Source: Candidatus Hydrogenedentota bacterium
Lineage (GTDB): Bacteria; Hydrogenedentota; Hydrogenedentia; Hydrogenedentales; JAEUWI01
Assembly (NCBI GenBank): GCA_016791475.1
Contig: JAEUWI010000016.1
Coordinates: 62,001-126,000, forward strand
Length of the DNA stretch: 64,000 nt
Direction: 5' to 3'
Shown here: positions 1 to 64,000 of the stretch, one piece after another
How positions within the stretch are numbered: position 1 is the stretch's first letter
How the letters are laid out: every line of letters begins with the position of its first letter
Notes under the pieces: generated by a model
Databases searched by the model: none
The model's input: the letters and a program-made list of their open reading frames with translations, nothing else
Told to the model about the DNA's origin: nothing
Translations under genes and position numbers: made by a program

Positions 1-1
1 T

Positions 2-205
2 CAGCGCGCCGAGTATCAGCAGGATAATGGCTTCGTGGATCACATCGTGAAGCGCCACGACCTGCGCGCCCACCTGGCCAAGCTGCTGCGCTACCTCGCG
101 CCCCACGCGGATGAGGATATCGCCTCCTATGTGCCCCCGACTGCCGCCGTGTCTGAACCGGTTGCCGTGGCGCAGGCCGGTGAAGAGGATGCGGCGGAGG
201 AATGA
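2..205 (+). CDS. accD: Acetyl-CoA carboxylase carboxyltransferase subunit beta, C-terminal fragment
   Basis: Only the last 67 residues are in the window. The frame reads QRAEYQQDNGFVDHIVKRHD and continues with a leucine-rich stretch, the usual end of AccD (seen before as 'E-hGFVD-IV-R-eLr-tLa-lL'). AccD carries the carboxyltransferase beta subunit that makes malonyl-CoA for fatty-acid synthesis in the cytoplasm. After the conserved helix there is an acidic, Ala-rich tail that is probably lineage-specific. The stop overlaps the start of folC in an ATGA arrangement, so the two are translationally coupled, as accD-folC order is in many bacteria. The N-terminal zinc ribbon and catalytic core lie upstream of the window, so the call rests on the tail plus the neighbour. 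Confidence 0.85.
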   Translation, partial: QRAEYQQDNGFVDHIVKRHDLRAHLAKLLRYLAPHADEDIASYVPPTAAVSEPVAVAQAGEEDAAEE

Positions 206-1500
206 CACCGTCCGCCTTGACGCGGCCGGACAGCGCCGCGCGGCAGTATCTGTTCGACCTGACATTGCATGGTATCAAACTGGGCCTGGAGAACATCCAG
301 GCCCTTGTTTGTGCCGCGGGTGATCCGCATCGGGCCGTGCCGGTTATTCACGTCGGCGGCACCAACGGCAAAGGCAGCGTCTGCGCCATGATTTCGGCCA
401 TGCTGCGGTCGGCGGGCTATCGCGCGGGCCGCTTTACGAGTCCCCACCTGATCGACGTGTCCGAGCGCTTTCTCATCGATGGCGAGCCAATACCGGAAGC
501 GGCGCTGGAAGAGAATATCGCCTTCTTTCGCGATGTCTCGGCCGCGATGGATCGTGTCCCGACCTTTTTCGAAATGACCACCGCCATAGGCTTCCGCTAT
601 TTCGCGCAGGAAAAGGTGGATGTGGCCATCATCGAGGTGGGCATGGGCGGGCGCTTCGACAGCACCAATGTGGTCGCGCCCGTGGCGACGGCCATCACCA
701 ACATCGATCTGGAGCACACGGCCTTCCTGGGCGACACCCTGGCGAAGATCGCCTTTGAAAAGGCGGGGATCATCAAGCCGGGCATCCCGGTGGTCACGGC
801 CGAGCGCCGCCCGGAGGCCTTCGACGTGTTTACGCGCCGCGCGGAGGAGGAAGGCGCACCCCTCCTCCAACTGGGTCGCGACTTTCGCGCGGAAACGAGC
901 GGCAGCCCCTGGGCGCAGCGACTGCGCTTCTCCAGCAGCGCCCTTCGGCTCGAAGACGTTTCACTCGCTCTTCCGGGCCGCTATCAAGGCGAAAACGCCG
1001 CCGTGGCCGCCGCGCTCGCGTCCCAACTGATGGACGCGTTTCCGAAACTCAACGCCTCTCACATCGCCACCGGCCTCGCCAGTGCTTCCTGGCCCTGTCG
1101 CGTTGAAAAAGTGCTGGATACACCGCCGGTCTTCATCGACGTGGCCCACAACGGCGCGGGTGCGCGAAAGCTCGCCGACTTGTTTGAGGATTGCGTACTG
1201 GTCTTCGCGGCATCGTCCGACAAGGACCGCGACGCGATGCTCGATGCGCTCCGCCCCCGCGCGCGTCAGATCGTTCTCACCCAGTTTGAGGGCAAGCGCG
1301 CCACGCCCGTGGAAGAACTCGCCGCCCTGCTGCCCGAAGGCACATTCGAAACCCGGCCCGATCTTCCCGCCGCCATCGCCCGCGGCCTGGAGCTCGCCAC
1401 CCCCGCATGTCCCCTCCTCATCACCGGCTCCATCTACGCCGCCGGTGAAGCCAGGGAATATTTGATACGCGAACATGGCGTGAGGCCGCTGCGGTTCTAG
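202..1500 (+). CDS. folC: Bifunctional folylpolyglutamate synthase / dihydrofolate synthase
   Basis: A 432-residue Mur-ligase-family enzyme that adds glutamate to dihydropteroate or reduced folates in the cytoplasm. The ATP-binding loop HVGGTNGKGSV lies near residue 50, followed by FTSPHL, and the family signature around LEHTAFLGDTLAKIAFEKAGI is near residue 170. The C-terminal part has the DVAHNG motif typical of the Mur-ligase C-terminal domain. Length fits the family (about 420-430). The start is the ATG that overlaps the accD stop by 4 bases, which implies coupling to acetyl-CoA carboxylase expression. Nothing looks broken. Confidence 0.95.
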   Translation: MTPSALTRPDSAARQYLFDLTLHGIKLGLENIQALVCAAGDPHRAVPVIHVGGTNGKGSVCAMISAMLRSAGYRAGRFTSPHLIDVSERFLIDGEPIPEAALEENIAFFRDVSAAMDRVPTFFEMTTAIGFRYFAQEKVDVAIIEVGMGGRFDSTNVVAPVATAITNIDLEHTAFLGDTLAKIAFEKAGIIKPGIPVVTAERRPEAFDVFTRRAEEEGAPLLQLGRDFRAETSGSPWAQRLRFSSSALRLEDVSLALPGRYQGENAAVAAALASQLMDAFPKLNASHIATGLASASWPCRVEKVLDTPPVFIDVAHNGAGARKLADLFEDCVLVFAASSDKDRDAMLDALRPRARQIVLTQFEGKRATPVEELAALLPEGTFETRPDLPAAIARGLELATPACPLLITGSIYAAGEAREYLIREHGVRPLRF

Positions 1501-1644
1501 ACACCCTTCCACCTTGAGGCAACCACGGGTGCCATCCACACACGGAGGGGCTTGCAACTGAGTTTGTGGGTCGGTGACGCGCCTTGGCGGGTGAAGGGAC
1601 ATTGACGATGGTTATTCACCCCGCATCCCAACGCCCACCCCGGG

Positions 1645-1882
1645 GTGCCACGCGATCCGGCAACGCCGGTTCGTGTGCCCGAGGCAGAGTGCAAGTACTA
1701 CATCCCGGTTCGCCCGGGCTCTCCTTACAAACCCTGTGTTCCTGGCAAAGACGCTGGAGCTCACAAGTGCACAGCCCATCCCGCACCCCATCAACAAACC
1801 GATCCGTTGTATTGACCTGACCCATCCACGCACCCGCCCCACATGGCACACGAACCGCCCTTCAGGGCGGATCGCGTGGCAC
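1645..1882. repeat. REPIN-like inverted pair of palindromic arms
   Basis: The left arm (1645-1679) begins GTGCCACGCGATC and ends GGTTCGTGTGCC. The right arm (1845-1882) is its reverse complement apart from the loop. Each arm is itself a hairpin: CCGGC-aac-GCCGG on the left and CCGCCCT-ga-AGGGCGG on the right, so the stem is conserved by compensating bases. The spacer is about 165 bp. A second locus at 60946-61148 has the same plan with arms starting GTGCCACACGATC, which argues for a dispersed family. The arrangement resembles REP doublets (REPINs). No RAYT transposase is visible in the window. Confidence 0.7.
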
Positions 1883-1903
1883 GATTTTACGCCGGTGCCC
1901 TCT

Positions 1904-1932
1904 TTGCAGTTCTCCCCGGCGCTCGCTATACT
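1904..1932 (+). promoter_or_regulatory. Candidate sigma-70 promoter for the 1964-5164 gene
   Basis: TTGCAG (1904-1909), a 17-base spacer and TATACT (1927-1932) form a good housekeeping promoter. It lies about 30 bases upstream of the chosen start, immediately right of the palindromic pair. Spacing and position support it; activity is inferred. Confidence 0.6.
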
Positions 1933-1963
1933 CGGGTCTTCCGAACCATCCAGGGGACATCCC

Positions 1964-4900
1964 ATGCCCGCATACTTCGCCTTCGTGCTCGCTCTCGCCA
2001 TCGTGCTCTCCGCCTACGCCGAGCCATCCATCCGTCTCTACAACCCCACCGAATTTACCGGCCCCGCCCTCGTGGAAATCCCAACCGGCCGCATCGCATC
2101 GCCAGGAATGATCGACTGGAGCAACCACCACCTCGAAGTGAAGGGCGAAGTGCTACCCCAGGCCCTTCGCGAAGGCCGCGCCCACTGGAAGTCCACCCTC
2201 GCCGCGCCCCTCGCCACGCCGCGCGCCGAAGATCTCCTCGTCTTCTGGTGCGCCGTGCCGCCGGGAGAGTGGGTGGAGGTCGCGATCGTATCGGGCGCGT
2301 TGAATTCCTCCGCCGCAATGGAAATAGCCGACGGCAAAATCGCCGTCCGCTACCCCGGCGTAGAGGCGAACATCGACGCGTCGACTGGCCTGCTGACTGG
2401 CCTGTCCGTCGGTGGCGAGTCCATGCTCGACGCGCCCATGACTATCACCGCATCCACGCTCGCGCCGGATCCCTTTCAGTACACGGGCAATATTGGTCCG
2501 GGCTACATCCCTTTTCAAGTCGCGGTGAAAAGCGCCGATCCCGTTTCCATAACCGCGCACCTTGCCTCCCAGTCGTCCACGCCCGCAATGACGGAGCTGA
2601 ACTTCGTCCTGCAAGCAGCCAGCGGCCCCGATCTTGCCCTGACCTACCGCATCCACAACGGAGGTCTGGTTGAGATCGTCGCCGACGAACGCCCTTGGAC
2701 CGGCCCCAGCCCGTGGATGAACCACGCGGTGCAATTCACGCTGCCCCTCAAGGGCGACGCGCAATCGCTGCCGCTGCTGGAGAACCGCCACCCCTTCTAC
2801 GGCTTCAAGGACTTCCCCGGAACCCTTCCCCAGATCGCGCAGCGTATCGCGGGTGAAACCGTCGACGTTGTCGTGCTGGGCGACGAAATTGTGAATGGCC
2901 GCCATTGGCAACGCCGCATTCAGGGGGTATCACGCGACGGTGAGAATGCGCTGGACGCGCTGGTCGAGATCATGGACGAGGGACTTGTCGTCGTGCCCAT
3001 GCCGCTAGAATCAGCAGTCCCCGTGTGGATCGTGGACGCGCCGGATAAAGCGAATGCCGTCGCCGCGAGACTCTCCAAAGCCCTCGGGGCGCCGACGCAG
3101 GCGGAGCTCGATGCGGCCCAACAGCCGGATGTCCATCGCATCACGCTGGATATGGACCCGTCCCATGGCTTGGGGGGAGTTGAGGGCGATGGCTATGCCA
3201 TCACCATCGCTTCCGATGGCGGTATCCGGATCAGCGCCCACACACTTCTTGGACTCAATAAGGCCGTCTCAGATGTCATCGCGCATCTGGGCGACGACAA
3301 GCGCATCCCGCTCATCGCGCGCAATCCCGTCGTGGAGGTGCGTGGTGGCGGCTTCGGTGGCGGCGCCTTCGAGGTGGACTTCTCCTACGGCGACGACGCT
3401 GAGTGGGAGCGGGTCTTCGATGGCCTCCTCGATTCGGGGATGAACACCTTCTGGTGCCTGGGCATGTGGGGCAACTGGAAGATGCCGGTTTCCTACAAGT
3501 ACATGCCCGAGCTGCACTCCGACGACCCCGAGGCCTACGATGAGTCCTCTGGCGTGCTCTTCCGCGAGCTCGATCAACACCGCGAACACGGACTCAAGCT
3601 CATGCGCTACCTGCAGGAGCGGGGCGGCCGGGTCTATGTGTGGCTGCCCATCGGCTGCGTGCCCACCACCTTCGTGAAGCAGTATCCCGAGGCGCTCAAG
3701 CCCGGCACCGTGGAAGAATTCTGGGGGCGCCCCAAAGGCACACCCTGTTTTACCCATCCGAAATACGCGGAGTACCTGGACGCCTTTCTTAAGGAGCTCG
3801 TGGAGACCTATCCCCTTGATGGCGTGGTTCTCGTGCGCGACGACAACGGCGGCATCTGCGATTGCGAGCGCTGCACGGCCTTCACCGCCGCCTCGACAAC
3901 CAAAGTCGCCGTGTGGGAGCAATACCTACAGATCCACGGGCGGCTGCGGGGCCTGGGTTTCAATGGCGCCGTTGGCGTTTATCCCTACTTTGATGGATAC
4001 ACCCCCGCGCTCGACGCCCAGATGCCCGAGGACCTTTTCATCGCGGGCCACGGTGCATCGACCGCCGCCCTCACGCGCGATCAGTCCCGCATCGGCCACA
4101 TGCCCGACACCTGGCTCGACAACCTCTACACCAACTTCAAGCTGCCGCCCTCGCCGCGCATGCGCCGTCTGCTGGGCGACCGCGGCAGCTTCTACATCGG
4201 CGGGGCGTACCAGACCACGGAGTTGCCCTGGGAGGCCATGGGCTACTTCGGCTGGGAGCCCACCGCCACGGCCAATTCCTTCCGCTATCAGTGGGGCGCT
4301 CGTAACTTCGGCAAAGAGGCCGCCGTTGCCTTCGTTCGGATGAACGATGTCTACGAGGACCTGTGGGAGATCAACGCCCGCTACCTCATCCCCAACGTGT
4401 GGATCGCACTGGACGCCGAGTCGCGCTCGCGTGTCGCCGAGGACATCCGCGCGCTCCTGCGCGATTACGACGCCCGCCTCGGGGGAATGCGAACGGCCGT
4501 GTCGCCGGGATATGAGGAATGGTTGAATCTATCCGCCCTCTTCACGCCCTTCCTCGAATACCAGCTCCGCCGACTGGAGCTGTTCACGGAAATGATCGCG
4601 ATCGCGAAGCAACACGGCCCCGCCATCGACAGCGGGACGCTGCCTGAAGAAGTCCGCGCGGCCATGCTCGCGAAGTACGCCGAGATGAAGGACTACGCCA
4701 CAAAATACGCCACCGTGCAAGGCAAGCTCCCGGGGAACATGATGGAAGCCACCCGCAGCCTCACCATGCCCTACAATGAATGGATGACCGGCTTCGAGGG
4801 TTGGCTCGATCCCCACCTGGGGCGGCCCCAGTTCGCAGCGAAAGTCGTTGCCGACCCGATTAAGACGTACGCGGGCGAGGCCTTCACCATCAACGTCGAG

Positions 4901-5164
4901 ATACAAAACACCGGAGTCATTCCCTGGGACCGCTGCGACCTGACCCTATCCGAAAACGCCACGGCCTTGGGTTGGAAGATCGATGCCGTGACCGACGAGC
5001 AACCCATCGCCCCCGGCGACCGCGTGACGCGGACCATCACGGGAACGGTACCATCGGAAGCGATTTCGGCCACGGTATCGGTATTCAGCCCAACCCGCAA
5101 TCGGACAAAAATGGCCGAAGTTCCGTTGCAAGCAGTGCTGGTAGGGACTGACGCGCCCAAATAA
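1964..5164 (+). CDS. Secreted glycoside-hydrolase-like protein with TIM-barrel core and NEW3-like C-terminal domain
   Basis: 1066 residues. The ATG at 1964 is preferred over longer in-frame options because it follows a GGGGA ribosome site and opens a clear signal peptide (MPAYFAFVLALAIVLSAYA). After a beta-rich N-terminal region comes a domain like the N-terminal domain of GH20/GH67 enzymes (around residues 400-490, 'DGGIRISAHTLLGLNKAVSD'). A barrel-like region follows with DGVVLVRDDNGG and a CDCERC cysteine cluster, a pattern I associate with alpha-glucuronidase-like/DUF4838-type proteins. The last ~100 residues resemble a NEW3/CARDB beta-sandwich. A periplasmic or secreted role on complex glycans is inferred; the substrate is unknown. 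The last residues and the stop codon are encoded by the left end of the inserted TIR element, so the original C-terminus may have been altered. Confidence 0.7.
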   Translation: MPAYFAFVLALAIVLSAYAEPSIRLYNPTEFTGPALVEIPTGRIASPGMIDWSNHHLEVKGEVLPQALREGRAHWKSTLAAPLATPRAEDLLVFWCAVPPGEWVEVAIVSGALNSSAAMEIADGKIAVRYPGVEANIDASTGLLTGLSVGGESMLDAPMTITASTLAPDPFQYTGNIGPGYIPFQVAVKSADPVSITAHLASQSSTPAMTELNFVLQAASGPDLALTYRIHNGGLVEIVADERPWTGPSPWMNHAVQFTLPLKGDAQSLPLLENRHPFYGFKDFPGTLPQIAQRIAGETVDVVVLGDEIVNGRHWQRRIQGVSRDGENALDALVEIMDEGLVVVPMPLESAVPVWIVDAPDKANAVAARLSKALGAPTQAELDAAQQPDVHRITLDMDPSHGLGGVEGDGYAITIASDGGIRISAHTLLGLNKAVSDVIAHLGDDKRIPLIARNPVVEVRGGGFGGGAFEVDFSYGDDAEWERVFDGLLDSGMNTFWCLGMWGNWKMPVSYKYMPELHSDDPEAYDESSGVLFRELDQHREHGLKLMRYLQERGGRVYVWLPIGCVPTTFVKQYPEALKPGTVEEFWGRPKGTPCFTHPKYAEYLDAFLKELVETYPLDGVVLVRDDNGGICDCERCTAFTAASTTKVAVWEQYLQIHGRLRGLGFNGAVGVYPYFDGYTPALDAQMPEDLFIAGHGASTAALTRDQSRIGHMPDTWLDNLYTNFKLPPSPRMRRLLGDRGSFYIGGAYQTTELPWEAMGYFGWEPTATANSFRYQWGARNFGKEAAVAFVRMNDVYEDLWEINARYLIPNVWIALDAESRSRVAEDIRALLRDYDARLGGMRTAVSPGYEEWLNLSALFTPFLEYQLRRLELFTEMIAIAKQHGPAIDSGTLPEEVRAAMLAKYAEMKDYATKYATVQGKLPGNMMEATRSLTMPYNEWMTGFEGWLDPHLGRPQFAAKVVADPIKTYAGEAFTINVEIQNTGVIPWDRCDLTLSENATALGWKIDAVTDEQPIAPGDRVTRTITGTVPSEAISATVSVFSPTRNRTKMAEVPLQAVLVGTDAPK

Positions 5165-5444
5165 GCGTAGAGTTGCGAAGTGCCCGCAAACACAAGGCAC
5201 ACGGCGAATTGACGTCGCGACGTCGCCGGGCGTGGCTGTCCCGTCGTGCGCGAAGTGTGCCCGATGTCACCGTCGAATCGTGGATAGGGGACATGTCGTT
5301 TGGTAGCAGTGTGCTCCATGCCTCCGTCGCCTCCCCAGACGACGGGACAGCCACACCCTGAGAAGTCACGAGCACGCATCCGGGGGGCATGGCAGGTCGA
5401 GGCTGGCGACGATCTTCTCCATGTTCCTGGGTGCGTCAGTCCCT
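5143..5444. mobile_element. TIR element copy 1 (MITE-like), 302 bp
   Basis: Bounded by AGGGACTGACGC at the left and its exact reverse complement GCGTCAGTCCCT at the right; the match extends to 17 bp with one or two mismatches. An inner perfect 16-bp inverted repeat pairs 5232-5247 (GTGGCTGTCCCGTCGT) with 5339-5354. A second copy at 6696-6996 is in the same orientation and over 90% identical by eye. No convincing target duplication is seen, and the reading frames inside carry no recognisable transposase. It is best read as a non-autonomous element. The left end supplies the stop codon of the preceding gene. Confidence 0.75.
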
Positions 5445-5474
5445 GAGTGGCCCTGAATTCTGTTTTCTGGTCTG

Positions 5475-5504
5475 TTTTCATGCGCCGCGTCGTCGTGTTA
5501 TATT
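5475..5504 (+). promoter_or_regulatory. Candidate promoter of the two-lipoprotein operon
   Basis: TATATT (5499-5504) preceded by TG at -15/-14 (extended -10), with TTTCAT (5476-5481) 17 bases upstream. It lies just outside TIR element copy 1 and about 37 bases before the ATG at 5541. Confidence 0.5.
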
Positions 5505-5540
5505 GGGGTGGCAATTGCGACAGCATTCGGAGGGCCTGGA

Positions 5541-6146
5541 ATGATTCTCAACACACGTTGGTGTGCGACGACCACGATAGCGGTATGGGGCTGTCTTTCT
5601 CTTTCCTGCGCCCATACGCCCGATGCGCACGTGCATCTCAGCGCTCCCGCGCCGCCCTTTGATAAGCCGCTTATCATTCGCGGCAGTGTCGCCGACTCGA
5701 ACACGGGGGAACCCATCCCCTATGCCGATGTTTACGTGTTCGACGCACGACACGAGAATTGGACAGCGCTGCAGCAACATAATGCGCATGTGGGCACCGC
5801 CAACCGCGCGGGTGTAATCGATCTGGCGGCAATGTTGAAGACAGCGGATACCACCGCGTTCAAGTCCGAATTTCGTTCCGGGTTTGGCGGATGGAACGCA
5901 ACCCGGCCCCTGCTCGAGGCGGCGGAAGCCCGTTGTCGCGCAGGAGAGCCACCGGTCACTATGGTGGTCCTCGCCGCACCTCGATACCAGGACGCAATAG
6001 TCTTTCCAGAGGCACCGATGCAGCTCGATGAATCCCGTGGCGCGAACATCCTGCAACTTGGCACGGTAACGATGGTCCGCAGGCCTGATTCAGACTTCAT
6101 ATTTGCGGAAAGCTGGCTGGAAACGCAGGAGGCCGACGCGAGATGA
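5541..6146 (+). CDS. Small lipoprotein with carboxypeptidase-regulatory-like domain (first of pair)
   Basis: 201 residues from the ATG at 5541, chosen because GGAGG sits 8-9 bases upstream and the product then starts with a lipoprotein signal peptide ending LSLSC. The mature part opens with IIRGSVADSNTGEPIPYADVYV, the first strands of a carboxypeptidase-regulatory-like (transthyretin-fold) domain. It later has the strand motif ILQLGTVTM that recurs in the next gene and in the 61-63 kb pair. It probably sits at the outer membrane facing the periplasm; ligand unknown. It overlaps the next gene by four bases (ATGA). The 20 residues after the LGTV strand are absent from its neighbour. Confidence 0.65.
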   Translation: MILNTRWCATTTIAVWGCLSLSCAHTPDAHVHLSAPAPPFDKPLIIRGSVADSNTGEPIPYADVYVFDARHENWTALQQHNAHVGTANRAGVIDLAAMLKTADTTAFKSEFRSGFGGWNATRPLLEAAEARCRAGEPPVTMVVLAAPRYQDAIVFPEAPMQLDESRGANILQLGTVTMVRRPDSDFIFAESWLETQEADAR

Positions 6147-6697
6147 GACAGCTACTTTCGCTTATCCTGGCCGCGTTACTTGTCACAAGTTGCGCCCACC
6201 GCGCCGATCCCGTAACCGCCCAGAGTTCGGCGGATCGTGTCATGAGTGCAATGCATTTTGCCGGGTTCGTGGTGCGGGGGAATCTCCTCGAGCCGGACGG
6301 AATACCAGCGGACTATGTGGAAGTGTACTTTATCGATTTGGGTCTTGATTACGTTCGGTCCAAACAGGCCTGGGAATTCAGGATTGGAACGTCAGACGAA
6401 AACGGCACCCTGGATCAGAGATTCGACTATGGTTGGTGTACCGAGACCTCCTTCAAGGCACTCGGTGTTGAAGTGCCCGACTTCACCGGGGAAACCGAAG
6501 AAGATCCCCATATACTGTTTTCCGAGGCCCTCTGGGAGGCTTGGTCGAATGCGAAACTCCCCCAGCCCTTTGCCATTGAGATCCGCGCGGAGGGTTTTGA
6601 GCCCCACCGTGTGGAATTTGACCTCACCCCAATGCCCCAACTCGACGGGCCACACATTCTCGAACTCGGCACGGTCAAGGTCGAAGCGACGTCATAG
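6143..6697 (+). CDS. Small lipoprotein with carboxypeptidase-regulatory-like domain (second of pair)
   Basis: 184 residues. Signal peptide MRQLLSLILAALLVTSC has a good lipobox. FVVRGNLLEPDGIPADYVEVYFID aligns with the opening of the preceding lipoprotein, and the C-terminus HILELGTVKVEATS matches its LGTV strand. Translation is coupled to the gene before through ATGA. The stop TAG straddles the left boundary of TIR element copy 2 (its last two bases belong to the element), so this protein may have been shortened or had its end redefined by the insertion. Function unknown; likely a periplasmic-side binding or structural lipoprotein. Confidence 0.65.
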   Translation: MRQLLSLILAALLVTSCAHRADPVTAQSSADRVMSAMHFAGFVVRGNLLEPDGIPADYVEVYFIDLGLDYVRSKQAWEFRIGTSDENGTLDQRFDYGWCTETSFKALGVEVPDFTGETEEDPHILFSEALWEAWSNAKLPQPFAIEIRAEGFEPHRVEFDLTPMPQLDGPHILELGTVKVEATS

Positions 6698-6996
6698 GGA
6701 CTGACGCGCCCAAATAAGCGTAGAGTCACGAAGTGCCCGCAAATACAAGGCACACGGCGGATTGACGTCGCGACGTCGCCGGGCGTGGCTGTCCCGTCGT
6801 GCGCGAAGTGTGCCCGCTCTCACCGTCGAGTCGTGGATAGGCGACATGTCGTTTGGTAGCAGTGTGCTCCATGCCTCCGTCGCCTCCCCAGACGACGGGA
6901 CAGCCACACCCTGAGACTTCACGAGCACGTATCTGGGGGCACGGCGGGTCAAGGCTGGCGAAGATCTTCACCATACTCGTGGGTGCGTCAGTCCCT
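6696..6996. mobile_element. TIR element copy 2 (MITE-like), 301 bp
   Basis: Same ends (AGGGACTGACGC ... GCGTCAGTCCCT) and same inner inverted repeat as the copy at 5143-5444, in the same orientation. Differences are scattered substitutions plus one single-base indel near the right third. The two copies bracket the lipoprotein operon like direct repeats. Copy 2 lies between that operon and rhaB, with its right end about 100 bases before the rhaB start. Confidence 0.75.
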
Positions 6997-7047
6997 GAGT
7001 GTCTGTCCCGCCTGCGTTTGCGTCAATAACCCTTGGGCGTGCCTTCG

Positions 7048-7056
7048 TGCTAAGAT
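7048..7056 (+). promoter_or_regulatory. Possible extended -10 element for rhaB
   Basis: TGCTAAGAT fits an extended -10 (TGnTAnnnT). No recognisable -35 lies 17 bases upstream. It is 41 bases before the rhaB ATG, just right of TIR element copy 2. Weak call. Confidence 0.3.
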
Positions 7057-7096
7057 ACCCGCCCCAAGAGAGCAACCATTACCGAAGGAAGTTCCG

Positions 7097-8575
7097 ATGA
7101 AAGACGTGTATCGTTTTCTCGCATTTGATTTGGGCGCGGAGAGTGGCCGGGCCGTGTTGGCCACCTTGAAGGACGGCAAGATCGCCCTGGAGGAGATCCA
7201 CCGTTTCCGCACGGAGGGCCTCATCATGCTGGGCCGCCGCCAGTGGGATCTGGCGCGGATCTATGAGGAAATGATCGCGGGTCTGAGCAAGTGCGCGCGG
7301 GAACACACGGCGGAGCTTGACGCTATTGCCATCGACACGTGGGGCGTGGATTTTGGCCTGCTGGACAGCGAGGGCCACGTGCTGGCGAATCCGGTGCACT
7401 ATCGTGACAAGCGCACGGAAGGCATGTTCGACGCGGCCTATGCGAAGGTGCCGAAGGAGGAGATCTACAAGTCCACGGGCATCCAGTTCCTGCCCTTCAA
7501 CACGAGTTTTCAATTGCTGGCGCTTGTGGAGGCGAAGTCGCCGCAGCTCGCCGCCGCGAAGGATCTCCTGCTCATGGGCGATCTGCTGGCCTACCTGCTC
7601 TGCGGCAAGAAAGCGTGTGAATATACCAACGCCTCGACCACGCAGCTCATGGATCCCCACACACGCACGTGGAACGACGATCTGATTAAGCGCCTGGGTA
7701 TTCCCCGGGAGATCCTCCTCGACCCCGTCATGCCCGGCACGAACCTCGGGCCGATTCTGCCCGCCGTGGCCGAGCTCACCGGCATCAACCCGAAAACCCC
7801 CGTCATTGCGCCCGGCACCCACGACACGGCGTCCGCCGTGGTGGCCGTGCCCGTGGCGGAAGGCGCGGGGAACTGGGCCTACCTCTCCAGCGGTACCTGG
7901 TCGCTCCTCGGCGCGGAGCTCGACGAGCCCTGCATCACCGACGAGAGCATGGCCCAGGACTTCACGAATGAAGGGGGCGTGGGGGGGAAGATCCGCTTCC
8001 TGAAGAATATCTTTGGCCTCTGGCTCGTGCAGGAATGCCGCCGCTCGTGGGAGCGTCAGGAAGGCAGCAAGCTCGACTATGCCGCGATAACGGAAGACGC
8101 CGCAAAGGCCGAGCCCTTCCGCTCCATCATCAACCTCGACGACCCGCGCCTCTTCGCGCCGGACGACATGCCCAGCCTCATCCAGCAGATCTGCCGCGAG
8201 ATCGGTCAGCCCGTGCCGGAGACGCGCGGGCAGATCGTGCGCTGCGCCCTGGAGAGTCTCGCGCTGAAATACCGTCAGACGCTCAACGCCCTGGACGACA
8301 CCCTCGGCCGCAAGACCGAAGTGCTTCACATCATCGGCGGCGGCACGCAAAACAAGCTGCTCAACCAGATGACGGCCGACGCCTGCGGCATCCCCGTGGT
8401 GACCGGCCCGGTCGAAGCAACCGTGCTGGGCAACGTGGGCGTGCAGGCCATGGCCGTCGGCGCGCTGGATTCGCTGGCGGCGGTGCGCAAGGTCATAGGC
8501 GACAGTTTCGCGCTGGAGCGCTACGAGCCGCGGAACACGGCGGAGTGGGCCGCCATCGTCAACATCCGATCTTGA
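7097..8575 (+). CDS. rhaB: Rhamnulokinase (FGGY carbohydrate kinase)
   Basis: 492 residues, matching RhaB length. The ATG at 7097 follows AAGGAAG. N-terminal FDLGAESGRAVL is the RhaB version of the phosphate-binding loop of FGGY kinases. Other family stretches are DTWGVDFGLLD (around residue 80), GTHDTASAVVAVP (around 240), SSGTWSLLG and, near the C-terminus, IIGGGTQNKLLNQMTAD. The enzyme phosphorylates L-rhamnulose in the cytoplasm. Rhamnose isomerase and aldolase genes are not adjacent, so the rest of the pathway must lie elsewhere. It is monocistronic here and faces a convergent acyltransferase. Confidence 0.9.
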   Translation: MKDVYRFLAFDLGAESGRAVLATLKDGKIALEEIHRFRTEGLIMLGRRQWDLARIYEEMIAGLSKCAREHTAELDAIAIDTWGVDFGLLDSEGHVLANPVHYRDKRTEGMFDAAYAKVPKEEIYKSTGIQFLPFNTSFQLLALVEAKSPQLAAAKDLLLMGDLLAYLLCGKKACEYTNASTTQLMDPHTRTWNDDLIKRLGIPREILLDPVMPGTNLGPILPAVAELTGINPKTPVIAPGTHDTASAVVAVPVAEGAGNWAYLSSGTWSLLGAELDEPCITDESMAQDFTNEGGVGGKIRFLKNIFGLWLVQECRRSWERQEGSKLDYAAITEDAAKAEPFRSIINLDDPRLFAPDDMPSLIQQICREIGQPVPETRGQIVRCALESLALKYRQTLNALDDTLGRKTEVLHIIGGGTQNKLLNQMTADACGIPVVTGPVEATVLGNVGVQAMAVGALDSLAAVRKVIGDSFALERYEPRNTAEWAAIVNIRS

Positions 8576-8578
8576 GTC

Positions 8579-8603
8579 GGGGCCGGGCTTCGAACTCGGC
8601 CCC
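8579..8603. terminator. GC hairpin between convergent rhaB and acyltransferase
   Basis: GGGGCCG (8579-8585) pairs with CGGCCCC (8597-8603) a few bases after the rhaB stop. No T-run follows on either strand, so it is a hairpin of terminator-like position rather than a classical intrinsic terminator. Confidence 0.35.
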
Positions 8604-8614
8604 TCGGCCATCGA

Positions 8615-9733
8615 TCAGAGCTGAGCCATACCTTTATTCATGATCTTGTTCGAGATGCGCCGTCCCAGATTCATAAAGGGCTGTTCTACTGTACGGTGGA
8701 GAATTTCCGCTGCAACCAACGTTACGGCCACGCACGTCAGAAAGTACAGCGGACTCTTCCACAGAGGCACAAGGGGGCCAGGTTTGAACGCAAGCTGTAC
8801 CACGTTCTGTGCCAGCACATGGACAAGGTAGAGGCCGTAGGTCCGTAGGCCAAGATAGCTCATTAACTTTGTCTTGAAAAGGGAAGTGCATGGCGTTCTG
8901 CCAGCCACGAGTCCGACGAGAAAGACGCCAACAATGTAGGGGTATGTCATGAAATAGATGTCGTTTTCACCGTAAGTCTGGGCTAGATGTACGCTGACCA
9001 GCAGTACGAACGAAGCTATATGGATCGGTGCGAAAGCCAACCGTGAAATTGCGTTGTAGGAAAGTCGGCACTCCATCAGGACCGCCAGCATGCAGCCAAT
9101 TAGAATACTGGAGTAGTGGCTGAGCTTCAGTGTTTCCACAATTGGGTAGTTCTGAAAAAAGTAGTAGGCCACGACTATCGCGCCAGCAATAGCCAGGCGC
9201 CCGGTCATGCTGCGGTGGAGCAGCGCGAAGCCGAGTAGTGGCCAAATCAAATAGAATTTCTCTTCGATGCCTAACGACCAACTGTGGAAGAATGGGGGGA
9301 AGTCACCGTAAAGCTGCGCCATAACAGGCTCAGCGGCGTATTCATTCATATATACGAGATAATAGGGCAGGGCAATGCCTAATGCTGGCCGACTATCGAT
9401 GCTCTTCTGCATGTCCAGCCCAAAGATGATGACACAGTAAAGGAAAAGGACTAAGAAATAGGCAGGAAAAATACGAAATGTCCGCCGCACATAAAAGGCT
9501 TTTATACTGAGCGTGCCCCTTGCGGCCTCCTCACGTAACGCCAGAGTCGTAATGAGAAATCCACTGAGCACGAAGAACGACGGGACACCGGAAAAGCCAT
9601 TCAGCGCGCGCCAGCCCAGAAAATCGGCATGCCACGTGATGATTAAGAGGCACGACGCCGCCCGAAAGCCATCAAGCGCGGGAAAGTACTTGGCAGACTG
9701 ATATTCCTCGAAGGTAAGGGGAAGATTCTTCAA
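8615..9733 (-). CDS. Acyltransferase 3 family membrane protein (OafA/YrhL-like)
   Basis: 372 residues. The TTG start at 9733 is supported by GGAG six bases upstream. Family marks: FPALDGFRAASCLLIITWHA near the N-terminus with the essential His, RRTFRIFPAY after about residue 95, and SWSLGIEEKFYLIWPLL around residue 150. About ten hydrophobic segments make it an inner-membrane enzyme that O-acylates an exported sugar such as lipopolysaccharide, polysaccharide or a glycolipid. Base composition is visibly more AT-rich than the genes on both sides, which suggests acquisition by transfer. No glycosyltransferase neighbours define its substrate. Confidence 0.85.
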   Translation of the reverse strand: MKNLPLTFEEYQSAKYFPALDGFRAASCLLIITWHADFLGWRALNGFSGVPSFFVLSGFLITTLALREEAARGTLSIKAFYVRRTFRIFPAYFLVLFLYCVIIFGLDMQKSIDSRPALGIALPYYLVYMNEYAAEPVMAQLYGDFPPFFHSWSLGIEEKFYLIWPLLGFALLHRSMTGRLAIAGAIVVAYYFFQNYPIVETLKLSHYSSILIGCMLAVLMECRLSYNAISRLAFAPIHIASFVLLVSVHLAQTYGENDIYFMTYPYIVGVFLVGLVAGRTPCTSLFKTKLMSYLGLRTYGLYLVHVLAQNVVQLAFKPGPLVPLWKSPLYFLTCVAVTLVAAEILHRTVEQPFMNLGRRISNKIMNKGMAQL

Positions 9734-9869
9734 CTTGTTCTCCAGTGCAATTCAGAAAAGTCATTGCGTTGTTCACGAACGGTTTCGAAATGTCTAGAAA
9801 GCCCTGCTATGATGGGACGAAAGTCTGCCGCGAATACAAGCCCACCCACACCGGGGTATCGCATCTGAT

Positions 9870-11840
9870 TCACGCCAGTCCCATCGATTCCGCGAGCAGC
9901 TCCGCCACATCTTTCACCGCAACTTCCGGGTGGCCTTCGGCCTTTACGCCATCGGTGATCATGGTCATGCAGAAGGGGCAGGCGGTGGCCACGGTGCCCG
10001 CGCCGGTCTTGATGGCCTCGCCGGCGCGCTCGGTGTTGATGGCCTTGCCGATGGTCTCTTCCATCCACATGCGACCGCCGCCCGCGCCGCAGCAGAAACC
10101 GTGCTCGCGGCTTCGGGGCATCTCCACCGGCGTGGCCTGGTTGGCCGCCGCCACGAGGGCGCGGGGCGCGTCCATCACATCGTTGTAGCGCGCCAGGTAG
10201 CACGAATCGTGGTAGGTGGCCACCGCCGCGTTCACCGCCGGGGCTTTGGGCTTCAGTTTGCCGGCCTTCACCAGGTCCGCCAGCAGCTCCGTGTGGTGGA
10301 GCACTTCAAAGTCGCCGCCCAACTGGGGGAATTCGCTCTTGATGCTGTTGAAGCAGTGGGGGCACGCCGTGACGACTTTTTTCACGCCATAGCCCTTCAT
10401 CGTCTCCACATTCTGCATGGCCAGTTGCTGGGCCAGCATTTCATTGCCGATGCGCTTTGCACTGTCGCCTGTGCAGCTCTCCTCCTCGCCCAGGATGCCG
10501 AATTTAACCTCCGCCGCCTGCATGAGCTTCGCGAAGGCCACCGTCACCTTCTGGTAGCGCTGGTCATAGGAGCCCGCACAGCCCACGAAGAAGAGGTACT
10601 CCACATCCGCGTCTTCCGCCAGCGTCTTCACGCCCAGGCCCTCGGCCCACTTGCCCCGCTCGCTCTGGGGCAGGCCCCAGGGGTTGGACTGGGTCTCCAC
10701 GTTGCGCATGGCGCCCTGGGCCGTCTCGGGGAAGTCGCCCTCCATGAGCACGCGGCCCTGGCGGATACCCAGGAGCTTGCTCATGGGCTGGATTTCCACG
10801 GGGCAGGCCTCTTCGCAGGCGAAGCAGGAGGTGCAGGACCAGAGCACGTCTTCGGTGATCACATCCCCATAGAGGGCCTGCTTCGGTTCCGCCGCCGGAT
10901 CGTTCAACAGCGCCGGGCCCTCGCGGAAGAGGTGGGCCTTCAGATCGAGCACCACCTTCTTGGGGCTCAGGGGCTTGCCCGTGTTGTAGGCGGGGCAGGC
11001 CTCCTGGCAGCGCCCACACTCGGTACACGCCGTCAGGTCGAGCAGTTCCTTCGCCGTGAAATCCCTGATTGTGGTGATGCCGAATTTTTCGGCGTTCTCA
11101 TCTTCCAGGTTCAGGTTGGGGATGCGCCCCTTCACCCGCTCCTCGCGGAAGAAGAGGTTCGGCAGCGCGGTGATGATGTGGAGATGTTTGGAGTAGGGGA
11201 TGTACGCCAGAAAGCCCAGCACCACCAGATTGTGGAGCCAGTGAAAGGTTGCGTAGGTGAGGGGGTAGGCTTCCATGCCCAAAGGGCCGTCACCGAGGAC
11301 GGCGGCGCGCAGCATCCCCGTGATGGGCATGAACCCGGGGCGCGGCTGGATGACCTGAAGCACGTAAAACGCGACAATGAGCACCGTGATCAGGCCGAGG
11401 ATAATGAGCGCGTCGATGGTGTGGGAGGTGGGTCCCTCCAGGCGCTTCGGCTTCACCACCAGCCGCCGCCAGGCGGCGACGCCAATGGCGATCAACACCA
11501 GGAGCCCGAAAAAGTCCTGGCAGGTGTTCATGATCCAGTAGATGGGGCCGAGAAAGGCGAAGCTGAAGTTGTGGAAAAGTCCGCTGATGAGTCCCTCGAT
11601 GGTGCCGAAGGTGAGCACAAAAAAGCCCCAGAAAATAAAGGCGTGGCCCAGGCCCGCCGGGGTGCGCAGCACGAGCTTTTGCCCGAAGCCTTTCGATAGG
11701 AGATCGGCGACGCGGCGGGGGAGGGCATCCAGCCCCAGCGTTCCCTGTCCCAGATTCACCCAGCGATAGACCCGCCAGAGTCGGTGGGCAAAGACCGCGT
11801 GGGCGGCGACAATCAACACGAGGAGGATAAGGGCGCTCAT
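9870..11840 (-). CDS. Membrane Fe-S oxidoreductase of the EtfAB:quinone reductase type (EMO-like, DUF224/CCG)
   Basis: 656 residues. The first ~230 residues hold several hydrophobic segments with scattered His, like a heme-b NarI-type domain. Then come two ferredoxin clusters, CTECGRCQEACP and CTSCFACEEACP (residues ~270-360), and two CCG-type cysteine motifs, ACPHCFNSIK and GFCCGAGGGRMW. Proteins of this architecture encoded beside etfBA are proposed to take electrons from EtfAB and pass them to menaquinone. It lies 120 bases downstream of etfA on the same strand, separated by an inverted array of 9-bp repeats. The assignment depends on domain order and context. Confidence 0.8.
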   Translation of the reverse strand: MSALILLVLIVAAHAVFAHRLWRVYRWVNLGQGTLGLDALPRRVADLLSKGFGQKLVLRTPAGLGHAFIFWGFFVLTFGTIEGLISGLFHNFSFAFLGPIYWIMNTCQDFFGLLVLIAIGVAAWRRLVVKPKRLEGPTSHTIDALIILGLITVLIVAFYVLQVIQPRPGFMPITGMLRAAVLGDGPLGMEAYPLTYATFHWLHNLVVLGFLAYIPYSKHLHIITALPNLFFREERVKGRIPNLNLEDENAEKFGITTIRDFTAKELLDLTACTECGRCQEACPAYNTGKPLSPKKVVLDLKAHLFREGPALLNDPAAEPKQALYGDVITEDVLWSCTSCFACEEACPVEIQPMSKLLGIRQGRVLMEGDFPETAQGAMRNVETQSNPWGLPQSERGKWAEGLGVKTLAEDADVEYLFFVGCAGSYDQRYQKVTVAFAKLMQAAEVKFGILGEEESCTGDSAKRIGNEMLAQQLAMQNVETMKGYGVKKVVTACPHCFNSIKSEFPQLGGDFEVLHHTELLADLVKAGKLKPKAPAVNAAVATYHDSCYLARYNDVMDAPRALVAAANQATPVEMPRSREHGFCCGAGGGRMWMEETIGKAINTERAGEAIKTGAGTVATACPFCMTMITDGVKAEGHPEVAVKDVAELLAESMGLA

Positions 11841-11895
11841 GGGGTCCGGCGAGTCCTTGTTCGGTAGACAGTATTCTGTTGAGCAGATAGCAAAA

Positions 11896-11952
11896 GACCG
11901 ATAAGACGGATAGGACCGATTGGCACCATCCGTCCTATCGGTCCTATCCGTC
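11896..11952. repeat. Inverted array of 9-bp GAC(C/G)GATAR units
   Basis: Forward units GACCGATAA, GACGGATAG and GACCGATTG occupy 11896-11922. Three units in reverse orientation, GACGGATAG, GACCGATAG and GACGGATGG read on the minus strand, occupy 11926-11952. The halves include a perfect 16-bp inverted repeat (11905-11920 with 11937-11952). It sits in the only sizeable gap between etfA and the Fe-S gene. Related 9-bp arrays are at 26248-26281 and 63012-63047. Confidence 0.75.
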
Positions 11953-11960
11953 GAATGAAA

Positions 11961-12923
11961 TTATCCCCGCGCCTTCTGAACGGCTTCGGTCAGCAGCGGG
12001 CAGATTTCGAACAGATCCCCGACGATACCGTAGTCGCAGATCTTGAAAATATTCGCCTGAGGGTCTTTGTTGATGGCGACGATGACCTTGGAGGTCCGCA
12101 TCCCGGCCATATGTTGGATAGCGCCGGAGATGCCGCAGGCCACGTAGACATCCGGGCTCACGACCTTGCCGGTCTGGCCGACCTGGTGGCTGTGATGGAT
12201 CCAGCCCGCGTCCACCACGGCGCGGCTTGCGCCGAAGGCGGCGCCCATCGCCTTGGCGAGGTTCTCCACGACCGGCAGGTGCTCAGGGCCGCCCACGCCG
12301 CGCCCGGCGGAAACCACGATCTTCGCTTCGGTCAGTTCCACCACGCCCGTGGCCGCTTCCGCCGCCGCCTGGATCACCGTGCGGAGGGAGAGTGCGGGCA
12401 TATCCCGGTGAATGACTTCGGGGGTATCCGCGCCGGATTTTTCCACGGTCACGGTATTGGGTCGCAGAGAGACCATGGCGGGCGATTCGTCGACGGCGAC
12501 TTCCGAGAGGACCTTGCCCCCGTAGACCGGCTTCGTGGCCTTCAGACCGCCATCCCAGCGGCAACCGGTGGCGTCCTGCACGAGTTCAACGCCGAGGCGC
12601 GCAGCGACGGACGCGCAAAGTTCCTTGCCCAGCGCGGTGGCCGAGCCGATGATGACCTTGGCGCCGAGTTCGCGGGCGAGATCGCGCACGATGGGTACAT
12701 AGGCGTCGTTGGAATAGTGAGTCAGTTGGGCGTTTTCGTAGGCATAGAGTGTCTTAATGCCGAATCCCGCGAGTGCGGCGGCCTGATCCGCGATGGACTG
12801 GCCGATGTACACGGCGTTGAGGGGCAGGCCGGCGGCGTTGGCCACGGCGGAGGCCGCGGAGGCCGCTTCAAATGCGCAGGGCTTCAGTTCACCCCGTTGT
12901 TCAAGAAGTACCAGTACGCTCAT
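11961..12923 (-). CDS. etfA: Electron transfer flavoprotein subunit alpha
   Basis: 320 residues from the ATG at 12923; an in-frame TTG two codons earlier is less likely. The C-terminal FAD domain is clear: GRGVGGPEHLPV, the ATP/FAD-loop segment SRAVVDAGW, GQTGKVVSPDVYVACGISGA and the closing INKDPQANIFKICDYGIVGD. EtfA pairs with EtfB to shuttle electrons from acyl-CoA dehydrogenases. The start is two bases past the etfB stop, so the pair is co-translated. The product should hand electrons to the Fe-S protein encoded next. Confidence 0.95.
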   Translation of the reverse strand: MSVLVLLEQRGELKPCAFEAASAASAVANAAGLPLNAVYIGQSIADQAAALAGFGIKTLYAYENAQLTHYSNDAYVPIVRDLARELGAKVIIGSATALGKELCASVAARLGVELVQDATGCRWDGGLKATKPVYGGKVLSEVAVDESPAMVSLRPNTVTVEKSGADTPEVIHRDMPALSLRTVIQAAAEAATGVVELTEAKIVVSAGRGVGGPEHLPVVENLAKAMGAAFGASRAVVDAGWIHHSHQVGQTGKVVSPDVYVACGISGAIQHMAGMRTSKVIVAINKDPQANIFKICDYGIVGDLFEICPLLTEAVQKARG

Positions 12924-12925
12924 GA

Positions 12926-13702
12926 TCAAAACGCCTTTTCATCTTCTTTGAGGATCCGCACCAGCTCGGCCACCTGGACCGCCGCGTCACCATCGATCAG
13001 TCTGGCCAGCCGCTCCTGGCGGGGCAGGGCCATCGATTCCACCGTCACGCGGTTCGAGAGCGTTGCGGTGGAAAGGCCCAGGCTTTCCAGCGTCTTCTCA
13101 TCCACCGGCTTCTTCTTGGCCTTCATGATGTTGGGCAGTTTCGGATACTCGGGCTTGTTGAGGCCCTTCTGTGCGGTGAATATGGCCGGCAGCGGGATGG
13201 ACAGAGTCAAGTTGCCGCCTTCCACTTCGCGCTCCACGATTGCATTGCCGCCGTCGAGGGAGAAGCGGGTGATGACCGAAGCATGGGGCCATTCCAGCAA
13301 CTCGGCAACGCGCTCCGCGACTTGGGAGCCGTCGTCGTCCGCAGCCTGCTTGCCCGCGAACACGAGATCGGGGGCCTCGTCGGAAATGACCTTGGCCAGC
13401 GCCTCCGCCACGCCCCGCGCGCCCAGCGCCTCGATGCCCGGCCCCGTAACAAAGACGGCCCGGTCCGCGCCCATGGCCAGGGCGGGCAGCAGAATTTCCT
13501 TCGCGCCCTCATCGCCCAGCGTGATCACCACAACCTCGCAGTCCGAGGCGGTTTTGATATTCACCGCTTCCTGCACCGCGTGCTCGTCATAGGGGCTCAT
13601 GATGTACTTCAGGCGATCCGTGGATACACCCGTCCCCGTGGCGTTCACTTCAAACGCCGAGGCCGTGTCCGGCACGCGCTTCACCAACACTACAATCTTC
13701 AT
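12926..13702 (-). CDS. etfB: Electron transfer flavoprotein subunit beta
   Basis: 258 residues starting MKIVVLVKRVPDTAS, the standard EtfB opening. It has DEHAVQEAV near residue 40, LVFAGKQAADDDGSQV around residue 115 (EtfB-type nucleotide-binding stretch) and NIMKAKKKPV near residue 195. EtfB binds AMP (or a second flavin in bifurcating types). It is the second gene of a minus-strand run MaoC-etfB-etfA-Fe-S reductase. Whether this Etf is bifurcating or simple cannot be settled by eye; the EMO-type partner favours a non-bifurcating, quinone-linked role. Confidence 0.95.
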   Translation of the reverse strand: MKIVVLVKRVPDTASAFEVNATGTGVSTDRLKYIMSPYDEHAVQEAVNIKTASDCEVVVITLGDEGAKEILLPALAMGADRAVFVTGPGIEALGARGVAEALAKVISDEAPDLVFAGKQAADDDGSQVAERVAELLEWPHASVITRFSLDGGNAIVEREVEGGNLTLSIPLPAIFTAQKGLNKPEYPKLPNIMKAKKKPVDEKTLESLGLSTATLSNRVTVESMALPRQERLARLIDGDAAVQVAELVRILKEDEKAF

Positions 13703-13715
13703 GGACTCTCCCTGC

Positions 13716-13750
13716 GGGCGCGCATCCCTGCGGATGAATCGCGCGCGCCC
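13716..13750 (-). other. Hairpin between the MaoC gene and etfB
   Basis: GGGCGCGC (13716-13723) pairs with GCGCGCCC (13743-13750), with a small inner ATCC/GGAT stem. It lies in the 97-base gap upstream of etfB. There is no T-run, so it could be an mRNA-processing or attenuating structure rather than a terminator. Confidence 0.35.
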
Positions 13751-13799
13751 TCTGCATTCTCCCAGGCGGACTTGCTGCCTGTCCGCGCCAAAACTCAGC

Positions 13800-14318
13800 T
13801 CAACCTTCGGCGGGCTTATCTTCCCGGCGCATGTACATCACCTTCCACTCCCCCTCCTGACACACCTTTCCCCGCTGGTTCTTCACCTGAATATCGAAAA
13901 TGATGATGCCCATGTCCGGTTTGTGCGTCGTTCTCTTGGTCTTGACTGTCTGAATGACACAGATGGTATCGCCGATGAAAATAGGGCGCTTGAAATCCCA
14001 GGAAAGACCCAGCCAGGCCACCAGCATGTGCTGCTGAGCCCCCGGGTTACGCGTGACAAGTCCCGAACTCACGGAAAGCCCCAGCATCCCGTGGGCTATC
14101 CGCTGGCCAAAGTGCATGCTCGCGGCAAACTGCTCGTCCGTATGAATGCGGTTAAAGTCCCCGGAGATCCCCGCGAAATTAACAATATCCGTTTCGGTAA
14201 TCGTTCTGCCCGGCGTCGTCGCGCTGTCGCCTTCGTTCAAATCTTCAAAATATATGCCGTTTCCGTATTCCACAACCCACTCCTCTCGCGCCGGGCGATT
14301 AAACGGGAAGTTTACCAC
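13800..14318 (-). CDS. MaoC-like hotdog dehydratase ((R)-enoyl-CoA hydratase family)
   Basis: 172 residues. Hotdog-fold MaoC signature: TETDIVNFAGISGDFNRIHTDEQFA contains the catalytic Asp and His (GDFN-IH), followed by FGQRIAHGMLGLSVSSGL. The C-terminus carries FKRPIFIGDTICV. It hydrates or dehydrates enoyl-CoA in the cytoplasm. The GTG start at 14318 has GGGAG upstream. It heads the etfBA electron-transfer cluster, which fits a role in acyl-CoA oxidation or hydroxyacyl-CoA metabolism. Confidence 0.85.
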   Translation of the reverse strand: MVNFPFNRPAREEWVVEYGNGIYFEDLNEGDSATTPGRTITETDIVNFAGISGDFNRIHTDEQFAASMHFGQRIAHGMLGLSVSSGLVTRNPGAQQHMLVAWLGLSWDFKRPIFIGDTICVIQTVKTKRTTHKPDMGIIIFDIQVKNQRGKVCQEGEWKVMYMRREDKPAEG

Positions 14319-14550
14319 CGTACTCCCGTCGGTTCAAACGGCGGGGCCTTCCCAACAGGCCCCGGACGCGTCGTCATCGGGCGCTCCAGCGTTCGGGCGG
14401 CATGATCTATCGCCCGTCTTTCAGGTGGTTGCGCGATGTCCTCCATGAAATGGAGCCCGGCAGGTGCGGGTTCAAATTGGGATCCGGCGGGGTGCGGAGT
14501 GCTACACTTCCCCCGGGGGACCAGTTCCAAACCTATCAGGGGATCGATGT

Positions 14551-15900
14551 ATGAGTCATGTCGCTGTAGACGGGGGACGGCTGCTGATTGGCGAGCGGCT
14601 GATCGAGGAAGGAATGATCACCCCCGAGCAATTGGAAGAAGCGCTTCAGCAGCAGAAGCGCTCGGGGACCAAGATAGTAGCGACCCTCATCGCGCTGGGT
14701 CACCTGACACAGGCAGATTTCCTGAAGTTTCTCGCGCGCCAGCCCGGTATCGCCAGCATCCACCTTTCGGGCTACAGTATCCCCGCGCCCGTGCTCCAAC
14801 TGGTTCCCGCCGAGTTCGCGCGAAAGCATGAGGTAGTCCCCATGGATACCATGGGCTCCGTGCTTACGGTGGGCATGGCGTTTCCCCTTGATGCTTCCGT
14901 GATTCGAGATTTGGAGGCCCTCACCAAACTGCGGGTGAAGGCGCTCCTCGTCGTTCCCGAAGCCATTCAGGTCGCCCTCGACAAATACTACCCGGCCCCG
15001 GGGGTTCATTCCTCGGGCACCAAAGACTGGTCCGTGACCGCGTCCGTGCCTTCAACTTCGACCCTCCGAGAGGTTGCGGCCTCCCTCACGATCGACGGCG
15101 TCATGGCGCTGGTGCGGGGCGTTTCATCCCTGCCCGCCATGCCGGAAACGGTACAGCGCGTTCAGGAGGCTGTGGCGAATCCCGACCTGGGCGCAAGCGA
15201 CGTGGCGGAAATCCTGAAGCGCGATCCCGGGCTTTCCGCAAAGATAATCAGCCTGGCCAATGCGCCCGTCCACGGAATCCGGCACCGGATCGACTCGATC
15301 GAAGCGGCCACCGCCATGCTCGGTCTGCGGGAAGTCTACACCGTGGCCGTGGCCGCCGCCGTTGTGGACCGATTGGCGTCGGCTCCAAATTTCGACTACC
15401 GCGCCCACTGGCGACGCTCGGGGCTCTGCGGTTCCCTCGCCAAAATACTGGCCCGCGCGAGTGGGATAAACTTCGGTTCCGGGGTGTACGCCGCCGGACT
15501 GCTCCACGATATCGGGCGCGCCGTCTTCGCGGAAGTGACGCCCGTGCCCTATGGCGCGCTCCAGCATCAGGTGCCCGACGAGGTCCTCGTTGAGGCGGAG
15601 CAAAACGCTTTCGGCATTTCGCACCCGGAAGTGGGCTACATCGTCGCCGAAAACTGGGCCCTGCCCGCGCCCATCGGCGCGTGCATCCGCTTTCACCATC
15701 AGCCGGAGCGGGCCCGGGATTTCCCCGATCTCGTGCGCCTCGTCGCTCTGGCCTCGCAATTGGCCGATCACCTGGAAATGCCCGAACTCGTGCCTCTGTC
15801 GCGCTGCACCGATTCAGCCCGCACTTTTGGTATGGAAGAGCACCAGCTTACCGGTATACTGGACGTAGCCCGCGCATTGCGCGATTCGGAGGCGGTGTAA
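14551..15900 (+). CDS. MshEN domain-HDOD domain signalling protein
   Basis: 449 residues from the ATG at 14551, which has AGGGGA seven bases upstream. Residues ~10-140 match the GspE/MshE N-terminal (MshEN) domain: LLIGERLIEEGMITPEQLEEAL, then a second half. MshEN domains of this pattern bind cyclic-di-GMP in characterised proteins. Residues ~190-400 form an HDOD domain: GVSSLPAMPETVQRV, ILKRDPGLSAKIISLAN and HDIGRAVFAE. HDOD proteins are usually non-enzymatic regulators of motility, secretion or stress. It is followed 35 bases later by an SDR gene and transcribed away from the MaoC gene. The ligand is inferred from family knowledge only. Confidence 0.8.
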   Translation: MSHVAVDGGRLLIGERLIEEGMITPEQLEEALQQQKRSGTKIVATLIALGHLTQADFLKFLARQPGIASIHLSGYSIPAPVLQLVPAEFARKHEVVPMDTMGSVLTVGMAFPLDASVIRDLEALTKLRVKALLVVPEAIQVALDKYYPAPGVHSSGTKDWSVTASVPSTSTLREVAASLTIDGVMALVRGVSSLPAMPETVQRVQEAVANPDLGASDVAEILKRDPGLSAKIISLANAPVHGIRHRIDSIEAATAMLGLREVYTVAVAAAVVDRLASAPNFDYRAHWRRSGLCGSLAKILARASGINFGSGVYAAGLLHDIGRAVFAEVTPVPYGALQHQVPDEVLVEAEQNAFGISHPEVGYIVAENWALPAPIGACIRFHHQPERARDFPDLVRLVALASQLADHLEMPELVPLSRCTDSARTFGMEEHQLTGILDVARALRDSEAV

Positions 15901-15935
15901 CCTCGTTTAACTGTCCATCCCCCTGGAGATTTCCC

Positions 15936-16706
15936 ATGAGCCAGCCGACAAAAGCAGCCATCATCACCGGCGCCAGCCGCGGGGTGGGCCGCGCGACCGC
16001 CATCGCACTGGCCCGGCAGGGGTATGCCGTTGCCGTGAATTACAGCGCCTCGAAGGATGAAGCGGAAAACGTCGTCCAGCAGATCGAGGGCTACGGAGGC
16101 GCCGCCATTGCGGTTCAGGCCAACGTCTCCGAGAATACCGCCTGCAAAGCGCTCGTCGCCCAGACCATCGAGGCCTTCGGTCGGATCGACGTGCTGGTGA
16201 ACAATGCCGGCGTCACCAGCTTCATCCCCCATAACGCGCTGGATCAGGTGCGCGACGAAGACTGGGATCGTATCCTGGGCGTCAACCTCATTGGCCCCTT
16301 CCAGATGGTTCGCGCCGCGATGCCGGCGCTGTCGGCAAGCGGCAACGGCGCCATCGTCAATGTCGCCAGTATCGCGGGCCTGTCCGCTCTCGGGAGTTCC
16401 ATACCCTACTGCGCTTCCAAGGCCGCCCTGCTCAATATGACCGTGGCCCTCGCGCGCGTGTGCGCACCCAAGGTGCGGGTCAACGCGGTCGCGCCCGGCT
16501 TCATCGAAGGGGAATGGCTCAAGCAGGGCCTGGGCCCGGCCTACGAAATGGTGAAGAAGCAGTGCCAGGACCGCGCGCCCCTGCACAAAGTCTGCACGCC
16601 GGAGGACGTGGCGGGCGCGATCCTCTCGCTTGTGACCGGAAGCCCCATGATCACGGGCCAGACGGTGGTTGTGGACGGCGGCATGCTGATTGGCTCCGTG
16701 CCCTGA
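15936..16706 (+). CDS. Short-chain dehydrogenase/reductase (FabG-like)
   Basis: 256 residues. NAD(P) loop TGASRGVG (residues 11-18), NNAG near residue 90, and the catalytic triad Ser145 (VASIAG), Tyr158 and Lys162 (YCASK). The end GQTVVVDGG is typical of 3-oxoacyl-ACP reductase-like SDRs. The start has GGAG nine bases upstream; longer in-frame starts overlap the HDOD gene and are not supported. It could be a FabG paralogue or a sugar/alcohol dehydrogenase; no pathway neighbours decide. A strong hairpin with a T-run ends the transcript at 16777-16801. Confidence 0.85.
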   Translation: MSQPTKAAIITGASRGVGRATAIALARQGYAVAVNYSASKDEAENVVQQIEGYGGAAIAVQANVSENTACKALVAQTIEAFGRIDVLVNNAGVTSFIPHNALDQVRDEDWDRILGVNLIGPFQMVRAAMPALSASGNGAIVNVASIAGLSALGSSIPYCASKAALLNMTVALARVCAPKVRVNAVAPGFIEGEWLKQGLGPAYEMVKKQCQDRAPLHKVCTPEDVAGAILSLVTGSPMITGQTVVVDGGMLIGSVP

Positions 16707-16776
16707 ATCGGCGGTTCCGTCTCATTTTGGGAATTGAAATCTGATATTTTCCATATTTGCGGTCTTCCCCCTGGGT

Positions 16777-16801
16777 GTGCGACGATAGTTGTCGCACTTT
16801 T
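16777..16801 (+). terminator. Intrinsic terminator after the SDR gene
   Basis: Perfect 7-bp stem GTGCGAC / GTCGCAC with loop GATAGTT, followed directly by TTTT. It is 70 bases downstream of the SDR stop and upstream of the next ribosome site. Confidence 0.75.
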
Positions 16802-16842
16802 CACTGTTTCACCCTCATTGCAAAACCCAAGGAAGCCCCTCT

Positions 16843-17769
16843 ATGCGTCGTCTTTCCAATCTTATACTTCCCGCATTGTGTCTGCTCGCCACCACCACCC
16901 CCGCCGTGGAAGCCTTCCGCGATCGCGGGTTTGCCGGTGGCTTTCACTTGAGTGCTCCCCATTCCGGAGACAAGCCCGTGGAGCTTGGTGTCATCCTTCA
17001 GGGTGACCGCACTGCATCCTGCGAGTGGCGATTGGCCCAGTGGGGCACCCAGTTTAATCTGAAGGGAACGGTAGGAAAGACCCTGCCCGACGGAACCCGT
17101 ATTCTGCGCAATGGCGGGAAGTCCATCAAGATCTATCCGGGCGGTATCGGCGGCGGAGGAATCGTCCTGGGATTGAACGGGGATGCGGAATTCGGCGGAA
17201 TACCGCGCAAAGAGGGTCAATTCTGGCCCCATCTTCTCGTGGAGCAGCAGTTTCCGCGGGATTTCAAGCTGGCCGACTCCGCCGCGCTCCCCTTCACCCT
17301 CGATTTTCGTGTTGATCGGTGCAAGACCGTCACGGAATCCCGCCTGGACCCGGCGCTGCACACGGCCCAGGTAACGGCCTACTGGACGCTCCACAACCGC
17401 AATACCAGCAGTCCCGACTTCGGCGAGATGATCTGGTTTGGCGTGCCACTATTTGACGCGCGCCATGAAGTGCCGCCCGGTCATCAGGATCTGGACACGG
17501 CGGTGGAAAACGGCAAGTTCATCTGCACTGTGGAGGGCAGCCGCTTCTTTGAGGGGCCCACGGGCGACGGTCAATGGCACCAAATCGCATGCGATCTTAT
17601 CCCGCTGGTGAAGGAGGCGCTCGCCGCCACCCAGGCGAAGGGCTTTATGACCAAGACCCGGTTCGAAGAGCTCTACGCGACGTCCTTCAACCTCGGCTGG
17701 GAAGTGCCCGGTCCTTATGACTGCGAGATTACCCTGAAGAACCTCAGTCTGGATCGCGCGGCCCCCTGA
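16843..17769 (+). CDS. Secreted protein of unknown function
   Basis: 308 residues from the ATG at 16843 (AAGGAAG ribosome site), starting with a signal peptide MRRLSNLILPALCLLATTTPAVEA. The mature protein is rich in Gly, aromatic residues and short beta-like stretches, with two isolated Cys pairs. A segment GGKSIKIYPGGIGGGGIV is near residue 95, and WHQIACDLIPLVKEAL near 250. It looks like a beta-sandwich (lectin or laminarinase-like folds are possible), but I recognise no family. It is monocistronic between two hairpin terminators, convergent with the giant PKD gene. Confidence 0.6.
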   Translation: MRRLSNLILPALCLLATTTPAVEAFRDRGFAGGFHLSAPHSGDKPVELGVILQGDRTASCEWRLAQWGTQFNLKGTVGKTLPDGTRILRNGGKSIKIYPGGIGGGGIVLGLNGDAEFGGIPRKEGQFWPHLLVEQQFPRDFKLADSAALPFTLDFRVDRCKTVTESRLDPALHTAQVTAYWTLHNRNTSSPDFGEMIWFGVPLFDARHEVPPGHQDLDTAVENGKFICTVEGSRFFEGPTGDGQWHQIACDLIPLVKEALAATQAKGFMTKTRFEELYATSFNLGWEVPGPYDCEITLKNLSLDRAAP

Positions 17770-17808
17770 GGCATCCCGAACAATTCGCCCCCGCCCCTGA
17801 ACACCAAT

Positions 17809-17837
17809 GTGCCCCCGATGGTAACCATCGGGGGCAC
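17809..17837. terminator. Bidirectional hairpin between convergent genes
   Basis: GTGCCCCCGATG (17809-17820), loop GTAAC, CATCGGGGGCAC (17826-17837): a perfect 12-bp stem in a 93-base gap between converging genes. T-runs are poor on both sides, but position and stability favour a shared terminator. Confidence 0.6.
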
Positions 17838-17862
17838 GTTGCATTTCAATTGACGGAGCGGA

Positions 17863-20800
17863 CTATTGCGATTCGGGCCGCTCGACGAATGCTCCATTTT
17901 CATCCAGGTCCACTTCCCAGATGGCCCCTTCGTTCTCCTCGCCGCCGATGTCGCCGTAGACGGTTGTGAGCCCGTCCCCGCGCTGGTACAGGCCCCAGTT
18001 GACCCGGTTCGGCGCCGCGTCCAGTTCGGTGCGCCAGAGGACATTGCTGAAGGGATCGAGTCGGTGGACGACCGGGACTTCCCCTTCGTTGTTGTTTATT
18101 CCGGAGAGGACCAGCAAGTCGCCTCCCGCGGCGGGGCAGAAGCCCGCGGCATCCCGGGCGGCGCAGCCCGACACGACTTGCAGCCACCGCGTTTCACCCT
18201 CGGCATCGAGGCGCAGCAGCATGAGCTCGCCCTCCTTTCCATCGAGGGAGGTCTCCCCCCAAACCAGCAGATCGCCGTCGCTCAGCGCCACCACGCCGGT
18301 CACGGCGTCGAAGGCAAAATTGCCGAGATCCAGTTCCCACAGCAGGGCCATATTCTGGTCGGTGCGCGCCAGCAGGGGCGCAGCGCTTTCGGGCCCGAAG
18401 GCGCTCTGATGGGTGATCGCCGCCCAGCCGCCGTCGAGGGTTCCCACGGCGTCGCGTTCATTTTCGACCGTGATCCGGGTATCGAGCCCGGCGTCTTTTC
18501 CGTCGATGTCCCAGGTGACCGGGTGGGGCTGAATCGCGAATCCGCCATCTTCTTTGGCGCACACGATGTCGTAGGAATAGTTCACCTTGCCGGTGAACCA
18601 ACTGTTGGACAGGGTAGGCCCGTTGAAGTCGGATGTGCCCAGCCCTTTGGCGCTGCTGGTAAAGAGGGTCAGATTGCCATCGGAGGCCGCGGCTCCGCCG
18701 CTCGCAGCCCGGTACAGGATGCCGACGCCGGTGGTGGGCATGCTCCGATTCAGGAGGTAGTATCCCCGCCGCAAATTGGTCAGCAGGGCCAGGTTGCTGA
18801 AGTCGAGGACGACCGATTTGCCCGACGTCGCCGTGACGGTGCCAACCAGATTCCAGACATCCGCGCGCGATTCGAAACCGGCGGAAGGGAAATTGCACTG
18901 GTAGTGCCGAATCGTGTTTGAAGAGCCCGGACTCGAAAAATCGATCGTATAGGAATTCAATTGAATGTTGCGCTGCGGGAGGATGTCAAACATGATGCCG
19001 TTCAGGCCCACGCCTGGATTCGTCCAGCCCTGGAGGCTGCGTGTGTAATCGGCCGCGATCAACAGCGACTGATCGCTGCTCGTGAAGGTGCCCTGGTTGC
19101 TGATGAGCTCCATCGTGGCGGTGTAGCAGCCGGTGGTCTTATAGCTGTGGGTCGTCGTCGATGCCGTTAGCGTATCCGTATTGCCGTCGCCCCAGGTCCA
19201 GCGCCGGGAGATTCCGGTCAGATTGCCCGTGTCCGTCAGGTCCTTGAAGGTCACATCCAGCGGAACCGGCCCGCTCGTCGTGTCGCCGGTCGTGTATTTC
19301 AGGACCGGCCGAACGAGTACGGGTGTTGCGAGGCTTGATGTCGCCGTGTTGCCCTGGGACGTGGTGATCGTCAATTCCACATCGTAGGAACCCGCTTTGG
19401 TGAAGTTTCGGCTTGCGGAATTCGTAGTGGTTACGGAGGTGCCGCCATCTTTGAAATCCCAACTCCGGGACGTTATGGTCAGTCCCCCGGTGCTGGTCAC
19501 GTCGGTGAAGGTGATGGTCGCCGGCGCGTCCACATTGGTCAGATCGCCGCTGAAACTGATGGGGTGAATGGTGACATTGACCGGCGTGGGACTGAGGAAG
19601 TTTCCGATGGATGTATTCAGCGTTACGGTCGCGGCGCGGACCACCGCGGTGGTTCCGGTGTTCGTGTAGCGGTGCTGCGCCGTGGCCGTGGGGGCCGCCA
19701 CGGTCTGGGTGGTCCCATCGCCGAAGTTCCAAGTGCGGCTGGTCACGGGCACGCCGCCCGTGTTCGTGTTGTCCGTGAAGGTCACATCCACGACGGCGGG
19801 TCCCGACGACACGTTGGCGCTGTGGGCGATGACCGGCGACACCACCACCGGCGACGCGCCCGTAGTCGTGCGGTTGCCCTGGGCCGTGGCCGCAATCATT
19901 GAAATGCTGTACGTTCCGGGCGTCGTGTAGGTATGGCTCCCGCTTGCGGTCTGGCCCGTGCCATCGCCATAGTCCCACTGAGTTCCCGTGATGGCCAAAT
20001 CTCCGACCGCGGTGGTGTTGGTGACCGAAATGGTGTGGGGGGCGCTGCCGGTCAGCCCGCCGCTTACCGTAAAGGTGAGGGGGTTCACCCGGATGAAGCT
20101 CGGCTCCGAGCGCACCAGGCTTCCCTGATTCAGCGTATTGAGGGTAAGGGTTACCGTGTAGGCGCCGGGCGCGGCGTAGGTGTGGCTGGCGGTAAGATTG
20201 TTCGTCGTCGTGTCCGCCGTTCCATCGCCCCAGGACCACGTGCGGTTGGATGTGGTCACATTGCCGGGGTCCGTGTCGTCCGTAAACACCGCCGTCAACG
20301 CGCCGGGGCCGGAGCGCAGGTTTGCACTGAAGGCGGGTACGGCGTTGATGACGATTTCACTGCCCAGCGCGCCCGTGAAACTCCCATTCGGGGTCACGAT
20401 GGTCAGCGTGGGCGTGTAGTTGCCGGGAATGATGTACGTGTGGCTCGCCGATCCCGTCAGGGTCGTCAGCGGCGCGGAACCGTCTTCGAAGTCCCAGATC
20501 CACTGTGTGATATCCAGATTGCCGACGGCGCTCGTGTCCGTCAGCGTGACAAGAACCGGTGCCGGGCCGCCCGGCGTGGAGGTGCTCAAGGTAACCTCGG
20601 GCTCGACAATGATCAGGTCGGCCACCGTGGTGCTCACCGAACCCTGGGCCGACGTTATGGTGAGTCGCACATCGTAGGCGCCCGCCGAGGCGTAGGTGTG
20701 GCTTGGGTTCTCGTCCGTGCTCGTCGCACCATCGCCAAAGTTCCAGAGGTAGCCCGTGGGCACGACCGTGCCGAGGGTGGTTGTGTTGGTGAAGTTCACC

Positions 20801-23800
20801 AGCAGGGGTGCACCGCCGCTCGTCGCGTCCGCCGTAAACGAAGGGACCGGGTTGACCGCAATGTAGTCCGTCTTGGTCGTCGTCTCCGTTCCGCCGGTGG
20901 TTGTCAGCACGAAAGTTACCGTATAAAGGCCGGGTACGGTGTAGGTGTGGGAAGGCGTCGCGGCGCTGCTCGTGGCGCCGTCGCCAAAGTCCCAGTCCGT
21001 TCCCGTAATGGTGGCCCCGCCCGTGTCCGAGGTATTGGAAAAGCTGACCGAAAGAGGGGCCGGACCCGAGCGCGGGATCCCCGAGAAATTGGGCTCCGGC
21101 TCCACTTCAATCGTAACGGGCGCGGCGCTGACGGCGACGCCCAGGGCCGTCGTCAAGCTCAAGGTTGCCGTATACGTGCCGGCGGTCGCGTAGGTGTGAA
21201 GTGGATTGGCTTCGGTGCTGCTGCTTCCATCGCCGAAATCCCACAGGACGGCGGTGACGTCCAGGTTGCCCACGTTCGACGTGTCGGAAAATTGAACCTC
21301 CAGGGGGGCCACGCCATTTGTCGGAGCCGCGCTGAGCGTTACCACGGGCGCAACATTGATCGTGGTCATGGTTTCCGTCGTCGTCACGCCTTCGGCCGAC
21401 GTCAAGGCCAGGGTTACCACGTAGATGCCCGGCTCGGCGAACACATGGGTGGGGCTCGCCGCCGTGCTCGTGCTTCCATCGCCGAAGTTCCAGAGCCAGC
21501 TCACCCCGGTAAGATTGCCCGCATCGGTTCCGTTCGTAAACACCGCCGAGCTGGAGCCGGAGCCGGGCGTCACCGCGACCGTCGCCGTCAGGTCGGGCAG
21601 GACCTCGATATAGTCGGTACGCGCCCCGGTTGTTTCGCCCTGGGTCGTCGTAATGGTCAGTGCCACGTCGTAACGTCCCGCTTTGGCATAGGTATGCCGC
21701 GGCGACGCTTCGTCGCTCGGGTCGCCCTCGCCGAAATTCCAGCTCCGCGCCGTGGTTTCGAGGATGCCCGTATTGGTGTTGTCTGAGAAGGCCACGTCCA
21801 GGGGGGCCACACCGCTGGTCACACTGCCGGCGAAAGTCACTTCCGGCGCAATCACAATGAGCCCGGTCTTCGTTTCCGAATCCGGCCCCAGGCCCGTGCC
21901 CACGGTCAAGGCCACGGTGTACGTTCCGGGCCCCGCGTAGCGATGCGAGGGGCTCTGGAGGCGGCTCGTCGCGCCATCTCCGAAATTCCAGTCCCAGGTC
22001 TGCAATTCGACACTGCCCGCCACGGTGGTGTCGGTGAATTGCACCAGCAGGGAATCCTTGCCCGAGGTGGGGCTGGCGCTGAACGAAGCCGCCGGGCGCA
22101 CCACCACAAAGTCCGACTCGGTGGTCGTGCTGTTGCCCAGTTGGGTCGATACCGTCAGGGAGACATCGTAGACGCCCGGGGCGGCAAAGGTGTGTTCGGG
22201 ATTCCGCGCCGTACTGTGGGAGCCATCGCCGAAATTCCAGTCCCAGCCCGAGATGCTCAGATCGCCGGGATCCGTTTCGTCTTGAAACTGAACCGCCAGC
22301 GGCGCGCCCGTGGCCGAGAGTGGGGTACCGGTGAAGGCCGGTTTCGGGCGCAACTGGACCGACTCCAACTGGGTGGCGCTGACCTCGCCCTGCTCCGTGG
22401 TGACGGTCAGGGTCACGTCGTAGATGCCCGCTTTCGTATAGGTGTGGCTCGGGTTCTCCAGCGTGCTTGTGGCGCCGTCGCCGAAGCTCCATGCCCAGGC
22501 GCTCGCCGTCAGGGGCGCGACCGCGGTCGTATCCACGAAGGCCACCGCCGCGGGGGCGATGCCTGTGGAGGGCGTGCGCGTGAAGGATACACTGGGATCG
22601 ACCCGGATAAAGGCGGGTTTCCGTTCCGAATCGGGGCCCGACGAAGTGGCGAGGACCAGCGAGACCGTGTAGGTCCCCGGAGCCGAATAAACGTGGAGCG
22701 GATCTTCGACCGCGCTCGTGTTGCCATCGCCGAAGTCCCAGGAGCGGCTATTGATGCCCACCGAACCGGGATCGGATGCGTCCCGGAACTGCACCGAAAG
22801 GGGGGCCTTCCCCGCGATGGGCTCGGCCGTAAAATTCGCGTCGGCCCGCTCGAATACGCGGACGAACTGGGAGCGGGTCAGGGTATTTGTCCCTTCCGCC
22901 GTCGTAACGGTCAGCGTCACTGAATAGTCGCCGGTGCCGGTATAGACCCGAGTCGGGTTCTGGTCCGTGCTGGTGGTTCCGTCCCCGAACTCCCAGAGCC
23001 ACCCGGTGATGGGCTGGGTGCCCGGCGTGGAGGTGTCGGTGAAGGTGACGGTCAGCGGGCTTTCCCCGGAGGTCGGCGCGGCTTCAAAGGCGGCCGAGGG
23101 CAGCGCCACGACTTCGATATAGGATTCACGATTCAGGGTGCTGCTGCCCACGGACGACTGGACCGTCAGGGAGACGGGATAGCGCCCCGGCGTGGTGTAG
23201 ACGTGTACGGGATTGGTTTCCCCGCTGAAGGCCGCGTCGCCGAAGCTCCACTGGCGTGTCGTGATCGCCGAGGCGCCCGCCGTCGAGGCATCCCGGAATT
23301 CAACGGAGAGGGGCGCGGGGCCCCGCAGGGGCGTAGCGCTGAATCCGGCTTGTGGCGGCGCGAGGGCGGTGATGTACCGCTCCTTTGAGATGGTATTCGA
23401 CCCCGCGTCGGTCTCCACGGTGAGGGAAATGTCGTACTGTCCGGGGGCGGAAAACTCGTGGGCGGGGTTGCGCTGCGCGGAACTGGTGCCGTCCCCGAAA
23501 TCCCACAACCAGCTCTTAATGGGCGAGGTGCCCGGTTGCGACTCGTCGGTGAACGTGGCCACGAGCGGCGCCGCGCCCTGCGTCGGGGATGCGCGGAACG
23601 CCGCCACCGGCCCTTCCGTCGCGCGAATGAGGTTCGTCCGGGTGGTGCTGGTTTCGCCCGAAGCGTTGCGCACCTTCAGGATAACCGTGTAGACCCCCGG
23701 CGTTTCGTAGCGGTGTTCGGGATTCTGCTCCGCGCTTGTTTCACCGTCGCCGAAGGTCCAGGCCCACGCTTCAATTGCCGAACCACCCGGTGTGGAGGTG

Positions 23801-24477
23801 TCGGTGAATTGAACCGTCAGCGGTGCCGATCCGGTAGTGGGGGTGGCCCGAAAACTTGCCGAGGGCAGCGAGCCCACCTGAATATAGCTCTGTCGCGATT
23901 CGGTGTCGGATCCGCCCGCGCTCGTTACCGTGAGTGCGACGGTATAGGCGCCGGGCTGCTGATAAACGTGGCGCGGATCTTCTTCATCACTCGTCTCTCC
24001 ATCCCCAAAGCTCCACTGCCGAGAAGTAATGGCGAAGGGGCCGCCGTCGGAATCGTCCTGGAACTGCACCGCAAGGGGGGTGTTGCCGCTGCGGGGCGTC
24101 GCCGAAAAGGCCGCCACCGGTGCCGCGCGAACGGTAATATAGGCGTTCTTCGTTTCCGTATCCGTGCCGAAGAGGGTGGACACGGTCAACGTTACGCGGT
24201 ACGTGCCGTGACTGGCATAGGTGTGTACCGGATTCTCTTCGGCGCTGTCCGCGCCGTCGCCGAAATCCCAGCGCCAGGTTTCAATCGCGGCGCTGCCGGC
24301 CAGGGAGAGATCGGAGAACCGCACCAGCAGGGGGTTCTCGCCGTCCGTTGGCGTTGCCGAGAATTCGGCCGTCGGTCCGGAGAAAGGACAGCCCGCCAGG
24401 GTCAGGGTAATCAAAAGCCCCGCGAACAGGCTCGCAAGGGGCTTCAAGAGAGCAAGATTTCGGTTGTAGATCCGCAT
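17863..24477 (-). CDS. Giant lipoprotein with 21 tandem PKD domains and C-terminal propeller-like region
   Basis: 2204 residues from the ATG at 24477; an in-frame GTG at 24516 is the alternative. The signal peptide ends LTLAGC, a lipobox, so it should be anchored in a membrane and exposed. I count 21 PKD units of about 80-90 residues. Each has the W-x-FGDG core (variants FGEG, FEDG, SWGDG, DYGDG, FKDG) and the NPxHxYxxxGxYxVxL ending. The last ~430 residues have Trp/Asp-rich segments (WELDLGNFAFDAVTG, WLQVVSGC, WRTELD) that look like beta-propeller blades. PKD arrays usually act as surface spacers or bind polysaccharide. Units diverge most toward the C-terminus. A structural or adhesive role is inferred; there is no catalytic domain. 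Confidence 0.85.
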   Translation of the reverse strand: MRIYNRNLALLKPLASLFAGLLITLTLAGCPFSGPTAEFSATPTDGENPLLVRFSDLSLAGSAAIETWRWDFGDGADSAEENPVHTYASHGTYRVTLTVSTLFGTDTETKNAYITVRAAPVAAFSATPRSGNTPLAVQFQDDSDGGPFAITSRQWSFGDGETSDEEDPRHVYQQPGAYTVALTVTSAGGSDTESRQSYIQVGSLPSASFRATPTTGSAPLTVQFTDTSTPGGSAIEAWAWTFGDGETSAEQNPEHRYETPGVYTVILKVRNASGETSTTRTNLIRATEGPVAAFRASPTQGAAPLVATFTDESQPGTSPIKSWLWDFGDGTSSAQRNPAHEFSAPGQYDISLTVETDAGSNTISKERYITALAPPQAGFSATPLRGPAPLSVEFRDASTAGASAITTRQWSFGDAAFSGETNPVHVYTTPGRYPVSLTVQSSVGSSTLNRESYIEVVALPSAAFEAAPTSGESPLTVTFTDTSTPGTQPITGWLWEFGDGTTSTDQNPTRVYTGTGDYSVTLTVTTAEGTNTLTRSQFVRVFERADANFTAEPIAGKAPLSVQFRDASDPGSVGINSRSWDFGDGNTSAVEDPLHVYSAPGTYTVSLVLATSSGPDSERKPAFIRVDPSVSFTRTPSTGIAPAAVAFVDTTAVAPLTASAWAWSFGDGATSTLENPSHTYTKAGIYDVTLTVTTEQGEVSATQLESVQLRPKPAFTGTPLSATGAPLAVQFQDETDPGDLSISGWDWNFGDGSHSTARNPEHTFAAPGVYDVSLTVSTQLGNSTTTESDFVVVRPAASFSASPTSGKDSLLVQFTDTTVAGSVELQTWDWNFGDGATSRLQSPSHRYAGPGTYTVALTVGTGLGPDSETKTGLIVIAPEVTFAGSVTSGVAPLDVAFSDNTNTGILETTARSWNFGEGDPSDEASPRHTYAKAGRYDVALTITTTQGETTGARTDYIEVLPDLTATVAVTPGSGSSSAVFTNGTDAGNLTGVSWLWNFGDGSTSTAASPTHVFAEPGIYVVTLALTSAEGVTTTETMTTINVAPVVTLSAAPTNGVAPLEVQFSDTSNVGNLDVTAVLWDFGDGSSSTEANPLHTYATAGTYTATLSLTTALGVAVSAAPVTIEVEPEPNFSGIPRSGPAPLSVSFSNTSDTGGATITGTDWDFGDGATSSAATPSHTYTVPGLYTVTFVLTTTGGTETTTKTDYIAVNPVPSFTADATSGGAPLLVNFTNTTTLGTVVPTGYLWNFGDGATSTDENPSHTYASAGAYDVRLTITSAQGSVSTTVADLIIVEPEVTLSTSTPGGPAPVLVTLTDTSAVGNLDITQWIWDFEDGSAPLTTLTGSASHTYIIPGNYTPTLTIVTPNGSFTGALGSEIVINAVPAFSANLRSGPGALTAVFTDDTDPGNVTTSNRTWSWGDGTADTTTNNLTASHTYAAPGAYTVTLTLNTLNQGSLVRSEPSFIRVNPLTFTVSGGLTGSAPHTISVTNTTAVGDLAITGTQWDYGDGTGQTASGSHTYTTPGTYSISMIAATAQGNRTTTGASPVVVSPVIAHSANVSSGPAVVDVTFTDNTNTGGVPVTSRTWNFGDGTTQTVAAPTATAQHRYTNTGTTAVVRAATVTLNTSIGNFLSPTPVNVTIHPISFSGDLTNVDAPATITFTDVTSTGGLTITSRSWDFKDGGTSVTTTNSASRNFTKAGSYDVELTITTSQGNTATSSLATPVLVRPVLKYTTGDTTSGPVPLDVTFKDLTDTGNLTGISRRWTWGDGNTDTLTASTTTHSYKTTGCYTATMELISNQGTFTSSDQSLLIAADYTRSLQGWTNPGVGLNGIMFDILPQRNIQLNSYTIDFSSPGSSNTIRHYQCNFPSAGFESRADVWNLVGTVTATSGKSVVLDFSNLALLTNLRRGYYLLNRSMPTTGVGILYRAASGGAAASDGNLTLFTSSAKGLGTSDFNGPTLSNSWFTGKVNYSYDIVCAKEDGGFAIQPHPVTWDIDGKDAGLDTRITVENERDAVGTLDGGWAAITHQSAFGPESAAPLLARTDQNMALLWELDLGNFAFDAVTGVVALSDGDLLVWGETSLDGKEGELMLLRLDAEGETRWLQVVSGCAARDAAGFCPAAGGDLLVLSGINNNEGEVPVVHRLDPFSNVLWRTELDAAPNRVNWGLYQRGDGLTTVYGDIGGEENEGAIWEVDLDENGAFVERPESQ

Positions 24478-24666
24478 CGAAGGCCCGGTAATCGAGAAAA
24501 TGCCAAGGCGGCCCACCTCGCATGGTCACAGGCAATGCGAAGCGCCGAAAAGCACCGGGCGACAGGACCTAACCCATTGAAATCCCAAGACGAATCCCGC
24601 TCAACCAGATGCTTTTTTCCGTGGGAGCATTCTGCCCGTCTCGGGCGTGATTGTCAACCTTGCAAC

Positions 24667-24692
24667 GGGGCCCGGACGTGACGCCGGGCCCC
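24667..24692 (-). terminator. Strong hairpin downstream of the AGE epimerase
   Basis: GGGGCCCGG (24667-24675) pairs with CCGGGCCCC (24684-24692), 30 bases past the epimerase stop on the minus strand. The T-run is weak, so it is a likely but not classical terminator. Confidence 0.5.
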
Positions 24693-24721
24693 GGGGATTT
24701 CGGCGTGAAGCGGTTGATCGT

Positions 24722-25990
24722 TCAGTTCTCCGCGATCAGGCGGGAAAGGCGTCGCTCGCACTGAATCATGGCGCGGACCGTGTGGTAGTTGATCTTCCAT
24801 GCGTGCCCCATGTAGTCCCAGAGCCGGACGTTGTTCTCGTCGAAAAGGGGATACCATTCGCCGACCTTATGGTTGATCACGTGGTCCATCACGAAGCGGT
24901 GCACGTTCTCATACCCGTCGAGGTACTTGTCTTCGCCGTAGAGCAGGCAGCCGTCCAGCATGCCCACCATGGTCTCCGCCTGCTGCCAGAACTCCTTGTT
25001 CCGCTCGCGCGCCGGGCCGTCCGTGGGGCCTTCGCAATAGACGCCGCCCCGCTCCCAGTCGATGCCATAGGTCAGGCAGTGATCGTAGAGCTTCTTCATC
25101 GGCTCGCGATAGGCGTCCACGTCCAGCCCCAGGATGTCGATGGAGTGCTTCAGAAGCCAGCCGAACTCCACGTTGTGGCCGAAGCTCGTGTTGTTCATCG
25201 GGCGGCCCTCGTCTTCATCCACGTCCCGGTCCGAGCCCCACACGTTCTTGAAGATGATGGCGCGCAGCGGTTTCCAGTCCAGAGAGAACTGGGCGATGCC
25301 CGTGCCCGAGGGCTGGTGCATCATGTATTTGAAGAGCAGGTCGATGACGTAGCAGGCGTCTTCCTTGTACTTCTCTTCGCCCGTGGCCTCATAGAGGTTG
25401 GTGAAGGCTTCCATCAGGTGCATGTGCACGTCAAAGGACTTGCGATCACCGCCGTAGACGCCCGGCTGCTTCGGCGACCAGTCTTCCTCCATGAATTCCA
25501 GGAAGCCGCCGTTTACCGTATCCGCCGCGCGGCTGGTAAGGCATTTGTAGGTCTCAACGGCCATCTCCAGCGCGCGCTCGTCGCCCGAGGCCATCGCGTA
25601 CTCGCTCAGCGCATAAATCGCGAAGGAATGGCCATAGGTCAACTTGCTCCGGTTATCCGGCGCGCCCTCCCGGGTGGTCGTCCAATACCAGCCCGTGTAG
25701 TCATTGTCCCAGAAATGATTGATCAGGAAATCCACGCCCTGGCGCGCGATCTCCAGGAACTTGCCGTCGCCCAGATTCGCCCGATGGGCCGAGGCGGCGG
25801 AGTAGATCATCCGGGTTTGACACACCAGTGTTTTCGTGCCCTCACCCGTGGGATTGCCGTCCTTGTCCAGATACGTCAGGAAACCACCATACTCATGGTC
25901 GGTGCCATGGGTAAGCCAGAAGGGGATAAGTTCATTGAAAAGGTGATCCTGGACTTCCTGGATCAGGGGAGTAAGGCGTTCTTTGTTCAT
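24722..25990 (-). CDS. N-acylglucosamine 2-epimerase family sugar epimerase (cellobiose 2-epimerase-like)
   Basis: 422 residues from the ATG at 25990; an upstream in-frame TTG is less convincing. Opening segments LIPFWLTHGTDHEYGGFLTYLD and QTRMIYSAASAHR, and the His-bearing motifs GHSFAIYALSEYA, NNTSFGHNVEFGWLL and GHAWKINYHTVR, match the (alpha/alpha)6 barrel of AGE-family enzymes; the last two contain the usual catalytic His residues. No signal peptide, so it is cytoplasmic. The likely reaction is epimerising the C2 of a reducing-end glucose or mannose. The start lies about 100 bases from a 19-copy heptamer array that occupies its upstream region. Confidence 0.85.
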   Translation of the reverse strand: MNKERLTPLIQEVQDHLFNELIPFWLTHGTDHEYGGFLTYLDKDGNPTGEGTKTLVCQTRMIYSAASAHRANLGDGKFLEIARQGVDFLINHFWDNDYTGWYWTTTREGAPDNRSKLTYGHSFAIYALSEYAMASGDERALEMAVETYKCLTSRAADTVNGGFLEFMEEDWSPKQPGVYGGDRKSFDVHMHLMEAFTNLYEATGEEKYKEDACYVIDLLFKYMMHQPSGTGIAQFSLDWKPLRAIIFKNVWGSDRDVDEDEGRPMNNTSFGHNVEFGWLLKHSIDILGLDVDAYREPMKKLYDHCLTYGIDWERGGVYCEGPTDGPARERNKEFWQQAETMVGMLDGCLLYGEDKYLDGYENVHRFVMDHVINHKVGEWYPLFDENNVRLWDYMGHAWKINYHTVRAMIQCERRLSRLIAEN

Positions 25991-26091
25991 TGGAAGGAAC
26001 CTCGCGAGCAACTCGCACTTGTAGAGCTAAGCATGGTGGGGGTACCGATTGCGGCCCCGGATCATGACAAATAACGGGGGGGAAAGACAAA

Positions 26092-26227
26092 TGGACAATG
26101 GACAATGGACAATGGACAATGGACAATGGACAATGGACAATGGACAATGGACAATGGACAATGGACAATGGACAATGGACAATGGACAATGGACAATGGA
26201 CAATGGACAATGGACAATGGACAATGG
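26092..26227. repeat. Perfect tandem array of TGGACAA, 19 units
   Basis: Nineteen identical TGGACAA heptamers (26092-26224) plus a partial TGG. Because 7 is not a multiple of 3, every frame reads a 7-residue repeat, so the apparent open frames are artefacts. It lies between the epimerase start and the end of the exosortase-partner gene. The reverse complement heptamer TTGTCCA recurs at 63059-63100. Such arrays recall the STRR heptamers of some cyanobacteria and are likely to vary in copy number. Confidence 0.95.
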
Positions 26228-26247
26228 CTGGACCTCGCTGTCAACCC

Positions 26248-26281
26248 GACCCATAAGACCCATACGACCCATACGACCCAT
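26248..26281. repeat. 9-bp array GACCCATAM, four units
   Basis: GACCCATAA, GACCCATAC, GACCCATAC and GACCCATCT in tandem, ending at the stop of the adjacent gene (26282). It is 20 bases from the heptamer array. The unit resembles the GAC(C/G)GATAR units at 11896-11952 and 63012-63047. Confidence 0.8.
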
Positions 26282-26806
26282 CTACCCCGACGACACGTCT
26301 CGTTTCCAATACGCCATCGCGATCCACAGCCCGAAGGGCAAGGTCAAAAAAAACTGCGAGATCGCGGTGGCGGCTTCGCTGTTCTCCGCGAGGGCCACGC
26401 CGAATCGCAGTGCGATCACCACATAGAAAGCGTGGCCCGCGACCAGAATCGCCGCGCCGGCGAGGGCACTGGTCACTCGCCGACGCCACGCCATTGCCGG
26501 TGTTGCGATCACGAGCGCGAGAAAAGGTGGCAGGTTGGTGATGAGGAGCGCGAACTTCATGCTCCGTTCGCGCTCACCCACAAAGAAGATCAGCAGGCTC
26601 TCCGTGTTGAATATACCGTGAACCTCCACATGGCCCGCGAGGATCGGCATGCCGAGGCCCCACTTCAATACGGTGCCGCAGACCTGCACCAGCAGCCAGC
26701 CATAGCCGGGCAGGGAAAGCCACCACAGGGGCGCGAGCACAAGGAGCGCCACGCAGAACTTCGCGCCGAAAGCCATCAGCATACGCCAGGGTAAGGGTTG
26801 GCTCAT
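26282..26806 (-). CDS. Exosortase-associated membrane protein
   Basis: 174 residues starting MSQPLPWRMLMAFGAKFC. Three or four hydrophobic helices: residues ~12-32, 85-105, 115-140 and 150-165. A loop has VEVHGIFNTESLLIFFVGERERSMKFALLITNLPP. It overlaps the exosortase gene by ATGA, so the two are co-translated. Small membrane proteins encoded next to XrtH-type exosortases are known; I assign this by context and topology, not by a sequence signature. Its role in sorting is not established. The stop abuts a 9-bp repeat array. Confidence 0.6.
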   Translation of the reverse strand: MSQPLPWRMLMAFGAKFCVALLVLAPLWWLSLPGYGWLLVQVCGTVLKWGLGMPILAGHVEVHGIFNTESLLIFFVGERERSMKFALLITNLPPFLALVIATPAMAWRRRVTSALAGAAILVAGHAFYVVIALRFGVALAENSEAATAISQFFLTLPFGLWIAMAYWKRDVSSG

Positions 26807-27411
26807 CCGGCGCCGCGCTCCCGGCCCAGTTCCGCCCAGGCCATCCAGACGATCACCACGAAGATGACATAGCCCGCCTGCCACACGTACTCGTGCACGA
26901 AGTTGAACCATTCGCCGCTCTTGTCCAGGGCGCCCAGGCAGGCGAGGCACGCGAGACGGGCGATGTTCACCAGATACATCAGCGGCAGTCCAAGCGCAAC
27001 GCCCCAGGCGCGATGTCGCCACGTCGCGGGAAAGGCCATCACGGCGGCACAGAAAATGGCCATTACTTCGATCGCACCGCACGAGGGTACTACGATGAAC
27101 GTGAAAGAAGCGCCGGGACTCCATGTAAAGTTTACGCGGGGGCCGTTTTCACCGTCGCGGGGGCGGGGCAATGCGCGGGCGCGCCAGGACTCCCAGGGGC
27201 TCAGGTTCTCCGCCCGGTATTTTTCCATCACGGCTTCGTCACCGACGAAGTCTAAGATCCAGGCGGTATGGCGCGCCACCGCGAACAAATACCAGTCGTT
27301 CGCCACGGTGTCGATGGCATAGCGGTAGCTGCCCAGCAGCCCGACGGTGCAAAGCGTGAAGACAGCCACAAAAGCCCACGGGCCGCGGGGCGCTTTGGGG
27401 GAGCCAGTCAT
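26803..27411 (-). CDS. Exosortase/archaeosortase family transpeptidase (XrtH-like)
   Basis: 202 residues from the ATG at 27411, with GAGGG about ten bases upstream. All three catalytic residues of the family are visible: Cys111 (VVPSCGAIE), Arg152 (NIARL) and His173 (FVHEYVW), each at a membrane-helix edge. About six hydrophobic segments place it in the inner membrane. Exosortases cleave short C-terminal sorting signals (PEP-CTERM and related) and attach proteins to the envelope. The compact size and adjacent small membrane gene resemble XrtH systems that use IPTLxxWG-CTERM targets. No protein in this window ends in such a signal. Confidence 0.8.
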   Translation of the reverse strand: MTGSPKAPRGPWAFVAVFTLCTVGLLGSYRYAIDTVANDWYLFAVARHTAWILDFVGDEAVMEKYRAENLSPWESWRARALPRPRDGENGPRVNFTWSPGASFTFIVVPSCGAIEVMAIFCAAVMAFPATWRHRAWGVALGLPLMYLVNIARLACLACLGALDKSGEWFNFVHEYVWQAGYVIFVVIVWMAWAELGRERGAG

Positions 27412-27616
27412 GAATGGGAGACCCTCGGGTGGGAGACGAAGCAGCGGCCCGGTGCCGCCGCTGGGTTGTAGCACAGCCCCGGCCCGGCCCGCAAGGGAAC
27501 TCCGCGGGGACGGGCCCGCGCGAGTCCATCCCCGTCGCCGCCTTGCCCCGGCGAATTTGATCATGCCATCATGGGGCACTCGACACCCATAATTCCCGAA
27601 CGGCAGCCCGACTACG

Positions 27617-29677
27617 ATGACCCTTGCTCCCCGAACCCTCGACAGTCCGATTTCCGTCCTGCCCGGCGCGGGGCCCAAACGCGTGGAGCAACTTCAGGGG
27701 ATCGGTATCGTCACCCTGCGCGATCTGCTGTATCATTTTCCACGCACCTACCAGGACCGGCGAACGATCACGCCCATCGCCCGTGCCGCAAAAGGGGAGA
27801 CGGTAACTATTCAGGCGCGCGTCGCGTCGGCGAAGAATATCCGCATGCGCGCCGGCGGTTCCATGGCCGTCGTGACTCTGGAGGACGAGTCGGGGACGAT
27901 TAAAGCCACTTTTTTTGGGCGAGGCTACCTGGCCACTTCGACCCTGCGCCCCGGAGTGACCGGGGTATTCTTCGGCGTCGTCGAGGAATACCAGGGCCTC
28001 GCGCTGAAGGGGCCCGAGTATGAAATCATCGAGGACGACGGGAGTTCCGGCACGCACACGGGGCGGATTGTGCCCATTTATCGACTCACCGAGAAGCTTA
28101 CCCAGCGGCTCCTGCGCGGTTGGATTCAAGATGTGCTATCCCTGGCCGACGGCGGCCTGCCCGAGACCCTGCCCGACACCGTGCGCGAAGCGGAGGGCCT
28201 GGGCGCGCTGACCGACTGCCTTCGCGAAGTACACTTTCCCCCCTCCCTGGAGGCGGCGGAATCCGCCCGGGCCCGGCTGGTTTTCGAGTCGCTGCTGATC
28301 ATCCAGCTTGGGGTGCTGCGCAAGCGAAGCCAGCGGCGGGTCGCGTCGGGAATCTCTCACACGATTAACGGCAGACTCCTTAAGGCCCTGCACGGCCAAC
28401 TTCCCTTCAGGCTAACCGACGCGCAGGACCGCTGTATTTCCGAGATTGTTCGCGACCTGGCCGAGCCCAGGCCCATGGTGCGTCTCATCCAGGGCGATGT
28501 GGGGTGTGGGAAAACGGTGGTGGCCGCCCACGCCGTGGCCGCCGCCCTCGATGGCGGCTACCAGGTCGCCTTCATGGCGCCGACCGAATTGTTGGCCGAA
28601 CAGCAGTACCAGAATTTTCTGAGGCTCTTTGAACCGTTGGACGTGCGGGTCGAACTGCTCACCGGCTCACTTCGCGGTGCGGGTGTCGTCCGCCGAGGCA
28701 TCGCCGCCGGCGCGGTCCAATTGGTAGTGGGAACCCAGGCCCTGTTTCAACAGAAGACGGAATTCGCACGACTCGGGCTCGTTATCATCGACGAGCAACA
28801 CCGCTTCGGGGTGCAGCAGCGCGAGGCCCTCGCGGCCAAGGGCGCCAGCCCCGACTTGCTCCACATGACCGCCACGCCCATACCCCGCAGTCTCGCCATG
28901 ACCCTTTATGGCGGCATGGACCTCTCCGTCATCGAGAGTCTGCCTCCCGGGCGCAGCCCCGTCAAAACGCGCTATATAACAGAGAACAAAGCGCTGGACT
29001 GCTATGCCTACCTCGCCCGGCAGGCCGAGCGGGGTTTCCAGAGTTTCGTCGTTTGCCCTCTGGTCGAAGCTTCGGAACTGCGCCAGGATAGTATAGCGGT
29101 TGAAGAGCACTTTGCGGATCTCTCCCAGGGTCCGCTGGCGGGCGTTCGGACCGGTTTTCTTCACGGGCGCCTGGACCCAGGCGATAAGGACGCCATCATG
29201 AAGCGCTTTGCCGCCGGGGAGATCGACGTACTCTTCAGTACCACGGTCATCGAAGTGGGCATCGACGTGCCCAACGCCACCACCATGGTCATCGAGAACG
29301 CCTCACAATTCGGCTTGACCCAGCTCCACCAGTTGCGTGGCCGGGTCGGGCGCGGCCACGAACAGTCGTATTGTTTTCTGATGGGCAAACCCGCCACGCC
29401 GGAGGGACGGGAACGAATCCGCATCTTTTGTGAAACCAGTAGCGGTTTTGACCTGGCCGAGGCCGACCTCCGGCTTCGCGGCCCCGGCGAAGTGACCGGG
29501 TATCGGCAGGCGGGGTTCGACGATCCCCATGCCGCCGTCTGGGCCACCGATGGCCGCCTGCTGGATCGAACCCGGCGCCGTGCCGAGGCCATTCTGGCCG
29601 AGGATCCGAACTTGGAGCAGGCGGGTTGGGCGCGCCTGCGGGGTCGAATTCTGGCGATGGAAGATTTGGCCCTGTAG
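27617..29677 (+). CDS. recG: ATP-dependent DNA helicase RecG
   Basis: 686 residues, normal for RecG. The N-terminal wedge/OB region is recognisable (VLPGAGPKRVEQLQGIGI, DLLYHFPRTYQDR). Walker A is GDVGCGKTVVA, the DEAH-like box is IDEQHRFGVQQR, then TATPIPRSLAM. The C-terminal helicase motifs include TTVIEVGIDVPNAT and QLRGRVGRG, plus the RecG C-terminal LRGPGEVTGYRQAG. It remodels stalled replication forks and Holliday junctions. Divergent from the exosortase operon with a 205-base gap. There is no clear ribosome site before the ATG. Confidence 0.95.
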   Translation: MTLAPRTLDSPISVLPGAGPKRVEQLQGIGIVTLRDLLYHFPRTYQDRRTITPIARAAKGETVTIQARVASAKNIRMRAGGSMAVVTLEDESGTIKATFFGRGYLATSTLRPGVTGVFFGVVEEYQGLALKGPEYEIIEDDGSSGTHTGRIVPIYRLTEKLTQRLLRGWIQDVLSLADGGLPETLPDTVREAEGLGALTDCLREVHFPPSLEAAESARARLVFESLLIIQLGVLRKRSQRRVASGISHTINGRLLKALHGQLPFRLTDAQDRCISEIVRDLAEPRPMVRLIQGDVGCGKTVVAAHAVAAALDGGYQVAFMAPTELLAEQQYQNFLRLFEPLDVRVELLTGSLRGAGVVRRGIAAGAVQLVVGTQALFQQKTEFARLGLVIIDEQHRFGVQQREALAAKGASPDLLHMTATPIPRSLAMTLYGGMDLSVIESLPPGRSPVKTRYITENKALDCYAYLARQAERGFQSFVVCPLVEASELRQDSIAVEEHFADLSQGPLAGVRTGFLHGRLDPGDKDAIMKRFAAGEIDVLFSTTVIEVGIDVPNATTMVIENASQFGLTQLHQLRGRVGRGHEQSYCFLMGKPATPEGRERIRIFCETSSGFDLAEADLRLRGPGEVTGYRQAGFDDPHAAVWATDGRLLDRTRRRAEAILAEDPNLEQAGWARLRGRILAMEDLAL

Positions 29678-29791
29678 GTTCTTGCTCGTGAAAACCGGAT
29701 CCGGCTATCATGCCCGGTACAGGGGCGGTTCCAGGTGCTCTCGGTGGCGCGGGGCGTATTGAGCATATCTGTTCAGTCGGAGTTCGGGTCT

Positions 29792-29821
29792 TTGAATCGT
29801 CAACAATCTTCTTGATACTAT
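29792..29821 (+). promoter_or_regulatory. Candidate promoter of the sigma-factor gene
   Basis: TTGAAT (29792-29797), 18-base spacer, TACTAT (29816-29821), about 100 bases upstream of the sigma-factor start. Plausible housekeeping-type promoter; unproven. Confidence 0.4.
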
Positions 29822-29923
29822 CTTTCGACGAGGTGGATGGGGCCGCCAGGGTGTGGGCCGGGTTTACCGGAACGGGCCAGGGCGGAGCTTGGGAATCCCC
29901 CCTTGACCGGTGGAAATCGTTTG

Positions 29924-30478
29924 GTGCAGCGCTCAAAAGAATTCGAAGAGCAAGTGTTGGAGCATATGGACATGCTCCACGCCGTCGCGCTGCGATTGAC
30001 CCGAAATTCCGCCGATGCCGAAGACTTGACCCAGAATACCCTTGTTAAGGCGCTTCGATTTCATGAAAAGTTCAAGGAAGGGACCTACATCAAGGCGTGG
30101 CTCCTGACCATTCTCCGGAATACCTTCATCAACGAGTACCGCAAGCGCTCCCGCACCCCCCTCTCGGTAGAACTGACCGGCACCGAAGCCGCCGAGCCCG
30201 CCGCCCTGCCCACCGGTGAGCAGGATCGCCTCCACAACATGATGGAACTCCTGGACGACGAGGTCCGCCTGGCGGTGGAGGAATTGCCGGACGATTTCCG
30301 GAATGCCGTCATCATGGCCGATCTGGAAGAGAAGTCGTACAAGGAGATCGCCGATTTTATGGGCTGTCCCATCGGCACGGTGATGTCGCGCCTTTATCGC
30401 GGCCGCAAGATTTTGCGGGAAAAGCTTTCGGGCTATGCCCACAACGTGCGCCTGGCCGGGAAATCCGACGAGCACTGA
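29924..30478 (+). CDS. RNA polymerase sigma factor, ECF/sigma-70 type
   Basis: 184 residues from a GTG at 29924, chosen because GGTGGA lies 9 bases upstream; a TTG one codon earlier is possible. The sigma2 region is LHAVALRLTRNSADAEDLTQNTLVKAL with the hallmark DAEDLTQ and KAWLLTILRNTFINEYRKRSR. The sigma4 region is ELPDDFRNAVIMADLEEKSYKEIADFMGCPIGTVMSRLYRGRKIL. It directs RNA polymerase to a specific promoter set. No anti-sigma gene is adjacent, which is unusual for ECF factors. It is convergent with trkH. Confidence 0.9.
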   Translation: MQRSKEFEEQVLEHMDMLHAVALRLTRNSADAEDLTQNTLVKALRFHEKFKEGTYIKAWLLTILRNTFINEYRKRSRTPLSVELTGTEAAEPAALPTGEQDRLHNMMELLDDEVRLAVEELPDDFRNAVIMADLEEKSYKEIADFMGCPIGTVMSRLYRGRKILREKLSGYAHNVRLAGKSDEH

Positions 30479-30487
30479 CGCGCCCTT

Positions 30488-31972
30488 TCAGGCGTGTTTC
30501 CAGAAGGCGGGCAGGAGGAGCACGCCGATGCAAAACAGTTCCAGCCGTCCCGCGGCCATGCAGATCGACAGGAACAGTTTTCCCTGGGTGGGGACCACGG
30601 CGAAACTCTCGATGGCGCCCAGATGTTCGAGTCCCGGTCCGACATTGTTCAGGGTCGTAATGACGGCGGTCGTCGCGGACTGAAAGGGGAGGCCGAGAAG
30701 GGACATATAGAGCGTTCCGGCGGCGACGATGACCATGTTGAGGAAGAAAAAGGCGTACACCGTCTGTTGCATCTGGGCATCGACAATCTGGCCATTGACC
30801 CGGATCGGTCGCACGGTCTTGGGGCGGAACGTGCTCTCCACGCGCCAGTAGGCCATCTTAAAGAGGATGATGAAGCGCACCACTTTTATCCCGCCCCCCG
30901 TGGATCCGGCGCATCCGCCGATGAACATGATCACGAGGAGGAGCGTGCGGGAGAAGTAGGGCCAATAGTCGAAGTCCTCCGTTCCGAAGCCCGTGGTAGT
31001 CATCAGAGAGACGGTAAGAAAGGTGGCGTGGCGGGCCGCATCCGCCGGCGAGTACTCGGGCGGGGGCTCCGGGCCGTCCAGCCCGACGCTCCCCTGAAAT
31101 CCGAGGAGGTTGACGGTGATCATGATGGACACGAGGGCGAGGACGAGGAAGTAGGCTTTGAACTCCGTGTTTTTCCAGGGTGCCCACCAGTCTCCCTTCA
31201 GCATGGCGAAGTAGATGCCGAAGTTTGCGCCGGCCAGGGCCATGAAAACAATGATGATGATTTCGATGGTGATACTGTCGAAGGCCGCGATGCTCGCATT
31301 GCGCGTGCTGAAGCCCCCCGTGGCCAGGGTGCTGAACGTGTGGGTGAGCGCGTCGAAGAGGTTCATCCCCGCCGCCATCAGGAGTACCGTCAGCACGACC
31401 GTCATCCCGACGTAGATTTTCCAGAGGGCGGAGGCGGTATCTCGGATTCGCGGACTCAGCCCCCGTGGATCGGGGCCGGGCGATTCCGTCTTGAACATCT
31501 GCTTGCCGCCTGCGCCCATGTAGGGCAGCACGGCGATAAAGAGCACGACGATTCCCATGCCGCCGAGCCAATGCGTGAAAGCGCGCCAGAAGAGTATCCC
31601 ATCCGGCACGCGCTCGATGTCCGGCAGGACGGTGGAGCCCGTCGTGGTGAGGCCCGACATGGCTTCGAAATAGGCGTCGGCGGGTCCCAGCACACCGGAG
31701 AAGACGAAGGGGCATGCGCTCAGGCCTGCGGCCATCAGCCAGCCGATACCCACCAGGGCCAGCCCTTCGCGCTGAAACATCTGGTCCCGGGCACCGCGTC
31801 CGGTGACGACCAGGGCGAGGCCGACGAGGGCGGAGACTGAGGCCGACTCGACCAGCGCGACGAGGGACTCCCAGTCCGCCATCACGGCCGCACACAGGAT
31901 GGACGGCAACATGGTGAGGCCGAGGAAGAGGGACAGGTGGCCGAGATAGCGGGCTACGATCCGGTGATTCAC
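30488..31972 (-). CDS. trkH: Trk/Ktr potassium uptake channel subunit
   Basis: 494 residues with about ten membrane helices in the M-P-M pore repeats of the TrkH/KtrB family. Selectivity-filter-like stretches include SGLTTTGSTVLPDI, TLATGGFSTRNASI, TTTGFGTEDFDYWP and GCAGSTGGGIKV. TrkH is the potassium-translocating subunit in the inner membrane and is gated by the cytoplasmic TrkA ring. The GTG start overlaps the trkA stop (GTGA), so the two are coupled. It faces the sigma-factor gene with nine bases between stops. Confidence 0.92.
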   Translation of the reverse strand: MNHRIVARYLGHLSLFLGLTMLPSILCAAVMADWESLVALVESASVSALVGLALVVTGRGARDQMFQREGLALVGIGWLMAAGLSACPFVFSGVLGPADAYFEAMSGLTTTGSTVLPDIERVPDGILFWRAFTHWLGGMGIVVLFIAVLPYMGAGGKQMFKTESPGPDPRGLSPRIRDTASALWKIYVGMTVVLTVLLMAAGMNLFDALTHTFSTLATGGFSTRNASIAAFDSITIEIIIIVFMALAGANFGIYFAMLKGDWWAPWKNTEFKAYFLVLALVSIMITVNLLGFQGSVGLDGPEPPPEYSPADAARHATFLTVSLMTTTGFGTEDFDYWPYFSRTLLLVIMFIGGCAGSTGGGIKVVRFIILFKMAYWRVESTFRPKTVRPIRVNGQIVDAQMQQTVYAFFFLNMVIVAAGTLYMSLLGLPFQSATTAVITTLNNVGPGLEHLGAIESFAVVPTQGKLFLSICMAAGRLELFCIGVLLLPAFWKHA

Positions 31973-33312
31973 GGTCGTTTCAGCAGTACTTTTCGGACGG
32001 CGTCGAGGGTTTTCGCTGCCACAATCAGGACTACCGAGTCGCCCGCCAGCAAGGTGTCGTTGCCGCTGGGGATCAAGACCTTGTCGCCACGCACGATGGT
32101 GCCGATCAGGGCGCCCCGGGGCATGCGCAGATCTTTGATTTCGCTGCCCAGCGCGGGGGAGCCTTCTTTGATGCCCAGTTCAAGGATTTCGACCTGGCCA
32201 TCGCCGAGAATCGCCAGGGACGTTACGTCGCCCCGGAACATCATTTTCAGAATTCGGTCGGCGATCGAGGCACGCGGCGTAACGGCGAGGTCAATACCCA
32301 GGCGCTTTACCAGGGGGGCAAAGTCGGGCTGGTGGACAATGGCCGCGACCGACTTGGCGCCCACCTCCTTCGCCAGCACCGCCGCCATGATGTTGCGCTC
32401 ATCGTCGCCCGTCGCCGCCACAAACAAATCCATGGTGTCCACATGTTCCTGCTCCAGGGAGACCCGCGAGGTAGCGTCTCGACAGACCACTTTGGCCTTG
32501 CCCAGTTTCTCGGCGAGGCGAGAGGAGCGTTCTTCATTGCGCTCGAAGACCTTCACGGTTTTCATCTTTCCTTCGAGGGCCTGGGCGAGGCGCAGTCCGA
32601 TCGTGCCGCCGCCCATGATCGCCACGCGCTGGGGCTTGATCTCTTCGCCGTGAAAGAGCTTCTGAATCTGGCGGAGGGCTTCGTGATTGCCGATCAGTGT
32701 CACCAGATCGCCGGGCAGCACCACCGAATCGCCGTGGGGGATGATGCAGACTCCGTCGCGCTCGATCACCCCGAGCAGCACCCCGCTGCCCGGTTTGATG
32801 ACGTCTTTGAGAGTTCTGCCGTCTGTGGTGGGCGATTTGGCGGCCCGCAATTGGAGCATCTGCGCCCGGCCGCGGCCAAATTCGAGTGAGGAGACGATGC
32901 CGGGATGTTCGATGTAGTTGGCGATTTCCAAGGCGGCCAGGGCGTCCGGGCTCAAAATATAGTCGATGCCCAGTACGGTCTCATAGAGGATGTTGGACTC
33001 CATGTACATGGGATTGTCCACCCGTGCCACGACCTTTTTGGCTCCCAGTCCTTTGGCGGTGGCCGCCGCGATGAGGTTTTTCTCGTCGTTGCCCATACTG
33101 GCGACGAATAGATCGGCGCTGCCCACGTTGAGCGACTGCAGGAGCAGCACGGAGGAACCGTCGCCGGTGGCGGTGCTGACGTCCAATGCATAGTCTATCT
33201 GCTCTATCATGTCCGGGTTCTGCTCGATTACCGTGACGTCCTGATGCTCCGAACTCAGCAATCGCGCCAGATGGAAGCCCACCCGTCCCCCGCCGGCGAT
33301 AAATATATTCAT
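31969..33312 (-). CDS. trkA: Trk potassium uptake regulatory NAD-binding protein
   Basis: 447 residues from the ATG at 33312, with GGAGGAG upstream. Longer in-frame starts would add unrelated sequence. Two RCK modules are seen: IFIAGGGRVGFHLA at the N-terminus and VAIMGGGTIGLRLAQ near residue 235. Each is followed by a TrkA-C domain with the RG-LIG/G-VLLG type strands (GVLLGVIERDG, GALIGTIVRGD). It binds NAD(H)/ATP and gates TrkH from the cytoplasm. First gene of the trkA-trkH pair. Confidence 0.92.
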   Translation of the reverse strand: MNIFIAGGGRVGFHLARLLSSEHQDVTVIEQNPDMIEQIDYALDVSTATGDGSSVLLLQSLNVGSADLFVASMGNDEKNLIAAATAKGLGAKKVVARVDNPMYMESNILYETVLGIDYILSPDALAALEIANYIEHPGIVSSLEFGRGRAQMLQLRAAKSPTTDGRTLKDVIKPGSGVLLGVIERDGVCIIPHGDSVVLPGDLVTLIGNHEALRQIQKLFHGEEIKPQRVAIMGGGTIGLRLAQALEGKMKTVKVFERNEERSSRLAEKLGKAKVVCRDATSRVSLEQEHVDTMDLFVAATGDDERNIMAAVLAKEVGAKSVAAIVHQPDFAPLVKRLGIDLAVTPRASIADRILKMMFRGDVTSLAILGDGQVEILELGIKEGSPALGSEIKDLRMPRGALIGTIVRGDKVLIPSGNDTLLAGDSVVLIVAAKTLDAVRKVLLKRP

Positions 33313-33594
33313 AATGCTCTTGCTCCTCCCAGGCTCCCGCCCTTGGTGAAGGGCGCATGGTCCTACAAAGGTCGCTCCCGAGTCAACCCCCCGACGCGGT
33401 GCACACGCGTCAATGAACGTTCCGAGCGCGGTCAGTGGCGCGATGTCCCTGAAACGCGCTATGCTGCGGCGAAGACACGGGCAGCTTCCGGGAGTACGCT
33501 TTTGACCGTAAAATACCATCGAAATGCCGAGCGACCAGTGACGCCACCCCGGCGGCAGACGCCCTGGATGCGTCAGGGTAGGCCCGTCGGTCGG

Positions 33595-33951
33595 ATGAGC
33601 CGCCGCCAGGCCATGTTTGTAATTGCAGGCTTTCTCCTTTCCGCCGTCCTGCTGAGCCAGCTCGCGGTACGGCGCGCCCGTCTGGATCCCTATGCGCTCC
33701 AGCCGGTGGTGCGTGGTGAGGGGGCCATCGTCTACACGACGCCGTTGGCGGAAGGCGGGGGCCTCGTGGGGCTTGAGGTCGCGGTGTCGGGGGAGAAAGT
33801 GCTTCCGGCGGAGTGGAGCATTCCCAAACCCTATTGGGATGTATTGACTGCCGGGGAGCGTCTGGCGGTGGTTTATCAGGTTCACCCGGACGGTTCGGCC
33901 CTCCGGGTGATCGAGTGCGGGATAGTTGCGCTGCCAGACCGGATTCGCTAA
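33595..33951 (+). CDS. Small membrane-anchored protein of unknown function
   Basis: 118 residues from the ATG at 33595; an ATG at 33568 in the same frame is possible. A single N-terminal helix (AMFVIAGFLLSAVLLSQLAV) is followed by a ~90-residue soluble domain with GAIVYTTPLAEGGGLVGLEVAVSGEKV and a conserved-looking end. Probably tethered on the periplasmic side. First of five same-strand genes running to 38045. I do not recognise it. Confidence 0.45.
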   Translation: MSRRQAMFVIAGFLLSAVLLSQLAVRRARLDPYALQPVVRGEGAIVYTTPLAEGGGLVGLEVAVSGEKVLPAEWSIPKPYWDVLTAGERLAVVYQVHPDGSALRVIECGIVALPDRIR

Positions 33952-34036
33952 GCTAGGAGCCTGCGGCGGCATAACGCATGAACCCGCGCCACACCGACTT
34001 ACAAGCTCCTGGCCCCAACCGAAATCTATCGTCATC

Positions 34037-34528
34037 ATGAGTCTCACGCCCGAAGAAATGCGCCGCATATTCCGAGGCACGGTCATTGTACGCAAGCCGA
34101 CCTACGGAATAGTCCGTGGTTATCACGAGCTGCCCTACATCTGCCTGGGACCGTCTTTTGAATCCGGTTACGAGACCACCAAGGTGACCGGCAAAGTTCA
34201 AGTGTCGCCCCAGTTTCTGATCCGTCCGTCCCACTATTCGCCGAGCTACCAAGACATTTTCGGCAGTGACAACGTGGATATGGCCCTGTCCGGTCGTATT
34301 TTCGGGTATATGGGATTCCCGCGCAAGCCCATGGAATGCAAATCCGAGTATCTGGAGATCGCCCACGGCAACGAAGCGGTGGACGACCTGCTCTCGACCT
34401 GCCTGGACGAACTGGAACGCCGCGAAGACATCACGACCGGCGTTCTGATCTCGCCGGACAACCGCTATTTCCCCATTTCCGTCGAGCGCTTCATCAGCGC
34501 CGTACTGGACGACGAATTTTCTCTGTGA
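34037..34528 (+). CDS. Conserved hypothetical cytoplasmic protein
   Basis: 163 residues, no signal peptide or membrane segment. Two features stand out: an N-terminal beta-rich half (TYGIVRGYHELPYICLGPSFESG) and a C-terminal helical half with DDLLSTCLDELERREDITTGV. The composition and codon use match the neighbours, so it is probably real. Starts 85 bases after the preceding small membrane protein. Family unknown. Confidence 0.5.
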   Translation: MSLTPEEMRRIFRGTVIVRKPTYGIVRGYHELPYICLGPSFESGYETTKVTGKVQVSPQFLIRPSHYSPSYQDIFGSDNVDMALSGRIFGYMGFPRKPMECKSEYLEIAHGNEAVDDLLSTCLDELERREDITTGVLISPDNRYFPISVERFISAVLDDEFSL

Positions 34529-34561
34529 CTCCCCGCGGCGCACGCCTGAAGGAAATCGAAC

Positions 34562-34834
34562 ATGAAAACCGCCTATGAACTCGCCATGGAACGCCTCGAA
34601 GCGGCTTCGGGCCCCACGCGAAAGCTCAACGAAGAGGAGAAGTCGGCACTCGCCGAAATCGACAGCAGGTACGATGCGCAGATTGCGGCCCTGCGCTTCG
34701 ATTTTGAGGCGCAGATTGCCTCGGCCACCACGCGCGAGTCCTACCTGGCGTTGAAAGAAGAAATGGCCCGGGAGATCAACGCCGCGGAAGAGCGCCGGAC
34801 CCACGCCAAAGACGCCATCTGGGGTACGGACTGA
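34562..34834 (+). CDS. Small charged coiled-coil protein of unknown function
   Basis: 90 residues, nearly all helical and Ala/Glu/Arg-rich (EEKSALAEIDSRYDAQIAAL, LKEEMAREINAAEERR), so a coiled coil is likely. No Cys and no signal. It is 33 bases after the previous gene and 8 bases before the next, suggesting an operon. It could be a scaffold or structural helper. No recognised family. Confidence 0.55.
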   Translation: MKTAYELAMERLEAASGPTRKLNEEEKSALAEIDSRYDAQIAALRFDFEAQIASATTRESYLALKEEMAREINAAEERRTHAKDAIWGTD

Positions 34835-34842
34835 TCCTGCCC

Positions 34843-36255
34843 ATGACCGAGATCGCGCGCGCAGAAAATACGACGATGTCCACCGCCCGAGGTATCCGGA
34901 TGCGCCGCGCCCTGGCGCTCCTGGCCTTCGCGGTTCTCGCCCTCGTTCTGGTGACCGTGGATCGCCGGATGGTTCAGTCGCCCGACGCGGGTTACCAGCT
35001 CGAGAGCGCCACGTGGCGGGCGGAGATAGCCGATCTTCCCACGCTGTTTGCCCAGTGGAATGACCTCAACACGAGCGCGGCCATGCGCCGGGCATCGCCC
35101 GCGTTGCATCAGGCCGTGCCCCTGGGCGTGCGACGCATGACGGGTGTCCGGCCCACGCCCGGCCGCGTACGACTCTGGCTGGGGCGGAGCCTGTTCCTGT
35201 CCGGCAATGACGAGGGCTGGTGCCTTACCTTGCGCCCGGGTGTCGCACTGCGCACCCTGGCCTGGTTCGGTTCGCCCCTGCGCCGACCGGATGACGACGA
35301 TTTCTGGCGGGACTACGCGAGCGCCTGGCACGGCGGATTCCTCCTGGTGGCATCCTCACAGACCTATCTCGACAAGATCGTTGCGGAGGGGAAACCCGTG
35401 GCGAAAGGGGGCGTACCGACGGATGCCCTTCGCCTTTCCTGGGATGGCGCCTATCCCGGAATTGCAGAGGTCGCCATCGCCGAGCAACTCCCGGTTCTGT
35501 TCAACATCAAGGCGCCCGCGGCGCCCGAGGCGAAATTGCGCTACGCGGCGGGCTGGCCCGAAGCCGTGGTAACCTATAACGCCCATCGGGGCGCGCCCGC
35601 GACCGCCGTCGCGTTGGCGGGGCTGTCCTGGGTTGAATCGCGACTCCATCCCGAGACGATCCAGACGATCAGAGCTCTGGTGGGTGCCTGGTGGGCGGCC
35701 TACTGCCCGCTGGATCTGGGGGCTTCACCGGTGGACGAGTGGGCTGTGGGCCTTGCCGACGCGAATTTTCGCGAGGATGTTCCCGTTGTCGAATCCATTT
35801 GGGCCGGGCGGGTGATCGCGCCACCGACCCTCCTTGATCGCGTTCCGGCGACCCGTCAGGAGCATCGCTGGGACGAGACTCCCGGATGGCTCATTCCCGT
35901 GCAGGGGGACGCTCGCGCGTGGGCCCTGGCGGAGCGGGAAGGCACAACCTTTCTGTCCAGCCACGAGCAGCGAATGCCCGCCTTGCTTGCCACGGCGCGC
36001 CGGGAGCCCGAGGCCGGCGTGGCGGCGTTCAATTTGCGCTGGAAGCCCTTCACGGCTCTTATTGGCGATGTCCTGATCCGGGCGGCGTCGGATGGAATGT
36101 TGCCGGGCTACGGCGCGGACGATGTGAAGGCCGATATCTTGCCCCACGTGGACGCCTTTGCCGATTGGGGTACACTCCAGTTACACGCCGGCTCCGAAGG
36201 CGGCGAGATCATGGGCGAGGGTTGGATTGCGCTCGGTGCGGAACTGGTTCCGTGA
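34843..36255 (+). CDS. Membrane-anchored extracytoplasmic protein of unknown function
   Basis: 470 residues (starts at 34876 and 34900 are also possible). One N-terminal helix (RALALLAFAVLALVLVTV) is followed by a long soluble part with no further membrane segments. Notable segments are RPTPGRVRLWLGRSLFLSG near residue 105 and FNLRWKPFTALIGDVLIR near 405. The layout, a signal anchor then a repeated alpha/beta region, recalls DUF3352-like proteins, but this is only an impression. Its stop overlaps the next gene (GTGA), so it is co-translated with the GH15-like protein. Confidence 0.55.
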   Translation: MTEIARAENTTMSTARGIRMRRALALLAFAVLALVLVTVDRRMVQSPDAGYQLESATWRAEIADLPTLFAQWNDLNTSAAMRRASPALHQAVPLGVRRMTGVRPTPGRVRLWLGRSLFLSGNDEGWCLTLRPGVALRTLAWFGSPLRRPDDDDFWRDYASAWHGGFLLVASSQTYLDKIVAEGKPVAKGGVPTDALRLSWDGAYPGIAEVAIAEQLPVLFNIKAPAAPEAKLRYAAGWPEAVVTYNAHRGAPATAVALAGLSWVESRLHPETIQTIRALVGAWWAAYCPLDLGASPVDEWAVGLADANFREDVPVVESIWAGRVIAPPTLLDRVPATRQEHRWDETPGWLIPVQGDARAWALAEREGTTFLSSHEQRMPALLATARREPEAGVAAFNLRWKPFTALIGDVLIRAASDGMLPGYGADDVKADILPHVDAFADWGTLQLHAGSEGGEIMGEGWIALGAELVP

Positions 36256-38045
36256 ATCGGGCGGGGCTTGCGGGGCTGATCGCGCTCTGTGGCGCGCTCT
36301 CAAGTTACGGCGATACGGGCGTTCAACACGTCACCGGCAACGGCCGAATTACAGTCGCCCTCGATGGGGCGGGCGTCCTCACCCACTTTTCCTGGCCGGG
36401 TCCTGGCGCGGGCCAGCACCTGGGCGCATCGGGCGCGCATTGGGTGATCGGCAGCCTCGAGCGCCCGGAGCGCTTCCACACCAATGGGTGGCGTATCGAG
36501 CAGGAGTATCTGGCTCCTGATTCCCTCGTTCTCGTGACGCGTTACAGCGAGGTTGGCGGTGAGCGCTCGGCCGAGCAGATCGTTGCCGTCGTTCCCGGCA
36601 CCGATCTCGTCCTGGTGCTCTTGCGACTGCACGGCTTCGCCCCCGATACTCCCTGCTTCTGGGCACAGTCGGTTGAGCCACTGGACCTGCGCCCGCGCGG
36701 GTTTGCGTCGTTTCAGCCGGAAGTCCGCAGGCTGAATCGCGGTGTCTCGCTATTCGAAGCGCGCCCCGGCATTCTGGAGCACTTTCGTCCGGCCCGCGCC
36801 GGTCGGGATTATGTCAATGCGGCACGGGATTGGATGGCGCGGGGGACCGATGTTGAGTTTGGTCCGGGGGTGTACATTGGCGCGAAAACCCTTCATGAAG
36901 CCCACGGACTGGAGTGGGACTCGACTTCATCACCCGAGGAGACCGCAGCGGGCAGTCCGCGTCCCGTGAGCAGGCGGGCCTGGGGCGTCGAAACCGGCGT
37001 CACGGAAGTGGCCGGGACGGCCTCGGAGGCTACCCGGGAGTTCGCCGTGCTTCTTGGCGCGTCAGACACGCGTGAGGGGTTGCGCGCTGCGTTCACCGAA
37101 GGTCTGAAGCGGAGCGTGGAAGAACTGATCGCGTCGCCATCGGAACTCAGCGGATACTGGGCGGGCGCACCGGAAACCGTGACCCGCACCGATCCCGCCG
37201 CGATCCGGGCCCGATTGAATCTGAGCCTCTGCCTGGATCCGACCTCGGGAGCCGCCGTCCGCGCCCCGGCCCTTTCCGGCGCGGCGACCCTTTGTGATGT
37301 GGTGGATACGGCCTGGGCCTCCGCCGCTCTGGATGCGCTGGGCCGTCACGATGACGCCGCACGGGCCCTCGCGGTTCATGTTGAAACAATTCGTACTGAG
37401 CGGGGTACGGACACCCCCGCGGGTTCACTGCCGCGCGCAATTTACCGGGACGGCACGTCGGCTTCGCCCTGGGGGAATGCCGATCCGGCGAGCGCGGCCT
37501 GGCTCCTGGCGGCGTGCTGGCGTCACATGGTCTCCCTTCCCGCCGATGGGCAGCGCGACTACCTCCAGGCGGTCTGGCCGGCGCTATCGCTCAGCGCCGA
37601 CTATCTTGCTCGCGAGCCGCGCGTGGGTGGAGCACTTTCGGGCGCGCTCCCCGCGGAGGCGGCGCCACTGGATACATTGCGGGTCCAGTACCTCGGGCTC
37701 GAATCCGGTCGGCGCATGGCGGCGGTGATCGAGGTTGCGGAGCCGGAACTCTGGTCGGACAGGCGGGAGGAGATTTATTCCCGGATACGTTTCCGTAAGC
37801 TGAATCAAGCCGGATTGGGGGAAGGGGGGGAGCCGTGGATCGACTGGTGGCTCAACACGCTGCCCGGCGCGACGTCCGACGGACTCGGGGCTTGGGAAGT
37901 GCTGCGTACGGAAGGCGCAACGGCGTTGACGGCATCGGCCATCCTGGACTGGGTGGTGGAAAGCGGGCTGGGTCCGGAGGCGCCGTTTCTGCGGCGGGAC
38001 GCGCTCCGGTGTCTGCTCGTTGCGGGGGCCGCCGAGGCCCCATGA
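36252..38045 (+). CDS. GH15-like (glucoamylase-related) secreted protein
   Basis: 597 residues from a GTG at 36252 that overlaps the previous stop, opening with a signal peptide (VNRAGLAGLIALCGALSSYG). The N-terminal ~250 residues form a beta-sandwich-like region. The C-terminal half has the helical segments expected of an (alpha/alpha)6 barrel (CDVVDTAWASAALDALGRHDD, DPASAAWLLAACWRHM, PWIDWWLNTLPGATSDGLGAWEVL). GH15-related proteins often have this layout. I cannot point to a definite pair of catalytic acids, so activity is uncertain. Last gene of the 33.6-38.0 kb run; a response regulator converges on it 10 bases away. Confidence 0.55.
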   Translation: MNRAGLAGLIALCGALSSYGDTGVQHVTGNGRITVALDGAGVLTHFSWPGPGAGQHLGASGAHWVIGSLERPERFHTNGWRIEQEYLAPDSLVLVTRYSEVGGERSAEQIVAVVPGTDLVLVLLRLHGFAPDTPCFWAQSVEPLDLRPRGFASFQPEVRRLNRGVSLFEARPGILEHFRPARAGRDYVNAARDWMARGTDVEFGPGVYIGAKTLHEAHGLEWDSTSSPEETAAGSPRPVSRRAWGVETGVTEVAGTASEATREFAVLLGASDTREGLRAAFTEGLKRSVEELIASPSELSGYWAGAPETVTRTDPAAIRARLNLSLCLDPTSGAAVRAPALSGAATLCDVVDTAWASAALDALGRHDDAARALAVHVETIRTERGTDTPAGSLPRAIYRDGTSASPWGNADPASAAWLLAACWRHMVSLPADGQRDYLQAVWPALSLSADYLAREPRVGGALSGALPAEAAPLDTLRVQYLGLESGRRMAAVIEVAEPELWSDRREEIYSRIRFRKLNQAGLGEGGEPWIDWWLNTLPGATSDGLGAWEVLRTEGATALTASAILDWVVESGLGPEAPFLRRDALRCLLVAGAAEAP

Positions 38046-38055
38046 GCACGCCGGT

Positions 38056-39234
38056 TCAGTCGAGGGCGCTGGCAAGTTCCTGTATGGGCGCCAGACGACC
38101 TTCTCCCTGGAAGTGTTCCCGGATTTCGATGAAGCGCTGTTCCTTGGCCAGGAAGGCGTCCACGATGTCTGGGTCGAAATGGCTTTCGCGGCCCTCGAGA
38201 ATGATTCCTTTGGATTTCTCGTGGCTGAAGGGCTCTTTGTAGGGACGCCGCGACGACAGGGCGTCATAGACGTCGGCGAGGGCCGCAATGCGCGCGCAGA
38301 GGGGGATATCTTCGCCGGAGAGCTTGAAGGGGTAGCCCGTGCCGTTCCATTTTTCATGGTGGTAATAGGCAATATCCCGGCCGGTGGCCAGGAAGGAGTC
38401 GCGACCGGCTTCGATATCCGCCGCCTTGAGGGTGTCTCCGCCGATCATGCTGTGCTGCTTCATGATCTCGAACTCGTCGTCGGTGAGTTTGCCCGGCTTC
38501 AGGAGAATCCGATCGGGGATGCCGACTTTGCCGATATCGTGTAGCGGGGTGGACTTGTAGATCTCATCGACAAAAGCCGGTCCATAGGTGTCGCTGTACT
38601 TCGGGAGCCGTACGACCTCCTCGCAAAGTTCGCGGGCGTAGGACCGCATGCGTTCGAGGTGATCGCCGGTTTCGTTGTCGCGCGATTCGGCCAGCTTGGC
38701 CAGGGAGAAGACGGTGACCTGTTGCGTGAGCACGACCTGCTCGGTGCGCTCGACGACTTTGTGCTCCAACTCGCGCTTATACTCGATCAGGCGGTCGTGG
38801 AGCAGTTTCGTCTTTGAGGAGGTCTTGATCCGGGCCTCCAGGAGAATTCGGTCGAAAGGCTTGATCAGGAAATCGTCGGCGCCGGATTTAACGGCTTCGA
38901 TGTTGGTTTCCTTGTCGGACATGCCGGTGATGATCACCACGGGGATGTGCTGGGTTTCCGGATCCTGCTTGAGGCGGCGGCAGACTTCGAAGCCGTTCAT
39001 GCCTGGCATCATGATATCGAGGAGGATGACGTCGGGTGGATTCTTCTCCACCATGGTGAGTGCGTCTTCGCCCCGCGTGACGGCGTCGATGTGATAGCCC
39101 ATGGGCGCGAGAAAGCTGCGGAGCACCATGGCGTTTTCCGGCATGTCGTCCACAATCAGAATCTTGGTGATTCGGTTCTTGTCGGATGGCAAAAGCATCA
39201 CCTCATTAACTGTTTGACGTATGCGGCTTGGCAT
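38056..39234 (-). CDS. Response regulator with HD-GYP domain (cyclic-di-GMP phosphodiesterase)
   Basis: 392 residues. The receiver domain lies at residues ~22-145, with the phospho-Asp in DVILLDIMMPG and the Lys in FLIKPFD. A coiled linker (ELEHKVVERTEQVV) leads to the HD-GYP domain: STPLHDIGKVGIPD (HD), RDIAYYHHEKWNGTGYPF (the GYP motif) and DVYDALSSRRPYKEP. All metal ligands look present, so it should hydrolyse cyclic-di-GMP. No kinase gene is adjacent. The start is uncertain: no good ribosome site at 39234, and an ATG at 39198 has GAGG too close. Confidence 0.92.
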   Translation of the reverse strand: MPSRIRQTVNEVMLLPSDKNRITKILIVDDMPENAMVLRSFLAPMGYHIDAVTRGEDALTMVEKNPPDVILLDIMMPGMNGFEVCRRLKQDPETQHIPVVIITGMSDKETNIEAVKSGADDFLIKPFDRILLEARIKTSSKTKLLHDRLIEYKRELEHKVVERTEQVVLTQQVTVFSLAKLAESRDNETGDHLERMRSYARELCEEVVRLPKYSDTYGPAFVDEIYKSTPLHDIGKVGIPDRILLKPGKLTDDEFEIMKQHSMIGGDTLKAADIEAGRDSFLATGRDIAYYHHEKWNGTGYPFKLSGEDIPLCARIAALADVYDALSSRRPYKEPFSHEKSKGIILEGRESHFDPDIVDAFLAKEQRFIEIREHFQGEGRLAPIQELASALD

Positions 39235-39463
39235 CGGATGATGGAGACTATTGGCCCGGCCTCGAATGTCTCGCTAATCCCGAAGGCATGGTAACATAAT
39301 CACGAAAATTGCGCAATCAATCTGGCGCGGAAATGCTTGGGTTCACAATAGATTACCTGCTAGATTATTGGGCAGACGCCGCCTTCGATGGCGCGCGGTC
39401 GCCCGATCGCGATTGGGGCCGTCCGGCCCGAGACCTGATAGTGCACGCAGTGGAGCAGTAGTA

Positions 39464-40450
39464 ATGGCAAGCCAGGTGGAACAGGTGAGGCGCCGTGTCG
39501 CCCAGGAGTCGCAGTTGGTTTCCCGCTTGCGTCGCGCCATGGGGGAAGTGCTTGTTGGCCAGCACTACATGGTGGATCGCATGCTGGTGGGCTTGCTCTC
39601 CAATGGACACATTCTGCTTGAGGGGGTTCCGGGGCTGGCCAAGACGACGGCGGTAACCACGCTGGCCCAGGCGATCGCCTGCGGCTTCAAGCGGATTCAG
39701 TTTACCCCCGATCTGCTCCCGGCGGATCTCGTGGGCACCCAGGTTTACAATCCCAAGTCCGGCGAGTTTACGGTGAAGAAGGGGCCCATTTTCAGCAACA
39801 TTATCCTGGCGGACGAAATCAACCGCGCCCCGGCCAAAGTGCAGAGCGCCCTGCTGGAGGTCATGCAGGAGCGGCAGGTGACCATCGGGGACGAGACGTA
39901 CATGATGCAGGAGCCCTTCATGGTGCTTGCAACGCAGAATCCACTGGAGCACGAGGGCACCTATCCGCTGCCGGAGGCGCAAGTCGACCGGTTCATGCTG
40001 AAAGTGAAAATAACCTACCCTTCGCGGGAGGAAGAGCGGACCATCATGGATCGGGTGGATCTGCTGGGCCGGCGGAAAGTGGAAGCGGTGGTAACCCGGC
40101 AGGAACTGCTGGATGCCCGCGCCCTGGTCAATGAGATCTACGTGGACACCAAGGTGAAGGATTATATCGTTGACCTGGTCCATGCAACGCGGCAACCAGA
40201 GGCCTTTGGGCTCAAGATGAGCCATCTGATCGAGTATGGGGCGTCTCCCCGCGCCACGCTTTTTCTCCAGCAGGGGGCGCGGGCGCTGGCCTTTCTTCAG
40301 GGCGAGGGGAATGTGTTTCCTCACGACGTCAAGCAGATTGCGATGGATGTCCTGCGCCATCGCGTGAAGGAAAGCTACGAGGCCGAGGCGGAGAATATCA
40401 CGCCGGAGCTCCTGATTAAGAAGATTCTCGAAACGGTACCAGTGCCCTGA
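39464..40450 (+). CDS. MoxR-family AAA+ ATPase
   Basis: 328 residues from the ATG at 39464 (GGAG eight bases upstream). Walker A is ILLEGVPGLAKT, Walker B IILADEINRAPAK, with ATQNPLEHEGTYPLPEAQVDRFM as the sensor/arginine stretch characteristic of MoxR. MoxR ATPases act as chaperones with vWA-domain partners. It opens the Bat cluster and is followed 28 bases later by a DUF58 gene, the standard MoxR-DUF58-vWA arrangement. Confidence 0.92.
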   Translation: MASQVEQVRRRVAQESQLVSRLRRAMGEVLVGQHYMVDRMLVGLLSNGHILLEGVPGLAKTTAVTTLAQAIACGFKRIQFTPDLLPADLVGTQVYNPKSGEFTVKKGPIFSNIILADEINRAPAKVQSALLEVMQERQVTIGDETYMMQEPFMVLATQNPLEHEGTYPLPEAQVDRFMLKVKITYPSREEERTIMDRVDLLGRRKVEAVVTRQELLDARALVNEIYVDTKVKDYIVDLVHATRQPEAFGLKMSHLIEYGASPRATLFLQQGARALAFLQGEGNVFPHDVKQIAMDVLRHRVKESYEAEAENITPELLIKKILETVPVP

Positions 40451-40478
40451 AATTGGGCACTTTCCGGAGCCCGCACCC

Positions 40479-41360
40479 ATGATACCCGCCGAAGTCATGC
40501 AGCAGATACAGCGGATGCACATTCGCACGCGCCGCGTCGTGAATGAACTGCTGGCCGGTCAGTATGAAAGCGTCTTCAAGGGGCAGGGGATGGTCTTTAA
40601 GGAAGTCCGCGAGTATGTCCCCGGCGACGATGTGCGGTCCATCGACTGGAACGTGACGGCGCGCACGGGGCAACCCCATATCAAGGTGATGACGGAAGAG
40701 CGGGAGCAGACGGTGATGCTGGTGGTGGACGGCAGCGCGTCGGGGCGCTTTGGCAGCCGTTCGCGCCTCAAGAGCGAGTTGTGCGCGGAGCTGTGCGCGG
40801 TCCTGGCCTATTCGGCGATTAAGAACAACGACAAGGTGGGCCTGTTGATATTCACGGAAGAGGTGGAGCTATTCGTGCGCCCGGCCAAGGGCCGCAAGCA
40901 TGTGCTTCGCGTTATTCGCGAGTTGCTGTGTTTCGAGCCCCGGGGGACGGGCACCAATCTGGCCGGGGCGCTGGACCACCTCAATCAGGTGGTGGCGCGC
41001 CATGCGATCGTGTTTATCGTGTCCGATTTCATGGCGGCGCAGTACGAGCCCGCGCTGCGTATCACCCGGCGCAAGCATGACACCATTGCCGTGGCGGTGG
41101 ACGATCCTCGGGAGTTTATTCTTCCGAATGTGGGCGTGATTTCGGTACGGGATTGCGAGACCGGCGTGGAGGCGGTGGTGGATACGGGCAGCCGCAATCT
41201 TCGGGAGGCCTATGAGGAGGACGGCGAACGGCGGAGAGGTCACCGGGCTTCGGTGCTCAAACGTACCCGTGTGGATTTGATCGAGGTGCGGACGGACACG
41301 GGCTATATCGACGCACTGCACCGCTTTTTCAGGATGCGCGAGCGGCGGCTGCTGGCGTGA
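40479..41360 (+). CDS. DUF58 / vWA-like protein of the MoxR-Bat cluster
   Basis: 293 residues. The DUF58 signature FKEVREYVPGDDVRSIDWNVTART is near residue 40, followed by a vWA-like fold with VMLVVDGSASG; the MIDAS DxSxS is degenerate to DGSAS. No membrane segment. Such proteins partner MoxR ATPases in envelope-stress or aerotolerance systems. It comes directly after moxR; a 372-base repeat-filled gap follows before the next Bat gene. Confidence 0.88.
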   Translation: MIPAEVMQQIQRMHIRTRRVVNELLAGQYESVFKGQGMVFKEVREYVPGDDVRSIDWNVTARTGQPHIKVMTEEREQTVMLVVDGSASGRFGSRSRLKSELCAELCAVLAYSAIKNNDKVGLLIFTEEVELFVRPAKGRKHVLRVIRELLCFEPRGTGTNLAGALDHLNQVVARHAIVFIVSDFMAAQYEPALRITRRKHDTIAVAVDDPREFILPNVGVISVRDCETGVEAVVDTGSRNLREAYEEDGERRRGHRASVLKRTRVDLIEVRTDTGYIDALHRFFRMRERRLLA

Positions 41361-41437
41361 AAGACGTTTTGAAGAGGACTTAGTTGACCATGGATTACCT
41401 GGAGCAGCCGCTGGCCACAACCCAGAAAGTTCTGAAC

Positions 41438-41467
41438 CGCAAATTTACGCAAATTAGCGCAAATTTT
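41438..41467. repeat. 10-bp phased triad, CGCAAAT type
   Basis: CGCAAATTTA, CGCAAATTAG, CGCAAATTTT in tandem: the heptamer CGCAAAT with a 3-base variable spacer. Preceded by GAAC, as is the next triad. Confidence 0.75.
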
Positions 41468-41496
41468 TTGATGGAGAAGGTGGAGGAGATTTGAAC

Positions 41497-41526
41497 CGCG
41501 AATGAACGCGAATGCACGCGAATATC
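41497..41526. repeat. 10-bp phased triad, CGCGAAT type
   Basis: CGCGAATGAA, CGCGAATGCA, CGCGAATATC: same plan as the triad 59 bases upstream, with CGCGAAT as the core and TGAAC before it. Confidence 0.75.
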
Positions 41527-41582
41527 CAGTTACCTTTGATGTACACGAATGGGTCTTCCTGCAGCGTATTGAACATGTTTGT

Positions 41583-41655
41583 TTCCGTGGAATTCCGTGC
41601 CCTTCCGTGGTCAATAAAAGAAGATTGACCACGGAAGTACACGGAACTTCACGGA
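41583..41655. repeat. Inverted repeat built of TTCCGTG triads
   Basis: Left arm: TTCCGTG three times at 10-bp spacing, ending TTCCGTGGTCAAT. Right arm (41624-41655) is the complement, ATTGACCACGGAA then two more CACGGA units. The loop is 8 bases. The whole can fold into a ~32-bp imperfect stem. A relative with the same units is at 58862-58943. Confidence 0.8.
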
Positions 41656-41732
41656 GGGTTCTCTGTGATGAATGACCTCTTCTGGACCTTCCAAGTCTCT
41701 GAATGACAGAAAGTGAATATGAAACAGCACCC

Positions 41733-42665
41733 ATGATCTCCACCTGCCTTCTCATAGCCGCATTACTCGTCGCCGGGGCGGATGTTCCGGTGTCGGCCCG
41801 TGCGGAGCTTGACGCGGCGGAGATTCCCTTTCACCGCGTGGCGCATTATCGCGTGATTGTGGACGCGCCGGCCGATGCGGTGCTGGCAGTGGAGCCGTGG
41901 GGGGAGTCCTTGCCGGGATTGCGGGTGACCACGGGCGAGTCTTCGGAAATATCCCTCCCCGACGGGCGGAAACAGCTTGTGCAGGCCTTTACGCTCACGC
42001 CGAGCATCGTGATGAGTTACACCTTGCCCGCGACCCGCGTGATGGCCAACGGTGCCGAAGTGGCCGTGGTGGAGCCTCTTGCGTTGGTGGTCCGTACGCT
42101 CACGCCTGAAGAGAAAGCCGAGGTGTCCGCGCCGGCGGCGTTGTACACGTTGGCCGATTTGGAGCATTTGGGCTCCAGCGGTCGGGGTCGTGCTGTCGGC
42201 CTGGGAGCGATCATAGTTCTCGTTGCGGCGCTGCTGGTGGTCTTCGCAACACGCGGTTTACGCCGCTGGAATGCACGTCCTGTGCCCACGCCCGTTGAAG
42301 TGGCGGAAGCCGAACTCGCCGCTCTGGAGCAGGCGCTTCAGTCAGGTGTGATTTCCTGCGATGCGTTTTATGTCGCGCTGTCCCAACTGCTTCGCATCTA
42401 CCTCGGCACGAGTTTCGATCCGGCCGTGGCCGGGCAGTCGACGCCGGAGTTTCTGGCGGAGACGCTGCCGGGGCTTCCGCTCGACCCGGCCCATTCGGGG
42501 AGCATTCGCGACATGCTCGGGGCCTTTGATCGTGTCAAGTTCGCGCAGTATTCTCCTGATCGTGAAGGGCAGGCCAGGGAACTTCGGGCGGTTCGAAACC
42601 TGATAGCGGCATTGGAAAACGAGGCGTCCAGGCGTGCCGAGCAGGCCCTGCGGGGGGCGGCGTAG
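41733..42665 (+). CDS. Membrane protein of the Bat cluster (DUF4381-like)
   Basis: 310 residues from the ATG at 41733, chosen because it opens a signal peptide (MISTCLLIAALLVAGADV). A beta-rich periplasmic domain of ~130 residues is followed by one membrane helix (VGLGAIIVLVAALLVVFATRGL) and a cytoplasmic helical tail (residues ~200-310). This is the topology of the small membrane protein that accompanies BatA/B. It is close to the downstream vWA gene (four bases between stop and ATG). Family assignment is by topology and context. Confidence 0.65.
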   Translation: MISTCLLIAALLVAGADVPVSARAELDAAEIPFHRVAHYRVIVDAPADAVLAVEPWGESLPGLRVTTGESSEISLPDGRKQLVQAFTLTPSIVMSYTLPATRVMANGAEVAVVEPLALVVRTLTPEEKAEVSAPAALYTLADLEHLGSSGRGRAVGLGAIIVLVAALLVVFATRGLRRWNARPVPTPVEVAEAELAALEQALQSGVISCDAFYVALSQLLRIYLGTSFDPAVAGQSTPEFLAETLPGLPLDPAHSGSIRDMLGAFDRVKFAQYSPDREGQARELRAVRNLIAALENEASRRAEQALRGAA

Positions 42666-42669
42666 GGCC

Positions 42670-43713
42670 ATGGCGGACTGGTTTTCCTTTCACACCTTGC
42701 GGCAACCCGACTGGCTCTGGCTGGCTCCCCTGGCGCTGGCGTTGCTGGTGGCGGAGTGGGGCGCGAAGGCCCCGTCATCGCTGCGCATGTCCACCGGCGC
42801 ACGGCTGGCTTGGATGGTCAAGGAGCGCCGTTCGCTTCTGCGTTTCCTTCCGCCCCTGCTTCGATGTGGCGGGTTGTGCGTGCTTCTGGTGGCGCTGGCG
42901 GGTCCCCTGAACGGTTTCCGGCAGCGTTCCGAGCACGCGGACGTGATCGATATCATGCTCTGCGTGGACGTGTCCAGCAGTATGGCCAGTTCCGACTTCA
43001 TGATCGGCACGACCCCGGCCAACCGCCTCGATATCACCAGGATCGCGGTAGCCAATTTCATCGAAAGCCGACGCCTCGCCCCGTCAGACCGCTTTGGCGT
43101 GGACCGTTTGGGACTTATTCTTTATGCGGGTATCGCCTGGACCGCGTGTCCCCTGACCCTGGACTACGATATCCTGACCCACGAGGTTGCCCGGGTGGAA
43201 CCCGCTTCGGATCGCGATGCGAGCAAGAGCGGCACCGCCATCGGATCGGCGATTGGCCTGGCGGCGCGTCGTCTCAGTCAGAGCGAGGCCAAGTCCAAGG
43301 TGATTGTGCTGCTGACGGACGGGGTGAACAACCGATTTCAACTGGACCCCATGACGGCGGCGCAGATTGCCGGCCAGTACAAGATCAAGATCTATACGCT
43401 CGGGGTTGGTCCGGTGGAGGACGCGCAGCGCATGGGCAACGTGACCGCGCAGGCCCGGAGTCAGGGAAATCTGGTGGATGAAGCGACCTTGCGCAACATC
43501 GCCTCGGCCACCGGCGGCGCGTACTTTCGCGCGACGGACCTTGTTTCGTTGGAGCAGGCTTACAAGGAGATCAATCAACTCGAACCGACCGAGATCGAAG
43601 CGGGCGACCTGTACGAGTACGAGGAAGCGCACATGCCCTGGGTTCTCCTTGGCGCGTGTCTGCTGGGAACGGCGGTCTTCTCGCGGCGGATCTGGTTTGA
43701 GGTGCTGCCATGA
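42670..43713 (+). CDS. batA: vWA-domain membrane protein (BatA-like)
   Basis: 347 residues. Two N-terminal helices (LWLAPLALALLVAEWG, PPLLRCGGLCVLLVALAG), then a vWA domain with an intact MIDAS motif DVSSSM near residue 100, TDGVNNRF near 220, and a C-terminal membrane helix. BatA-type proteins form complexes with BatB in the inner membrane. The stop overlaps the next gene by four bases (ATGA). Confidence 0.88.
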   Translation: MADWFSFHTLRQPDWLWLAPLALALLVAEWGAKAPSSLRMSTGARLAWMVKERRSLLRFLPPLLRCGGLCVLLVALAGPLNGFRQRSEHADVIDIMLCVDVSSSMASSDFMIGTTPANRLDITRIAVANFIESRRLAPSDRFGVDRLGLILYAGIAWTACPLTLDYDILTHEVARVEPASDRDASKSGTAIGSAIGLAARRLSQSEAKSKVIVLLTDGVNNRFQLDPMTAAQIAGQYKIKIYTLGVGPVEDAQRMGNVTAQARSQGNLVDEATLRNIASATGGAYFRATDLVSLEQAYKEINQLEPTEIEAGDLYEYEEAHMPWVLLGACLLGTAVFSRRIWFEVLP

Positions 43714-44801
43714 ACGCAACCACCCTTAGCCCCGGTGCGCTTGCGCTGGTAATTGCCTTGGGCATGGCTCTTCTCGCCGCGCTCTGGTGGACCCTGGCCT
43801 GGCTCGAGAATCGCCGCGGCGACCGGCTGGCCCAATTCGCGGAGCATGCGCTGCTGGAGCGTCTCGCAACGGGCCATGTCCCAGGATTGCGCAGGCCGCT
43901 GAATCTGTTGGTGATCGCCGGCGCCGCCTGCCTGTTGCTTGCCATCGCTCAGCCGCGCTGGGGCGGAAGTGATGCTGGAACGCGACGGGGCAGCCGGGAG
44001 ATCCTGGTGCTGCTGGACACGTCCGAGAGCATGAACGCGGTAAATCCCGCACCGAGCCGTCTGGCCCGGGCCCAGTCCAAGATCACCGCGCTCCTGGAGG
44101 CCTGTTCCGGCGATCGATTCGGACTGATCGCATTTTCCGGTGCGGCCGTGCTCCAGTGCCCCTTTACGCGCGACCACGCCTATTTCAAGACCGTTCTCCA
44201 GTCGGTGAACACCGATACGCTCACGGAGGAAGGTACCGATATCGCCTCCGCACTGGAGGAGGCCGAAGACCTTTTCAACGACGAGCGGGGCCGGGGCAGC
44301 GGCGCGGCGCGGGATGATCGCATGATACTTCTCATCAGCGATGGCGAGTCGTCGCAGAACGAGGCCGTCGCGGTGGCGGGGCGCCTGGCGTCCTTCAGCC
44401 GGATCGCCGTATTGGGGATCGGCGATCCCGGCGGTGCGGAAGTGGTGCTGCCCCAATGGATGGCGCGGGCCCAGTCGGCGCCGGTGCGCGAAGTTACCCA
44501 CTGGTCCGCGTTAAACGAAGACGCGCTGAGTTCCATCGCGCTGGCGGGCGGCGGGTTCTATGTGCGCAGCACGCTGAGCGGCGATGATCTGGACGTGATA
44601 CTGGGGGAGATGGCCGCCCTCGAGGGCATTGTGGGGTCGGAGGCTGGGCGTCCCCGGGAAGTGAACCGCTATCGCTGGCCCCTGGCGTTTGCGTTGTTCT
44701 TTTTCGCCGCCGAGGGTTTCTGGCTTGTCTGGATGCCGCGCGCAGTCCGACGCGCCGCGAAGGCGAAATCCAGCGGGGAGACCGTGCATGCGCTGGTGTA
44801 G
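43710..44801 (+). CDS. batB: vWA-domain membrane protein (BatB-like)
   Basis: 363 residues. N-terminal helix, then the vWA domain with MIDAS DTSESM near residue 109, the Thr in TEEGTDIASALEEA, the Asp in ISDGESSQNEA, and a C-terminal helix (FALFFFAAEGFWLVW). BatB pairs with BatA. The next gene starts 14 bases before this stop, so translation is tightly coupled. Confidence 0.88.
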   Translation: MNATTLSPGALALVIALGMALLAALWWTLAWLENRRGDRLAQFAEHALLERLATGHVPGLRRPLNLLVIAGAACLLLAIAQPRWGGSDAGTRRGSREILVLLDTSESMNAVNPAPSRLARAQSKITALLEACSGDRFGLIAFSGAAVLQCPFTRDHAYFKTVLQSVNTDTLTEEGTDIASALEEAEDLFNDERGRGSGAARDDRMILLISDGESSQNEAVAVAGRLASFSRIAVLGIGDPGGAEVVLPQWMARAQSAPVREVTHWSALNEDALSSIALAGGGFYVRSTLSGDDLDVILGEMAALEGIVGSEAGRPREVNRYRWPLAFALFFFAAEGFWLVWMPRAVRRAAKAKSSGETVHALV

Positions 44802-45459
44802 CGTAATACTTCCGGCCCTCTGCCTGTTGACGGCCTGCTCGGGGGCGTTGGACGAATCGCTCTCGCGGGGCGCGTCGCTCCAGCGTACCGGGCAACCGGC
44901 CGAGGCCTTGCGCAGCTTCCGTGAAGCCCGGGTGGAGCATCCGGAAGCCGTGGACCTCATTTTCGCCATGGCCGGGGCTGAAGCCGCGCTGGGTGAGCAG
45001 GTTCTGGCGTCTCGGGCGCTCGACGAGGCGACGGAGCGATTTGAATCCGCCGCCCGGACCTTCGGGCGATGCGGCGCCGATGAACGGCTCGCCGAGAGCG
45101 CCGCATACAACGCGGCGACATGTTTGCTTTACGTGGACCGAGTGCTGGAGGAGAAAAGAGACTACGACGGGCGCGTGGAGAACTTGAAGCGCGCCGTGGA
45201 GGCGCTCTCCGCCGTGACCGAGGCCTGGCCGGACAACGCGCGGGCCGCAAAGAGCCTCGACTATGCGCGGTACCGGCTTGCACTTCTGCTTCAGACCCCG
45301 CCGTCTCCCGAGGAGGAAGACAAGGAAGGTCCGGAGGATGGCAACGAGCCGGTCAGTGAGGTGGCGGGCGCGACGACGCAGATCCCCGGGGCCACCGTAG
45401 ACGTGGTGGACGGTGCAATGGTCGTATTGCGCGTGGAACGAGGGCAGGACGCGCCATGA
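44788..45459 (+). CDS. TPR-type lipoprotein of the Bat operon (BatC-like, N-terminal part)
   Basis: 223 residues; the start overlaps the batB stop, with GGGGAG eight bases upstream. Lipoprotein signal peptide MRWCSVILPALCLLTAC. Residues ~35-170 are Ala-rich helix pairs of TPR type (QPAEALRSFREARVEHPEAVDLIFAMAGAEAAL). An acidic segment follows (PPSPEEEDKEGPEDGNEP), then a short strand region. BatC proteins are TPR proteins located between batB and batD, so the position fits. It is shorter than I would expect for a complete BatC; see the next gene. Confidence 0.65.
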   Translation: MRWCSVILPALCLLTACSGALDESLSRGASLQRTGQPAEALRSFREARVEHPEAVDLIFAMAGAEAALGEQVLASRALDEATERFESAARTFGRCGADERLAESAAYNAATCLLYVDRVLEEKRDYDGRVENLKRAVEALSAVTEAWPDNARAAKSLDYARYRLALLLQTPPSPEEEDKEGPEDGNEPVSEVAGATTQIPGATVDVVDGAMVVLRVERGQDAP

Positions 45460-46274
45460 GAGGTATGCACTTGCTTCTGGCGATGCTGACCCTCCTTGGT
45501 CAGGACGATACCACAGAGACGGCGTCGCCGGAAACGGTCCGCGTGCTTGCCATTGAGGCGCGCCAGGTGGATGGGGCGCCCCGGCATCTGGATGCGTCGC
45601 TGTCGGGACTTGGAGAACTGCTGGAGAAGGTGCCGGGCAATCAGTTCACCGAGAAGAGCTACATTGAACTGGAGGCCCACTTCGGACAGGAGACCGTGGC
45701 GGACCTGGGCGGAGGTTATGCGTTTGGGTTTACCGCGTCCGACGTGACGGAACTGGGCGAGATTGAATTTGCGTGCCACATCGACCTGACGGAGGGCGAC
45801 CGCACGGTGGAGGCGCTCCGTGTCACGGGGAAGGCCGTGCGCGGTCAGGGGGCGGTGTTTCGCGGTTTGACCTTGCCTCAAGGGGAATTGGTGGTGGTTA
45901 TGAGCATCGCGCGGGCGGACGATCCGCCCGGGCGTGGCGGCAGCGGCGGCAGCGGACAGGAGCGTGGCGGGGCCGAGGGGGGCGGCGCCGGTTCGCCGGG
46001 TGAAGAGGGAGCGGGCGATGGGGATACGAAAGCGCCGGAAGAGCGGCCTTCCCCGCTCCCCGAATTGCCGTCGCGGCAGCTTCAGGTTGAAGCGGAGCCT
46101 TTGGAGGAGACCACGGAGCGGGGTGGGACCGTTGGTGTTGGCGACGCCGCCCCGCCGCCGGATATGGCCGCGATCGAAGGGATTCTGCGTGCGCTGGAAG
46201 AGCAGGACATGGCGGAGCAGAAGAACGCCCGCGGTCGGCGCTTTGAAGTAAAGATGAGAGGAGACTGGTGGTGA
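45456..46274 (+). CDS. Secreted protein of the Bat operon with low-complexity linker and RGDWW end
   Basis: 272 residues, overlapping the previous stop (ATGA). Short signal peptide, then a ~140-residue beta-rich domain (VADLGGGYAFGFTASDVTELGEIEFACHIDL). Next is a ~70-residue Gly/Ser/Glu/Pro-rich linker, and last a helix MAAIEGILRALEEQDMAEQK leading to RGDWW. That tail resembles the C-terminus I recall for BatC proteins (LL-AL---E then KDW). It may therefore carry the part missing from the preceding TPR lipoprotein. Function otherwise unknown. Confidence 0.55.
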   Translation: MRGMHLLLAMLTLLGQDDTTETASPETVRVLAIEARQVDGAPRHLDASLSGLGELLEKVPGNQFTEKSYIELEAHFGQETVADLGGGYAFGFTASDVTELGEIEFACHIDLTEGDRTVEALRVTGKAVRGQGAVFRGLTLPQGELVVVMSIARADDPPGRGGSGGSGQERGGAEGGGAGSPGEEGAGDGDTKAPEERPSPLPELPSRQLQVEAEPLEETTERGGTVGVGDAAPPPDMAAIEGILRALEEQDMAEQKNARGRRFEVKMRGDWW

Positions 46275-47695
46275 ATCTGGTCCGATGGATAGGCATCACC
46301 GCACTTTGGTTCGTTGCTTTTCCGGCACCGGCGGATACCCCGCAGGCCGCCCGGTCGACTCCCGCGACCCTGGAACAGGCGGTTCAGATTACCAGTAGCA
46401 TTGATCGGGGCGAGGTCTACCTTGGCGAAGCCCTCAACCTGACCCTTGAATACCGGGAACTGAGCGTGCGCGGTCTCAGGGTTCAGCAATTGTACCGCAG
46501 CGGCAACATCGAGCTGCCCTCCATGGAGGGCTTTTATGCCGGCTCACTTGTGACCGAGAAAGACAATATCGTGATCGATGGCGCGCTCTACGCCGTGACG
46601 CGTCACCGCCAGCGAATCTATCCCGCGGTCGCCGGCGAACTTCAGATCGGGCCTTGGCGGTGGCAGGGGACGGTACGGGGTCATACGGCGACGGGCAATC
46701 CTTCCATGGAGCTCGACCTGCATACGCCCGCGATCACGGTTCGTGTGCAGCCACTGCCGGCTCCTCCCTCGACGTTTCGCGGGGCGGTGGGCGAGTTCAC
46801 CATCGCGCAGGCCCTGCCCGTATCCGAATTGATCCAGGGTGTACCAGTGACGCTGGTGCTGACTGTGGCGGGTTCGGGCAACCCGGGAACCCTTGAGGCG
46901 CCCGTGGTCCCCGAGGCCCCGTGGTTCTCCGTCGAGGACCAAAGGGAAGAACGCGCACCCACGCCCGAGTCGCCCACCGGGCAGTTTTCCAAGCAATTCA
47001 GCTATTCCCTGATGCCTCTCAAGGCCGGCAGTTTCAATGTGCCCGCTGTATCACTCACGTACTTCTCACCGGCGACCCGGCAGTACAAGAGCATCCGCAC
47101 GGCACCCGTTTCGGTGAGCGTGAAGGCATCAGGTCCCGCGGAGTCGCTCGTGGTTGTCGGCGGCCGTGCCGACGGAACCGGCGCACCGGCGTTGATGGAA
47201 AACGGTCGCTTCGCCCTGGCGGACGAAGCCTTTGATTTGACGATCATACAAGACTCCCCAGGGCTCTGGATCGTGCTGGTTTCTCTGCCTCCCATCGTGT
47301 GGCTGTGCCTGATGCTGAAAGAAGGGCGGTGGAGGCGGGCCAGGGTGTGGCGCTGGTCCCGCCACCGCCGGGGGCATCTTTCCGCCCAGTTCCAGGCCCT
47401 GGCGGCCCATCCGGAGCCGGTGGAGGCGCTGAATGGGCTCTTGAACGGCGCGCTACATCGGGGGCTGGCGGCCGGACACGCGGGGCGGGCCCTCGGGGAA
47501 GTCCGCAGCGACCTGGAGGACCTGCTTGCGCCGGGGGACGTCACCACCATCGTCCGGGCGATCGAGGCCTGCCGTGACCATCGCTATGGCAAAGAAGCCC
47601 TGGCGCTTGAGGATCTTGAACGGGTGATCGAGGGATTGGCGGAAGCACTGGAGGCCCTGCAGGACGCGTCGCGTGAAACGGGGGCAAAGCCATGA
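46268..47695 (+). CDS. batD: BatD-like oxygen-tolerance protein
   Basis: 475 residues from GTG 46268 (a second GTG one codon on is possible); overlaps the previous stop. N-terminal signal peptide, then two immunoglobulin-like regions rich in beta strands (VQITSSIDRGEVYLGEALNLTLEY, LIQGVPVTLVLTVAGSGNPGTLEAP), the BatD signature of repeated 'PxxxLT'. One membrane helix (LWIVLVSLPPIVWLCLMLK) near residue 340 is followed by a cytoplasmic helical tail. It acts in the envelope with BatA/B and BatE. Confidence 0.82.
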   Translation: MVNLVRWIGITALWFVAFPAPADTPQAARSTPATLEQAVQITSSIDRGEVYLGEALNLTLEYRELSVRGLRVQQLYRSGNIELPSMEGFYAGSLVTEKDNIVIDGALYAVTRHRQRIYPAVAGELQIGPWRWQGTVRGHTATGNPSMELDLHTPAITVRVQPLPAPPSTFRGAVGEFTIAQALPVSELIQGVPVTLVLTVAGSGNPGTLEAPVVPEAPWFSVEDQREERAPTPESPTGQFSKQFSYSLMPLKAGSFNVPAVSLTYFSPATRQYKSIRTAPVSVSVKASGPAESLVVVGGRADGTGAPALMENGRFALADEAFDLTIIQDSPGLWIVLVSLPPIVWLCLMLKEGRWRRARVWRWSRHRRGHLSAQFQALAAHPEPVEALNGLLNGALHRGLAAGHAGRALGEVRSDLEDLLAPGDVTTIVRAIEACRDHRYGKEALALEDLERVIEGLAEALEALQDASRETGAKP

Positions 47696-48453
47696 CGATG
47701 CTGTGTGTGGTGCTGCTATCCTTTGGCGCCGACGCCTACGAAGATTTTCGGGCGCGGGGCGACGCGGCCTACATGGGGGGAGATTTCGCCACCGCGATCT
47801 CGGCCTACGAGACCCTGGCCGATTCGGGCGTCGGCAACCCGGAGCTCTATTTCAATCTGGGCAATGCCTATTACCATGGGGGCGATCTTGGCAGGGCCGT
47901 GCTGAATTACGAGCGGGCAGCGAGCCTCGGCCCCGAGTTTTCGCCCGCCCGCCGAAATCTCGAGCGGGTCATACAGGAGACGGCAAACAAGCGTTCGCGC
48001 CCCGACGGCTTTTCACTGGCGGGGCTTGGCCCTTCGCGTCTGCCGGGTCTGTCGCAGGCCGCGCTGCGCAAGGGTCTTCTGGCAATCTGGTGGTTGATGT
48101 GGAGTATACTTATCGTTAGAACTCGAAAATCATCCACATCCCGCACCGCGTCCGCCGCGTTCTGGATTGTTACCACCCTCTGCGTGGCGGGTTGGGCCAT
48201 TCCTGGCCCACCGATCCAGTCCGCCGTGGTCGTCTCGGAGGAAGCCCCCATGCGCTATGGTCCCGATGCGTCCGACGCGGTACGCGCCACACTGGCGGCG
48301 GGGGACCGGGTGCTGATCGATCAAGTGTATGGCTCCTGGGCGCGGGTAGAAATCGCCTCGGGCGAACGCGGCTGGCTGGACCGGGGCGCGCTGGCCCTGG
48401 CCGGTCCGCCCTTTTCCAGGTCGGAAACGGAGAGAGAGCAACCACCTCAGTGA
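47692..48453 (+). CDS. batE: BatE-like TPR and SH3-domain membrane protein
   Basis: 253 residues; overlaps the batD stop. TPR units in residues ~15-100 (AYMGGDFATAISAYETLADSG, NPELYFNLGNAYYHGGDLGRAV), two membrane helices around 130-165, then an SH3-like region (VLIDQVYGSWARVEIASGERGWLD). This domain order is that of BatE. It ends by GTGA overlap with glnD, so the operon runs on. Confidence 0.78.
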   Translation: MTMLCVVLLSFGADAYEDFRARGDAAYMGGDFATAISAYETLADSGVGNPELYFNLGNAYYHGGDLGRAVLNYERAASLGPEFSPARRNLERVIQETANKRSRPDGFSLAGLGPSRLPGLSQAALRKGLLAIWWLMWSILIVRTRKSSTSRTASAAFWIVTTLCVAGWAIPGPPIQSAVVVSEEAPMRYGPDASDAVRATLAAGDRVLIDQVYGSWARVEIASGERGWLDRGALALAGPPFSRSETEREQPPQ

Positions 48454-51137
48454 ATTTTACATCGGCATTATCATTTTCCGAGCTCGTCCGCGCGGCCGAG
48501 CACGATCCCGCCGCCTATCACGCCGTCGACAAGCGCGCGCGTCTGCGTACGATTCAGACCCATTACCGGGACGAGTTCGAGCGAATCCGCGGGCAGCATC
48601 GCGAGGGGGCCTCCGGCCGGAACATCATCACCCAGTTGACGGCGCTGGCCGACTTTCTGGTGCGCGGTATCGTGCGCTTTGGCCTGAGCGAAGTGAAGGG
48701 GGGGGACAAGCTTCGGGGTCGCATCGCCGTGTGCGCGCTGGGCGGTTATGGCCGGGGCGAGTTGAATCCCCGTTCCGATATTGACCTGTGCCTGATTTAC
48801 GCGGGGCGTCTGGATAAGTCGGTGCAGCAGTTAAACGAGTATCTCGTGCCCATGTTCTGGGATGTTGGCTTCAAGATGGGCTACGTGATGCAGGAAGTGG
48901 GCGACGCGGTCAACCTGGCGGGATCCGATCTGGAGGTGCTCACGAGCTACATGCACGCGCGCTTGCTCTTTGGCGATCCGGGGCTATTCGCCAAGCTGGA
49001 GAAGGGCGTGCTTAAGGTGCAGGAGCGGCAGAAGTCTGAACTTCTTGCGCACCTCCGCAAGCGGGTGCGGCGTGCCGGTCGCGGCACGGGCGCGCCCGAT
49101 CTGTACGATCCCGAGCCGGACATCAAAGACAACGTGGGCGGCCTGCGCGATTTTCACGTGGCGACCTGGATCATCCGGCTTGATCGGGGCGCCCTCACGC
49201 TGGATGATCTGGAGAAGCTGGGTGAATTGATGCCGGAAGACAACCTCCATTTCCAGGAGGGGCTCGATTTCATCTGGCGCATCCGGAACGAGCTGCACTT
49301 CCACAGTGGCAAGGCCGACAACAAACTCAACTTTGACCTCCAGAAGCATGTGGCCAAGGCCTTTGGCTACGGCGAGTCCCGCCAGGCGATCGACCGATTC
49401 ATGCAGGACTACTACACCGCCGCGCGCTCTCTGCGCCAGCTTCTTCAGATCGTCGTGGGCATAACCGTTGTCGCCCCCCCCGAAAGCGGCAAGGCATCCT
49501 CCGAGCGGGGCCACCTGGATGTGGTGGGCGACGAACTGGTCATGCGCGGAAAAGATCATCGGTGGTTTGCGGAGAATCCTCCCCGGCTGATGGAGGCGAT
49601 CTGGGAGTGCGGGCGCCATCGCGTGCCTCTGGCCCACGCCACCCGCGAGATGGTCAAGAAGAACCTCCACCTTGTCGGCGACGCCTTTCGCGAGAGCGAC
49701 CTCGTGCGCCGATTCTTTGTCGCGCTCTGCAGCCGCCCGATTCAGGCGGGCATGGCGCTTCGGCAGGCCTCGGAGACGGGGCTGCTTGGGGCTTACATCC
49801 CCGAGTTTAAGGATGTGGACGGCGTCATTCGCTATGAGGATTTCCACAGCTACCCCGTGGACGAGCACACCCTGCGGGCGGTCGAGGCCCTCGCGGCGAT
49901 TCCGGAGATGACCGGCCCCGTGGGGCGGCTGCTCCAGGTTACCCTTGAGCATATGCGCGAGCCCCATGTCCTCGTGCTTGCCGTGTTGTTTCACGATCTG
50001 GGCAAGGCGGGTGGCGAGGAGCACGTGGAGGAAGGCGCGCGGATCGCGCGGAGCATTTGCGCGCGCATGGGGCTGTCCGAGGAGGACACGGAGCGCATTG
50101 TATTTCTCGTGGAGCATCACATGGTCATGAACCACATTGCCATGTACCGCGACATAGACGACCTGGATATCATCAGCAGCTTCGCCCAGACCATGCGCAC
50201 CGCGGACCGGATGCGCGCACTTTTTGTGCTTTCCTACGCGGACTTGAGCGCCGTCGGCCCGAACGTCTGGACCGAATGGAAGGGGGCGCTGCTGGCCAAG
50301 CTGTATTTGAAGACCGAGCAGATTCTGCTGGGCCGGGCCCAGGTCGGGGACGACTACTGGACCATGCCCAAGGCGCGGGCGGTGGAGGCCGGTGCGCCGG
50401 AGGCCATGAAGGGCGCGGTCACCTCCCACCTGCGGCAACTCGGGGAGCGCTATTTCATCGCCTTTTCTCCAGAGCAAATTGTCGAGCACATGTTGTGCAT
50501 CGAAGAGGCCCGAAGCGCCGGCCTGGCCGTGCGCTGGTTCACCCATGAGGAAACGGGCACCAGCGAAGTGGTCGTCTGCACGCAGAATTGCCACGGACTC
50601 TTCGCCAATATCGCGGGATGTTTTGCGTCCCAATTGATCGACGTGCAGCGTGCCCTGGTATTTACCGGGCCCGATGGCTACGTTGTGGACAGTTTCACCG
50701 TGATCGACGCTACGAACCGGCGTCCCCTTACGGAGCGGCAGATCCAGGCTTTTCGGGAGGTGCTCAAGTCGGTCCTGCTGGATGGCGTTTCCGTCCAGGA
50801 CTTTGTCGCAAAGTCGCGCAACCGCCTTTTTGCGCTGCACCAGTCCCGGGTGCCGGTGAAGACCCGGATCCGTTTCGACAACGCCGCCTCGCGCAGCGAT
50901 ACCGTGGTCGATATTGAAACCGGCGACCGAACCGGCTTACTCTACGACATCGCCCGTGTGTTCGCCGCGAACGGAGTGGACTTCGTCTCTTCCCACGTGG
51001 TGACGGACGCCCGGCAAGTGCGGGACTCGTTTTACGTGCGGCTGGGCGAGGCAAAAATAGAAGATTCCGCGGTGCAGGCGGTCGTCCGTTCCGAACTGGA
51101 AGCGGTCATCCGGCCCCTGGCCGTATCCGATGTTTGA
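48450..51137 (+). CDS. glnD: [Protein-PII] uridylyltransferase / uridylyl-removing enzyme
   Basis: 895 residues from a GTG at 48450 that overlaps the batE stop; matches GlnD length. Nucleotidyltransferase domain with GGYGRGELNPRSDIDL near residue 90, a GlnD-type helical region with DLYDPEPDIKDNVGGLRD, an HD domain with VLFHDLGKAGGEEHVEEGA and HHMVMNH near 515-555, and two C-terminal ACT domains (CTQNCHGLFANIAGCF; ETGDRTGLLYDIARVFAANGVDFVSSHV). It uridylylates PII in low nitrogen and removes UMP in high nitrogen. Both active centres look intact. Coupling to the Bat operon is unusual. Confidence 0.95.
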   Translation: MNFTSALSFSELVRAAEHDPAAYHAVDKRARLRTIQTHYRDEFERIRGQHREGASGRNIITQLTALADFLVRGIVRFGLSEVKGGDKLRGRIAVCALGGYGRGELNPRSDIDLCLIYAGRLDKSVQQLNEYLVPMFWDVGFKMGYVMQEVGDAVNLAGSDLEVLTSYMHARLLFGDPGLFAKLEKGVLKVQERQKSELLAHLRKRVRRAGRGTGAPDLYDPEPDIKDNVGGLRDFHVATWIIRLDRGALTLDDLEKLGELMPEDNLHFQEGLDFIWRIRNELHFHSGKADNKLNFDLQKHVAKAFGYGESRQAIDRFMQDYYTAARSLRQLLQIVVGITVVAPPESGKASSERGHLDVVGDELVMRGKDHRWFAENPPRLMEAIWECGRHRVPLAHATREMVKKNLHLVGDAFRESDLVRRFFVALCSRPIQAGMALRQASETGLLGAYIPEFKDVDGVIRYEDFHSYPVDEHTLRAVEALAAIPEMTGPVGRLLQVTLEHMREPHVLVLAVLFHDLGKAGGEEHVEEGARIARSICARMGLSEEDTERIVFLVEHHMVMNHIAMYRDIDDLDIISSFAQTMRTADRMRALFVLSYADLSAVGPNVWTEWKGALLAKLYLKTEQILLGRAQVGDDYWTMPKARAVEAGAPEAMKGAVTSHLRQLGERYFIAFSPEQIVEHMLCIEEARSAGLAVRWFTHEETGTSEVVVCTQNCHGLFANIAGCFASQLIDVQRALVFTGPDGYVVDSFTVIDATNRRPLTERQIQAFREVLKSVLLDGVSVQDFVAKSRNRLFALHQSRVPVKTRIRFDNAASRSDTVVDIETGDRTGLLYDIARVFAANGVDFVSSHVVTDARQVRDSFYVRLGEAKIEDSAVQAVVRSELEAVIRPLAVSDV

Positions 51138-51149
51138 GGAGAACGACTG

Positions 51150-52553
51150 ATGTTCCGATTGGCCCGGCCCCTCTCGTGGGTGGTGGTGATTGCCATTGCG
51201 CTCATGCCCGCCGGCGCGCGCAGCCCGATCCTGCGCGAGATTGAGGACAGCTTCGTGCGCTTGCATGAGGAGGTCCGGCCCTGTGTCGTCTCGATAGAGG
51301 TGCAGGGCGCGGTGGTGGAAGCGGGCAACCAGGGTCTGGATGAACTGCACCAGTTCTTTGGATTGCCGGTGCCCGAGCAGGACGAAGGCCAGCCGGAGGA
51401 GACGCCCCGCGCAACGGGAAGCGGCTTCATCTACGATTCGGAAGGGCATATCGTCACCAACAATCACGTCATAGCCGATGCCGCGAAGATCGAGGTGCTC
51501 CTGTCCAGCGGCAAGCGCTATGAAGCGAAAGTGGTGGGGACCGATCCCGACACGGATCTGGCGGTTATCAAGATTGAAACCGACGAAGTGCTGACGCTCG
51601 CGCGGCTGGGCGATTCCAGCGCGCTGAAGGTGGGACAATTTGCCATCGCCATGGGGAGTCCCCGCGGCTTCGAAGGCTCCCTCTCATTCGGCCACATCAG
51701 TGCGCTGGGCCGGAACAATCTCTGGGGGCTGCAAGCCCAGGGAATCCGCTTCCAGAACCTGATCCAGACCGATGCGGCGATCAATCTGGGCAACAGCGGC
51801 GGCCCGCTGTGCAATATCGACGGCGAAGTAATCGGCATCAACATGGCCATCATCTGGGGTGCAAACTCCATTGGATTCGCCATCCCCGTCAACGAGGTGA
51901 AGAATATCGTCCCCGATCTGATTGCGGACGGCAAAGTGACCCGTGGATTCCTGGGGGTGCACATCGACGACGCGAAGGGCAGTGTGTCCGAGGTGCTCGG
52001 ACTACCCGACGAGTTCGGCGCGGTGGTGGAGGAGGTCCAACCGGACACACCCGCTTTTCGGGATGGTATCCAGGTGTATGACGTCATCCGCAAGGTGAAT
52101 GGGGAGCCCATCCTGGACGCCGCGGAGCTGATCCGAAAGATTTCCGCGATTCCCCCGGGCGACACCGTGATGATCGAAATCTGGCGCAAGGAAGAGAGCA
52201 TCGAGATACAGACCGTGCTCGAAGAATGGAAGAGCGCTGCGGAGTCGCCGCAACAGGAAGCTCCCGTGCTGGGCATGCAGCTCCAGGAAATTGGGCCGGA
52301 AATCCGAAAGCAGTTGAACCTGCCCGAGACCGAAGGGGGACTGCTGGTGACCGAGGTCAAAGCCGGCAGTCCGGCGGAAGAGGCAGGCCTCGCCGCGGGC
52401 GACCGGATAACGGAAGTTGCCCAGATGCCCGTTTCGTCCGTGGAAGCGTTCCGGCGCCTCGCCGGGGAGCGGGCGGGTTCGGGCAAGTCGATATTGGTAC
52501 GTTACGTCCGGGGCGATGCCTCCCCGGATATCACCGTGATTCGGGTTCCCTGA
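51150..52553 (+). CDS. HtrA/DegP-type periplasmic serine protease with two PDZ domains
   Basis: 467 residues, GAGGAG before the ATG. Signal peptide (SWVVVIAIALMPAGA). Trypsin-like domain with catalytic His106 (VTNNHVIA), Asp136 (PDTDLAV) and Ser216 (GNSGGPL). PDZ1 around residues 265-360 (FLGVHIDDAKGSVSEVL) and PDZ2 around 370-467 (VTEVKAGSPAEEAGLAAGD). It degrades or refolds damaged periplasmic proteins. Twelve bases after glnD, so probably the last gene of the Bat-glnD transcript, linking envelope quality control to that operon. Confidence 0.92.
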   Translation: MFRLARPLSWVVVIAIALMPAGARSPILREIEDSFVRLHEEVRPCVVSIEVQGAVVEAGNQGLDELHQFFGLPVPEQDEGQPEETPRATGSGFIYDSEGHIVTNNHVIADAAKIEVLLSSGKRYEAKVVGTDPDTDLAVIKIETDEVLTLARLGDSSALKVGQFAIAMGSPRGFEGSLSFGHISALGRNNLWGLQAQGIRFQNLIQTDAAINLGNSGGPLCNIDGEVIGINMAIIWGANSIGFAIPVNEVKNIVPDLIADGKVTRGFLGVHIDDAKGSVSEVLGLPDEFGAVVEEVQPDTPAFRDGIQVYDVIRKVNGEPILDAAELIRKISAIPPGDTVMIEIWRKEESIEIQTVLEEWKSAAESPQQEAPVLGMQLQEIGPEIRKQLNLPETEGGLLVTEVKAGSPAEEAGLAAGDRITEVAQMPVSSVEAFRRLAGERAGSGKSILVRYVRGDASPDITVIRVP

Positions 52554-52640
52554 CCCACCCCCGATTTGGACGTAGCCGACGTTGGGAACCCGTCGGCAGC
52601 GTAGAACGCCCCCTAGCGCGGGCATCGGAGCATTGGAAAC

Positions 52641-53909
52641 TTGGCGACAGAGACAGAGCGGTTTCGGGAGGCCCGCATACTCATAACGGACGACCAGGAG
52701 AGCGTCGTAACCTTGATTGAGCGTGTCGTGCGCGACGCGTTCGGCTGCCACATCGATACCACCCATACGGGGGACGAAGCGCTGACCTTGCTTCAGGCCG
52801 CGCCCTACGATGTATTCGTGACCGATATGAAGATGCCCGGCACCCACGGCCTTGAATTGATTGAGAAGGCGATCTTAGCCTGCCCCGAGGTGGATATCCT
52901 TGTCATGACGGGTTATCCCGGCGACTTCCCCTATGTGGAGGTCATTCAGCGGGGCGCAAAGGATTTCCTGAACAAACCTTTCCTGCCCGCCGAGCTGGAG
53001 GCCAAACTGATTCGGGTGCTGCGGGAGCGCCACCTGCGCCATGACTTGGTCGTCGCACATAAGAAATATCGCAGTCTTTTCGATTTGAGCATGGACGGGA
53101 AGCTCCTGCTCAACATGGATCGCCTGCTTATCGAAGACGTCAACGAAGCCTACTGCACATTGCTGGGCGTGGACAAGAAGGAGCTGGTGGGGCGGGTCTT
53201 TTCGGAGGCCCTGGAGACCGCTGATCGCGAGCGTTTCGAACTCTGGATGGGCGTGTGCAGCCGGAGCGGCAAAGGCACCATGGGCGATCTGCCCGTGCGT
53301 CATGTGGCCGATCACTGCCTTCACTTCGATGTGACGGTGACCATGGTTCACGCCGACAGCGAGCAGTTTGCCTTCCTGGCCTTTAAGGACATCACCGAGA
53401 AGCAGGAAGTGGACCGCAAGCTGGCGGAGGCCGCGCAAAAGGATGCGCTGACGGGTCTGTACAACAAGCGTTCCTTTACCAATCGCATTGAATGGGCGGT
53501 GGCCAGCGCCGCGGAAAAAGGCGCGCCACTGGCCCTGCTCATGATCGATCTGGACAACTTCAAGCGCTGTAACGACACCAACGGGCACCAGACGGGCGAT
53601 ACCCTGCTCAAGAGCGTGGGCGATGTGATCAAGAAAAGCATCCGCATCACCGCCTATGACGAAGGCTTTCGCTGTGGCGGCGACGAATTTGCCGTGTTGC
53701 TGCACAATTTCTCGCCGTCGGGTTTCACGGTGGTTGCCGAGCGCATGCAGAGCGAGTTTGCCAAGGTGGAACGTTTTGGCACGACCATGAGCATTGGCGT
53801 GTCGGAGTTCAAGGCGGGAATGAATTCCGGCGACCTGATTGAGGCGGCGGACAAAGCGCTCTACGCCGCCAAGGCCATGGGGAAAAACGCAATCAGCTAC
53901 GCACCCTGA
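52641..53909 (+). CDS. Response regulator with PAS and GGDEF domains (diguanylate cyclase)
   Basis: 422 residues from a TTG at 52641 with GGAG upstream. Receiver domain (residues ~10-130) with phospho-Asp62 in VFVTDMKMPG and Lys in FLNKPF. A PAS-like domain follows at ~145-255 (DGKLLLNMDRLLIEDVNEAYCTLLG). The GGDEF domain runs from ~270, with KDALTGLYNKRSF, DLDNFKRCNDTNGH and the active-site GGDEF at 346-350. It should make cyclic-di-GMP. The inhibitory I-site RxxD five residues before GGDEF reads TAYD, so Arg is missing and product inhibition may be absent. No partner kinase is adjacent. Confidence 0.92.
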   Translation: MATETERFREARILITDDQESVVTLIERVVRDAFGCHIDTTHTGDEALTLLQAAPYDVFVTDMKMPGTHGLELIEKAILACPEVDILVMTGYPGDFPYVEVIQRGAKDFLNKPFLPAELEAKLIRVLRERHLRHDLVVAHKKYRSLFDLSMDGKLLLNMDRLLIEDVNEAYCTLLGVDKKELVGRVFSEALETADRERFELWMGVCSRSGKGTMGDLPVRHVADHCLHFDVTVTMVHADSEQFAFLAFKDITEKQEVDRKLAEAAQKDALTGLYNKRSFTNRIEWAVASAAEKGAPLALLMIDLDNFKRCNDTNGHQTGDTLLKSVGDVIKKSIRITAYDEGFRCGGDEFAVLLHNFSPSGFTVVAERMQSEFAKVERFGTTMSIGVSEFKAGMNSGDLIEAADKALYAAKAMGKNAISYAP

Positions 53910-53961
53910 AGTGTCCCCGTTCCCCTTTTGAGGCGAGCGGCGACTCGAAGCCGCCCCCGGC

Positions 53962-55038
53962 TCAGGGGGCGCTTGTCGCCCGCGCCGTCTTCACCGGTGG
54001 GCCGAAGACCTCCTTCAGGAAGGCAATGGCGACCTGCTCCACGCGCTGGTTGACCGGGTTGGCAATATCCATGGCGTGGGGCCAGCCGTCGATGCGGTCG
54101 TACCAGTAGGTCATGCCCAGTTCCTGGAATTTCTCCGCCAGAAGGTCGGACTGCTCCACGGGCACGAGGGTATCAATGGTGCCGTGTATGATCAGCGTGG
54201 GCGGGTCGCTCGGATCAAGATAGGTGATGGGGGAGCCCTTCACGAACTTCTCGGGGACCTCCTCGTAGGTGCCCTGCATGAAGCCGGTCAACAGGGGATG
54301 GTCGCGGTTGGCCGGCATGGTGAAATCGGCGGGGCCGTAGATGTCAATGACGGCCTGGACCGCGCTGCTGACGCCCGGGTTGCCGCCCTGGCCTTCAAAT
54401 TCGGCCACGTCGGAACTGTAACCGACCATCATGGAGAGGTGGCCTCCCGCAGAGCCGCCGATGACGGCGATTCGGTTTGGATCAACATTGAGTTGGGCCG
54501 CATTGGCCCGCATCCAGCGCACGGCACACTTCACATCTTCCACGCAGTTGGGGAAATAGCCCGCCTCCCGGAGCCGGTAGCTCACGGTGGCCACCACATA
54601 GCCATGGGCCGCGAAGCGCGTGGTGTAAAACTTATAGTCCTGGCGCTTGCCGCTGCGCCATCCGCCGCCGTGAATAAAGATGATACCGGGCACCGGGCCC
54701 GTGAGGTTCTCGGGCGTATAGAGATCCAGTTCAAGCGGCGTTCCGCCCCCCGTGCCATAGGGAATGTTGATCTGCTCCTTGACGCCCGCGGGCACCGGGA
54801 TCGGCGCATCTTCGTCCAGCGTGTCCAGCTTATACCAGCCCATTTCCTGAAGGGCGAAGGCGGCATAGAGCATGCCCTCGGAGAGGAAGCCTTTCGGCGG
54901 CGGGCCGAGGGACTCAGGCACGCGCACCAGGTCGGGGCGCTTCGCCGGCGGGCCGGTGTGGATGAAAAGCCAGTAGGCGCCCGACAGAAGAGCGAGGAGC
55001 AGGAGACCGGCAATCGAGCGGAGCAGAATTCTGAACAT
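53962..55038 (-). CDS. Alpha/beta hydrolase, esterase/lipase (HSL/BD-FAE-like), first of tandem pair
   Basis: 358 residues with an N-terminal signal anchor (LLLLALLSGAYWLFIHTG). Oxyanion motif IFIHGGGWRSG near residue 123, nucleophile Ser in GGSAGGH near 195, Asp in HGTIDTLVP near 290 and His in GWPHAMD near 320. It is most like carboxylesterases that cleave acyl or feruloyl groups from sugars. Located outside the cytoplasm by the anchor. Its paralogue lies 270 bases upstream on the same strand; that gap carries a short 'CCACGAAGG' direct repeat. Confidence 0.85.
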   Translation of the reverse strand: MFRILLRSIAGLLLLALLSGAYWLFIHTGPPAKRPDLVRVPESLGPPPKGFLSEGMLYAAFALQEMGWYKLDTLDEDAPIPVPAGVKEQINIPYGTGGGTPLELDLYTPENLTGPVPGIIFIHGGGWRSGKRQDYKFYTTRFAAHGYVVATVSYRLREAGYFPNCVEDVKCAVRWMRANAAQLNVDPNRIAVIGGSAGGHLSMMVGYSSDVAEFEGQGGNPGVSSAVQAVIDIYGPADFTMPANRDHPLLTGFMQGTYEEVPEKFVKGSPITYLDPSDPPTLIIHGTIDTLVPVEQSDLLAEKFQELGMTYWYDRIDGWPHAMDIANPVNQRVEQVAIAFLKEVFGPPVKTARATSAP

Positions 55039-55308
55039 GGAATATTCCGATAGGGTTATAACGCTAAGTTGCAGCGAACTGACGCATTATCCGTACAAAT
55101 CAACAGGACAAGAGCGGATACCACGGGAGGGTTTGACGCTGCCGTTGACCGCGATCAAATACTTCACCACGAAGGCCACGAAGAAAAGAAGAGAGAAGGA
55201 ATCGCCACGCGCCTTGCGTTCCCGCCTTCAATCCAGGCAAGGCCAATTTACACTCCTGGTCGCGACACTTGCATTACCACGGTACATTCCGTGAACGTTC
55301 GGACCCAC

Positions 55309-56349
55309 TCAGGCGCCTTCGGGTTTCCCGAAGACGTGTTCGAGAAAGGCGCGGATCGTTGGTTGAACCCGGTTGGTTACCGGAATGGCCACGTCCATCG
55401 TGTGGGGCCAGCCGGGGTAGCAATCGTACCAGTAGTCCGCCTTCAGGGCCTGAAGTTTCTCCGCAAGCAGGTCCGCCTGCTCCGAAGGGACGATTGAATC
55501 GAGGGTGCCCTGAATGATGAAGGTGGGCGGATCCGAGGCATCCAGTTGATGGAGGGGAGATGCGTCCCGGTACTTGTCGGGAGCCTTCGAATAGGGCACG
55601 CCCATGAGGCCGACAACGCTCACATGCTCCTGGGCCACAGGTGCGGTAAAGTCCGTGGGGCCATAGAGATTGACCACGGCTTGAATTGCACTGCTGACAG
55701 CGGGATTGCCGCCGGTGCCTTCCAGCGCTGCGACGTTGCCCGTGTAGCCCAGCATCATGGCGAGGTATCCGCCACCCGAACCGCCCGCCGCCGCAATCTG
55801 GTCGGGGTTGATGCCCAGGCGCTCCGCATTGGCCCGGAGCCAGCGAATGGCGCATTTGGAATCGCTCACGCAGCCGGGGAACTTGGCCACGTCGCTGAAG
55901 CGATAGCCGATGGTCGCCGCCACATAGCCCCATTCGGCGAACTGCTGGGCATAGATGGTGTAGTCCTTGCGGCTTCCTTTGACCCAGCCGCCGCCGTGAA
56001 TGAACACAATCGCCGGACGGGGCGTCGTGATGTTTTTCGGGCGGTAGACGTCGAGCAACAGGGGGATGTCACCCTCCCGGCCGTACTCCACGTCCAGTTC
56101 CGCTATCACGGAATCCGGCAGCGGCGGCGGGGATTCCAGGTTCAGTAGTTGGAGTCGGCCCATCGCATACGCGGCCATCAGGGCGTTTTCGGTGGGGTAG
56201 CCTTTGGGCGGGGAACCCCACTCCTCCGGCATGCGCACGAGGTCGGTCCGTACGGCGGCGGCGCGGCCATCAAGCAGTAGCCACCATCCGGCGAAGGCGG
56301 TGGCGGCGACGAGGGGGGTCAAGGCAACAATTAGAATAAGTCTACGCAC
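55309..56349 (-). CDS. Alpha/beta hydrolase, esterase/lipase (HSL/BD-FAE-like), second of tandem pair
   Basis: 346 residues from a GTG at 56349; longer in-frame starts lack a signal and a ribosome site. N-terminal helix (LILIVALTPLVAATAFAGWWLLL). Same motifs as the neighbour: FIHGGGWVKG, nucleophile in GGSGGGY, QGTLDSIVP, GWPHTMD. The two align over most of their length, including RMPEEWGSPPKGYPTENALMAAYA against RVPESLGPPPKGFLSEGMLYAAFA, so they arose by duplication. Substrate unknown; likely a carbohydrate ester. Confidence 0.85.
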   Translation of the reverse strand: MRRLILIVALTPLVAATAFAGWWLLLDGRAAAVRTDLVRMPEEWGSPPKGYPTENALMAAYAMGRLQLLNLESPPPLPDSVIAELDVEYGREGDIPLLLDVYRPKNITTPRPAIVFIHGGGWVKGSRKDYTIYAQQFAEWGYVAATIGYRFSDVAKFPGCVSDSKCAIRWLRANAERLGINPDQIAAAGGSGGGYLAMMLGYTGNVAALEGTGGNPAVSSAIQAVVNLYGPTDFTAPVAQEHVSVVGLMGVPYSKAPDKYRDASPLHQLDASDPPTFIIQGTLDSIVPSEQADLLAEKLQALKADYWYDCYPGWPHTMDVAIPVTNRVQPTIRAFLEHVFGKPEGA

Positions 56350-56691
56350 GTGGGAGGGTCCTGGGGTGGCGCAATTAGCTATCGATGGCGTAATTGTCGC
56401 ACGAAGCACGGCCTGGGGACAAACCACGGGGGACGTACCGCCGCACGGGTCCTCGACGTAGCCAGTCGCTCGTCCAGCGCACGTCCCTAGCCCCGCCCAA
56501 CGAAGCTTTCGCCAACGCGGCGGCATGTCCCAGTGGATGTTGGAAAGGTGACGCGCGTCATGTCCGGGTCGCCCCACCCATCCCCTGGGACAGGCACGCG
56601 CTTTTGCGTCACTGATGCAATGAACGGGTGCCGGGAAGTCACCCAGTGGCCCGCGTTCGCAGAAGTGGTGTGCGTGGGTCCGTCCACACAC
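56350..56691. other. Intergenic region without a supported gene
   Basis: I see no gene. There are short imperfect inverted repeats (for example GTGACGC near 56548 with GCGTCAC near 56606) and a CCTGGGACAGGCACGCG stretch near 56585 that looks REP-like. Nothing is strong enough to annotate. The MFS terminator lies at its right end. Confidence 0.4.
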
Positions 56692-56727
56692 AAAAAAATC
56701 CCGTGTCCGCCGAAGCGGGCACGGGAT
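56692..56727 (-). terminator. Intrinsic terminator of the MFS gene
   Basis: Read on the minus strand: a 13-bp stem, ATCCCGTG(C/T)CCGC, around a 4-base loop, followed by seven T residues (seen as AAAAAAA at 56692-56698 on the plus strand). It is 27 bases past the transporter stop. Confidence 0.85.
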
Positions 56728-56753
56728 GAACTGACTCAGGTTAGCGCGGATGA

Positions 56754-58256
56754 TCAGTGGTCTATGTGAGCCACCTTATATCCGCCCTTGGACTTGAAGT
56801 AAACGATGAGAATTATAAAGCAGACAAACATGATGCAGGGGAAGATCGCCACCGTCTTGAGGGCGCCCTTCGTAGCGTTCGTCTTTACCGTCGTAATGGT
56901 GGCGGTGTCCGCCTCGGGAGCGGCCTTTTCCTTTTCCGGATCGAGCGCCGTGATCTGACCGAAGATCGTGGGCTTGGGCGAGGTGTACTGCTGATAGATT
57001 GCAGGACTTTCCTTTTCCAGGACTGTCGCCACGGACGTATCCTGAATGTACCCGAGGAATGGCGCACCGACGATACCGACAGCGAGCATGCCCACGCCAC
57101 CCAGGGTATTCAGCGTGAGGGCACCGCCCTTGGGGAACTGTTCGGCGGCCACACCGAGCATGGTGGGCCAGAAGAAGGTTTTGCCGAAGGCATAGAGTGT
57201 AGCGGCGGCCAGAATGACAACCCCGGTCGCCTGGGAAAGGAACACCAGGCCACATGCCGCGATCACCGCGCTACCCGCCAGCAGACCCAGGGGGGAGAGC
57301 TTGTGAACGATAGAACCGGCGCAGAAGCGGAGCAACATCATGATGAACGAGGTGTAGATGAGCACCCAGAGCGGCTGGAAGCCGAGCTTGTTCATCTCCG
57401 GTTCCATGAGCGGCGTGATCCAGCTATCGGTGCCCAGTTCCGTCGTTGCCAGCGGCATCATGACCAGCAGCATGAAAATGAAGAGGGGCTTGCCAAGGGA
57501 TTTGACGTAGAAACCGTAAATGCCGGTCAGGGCCACAATAATGGCGAGTTCCAGCACAAGCGGGAAGGAGAACACGCGCCCGACTTCGGCGGTCATGAGG
57601 GAGACGACGATAAAGGCACCGATGATGCCCACTTCCTTGAGCATGGCGAGGTACGATACACCCGATTCCACACGCTCGTGAACAGGAAACTTTTGTCCGA
57701 AGAGCATCACGGCATAGATGGCCGTGGGGATCAGAATGAGACCTACCTTGATCTGCCAGTCCGCGTCCGCGCCCAGCGCGATGGCCATGACACCGCCGAT
57801 CACCATGCCGCCCGGCCAGCCCGCGTGGAGGATGTTGAGCCACTTGGTCTTTTCGTTTCGGAACATGGTGGCCACAACAGGGTTAATCACGGCTTCCACG
57901 GCGCCGTTGCCCAGGGCCACGATGAATGTGGCAATGTAAAGCATCCAGTATCCCGTGGCGAAAATGGTCAGGACGGCGGAAATTACGTGGCAGGCAAAGG
58001 CAAATGCCATGGCCCGGCCATAGCCGATTCGATCAATCACCAGACTGAACAGGATGATGCTCAGGGCAAAGGGCCAGAGGCCCACACCAAAAATCTCACC
58101 CTTCTGGGTTTCCGTGAGTCCAAACTCGGTGCCCCAGTCATTGATGACCATGGATCGGACGACGAAACCGAAGGCCGTGGCGATCAACGCGATGAAGCAG
58201 CCCCAGAATAAACGCTTCTGGTGCGCTTCAATGCCGGCTGTTTGCTCTCCACTCAT
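56754..58256 (-). CDS. Major facilitator superfamily transporter
   Basis: 500 residues with about twelve hydrophobic helices. The N-half signature is LVIDRIGYGRAMA between helices 2 and 3, and VEAVINPVVATMFRNEKTKWLNILHAGWPGG resembles sugar-proton symporters of the FucP/nucleoside group. A loop rich in Asp/Glu/Lys/Pro lies before the last helix. The ribosome site is AAGG seven bases from the ATG. The substrate cannot be fixed; a sugar is likely from local hydrolases. A strong terminator follows. Confidence 0.85.
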   Translation of the reverse strand: MSGEQTAGIEAHQKRLFWGCFIALIATAFGFVVRSMVINDWGTEFGLTETQKGEIFGVGLWPFALSIILFSLVIDRIGYGRAMAFAFACHVISAVLTIFATGYWMLYIATFIVALGNGAVEAVINPVVATMFRNEKTKWLNILHAGWPGGMVIGGVMAIALGADADWQIKVGLILIPTAIYAVMLFGQKFPVHERVESGVSYLAMLKEVGIIGAFIVVSLMTAEVGRVFSFPLVLELAIIVALTGIYGFYVKSLGKPLFIFMLLVMMPLATTELGTDSWITPLMEPEMNKLGFQPLWVLIYTSFIMMLLRFCAGSIVHKLSPLGLLAGSAVIAACGLVFLSQATGVVILAAATLYAFGKTFFWPTMLGVAAEQFPKGGALTLNTLGGVGMLAVGIVGAPFLGYIQDTSVATVLEKESPAIYQQYTSPKPTIFGQITALDPEKEKAAPEADTATITTVKTNATKGALKTVAIFPCIMFVCFIILIVYFKSKGGYKVAHIDH

Positions 58257-58521
58257 ATTGCTACCTTTCCCTGCTGTTGTTCCCGATGAATGCGGAAGCT
58301 GAAGTTAAACGATCTGCCAACACGCAGCACGAGCAGACCTGGATTGACCCGATATACACAGGGAAAGGATAGTACCCATAATCCCGCCCCGGTTCAAGTT
58401 GCGGGAATACGGTTTTGGAGGGGGAGTCCAGATTCGCGGCGCCTGTTCCCAAAAGGGGCCGAGGCGGCTATACTGGTATCGGCGGCGGTCGCCTTGTGGA
58501 ATTCCCGGAGAAGATCACACC

Positions 58522-58830
58522 ATGGAACACAATCCCTATGAGCGGTTTCGCGGGCAGAAGCTCTCGCTCAACGATTATCTGGCGATTGACCGCACGGAGC
58601 TGGCCAACGAGCGAACCCTGTTGGCCTATGGCCGCACATCCATCGCGCTGGTGATTACGGGCGGGTCCGCCATGAAGTTCTTCGAGTCCCGGTGGGTCGT
58701 GCTTGCGGGCGCCGGTTTTGTGGTTGTCGCAGTCGTGGTCATGATCGTCGGTTGGCGGCGTTATCGCGCGATGGACCGGCGTCTGGGCGGGGCATTGGAA
58801 CAGCGGGCGGGGGATGTTAATCAACAATGA
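58522..58830 (+). CDS. DUF202 (YidH-like) small membrane protein
   Basis: 102 residues from the ATG at 58522, GGAG about 11 bases upstream. Signature LAIDRTELANERTLLAYGRT, then two membrane helices (SIALVITGGSAMKFF; VVLAGAGFVVVAVVVMIVG). DUF202 proteins are inner-membrane proteins of unresolved role, sometimes tied to osmotic or oxidative stress. Divergent from the MFS gene with a 265-base gap. A TTCCGTG inverted repeat lies just downstream. Confidence 0.8.
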   Translation: MEHNPYERFRGQKLSLNDYLAIDRTELANERTLLAYGRTSIALVITGGSAMKFFESRWVVLAGAGFVVVAVVVMIVGWRRYRAMDRRLGGALEQRAGDVNQQ

Positions 58831-58861
58831 TGCCCAATCTGTCGACCGACCTCCGCTCTTC

Positions 58862-58943
58862 CTTATTTCCGTGAAGTTCCGTGCCTTTCCGTGGTCCCGA
58901 AAAAGCTTGACCGCGGAAAGGCACGGATCCTTACGGCAATAAG
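58862..58943. repeat. Inverted repeat built of TTCCGTG triads
   Basis: Left arm 58862-58896 contains TTCCGTGAAG, TTCCGTGCCT, TTCCGTGGTC at 10-bp spacing. Right arm 58909-58943 is its imperfect complement (GACCGCGGAAAGGCACGGA and onward), with a 12-base loop. It shares units and plan with 41583-41655. It lies between the DUF202 gene and the secreted hydrolase. Confidence 0.8.
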
Positions 58944-58989
58944 GAAGCCAAGGATCAAGATTGAAGTCGCAGAAGGGAGATTTGCAGCG

Positions 58990-60129
58990 ATGTTAAGAAG
59001 TTCGGATTGGGCGCTACTGCTTCTTGTATTGATAGTTACGTGTACCACCCCCGCCCAGCCCGCGTCGAATCCGCTTATGGAGGTGCCGCCCGTCGTGTCG
59101 TCGTGGGACGATCTCACCGAGGGCCTGAAGACAAGGGAAGACTGGGAGGCGCGGCGTCCGGCGATCAAAGAGCAATTCCTCGACCTCCTGCGGGATCAGT
59201 ACAAACCCGAGAAGCCGCCGCTGGACCTTCAGATCCATGAGTCGGTCGAGGTGGATGGGGTCTACACGCGCAAGCTCATCAGCTATGCCGTGGAGGAGGG
59301 CGAACGGGCCCACGCGTATCTGGGGATTCCACTCAATGTGCCGGGGAAGCTGCCCGCGGTGGTGGTGCTCCACCAGACTTACGACAATGGTGCGCGGGAG
59401 GCGGCGGGGCTGGAGGGCAACCCGGACTATGCCCAGCTCGATCATCTGAGCCGTCGGGGATATATCACGGTTGCCCCCGATCATTTCGTGGCGGGCCATC
59501 GAATACCCCCGGCCGGCGCCTACGACACCACGGCCTTTCACGAGAAACATCCCGAGTGGACGGCGGCGGGAAAGTTCACCTATGAGCACAGCATTGCCAT
59601 TGACGTGCTGGAAACGCTGCCCGAGGTGGACACGGATCGTATTGGCGTCATCGGCCATTCCCTCGGGGGACAGGGGGCGATTTTCCTGACGGCCTATGAC
59701 GACCGGATCAAAGTCGCGGTATCCAATTGCCCCGCGCCGACCTTTCGGCACAATGCGAAGGTGCTGTCGTGGTCACGGGATCAGTGGTACACCTACTTCA
59801 AGCACATCCGGCCGGGGCTGCTGAACAACGAACTGCCGCCCATCGATTTTCATCACATGGCGGCCCTGGCCGCGCCCCGACCTTTCCTGCATATCGCGGG
59901 GCTGAACGATGGCGATGGGGGCACCCAGCGTCAGCGCGTTTTGATGATGCTAAGCGTGGCCAGGGTCTATGAAGTGGTCGGCGCGCCGGAGATGCACGCC
60001 TTCTACTTCCATGGACATGGCCATGGGGCTCCCTATGATGCGAGAGAGCTTATGTACGGATGGCTGGATATGCACCTGAAGGAACCCAGTGCTACCCGCG
60101 CGCGTTTGTTAGAGGATACCGCGCGGTAG
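58990..60129 (+). CDS. Secreted alpha/beta hydrolase (dienelactone hydrolase/acetyl-xylan-esterase-like)
   Basis: 379 residues from the ATG at 58990 (GGAG about 10 bases upstream), starting with a signal peptide (SSDWALLLLVLIVTCTTPAQP). Nucleophile Ser in GVIGHSLGGQG near residue 220. A likely acid is in LNDGDGG near 310, and His in FHGHGHGAPYD near 345. The oxyanion strand is VVVLHQTYDNG. This pattern fits family abhydrolase enzymes acting on acylated sugars. Third of four alpha/beta hydrolases in this 8.5-kb stretch. Confidence 0.82.
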   Translation: MLRSSDWALLLLVLIVTCTTPAQPASNPLMEVPPVVSSWDDLTEGLKTREDWEARRPAIKEQFLDLLRDQYKPEKPPLDLQIHESVEVDGVYTRKLISYAVEEGERAHAYLGIPLNVPGKLPAVVVLHQTYDNGAREAAGLEGNPDYAQLDHLSRRGYITVAPDHFVAGHRIPPAGAYDTTAFHEKHPEWTAAGKFTYEHSIAIDVLETLPEVDTDRIGVIGHSLGGQGAIFLTAYDDRIKVAVSNCPAPTFRHNAKVLSWSRDQWYTYFKHIRPGLLNNELPPIDFHHMAALAAPRPFLHIAGLNDGDGGTQRQRVLMMLSVARVYEVVGAPEMHAFYFHGHGHGAPYDARELMYGWLDMHLKEPSATRARLLEDTAR

Positions 60130-60176
60130 GTTCGGGAGTTGTCTGGGCTACACAGTCGTAGGCTCGTTGGCCTGTC

Positions 60177-60767
60177 TCAGAGCGTCCAGAAGGACCGCTC
60201 TTTGACGCGCGCGGTGATATCATTCGCCACGGATGAAAAGTGCTTTCCCGTCGTATCCACAATTTCGCAGTGGTGGAGGTTGCGAATGCGCTTGCTCAGG
60301 CTGCTCAGGTAGTCGATGTTTTCGTCGGTGGGGGCGAATCTCGGCTGGGGCCGGGCCATCATGCGGTCGACGAGCACGCCAACGGGCGCATCCAGTGCGA
60401 CCACGCGGAGGTGGATGCCTTTGGCGCGCATGCGCTTGCCCAGCATGTCCAGGCGCTGCTGATGGGCCACAACCCAGCTACAGAAGCAGTACTGGGCCCC
60501 CCATATACGGTAGCCTTCGGCACAGTGGAGCAAATTACGCTCGACGAGGTCCAACCGTTTGCGATCCATGCCGCCGGGCCAGGTATGGGCCAGGCTGTCG
60601 CCATCGAGCACGACATTCTGCAGCGGACACTGCCTGGAAAGGGCTTCGGCCACGGTGGATTTGCCCACGCCGGGCGCGCCAATCAGCATCACCATCCGAA
60701 GGGTCGCTTTGGGGGCGGACAGCCACAGGGTTTCAAGTTCGGGTAAAGCTGCGGTCATGGTTGCCAT
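60177..60767 (-). CDS. P-loop kinase-like protein (adenylate/shikimate kinase fold)
   Basis: 196 residues, ribosome site AGGAG. Walker A is IGAPGVGKST near residue 30, then VVLDGDSLAHTW like the acceptor-binding region of small-molecule kinases. RMMARPQPRFAPTDEN carries likely lid Arg residues. No signal or membrane segment. It would phosphorylate a small metabolite such as a sugar or nucleotide; substrate unknown. It stands alone between the secreted hydrolase and a repeat region. Confidence 0.65.
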   Translation of the reverse strand: MATMTAALPELETLWLSAPKATLRMVMLIGAPGVGKSTVAEALSRQCPLQNVVLDGDSLAHTWPGGMDRKRLDLVERNLLHCAEGYRIWGAQYCFCSWVVAHQQRLDMLGKRMRAKGIHLRVVALDAPVGVLVDRMMARPQPRFAPTDENIDYLSSLSKRIRNLHHCEIVDTTGKHFSSVANDITARVKERSFWTL

Positions 60768-61163
60768 GATATCGGTACTCCTTGCGCCATTAACTCCGGA
60801 TGGATTCCCGACTGCAGGGAACCCGTGACACCCACGGAGCTAGGAGTCCGAAGCAAGGATCGCGCCAAGGCCGGGGTGTGCCGAATTTTTTGGAAATGAG
60901 AGTAGCGCTTTTTGCTTTGGGCGCAACGCGATGTCGATTCAAGTCGTGCCACACGATCTCGCCGAAAGGCGAGTTCGAGTGTGGTGAGGGAGGGGATCCG
61001 GGGTCAGTTGCGTGACGCGGAGCGGTACTTTTGAGCCCGCAGTATATTGTCCCCGAGTTGTGAGAGGGTAGGTCCAATCCCACTTTGACCGCAGACAGAG
61101 GGCAAGGCTCAACGCACTCGAACTCGCTTAGGCGAGATCGTGTGGCACGTACCCCGTCACTGT
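60768..61163. other. Intergenic region with REPIN-like pair
   Basis: No supported gene. The main content is the inverted pair of palindromic arms at 60946-61148. The rest shows no recognisable structure. Confidence 0.5.
60946..61148. repeat. REPIN-like inverted pair of palindromic arms
   Basis: Left arm 60946-60981 begins GTGCCACACGATCTCGCC, and the right arm 61115-61148 is its reverse complement. Inside each arm is a hairpin: CTCGCC-gaaa-GGCGAG on the left, CTCGC-(4)-GCGAG on the right. The spacer is 133 bases. The GTGCCACRCGATC core and the layout match 1645-1882. It ends 16 bases from the stop of the next gene. Confidence 0.75.
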
Positions 61164-62417
61164 CTAACGCTCAGGGGTCGGATTGCCCTTCTCCAAAAGG
61201 AATGCCAGAAAATCAGGGTCGGTAAAAAACTCGTCGATTTCCGCGTGGCCCTTGCCGGGCACGATCTTGAGGGTGGCGGGGCCGCCGAGCTTCTTGTAGC
61301 GCTCTACGAGTTCACCCGCGTTGCGCTCCAGGGGAACGACGGTGTCCGCGTCGCCGTGGATGTGGAAGATGGGCACCTTTGCCTTGGCGAGGGGCTCGAG
61401 GCGCTCGATGGGGTCGTGGTCTTTCAAAGCGGCCTGGAGCGCCTCGGGCGTCATCTCATAGGCCGGGGCCGCCTTGTCCACGCCGGGGTAGCTGGTGAAG
61501 CTGCAAACCGTGTAGATCCCCGCGACGCAGGCGACCGACTCCGGGTGCTCCACCGCCCAGTTGTAGAGCATGAGTCCGCCCCGGCTCTGGGGGAGGAGGG
61601 TGGCCTTCGGGGAGAGCTGGAAGGTGTCCACGACGTATTCGTTGAAGGCCTGATAGGTCTCCGTGCCCTTGGGACTGCCGAAAGACTCACCCACCTCCAC
61701 GCCCGCGATGTAGAAACCCGCATCGAGCAGGGGCTTGAAGTACTGTGTGTGCCGATCGCCGGGAAGTCCGCCGATGAAGGTGGGCGCGTACCACAGCCAG
61801 GGATGGTAGCCGCCGAATTCCTTGCCCGGCGGGATGATGACGAAGGCGGGTGCGCCGGCGACGGTGAAGTCGAGGCGCTTTGCGTCGAACTGGGTGGATT
61901 CGGCAACGGGTTTGAGGGCGACATCGCCAAACTCGACCGCTAAGTCATTACTTTTGGGGATGGAGACATAAAGCGGTCGGGGGGCATAGCCCGGTGCCGT
62001 AATGACGACCCGAATAGGCCGGAACTTCTCGCGATACTTTGGGGAATAGGGGTCGTCGGTGTGAATGAACGTCGAGGCGGTTCCGGAAATGCGGCCATCC
62101 GGAGTCGCTTCCGCGACCACGCGGTCGGAAAGCATGGGATCCCTTGTGGCGAATTCACCGCTGTAGATCGCCGCCCCGGCTATGGGTTGACCCGTTTGTT
62201 CATCCACCGCCCGCGCAGTAAAAGGGACGAAGACTTTTGAACAACGGATCATGAACATCGCACAGCCCGACCCGGCGAGAGCCATGGCAATGCAGGCACT
62301 GAAGACCAGGATGGTGCGGAGGCCCGTCTTGCGTGGGGGGCGGAAGCGCTCGCCCAACGAGCCATCCTGATCGGTTCCTATGCGTGTCCAAACTCCGGTG
62401 GCCCGAGATGCTTTCAT
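61164..62417 (-). CDS. Lipoprotein with carboxypeptidase-regulatory-like domain fused to an alpha/beta hydrolase
   Basis: 417 residues. After a charged N-terminus (~35 residues) a lipoprotein signal helix ends LAGSGC near residue 50. Next comes a domain opening VPFTARAVDEQTGQPIAGAAIYS and closing with LAVEFGDVALKP (residues ~65-165), matching the small lipoproteins at 5.5-6.7 kb and 62.4 kb. The hydrolase domain has a nucleophile Ser in LPQSRGGLML near 260, Asp in HGDADTVVP near 355 and His in GKGHAEIDEFF near 390. Overlaps the upstream lipoprotein gene by four bases (ATGA), so both are co-expressed. Substrate unknown. Confidence 0.7.
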   Translation of the reverse strand: MKASRATGVWTRIGTDQDGSLGERFRPPRKTGLRTILVFSACIAMALAGSGCAMFMIRCSKVFVPFTARAVDEQTGQPIAGAAIYSGEFATRDPMLSDRVVAEATPDGRISGTASTFIHTDDPYSPKYREKFRPIRVVITAPGYAPRPLYVSIPKSNDLAVEFGDVALKPVAESTQFDAKRLDFTVAGAPAFVIIPPGKEFGGYHPWLWYAPTFIGGLPGDRHTQYFKPLLDAGFYIAGVEVGESFGSPKGTETYQAFNEYVVDTFQLSPKATLLPQSRGGLMLYNWAVEHPESVACVAGIYTVCSFTSYPGVDKAAPAYEMTPEALQAALKDHDPIERLEPLAKAKVPIFHIHGDADTVVPLERNAGELVERYKKLGGPATLKIVPGKGHAEIDEFFTDPDFLAFLLEKGNPTPER

Positions 62418-62923
62418 TTAGTTCGCTCCTGCTTCGCTTCCAGCCGAATTACGCCCAGTTCCGCAACGTCGCCCTCCGCAGGGGGCAAGGGGACATACCC
62501 GCGATAGGCGCTATAGCCGTCTTTACAGATTTCGACGAGGATACCCCGAAAGCTGTGGCGAAAGCACTCGTTATTCCAGGGATTGCCGACGTCAGTGAAG
62601 GTGTCGACTTCGCCCTCGATCAATCCGCTGTCAGTCGACATGGCAACCACGGGGCCGTCATCGGCGGCTTCACCCAGCACGTTTGTGCAATTTACCGCGG
62701 CTGCGGAGGCGATGGGCTCACCAGAGCCCGCGTCCAGGATCTGCGCGCGAAAGGGGATATGGAACAGCCGACAGGATATTATTTGCACACCCGCGTTTTT
62801 GTTGCGGCGTTCCGCTTGACGCGCGCAGGGGTCGTACTCGGCGCGCTCCATATGGGCGCAGCCCTGCGCGAACGCGAGGCTCGACCCCAGCAAGGCCATC
62901 CATCGGGTAAGCGAAATTTTCAA
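62414..62923 (-). CDS. Small lipoprotein with carboxypeptidase-regulatory-like domain
   Basis: 169 residues from a TTG at 62923 with GGAGG eight bases upstream, a good site that outweighs the rare start. Lipobox SLAFAQGC. The mature part has FRAQILDAGSGEPIASAAAV and ends DVAELGVIRLEAK, the same opening and last-strand motif as the lipoproteins at 5541-6697. It is the first gene of the pair with the fused hydrolase and probably shares a surface or periplasmic role with it. Several Cys residues in the mature part are unusual for the group. Confidence 0.65.
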   Translation of the reverse strand: MKISLTRWMALLGSSLAFAQGCAHMERAEYDPCARQAERRNKNAGVQIISCRLFHIPFRAQILDAGSGEPIASAAAVNCTNVLGEAADDGPVVAMSTDSGLIEGEVDTFTDVGNPWNNECFRHSFRGILVEICKDGYSAYRGYVPLPPAEGDVAELGVIRLEAKQERTK

Positions 62924-63011
62924 CGGGGGCGCCTCCAGGTGAATCGGAAAGGTTGATTGCCTGCGGGGTAGATGCTCTAACCTTAGCGAAAGTTCCCGAG
63001 CCCCGCTGTCG

Positions 63012-63047
63012 GACGGATCAGACCGATCTGTGGGATAGGACCGATGA
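63012..63047. repeat. 9-bp array, four GACSGAT-like units
   Basis: GACGGATCA, GACCGATCT, GTGGGATAG, GACCGATGA in tandem. Includes GGATAGGACCGAT, also present at 11908-11920. Followed 11 bases later by the heptamer array. Confidence 0.75.
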
Positions 63048-63058
63048 ACTGATTCCCG

Positions 63059-63100
63059 TTGTCAATTGTCCATTGTCAATTGTCCACTATCAACTATTTT
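63059..63100. repeat. Heptamer array TTGTCAA/TTGTCCA
   Basis: TTGTCAA, TTGTCCA, TTGTCAA, TTGTCCA, then decayed CTATCAA and CTATTTT. TTGTCCA is the reverse complement of the TGGACAA unit at 26092-26227. The array runs directly into the ilvD -35 region. Confidence 0.85.
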
Positions 63101-63128
63101 GCCCCATGCGGCATTTGCGGCGTATAAT
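63099..63128 (+). promoter_or_regulatory. Candidate sigma-70 promoter of ilvD
   Basis: TTGCCC (63099-63104), 18-base spacer, perfect TATAAT (63123-63128), 78 bases before the ilvD ATG. The leader has a possible hairpin (GGCGTGC 63138-63144 with GCACGCC 63166-63172). The heptamer array lies immediately upstream. Confidence 0.65.
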
Positions 63129-63205
63129 CCCCGCTTTGGCGTGCGCATACCTTGGGAACCTTAGAGCACGCCATCACCCATCAGGACCATCGAAGGAGAG
63201 AAGTC

Positions 63206-64000
63206 ATGCCCAAAGGCGGAAAGGCGTCCGACGCGGATCGCCAGTTTTCGAAGCAGATATCCGAATCCCCCGAGCGCGCGCCGAGCCGATCGATGCTGCG
63301 GGCCGTGGGCTTCGGCGATGCGGACTTCAAGAAAAACATGATCGGTATCGCCTCCACCTGGAGCATGGTGACGCCCTGCAACATGCACATCGACGTGCTG
63401 GCGCGGGAGGCGGAGCTGGGTGTGAACCAGGCGGGCGGCAAGGGCATCATCTTTAATACCATCACCATTTCCGACGGCATATCCATGGGCACCGAGGGCA
63501 TGAAGTACTCCCTCGTCTCCCGCGAGGTCATCGCCGACTCCATTGAGACGGTCGTGGGTTGCGAGAACCTGGACGGCTACGTGACCATCGGCGGCTGCGA
63601 CAAGAACATGCCCGGTTGCGTAATGGCCATGGCGCGGATGAATCGCCCCTCCGTCTTCGTCTATGGCGGCACCATCATGCCGGGCGATCACCATGGCAAG
63701 CCGGTGGACATCGTTTCGGTGTTTGAGGCCGTGGGCGAGCACGCCAACGGACGCCTGGACGATGCGGGCCTGAAGGAAATCGAGAAGTGCGCCATTCCCG
63801 GCCCCGGTTCCTGCGGCGGCATGTACACGGCCAACACCATGGCCTCCGCCATTGAAGCCCTGGGCCTCAGCCTGCCCAACAGCTCCGCCCAGGCCGCCAT
63901 CTCCAAGGACAAGGCGAAAGACTGCCGCGAAGCCGGCGCCGCGGTTGTCCATTGCATCAAGAACAACATCCGCCCGCGCGATATCCTCACGAAGAAGGCC
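63206..64000 (+). CDS. ilvD: Dihydroxy-acid dehydratase, N-terminal part (runs off the window)
   Basis: 265 residues are present from the ATG at 63206 (AAGGAGAG about 8-14 bases upstream), and the frame stays open to the window end. Conserved Fe-S ligands lie in TWSMVTPCNMH near residue 55 and GGCDKNMPGC near 130. The next family stretch, GPGSCGGMYTANTMAS, is near 200. IlvD converts 2,3-dihydroxy acids to 2-oxo acids in valine, isoleucine and CoA biosynthesis, in the cytoplasm. The missing C-terminal half lies to the right. A related sugar-acid dehydratase is possible but the motifs favour IlvD. Confidence 0.95.
   Translation, partial: MPKGGKASDADRQFSKQISESPERAPSRSMLRAVGFGDADFKKNMIGIASTWSMVTPCNMHIDVLAREAELGVNQAGGKGIIFNTITISDGISMGTEGMKYSLVSREVIADSIETVVGCENLDGYVTIGGCDKNMPGCVMAMARMNRPSVFVYGGTIMPGDHHGKPVDIVSVFEAVGEHANGRLDDAGLKEIEKCAIPGPGSCGGMYTANTMASAIEALGLSLPNSSAQAAISKDKAKDCREAGAAVVHCIKNNIRPRDILTKKA

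Follow-up and report, generated by a model that had tools for sequence, protein, structure and literature searches.

The triple 7-base repeats found in this bacterial genome, a Hydrogenedentota-order MAG, are loose copies of matched end sequences that flank a widespread, uncharacterised gene of the GxxExxY family, a predicted PD-(D/E)XK-fold nuclease. One amino acid of this protein predicts one base of its repeat, so that the enzyme very likely reads these sites. The repeats were first noticed in the window, i.e. the whole 64-kb stretch of DNA that was analysed, in which we located the following elements:

41438..41464 (+): triad of CGCAAAT, spacing (10,10), preceded by the leader GAAC; same core as the ends of a GxxExxY gene of this genome (L004)
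41497..41523 (+): triad of CGCGAAT, spacing (10,10), leader GAAC; same core as the ends of the syntenic GxxExxY gene (L188) in a sister species (G001)
41583..41609 (-): triad of CACGGAA (TTCCGTG on the + strand), spacing (10,10), leader GACC
41630..41656 (+): partner triad CACGGAA/CACGGAA/CACGGAG, inverted to the previous one
41583..41656 (no strand): 74-bp head-to-head CACGGAA pair, a REPIN-like unit; similarity among genome copies stops at the triads
41402..41664 (no strand): composite dispersed repeat holding the CGCAAAT, CGCGAAT and CACGGAA modules, with whole or partial copies at 70-80% identity elsewhere in the genome
58867..58893 (-): triad of CACGGAA (TTCCGTG on the + strand), spacing (10,10), leader GACC
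58912..58938 (+): degenerate partner triad CGCGGAA/CACGGAT/TACGGCA, inverted to the previous one

The earlier note had described CGCAAAT, CGCGAAT and TTCCGTG triads phased at exactly 10 bp, and this observation is confirmed, as all four triads are present at period 10. No other exact period-10 triad exists in the 64 kb; period 9 gave one unrelated tandem array, and periods 8, 11, 12 and 13 gave none. The note considered that a genome-wide scan showing no excess at period 10, or no other copies, would refute its claim. We therefore counted exact gapped 7-mer triads, irrespective of their core, in 464 kb of the genome: 17 were found at period 10, all of this family, 4 at period 9 and none at 8 or 11, while shuffled sequences gave 0, so that the claim was not refuted. 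The interpretation of the note is only partly supported. A common origin and protein binding, which it proposed, hold up well, with one sequence family, one protein family and a residue-base correlation that passes a held-out test. However, the cores are not unrelated as claimed: TTCCGTG reads CACGGAA on the other strand and all three fit CRCRRAW. The degenerate pattern of the family, CRCRRA(T/A/G), gave 77 + 76 strict period-10 hits on a genome-wide search (153 copies), against 0 + 0 for the reversed-pattern control. The argument that ten-base phasing places each copy on the same face of the helix is not general either, since sister loci of the same gene family use (8,8), (8,9), (9,9) and (9,10) pitch, the pattern being shared by both ends. 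Finally, the note described the mirrored TTCCGTG triads as long hairpins. Pairs do form inverted structures, but cores match much better between arms (93%) than spacers do (55%), which points to recognition of the cores rather than of a hairpin as such.

All six GxxExxY genes of the genome have triad-type arrays facing inward on both sides. In order to test how general this arrangement is, we examined 182 such genes across bacteria and archaea: 118 have inward triads on both sides and 154 on at least one, and in a held-out set 21 of 34 have them on both sides. A reversed-motif control near the genes proved unsuitable because 8-bp arrays partly match it, and distance from the gene was used as control instead. 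Strict inward triads occur at 89/188 upstream and 96/182 downstream within 250 bp, i.e. about 50%, against 1/104 and 0/108 at 750-1000 bp. The two ends match. In the strict set, spacing agrees in 49/51 cases (10,000 permutations: mean 13.4, maximum 25) and the first core in 42/51 (mean 8.4, maximum 18); in the relaxed set, spacing agrees in 109/118. Protein clade tracks both spacing and core: on the protein tree, spacing class needs 36 changes against 63.5 when shuffled, with 0 of 200 shuffles as low, and the last core base needs 7. At syntenic sites both ends switch core together, once between CGCAAAT and CGCGAAT and twice between CGCAGAT and CACAGAT, with the nuclease at 50-64% identity while flanking DNA is 69-81%.

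We then asked whether the protein sequence predicts the core. A threonine at residue 5 goes with G at core position 5 (within clades, p=1.4e-9 and 2.3e-5), and residue 5 is the best of all columns (z 15.5), whereas core position 4 is best explained by residues 1-2. On held-out proteins under 85% identity, residue 5 predicted core base 5 with 21 right and 0 wrong, but residue 2 was not a full predictor of core base 4, being right only 7 of 10 times. A phylogeny-aware independent-pair test for residue 5, which has low power, gave 4.7 pairs in the same direction and 0 in the opposite one (median p 0.06).

The gene between the triads is a full member of the family by both curated models, with 116-150 bits for PF13366 (PDDEXK_3; cut-off 22) and 126-155 bits for TIGR04256 (GxxExxY; cut-off 35), and no HUH family hit. 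The descriptions returned for these models give no function. The conserved D, ExK and Q..Y residues comprise invariant D67, K79, Q91 and Y95 and nearly invariant E77. A confident structural model (pLDDT 94) found mostly PD-(D/E)XK nucleases as its best structural matches, although the Foldseek E-values are weak (best 0.01) and no solved homologue was found by sequence. Four-helix-bundle 23S-IVP genes (PF05635) were considered as an alternative partner, but the three good matches in the genome have no triads nearby.

Dispersed copies track the cognate gene for three of the four cores tested (p=2e-4, 2.5e-4 and 0.03), while CGCAAAG counts did not track it in the strict test. Against a general link, some genomes carry many triads without a detectable cognate gene: CACGGAA in the window's own genome (32 sites in a 96% complete MAG) and CACAGAG in two genomes (G020 and G030) with no PF13366 hit at all. 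An inward CACGGAA pair about 740 bp apart in genome G000 (C5:52486-53229) was checked for a hidden nuclease; none was found, and it holds a pilin-like ORF instead. Some dispersed triads ride inside larger repeats (genome G013), so another mechanism may spread them.

We propose with fair confidence that the triads are the cognate sites of GxxExxY proteins. Each gene typically lies between two inverted triads of its own core type, copies of which, single or as inverted pairs, are scattered between genes elsewhere in the genome, and the window carries such gene-less copies of three core types. In this view the protein would read the core directly, residues at the start of its first helix choosing the purines at core positions 4 and 5, probably with one protomer per 7-mer and three per triad. 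By acting at these sites the nuclease would have let the repeats spread, as TnpA-REP/RAYT does for REPs, while the gene itself mostly stays at one chromosomal site. The association, the matched ends, the dependence on clade and residue, the synteny and the concerted core switches are established by our analysis; direct binding, although strongly implied, the three protomers, cutting of the sites and spreading by the nuclease are inferred from them. In particular, no insertion was caught with exact ends and no clear target-site duplication was found, so that the evidence for mobility is indirect.

Other explanations appear less likely. GxxExxY might be a DNA-binding regulator controlling its own gene through the flanking triads and other genes through the dispersed ones, without cutting or spreading. 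Triads are indeed mostly intergenic (18 of 27 lie outside ORFs that cover 92%), and the residue-base code shows recognition, not cutting. However, this reading is unlikely: triads lie on both sides of the gene, downstream as often as upstream, the predicted nuclease residues are invariant or nearly so, copies sit between genes of every relative orientation, and copy numbers differ strongly between close species, which suits spreading repeats better than a regulon. Still more doubtful is an ordinary transposon, in which GxxExxY would be the transposase of a small insertion sequence with triads as terminal inverted repeats, and the window copies its MITEs. The gene between inverted ends (median span 509 bp), the gene-less inverted pairs and the presence or absence of the segment 41360-41703 between species would fit. 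But direct repeats outside the ends are not above permutation in any consistent way at 2-8 bp (a few offsets show small excesses), genes are kept at the same chromosomal site across species, and the gene was found in 0 of 50,697 phage records and 8 of 72,556 plasmids. Less clearly, apart from one tandem duplication (locus L194), no near-identical full-length copies were seen within a genome, and the six genes of the window's genome are diverged and have different cores. That the inverted pairs are merely hairpins acting as terminators or RNA structures, among which the nuclease genes happen to sit, is very unlikely, since although inverted pairs with short loops exist, cores rather than spacers match between arms, no Rfam match was found above any gathering score, and this explains neither the residue-base code nor the fall-off with distance from the gene.

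GxxExxY genes occur in many bacterial phyla and in archaea, and no function for them, nor any description of this system, was found in the open-access library searched; queries with known repeat sequences and family names returned nothing relevant. Our results link these genes to a large set of unexplained dispersed intergenic repeats, give them a testable role, site-specific recognition of tripartite repeats, and offer a residue-base rule. A bolder reading, which we consider about as likely as not, is that they represent a new, very widespread class of nuclease-repeat system independent of REP/RAYT. A roughly 120-residue PD-(D/E)XK-fold nuclease would read a tripartite DNA site through a simple residue-to-base code at the start of its first helix, the pair co-evolving at fixed loci while copies of the site populate the chromosome, and the code would make site specificity predictable from sequence.

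Compared with the GxxExxY family as curated so far, the flanking cognate triads and the specificity code are what is added here. Iterons of plasmid replication origins are short direct repeats spaced near one helical turn and bound by a protein; here there are usually three units, flanking a nuclease gene in inverted orientation, with a pitch of 8-10 depending on clade and many chromosomal copies. MITEs and insertion sequences with terminal inverted repeats share the inverted ends around one gene and the gene-less pairs of the same ends, but the present genes show no clear target-site duplication, are kept at fixed sites and are almost absent from phages and plasmids. The closest system is REP/REPIN with RAYT (TnpA-REP, the 'REPtron'), in which a gene is flanked by two inverted copies of its own repeat, repeats are scattered between genes, single or as inverted doublets and tandem arrays, and enzyme and repeat co-evolve (PMC2817692, PMC3116915, PMC8266576). 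The enzyme here, however, is a predicted PD-(D/E)XK-fold nuclease and not a Y1 HUH tyrosine enzyme, so we did not assign it to that group. Its repeat is made of three direct 7-mers, C-R-C-R-R-A-(G/T/A), at 8-10 bp pitch, and not of a short palindrome with a GTAG-type tetranucleotide head, and it is found in many bacterial phyla and in archaea. If our reading is correct, it would show that the REP/RAYT arrangement, a chromosomal gene with its own population of repeats, also arose with an unrelated nuclease.

We first verified that the four triads reported in the earlier note are present in the sequence, and all of them were found at the reported positions and at an exact 10-bp pitch. Within the 64-kb window nothing else has this form at period 10; periods 8, 11, 12 and 13 gave no triad and period 9 gave one tandem array. 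The window also holds a perfect tandem array of AATGGAC at 26090-26227 (19.7 copies with 100% matches), which overlaps predicted ORFs, and a short array of TTGTCAATTGTCCA-type units at 63059-63093 (about two copies of 14 bp). We then extended the search for exact gapped 7-mer triads to 464 kb of the same genome. They number 17 at period 10, all of this family, 4 at period 9 and none at 8 or 11, while shuffled sequences gave none at periods 8-11. Some of these stretches were chosen because they hold known sites, which inflates the absolute density. The degenerate form CRCRRAW-N3-CRCRRAW-N3-CRCRRAW occurs 77 + 76 times in the 7.7 Mb genome, whereas its reversed control occurs 0 times. Two thirds of the sampled triads (18 of 27) lie outside long ORFs, although ORFs cover 92%. 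The observation made in the earlier note is therefore confirmed.

The three cores, which the earlier note considered unrelated, belong to one family. TTCCGTG reads CACGGAA on the other strand, and CGCAAAT, CGCGAAT and CACGGAA all fit C-R-C-R-R-A-W and share a leader (gAAC or gAC) before the first core. Over 218 gene-flanking triads the core is C (98%) R C (100%) R R A (99%) with G, T or A at position 7; positions 2 and 5 vary almost only between A and G, and position 4 mainly so. These triads were found with a matching search pattern, and the figures describe the family rather than prove it.

Odd N-terminal extensions occur in annotated GxxExxY proteins (PF13366; TIGR04256), which led us to suspect this family and to test its association with the triads. 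All six GxxExxY genes of the genome have triad-type arrays facing inward on both sides, with cores CGCAAAT, CACAGAT, CACGAAT, CACGAAG, CACGGAG and CGCAAAG. Upstream of GxxExxY ORFs, for example at loci L002, L057 and L062, triads are read through in frame as peptides such as HHEEHEVHEG or NHGKHGNTRK, suggesting that the annotated N-termini of GxxExxY proteins may include translated repeats. A scan of a genome collection returned 80 loci from many phyla, among them Acidobacteria, Chloroflexota, Bacteroidota, Proteobacteria, Planctomycetota, Verrucomicrobia, cyanobacteria and methanogenic archaea.

In order to assess the strength of this link, we examined 182 genes with enough flanking sequence: 118 have inward triads (at most one mismatch) on both sides and 154 on at least one. 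Strict inward triads fall from 89/188 (upstream) and 96/182 (downstream) within 250 bp to 1/104 and 0/108 at 750-1000 bp. The two ends of one gene match. In the strict set the spacing pattern agrees in 49 of 51 cases (10,000 permutations: mean 13.4, max 25) and the first core in 42 of 51 (mean 8.4, max 18), and in the relaxed set spacing agrees in 109 of 118. The spacing is also polar: among matching pairs (8,9) occurs 27 times and (9,8) never, while (9,10) occurs 17 times and (10,9) twice. A test that assumes no motif found inverted similarity between the two flanks above the 99th permutation percentile in 88 of 182 genes; direct similarity reached it in 53, as expected where extra triads lie nearby in the other orientation. 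Three good matches of another small-gene family (PF05635) in the same genome have no triads. An inward CACGGAA pair at positions 52486-53229 of contig C5 in genome G000 (locus L025, 1548-2291) encloses a pilin/GspG-like ORF and other triads, showing that triad pairs can bracket unrelated genes.

We then asked whether the proteins and their flanking triads have evolved together. On a tree of 107 proteins the spacing class needs 36 changes against 63.5 when shuffled (0 of 200 as low), and the last core base needs only 7. The T-ending period-10 types of the window group with one clade. GxxExxY genes sit at the same chromosomal place in related species, and their DNA is usually less conserved than that of their neighbours. 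At three such places the core differs between species and both ends have changed together: CGCAAAT/CGCGAAT, between locus L004 of the window's genome and its syntenic counterpart L188 in sister species G001, and CGCAGAT/CACAGAT twice, between loci L063/L214 and L257/L258. There the nuclease is 50-64% identical while flanking DNA is 69-81%. Replacement of a whole element at the same place would look similar and is not excluded. L004 and L188 carry two of the window's core types, and the third, CACGGAA, flanks a GxxExxY gene in the sister species G003.

In order to identify protein residues related to the core sequence, we compared all protein columns with the core bases. Residue 5, at the start of the first helix (numbering of the domain of the GxxExxY protein L068), best explains core base 5: T always goes with G (52 of 52) and V, A or C almost always with A. 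This relation holds inside both large clades (p = 1.4e-9 and 2.3e-5), with z = 15.5 against 10.2 for the next best column. Core base 4 is best explained by residues 1-2. The rule was written down before being tested on 35 proteins under 85% identical to the training set. For base 5 it was right 21 times and wrong 0 times, with 6 not predicted (Fisher 8.6e-6), but for base 4 predicted from residue 2 it was right 7 times and wrong 3 times. Relatedness is not fully removed from these statistics, and an independent-pairs test agrees in direction but lacks power. The same held-out loci repeat the flanking result, with triads on both sides in 21 of 34 and equal spacing in 18 of these 21.

We also examined the scattered copies. 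Per genome, the number of dispersed triads of a given core is higher where a gene with that core exists for three of the four cores tested. The fourth, CGCAAAG, is not significant under the strict rule, though the genome with most copies (G002, 22 sites) has a GxxExxY gene with such a triad 80 bp away. In the window's genome CACGGAA copies include 74-bp head-to-head pairs whose similarity stops at the triads, and the module at 41402-41664 is itself repeated, with nested arrangements. In G001 the orthologous gene pair around 41360-41703 is separated by only some tens of bp without triads, so the block was gained in one lineage or lost in the other. In G002 the orthologous intergene (locus L147) holds two other dispersed-repeat-like sequences (around GGCACAGCCGTCTCGGCTGTG and CATCCCCGCGAACGCGGGGATCC) instead of triads, suggesting that this intergene may be a repeat hotspot. 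Genome G020, which has no PF13366 match, carries BIME-like tandem arrays of about 195 bp of paired CACAGAG triads (loci L274-L276 and L278), many of which lie at contig ends. In genome G013 (loci L300-L316) most CGCAGAT triads ride inside a larger dispersed repeat (about 110 bp) between two GC-rich hairpins, one of them resembling GTCATCCCCGCGAAAGCGGGG.

Our analysis establishes the unity of the triad family, its position around the genes, the matching of the two ends, their dependence on protein clade, the joint switches of core and the prediction of a base from a residue, together with the nuclease residues and predicted fold of the protein. That the protein binds its triads directly is an inference, with good support. 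The support is weaker for one protomer per 7-mer, for cutting at the sites and for spread of the repeats by that cutting, which are likewise inferred. The interpretation given in the earlier note is only partly supported: the idea of a common origin and of protein binding holds up well, but the cores are related, and the pitch of 8, 9 or 10 bp in sister families argues against same-face helical phasing as a general rule. The fixed, polar spacing suggests a defined protein assembly instead.

This arrangement is unlike ordinary insertion sequences, as we found no clear target duplication, the genes occupy fixed sites, and a search with one clade showed near absence from phages (0 of 50,697 records) and plasmids (8 of 72,556, all predicted non-mobilizable). 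No paper describing GxxExxY function or these repeats was found in the open-access literature, the search being limited to that literature and excluding preprints. The arrangement works like REP/RAYT systems, in which a gene is flanked by two inverted copies of its own dispersed repeat (PMC2817692, PMC3116915, PMC8266576), but it lacks two of their defining features, the HUH enzyme and the palindromic repeat unit, and is therefore not a member of these systems.
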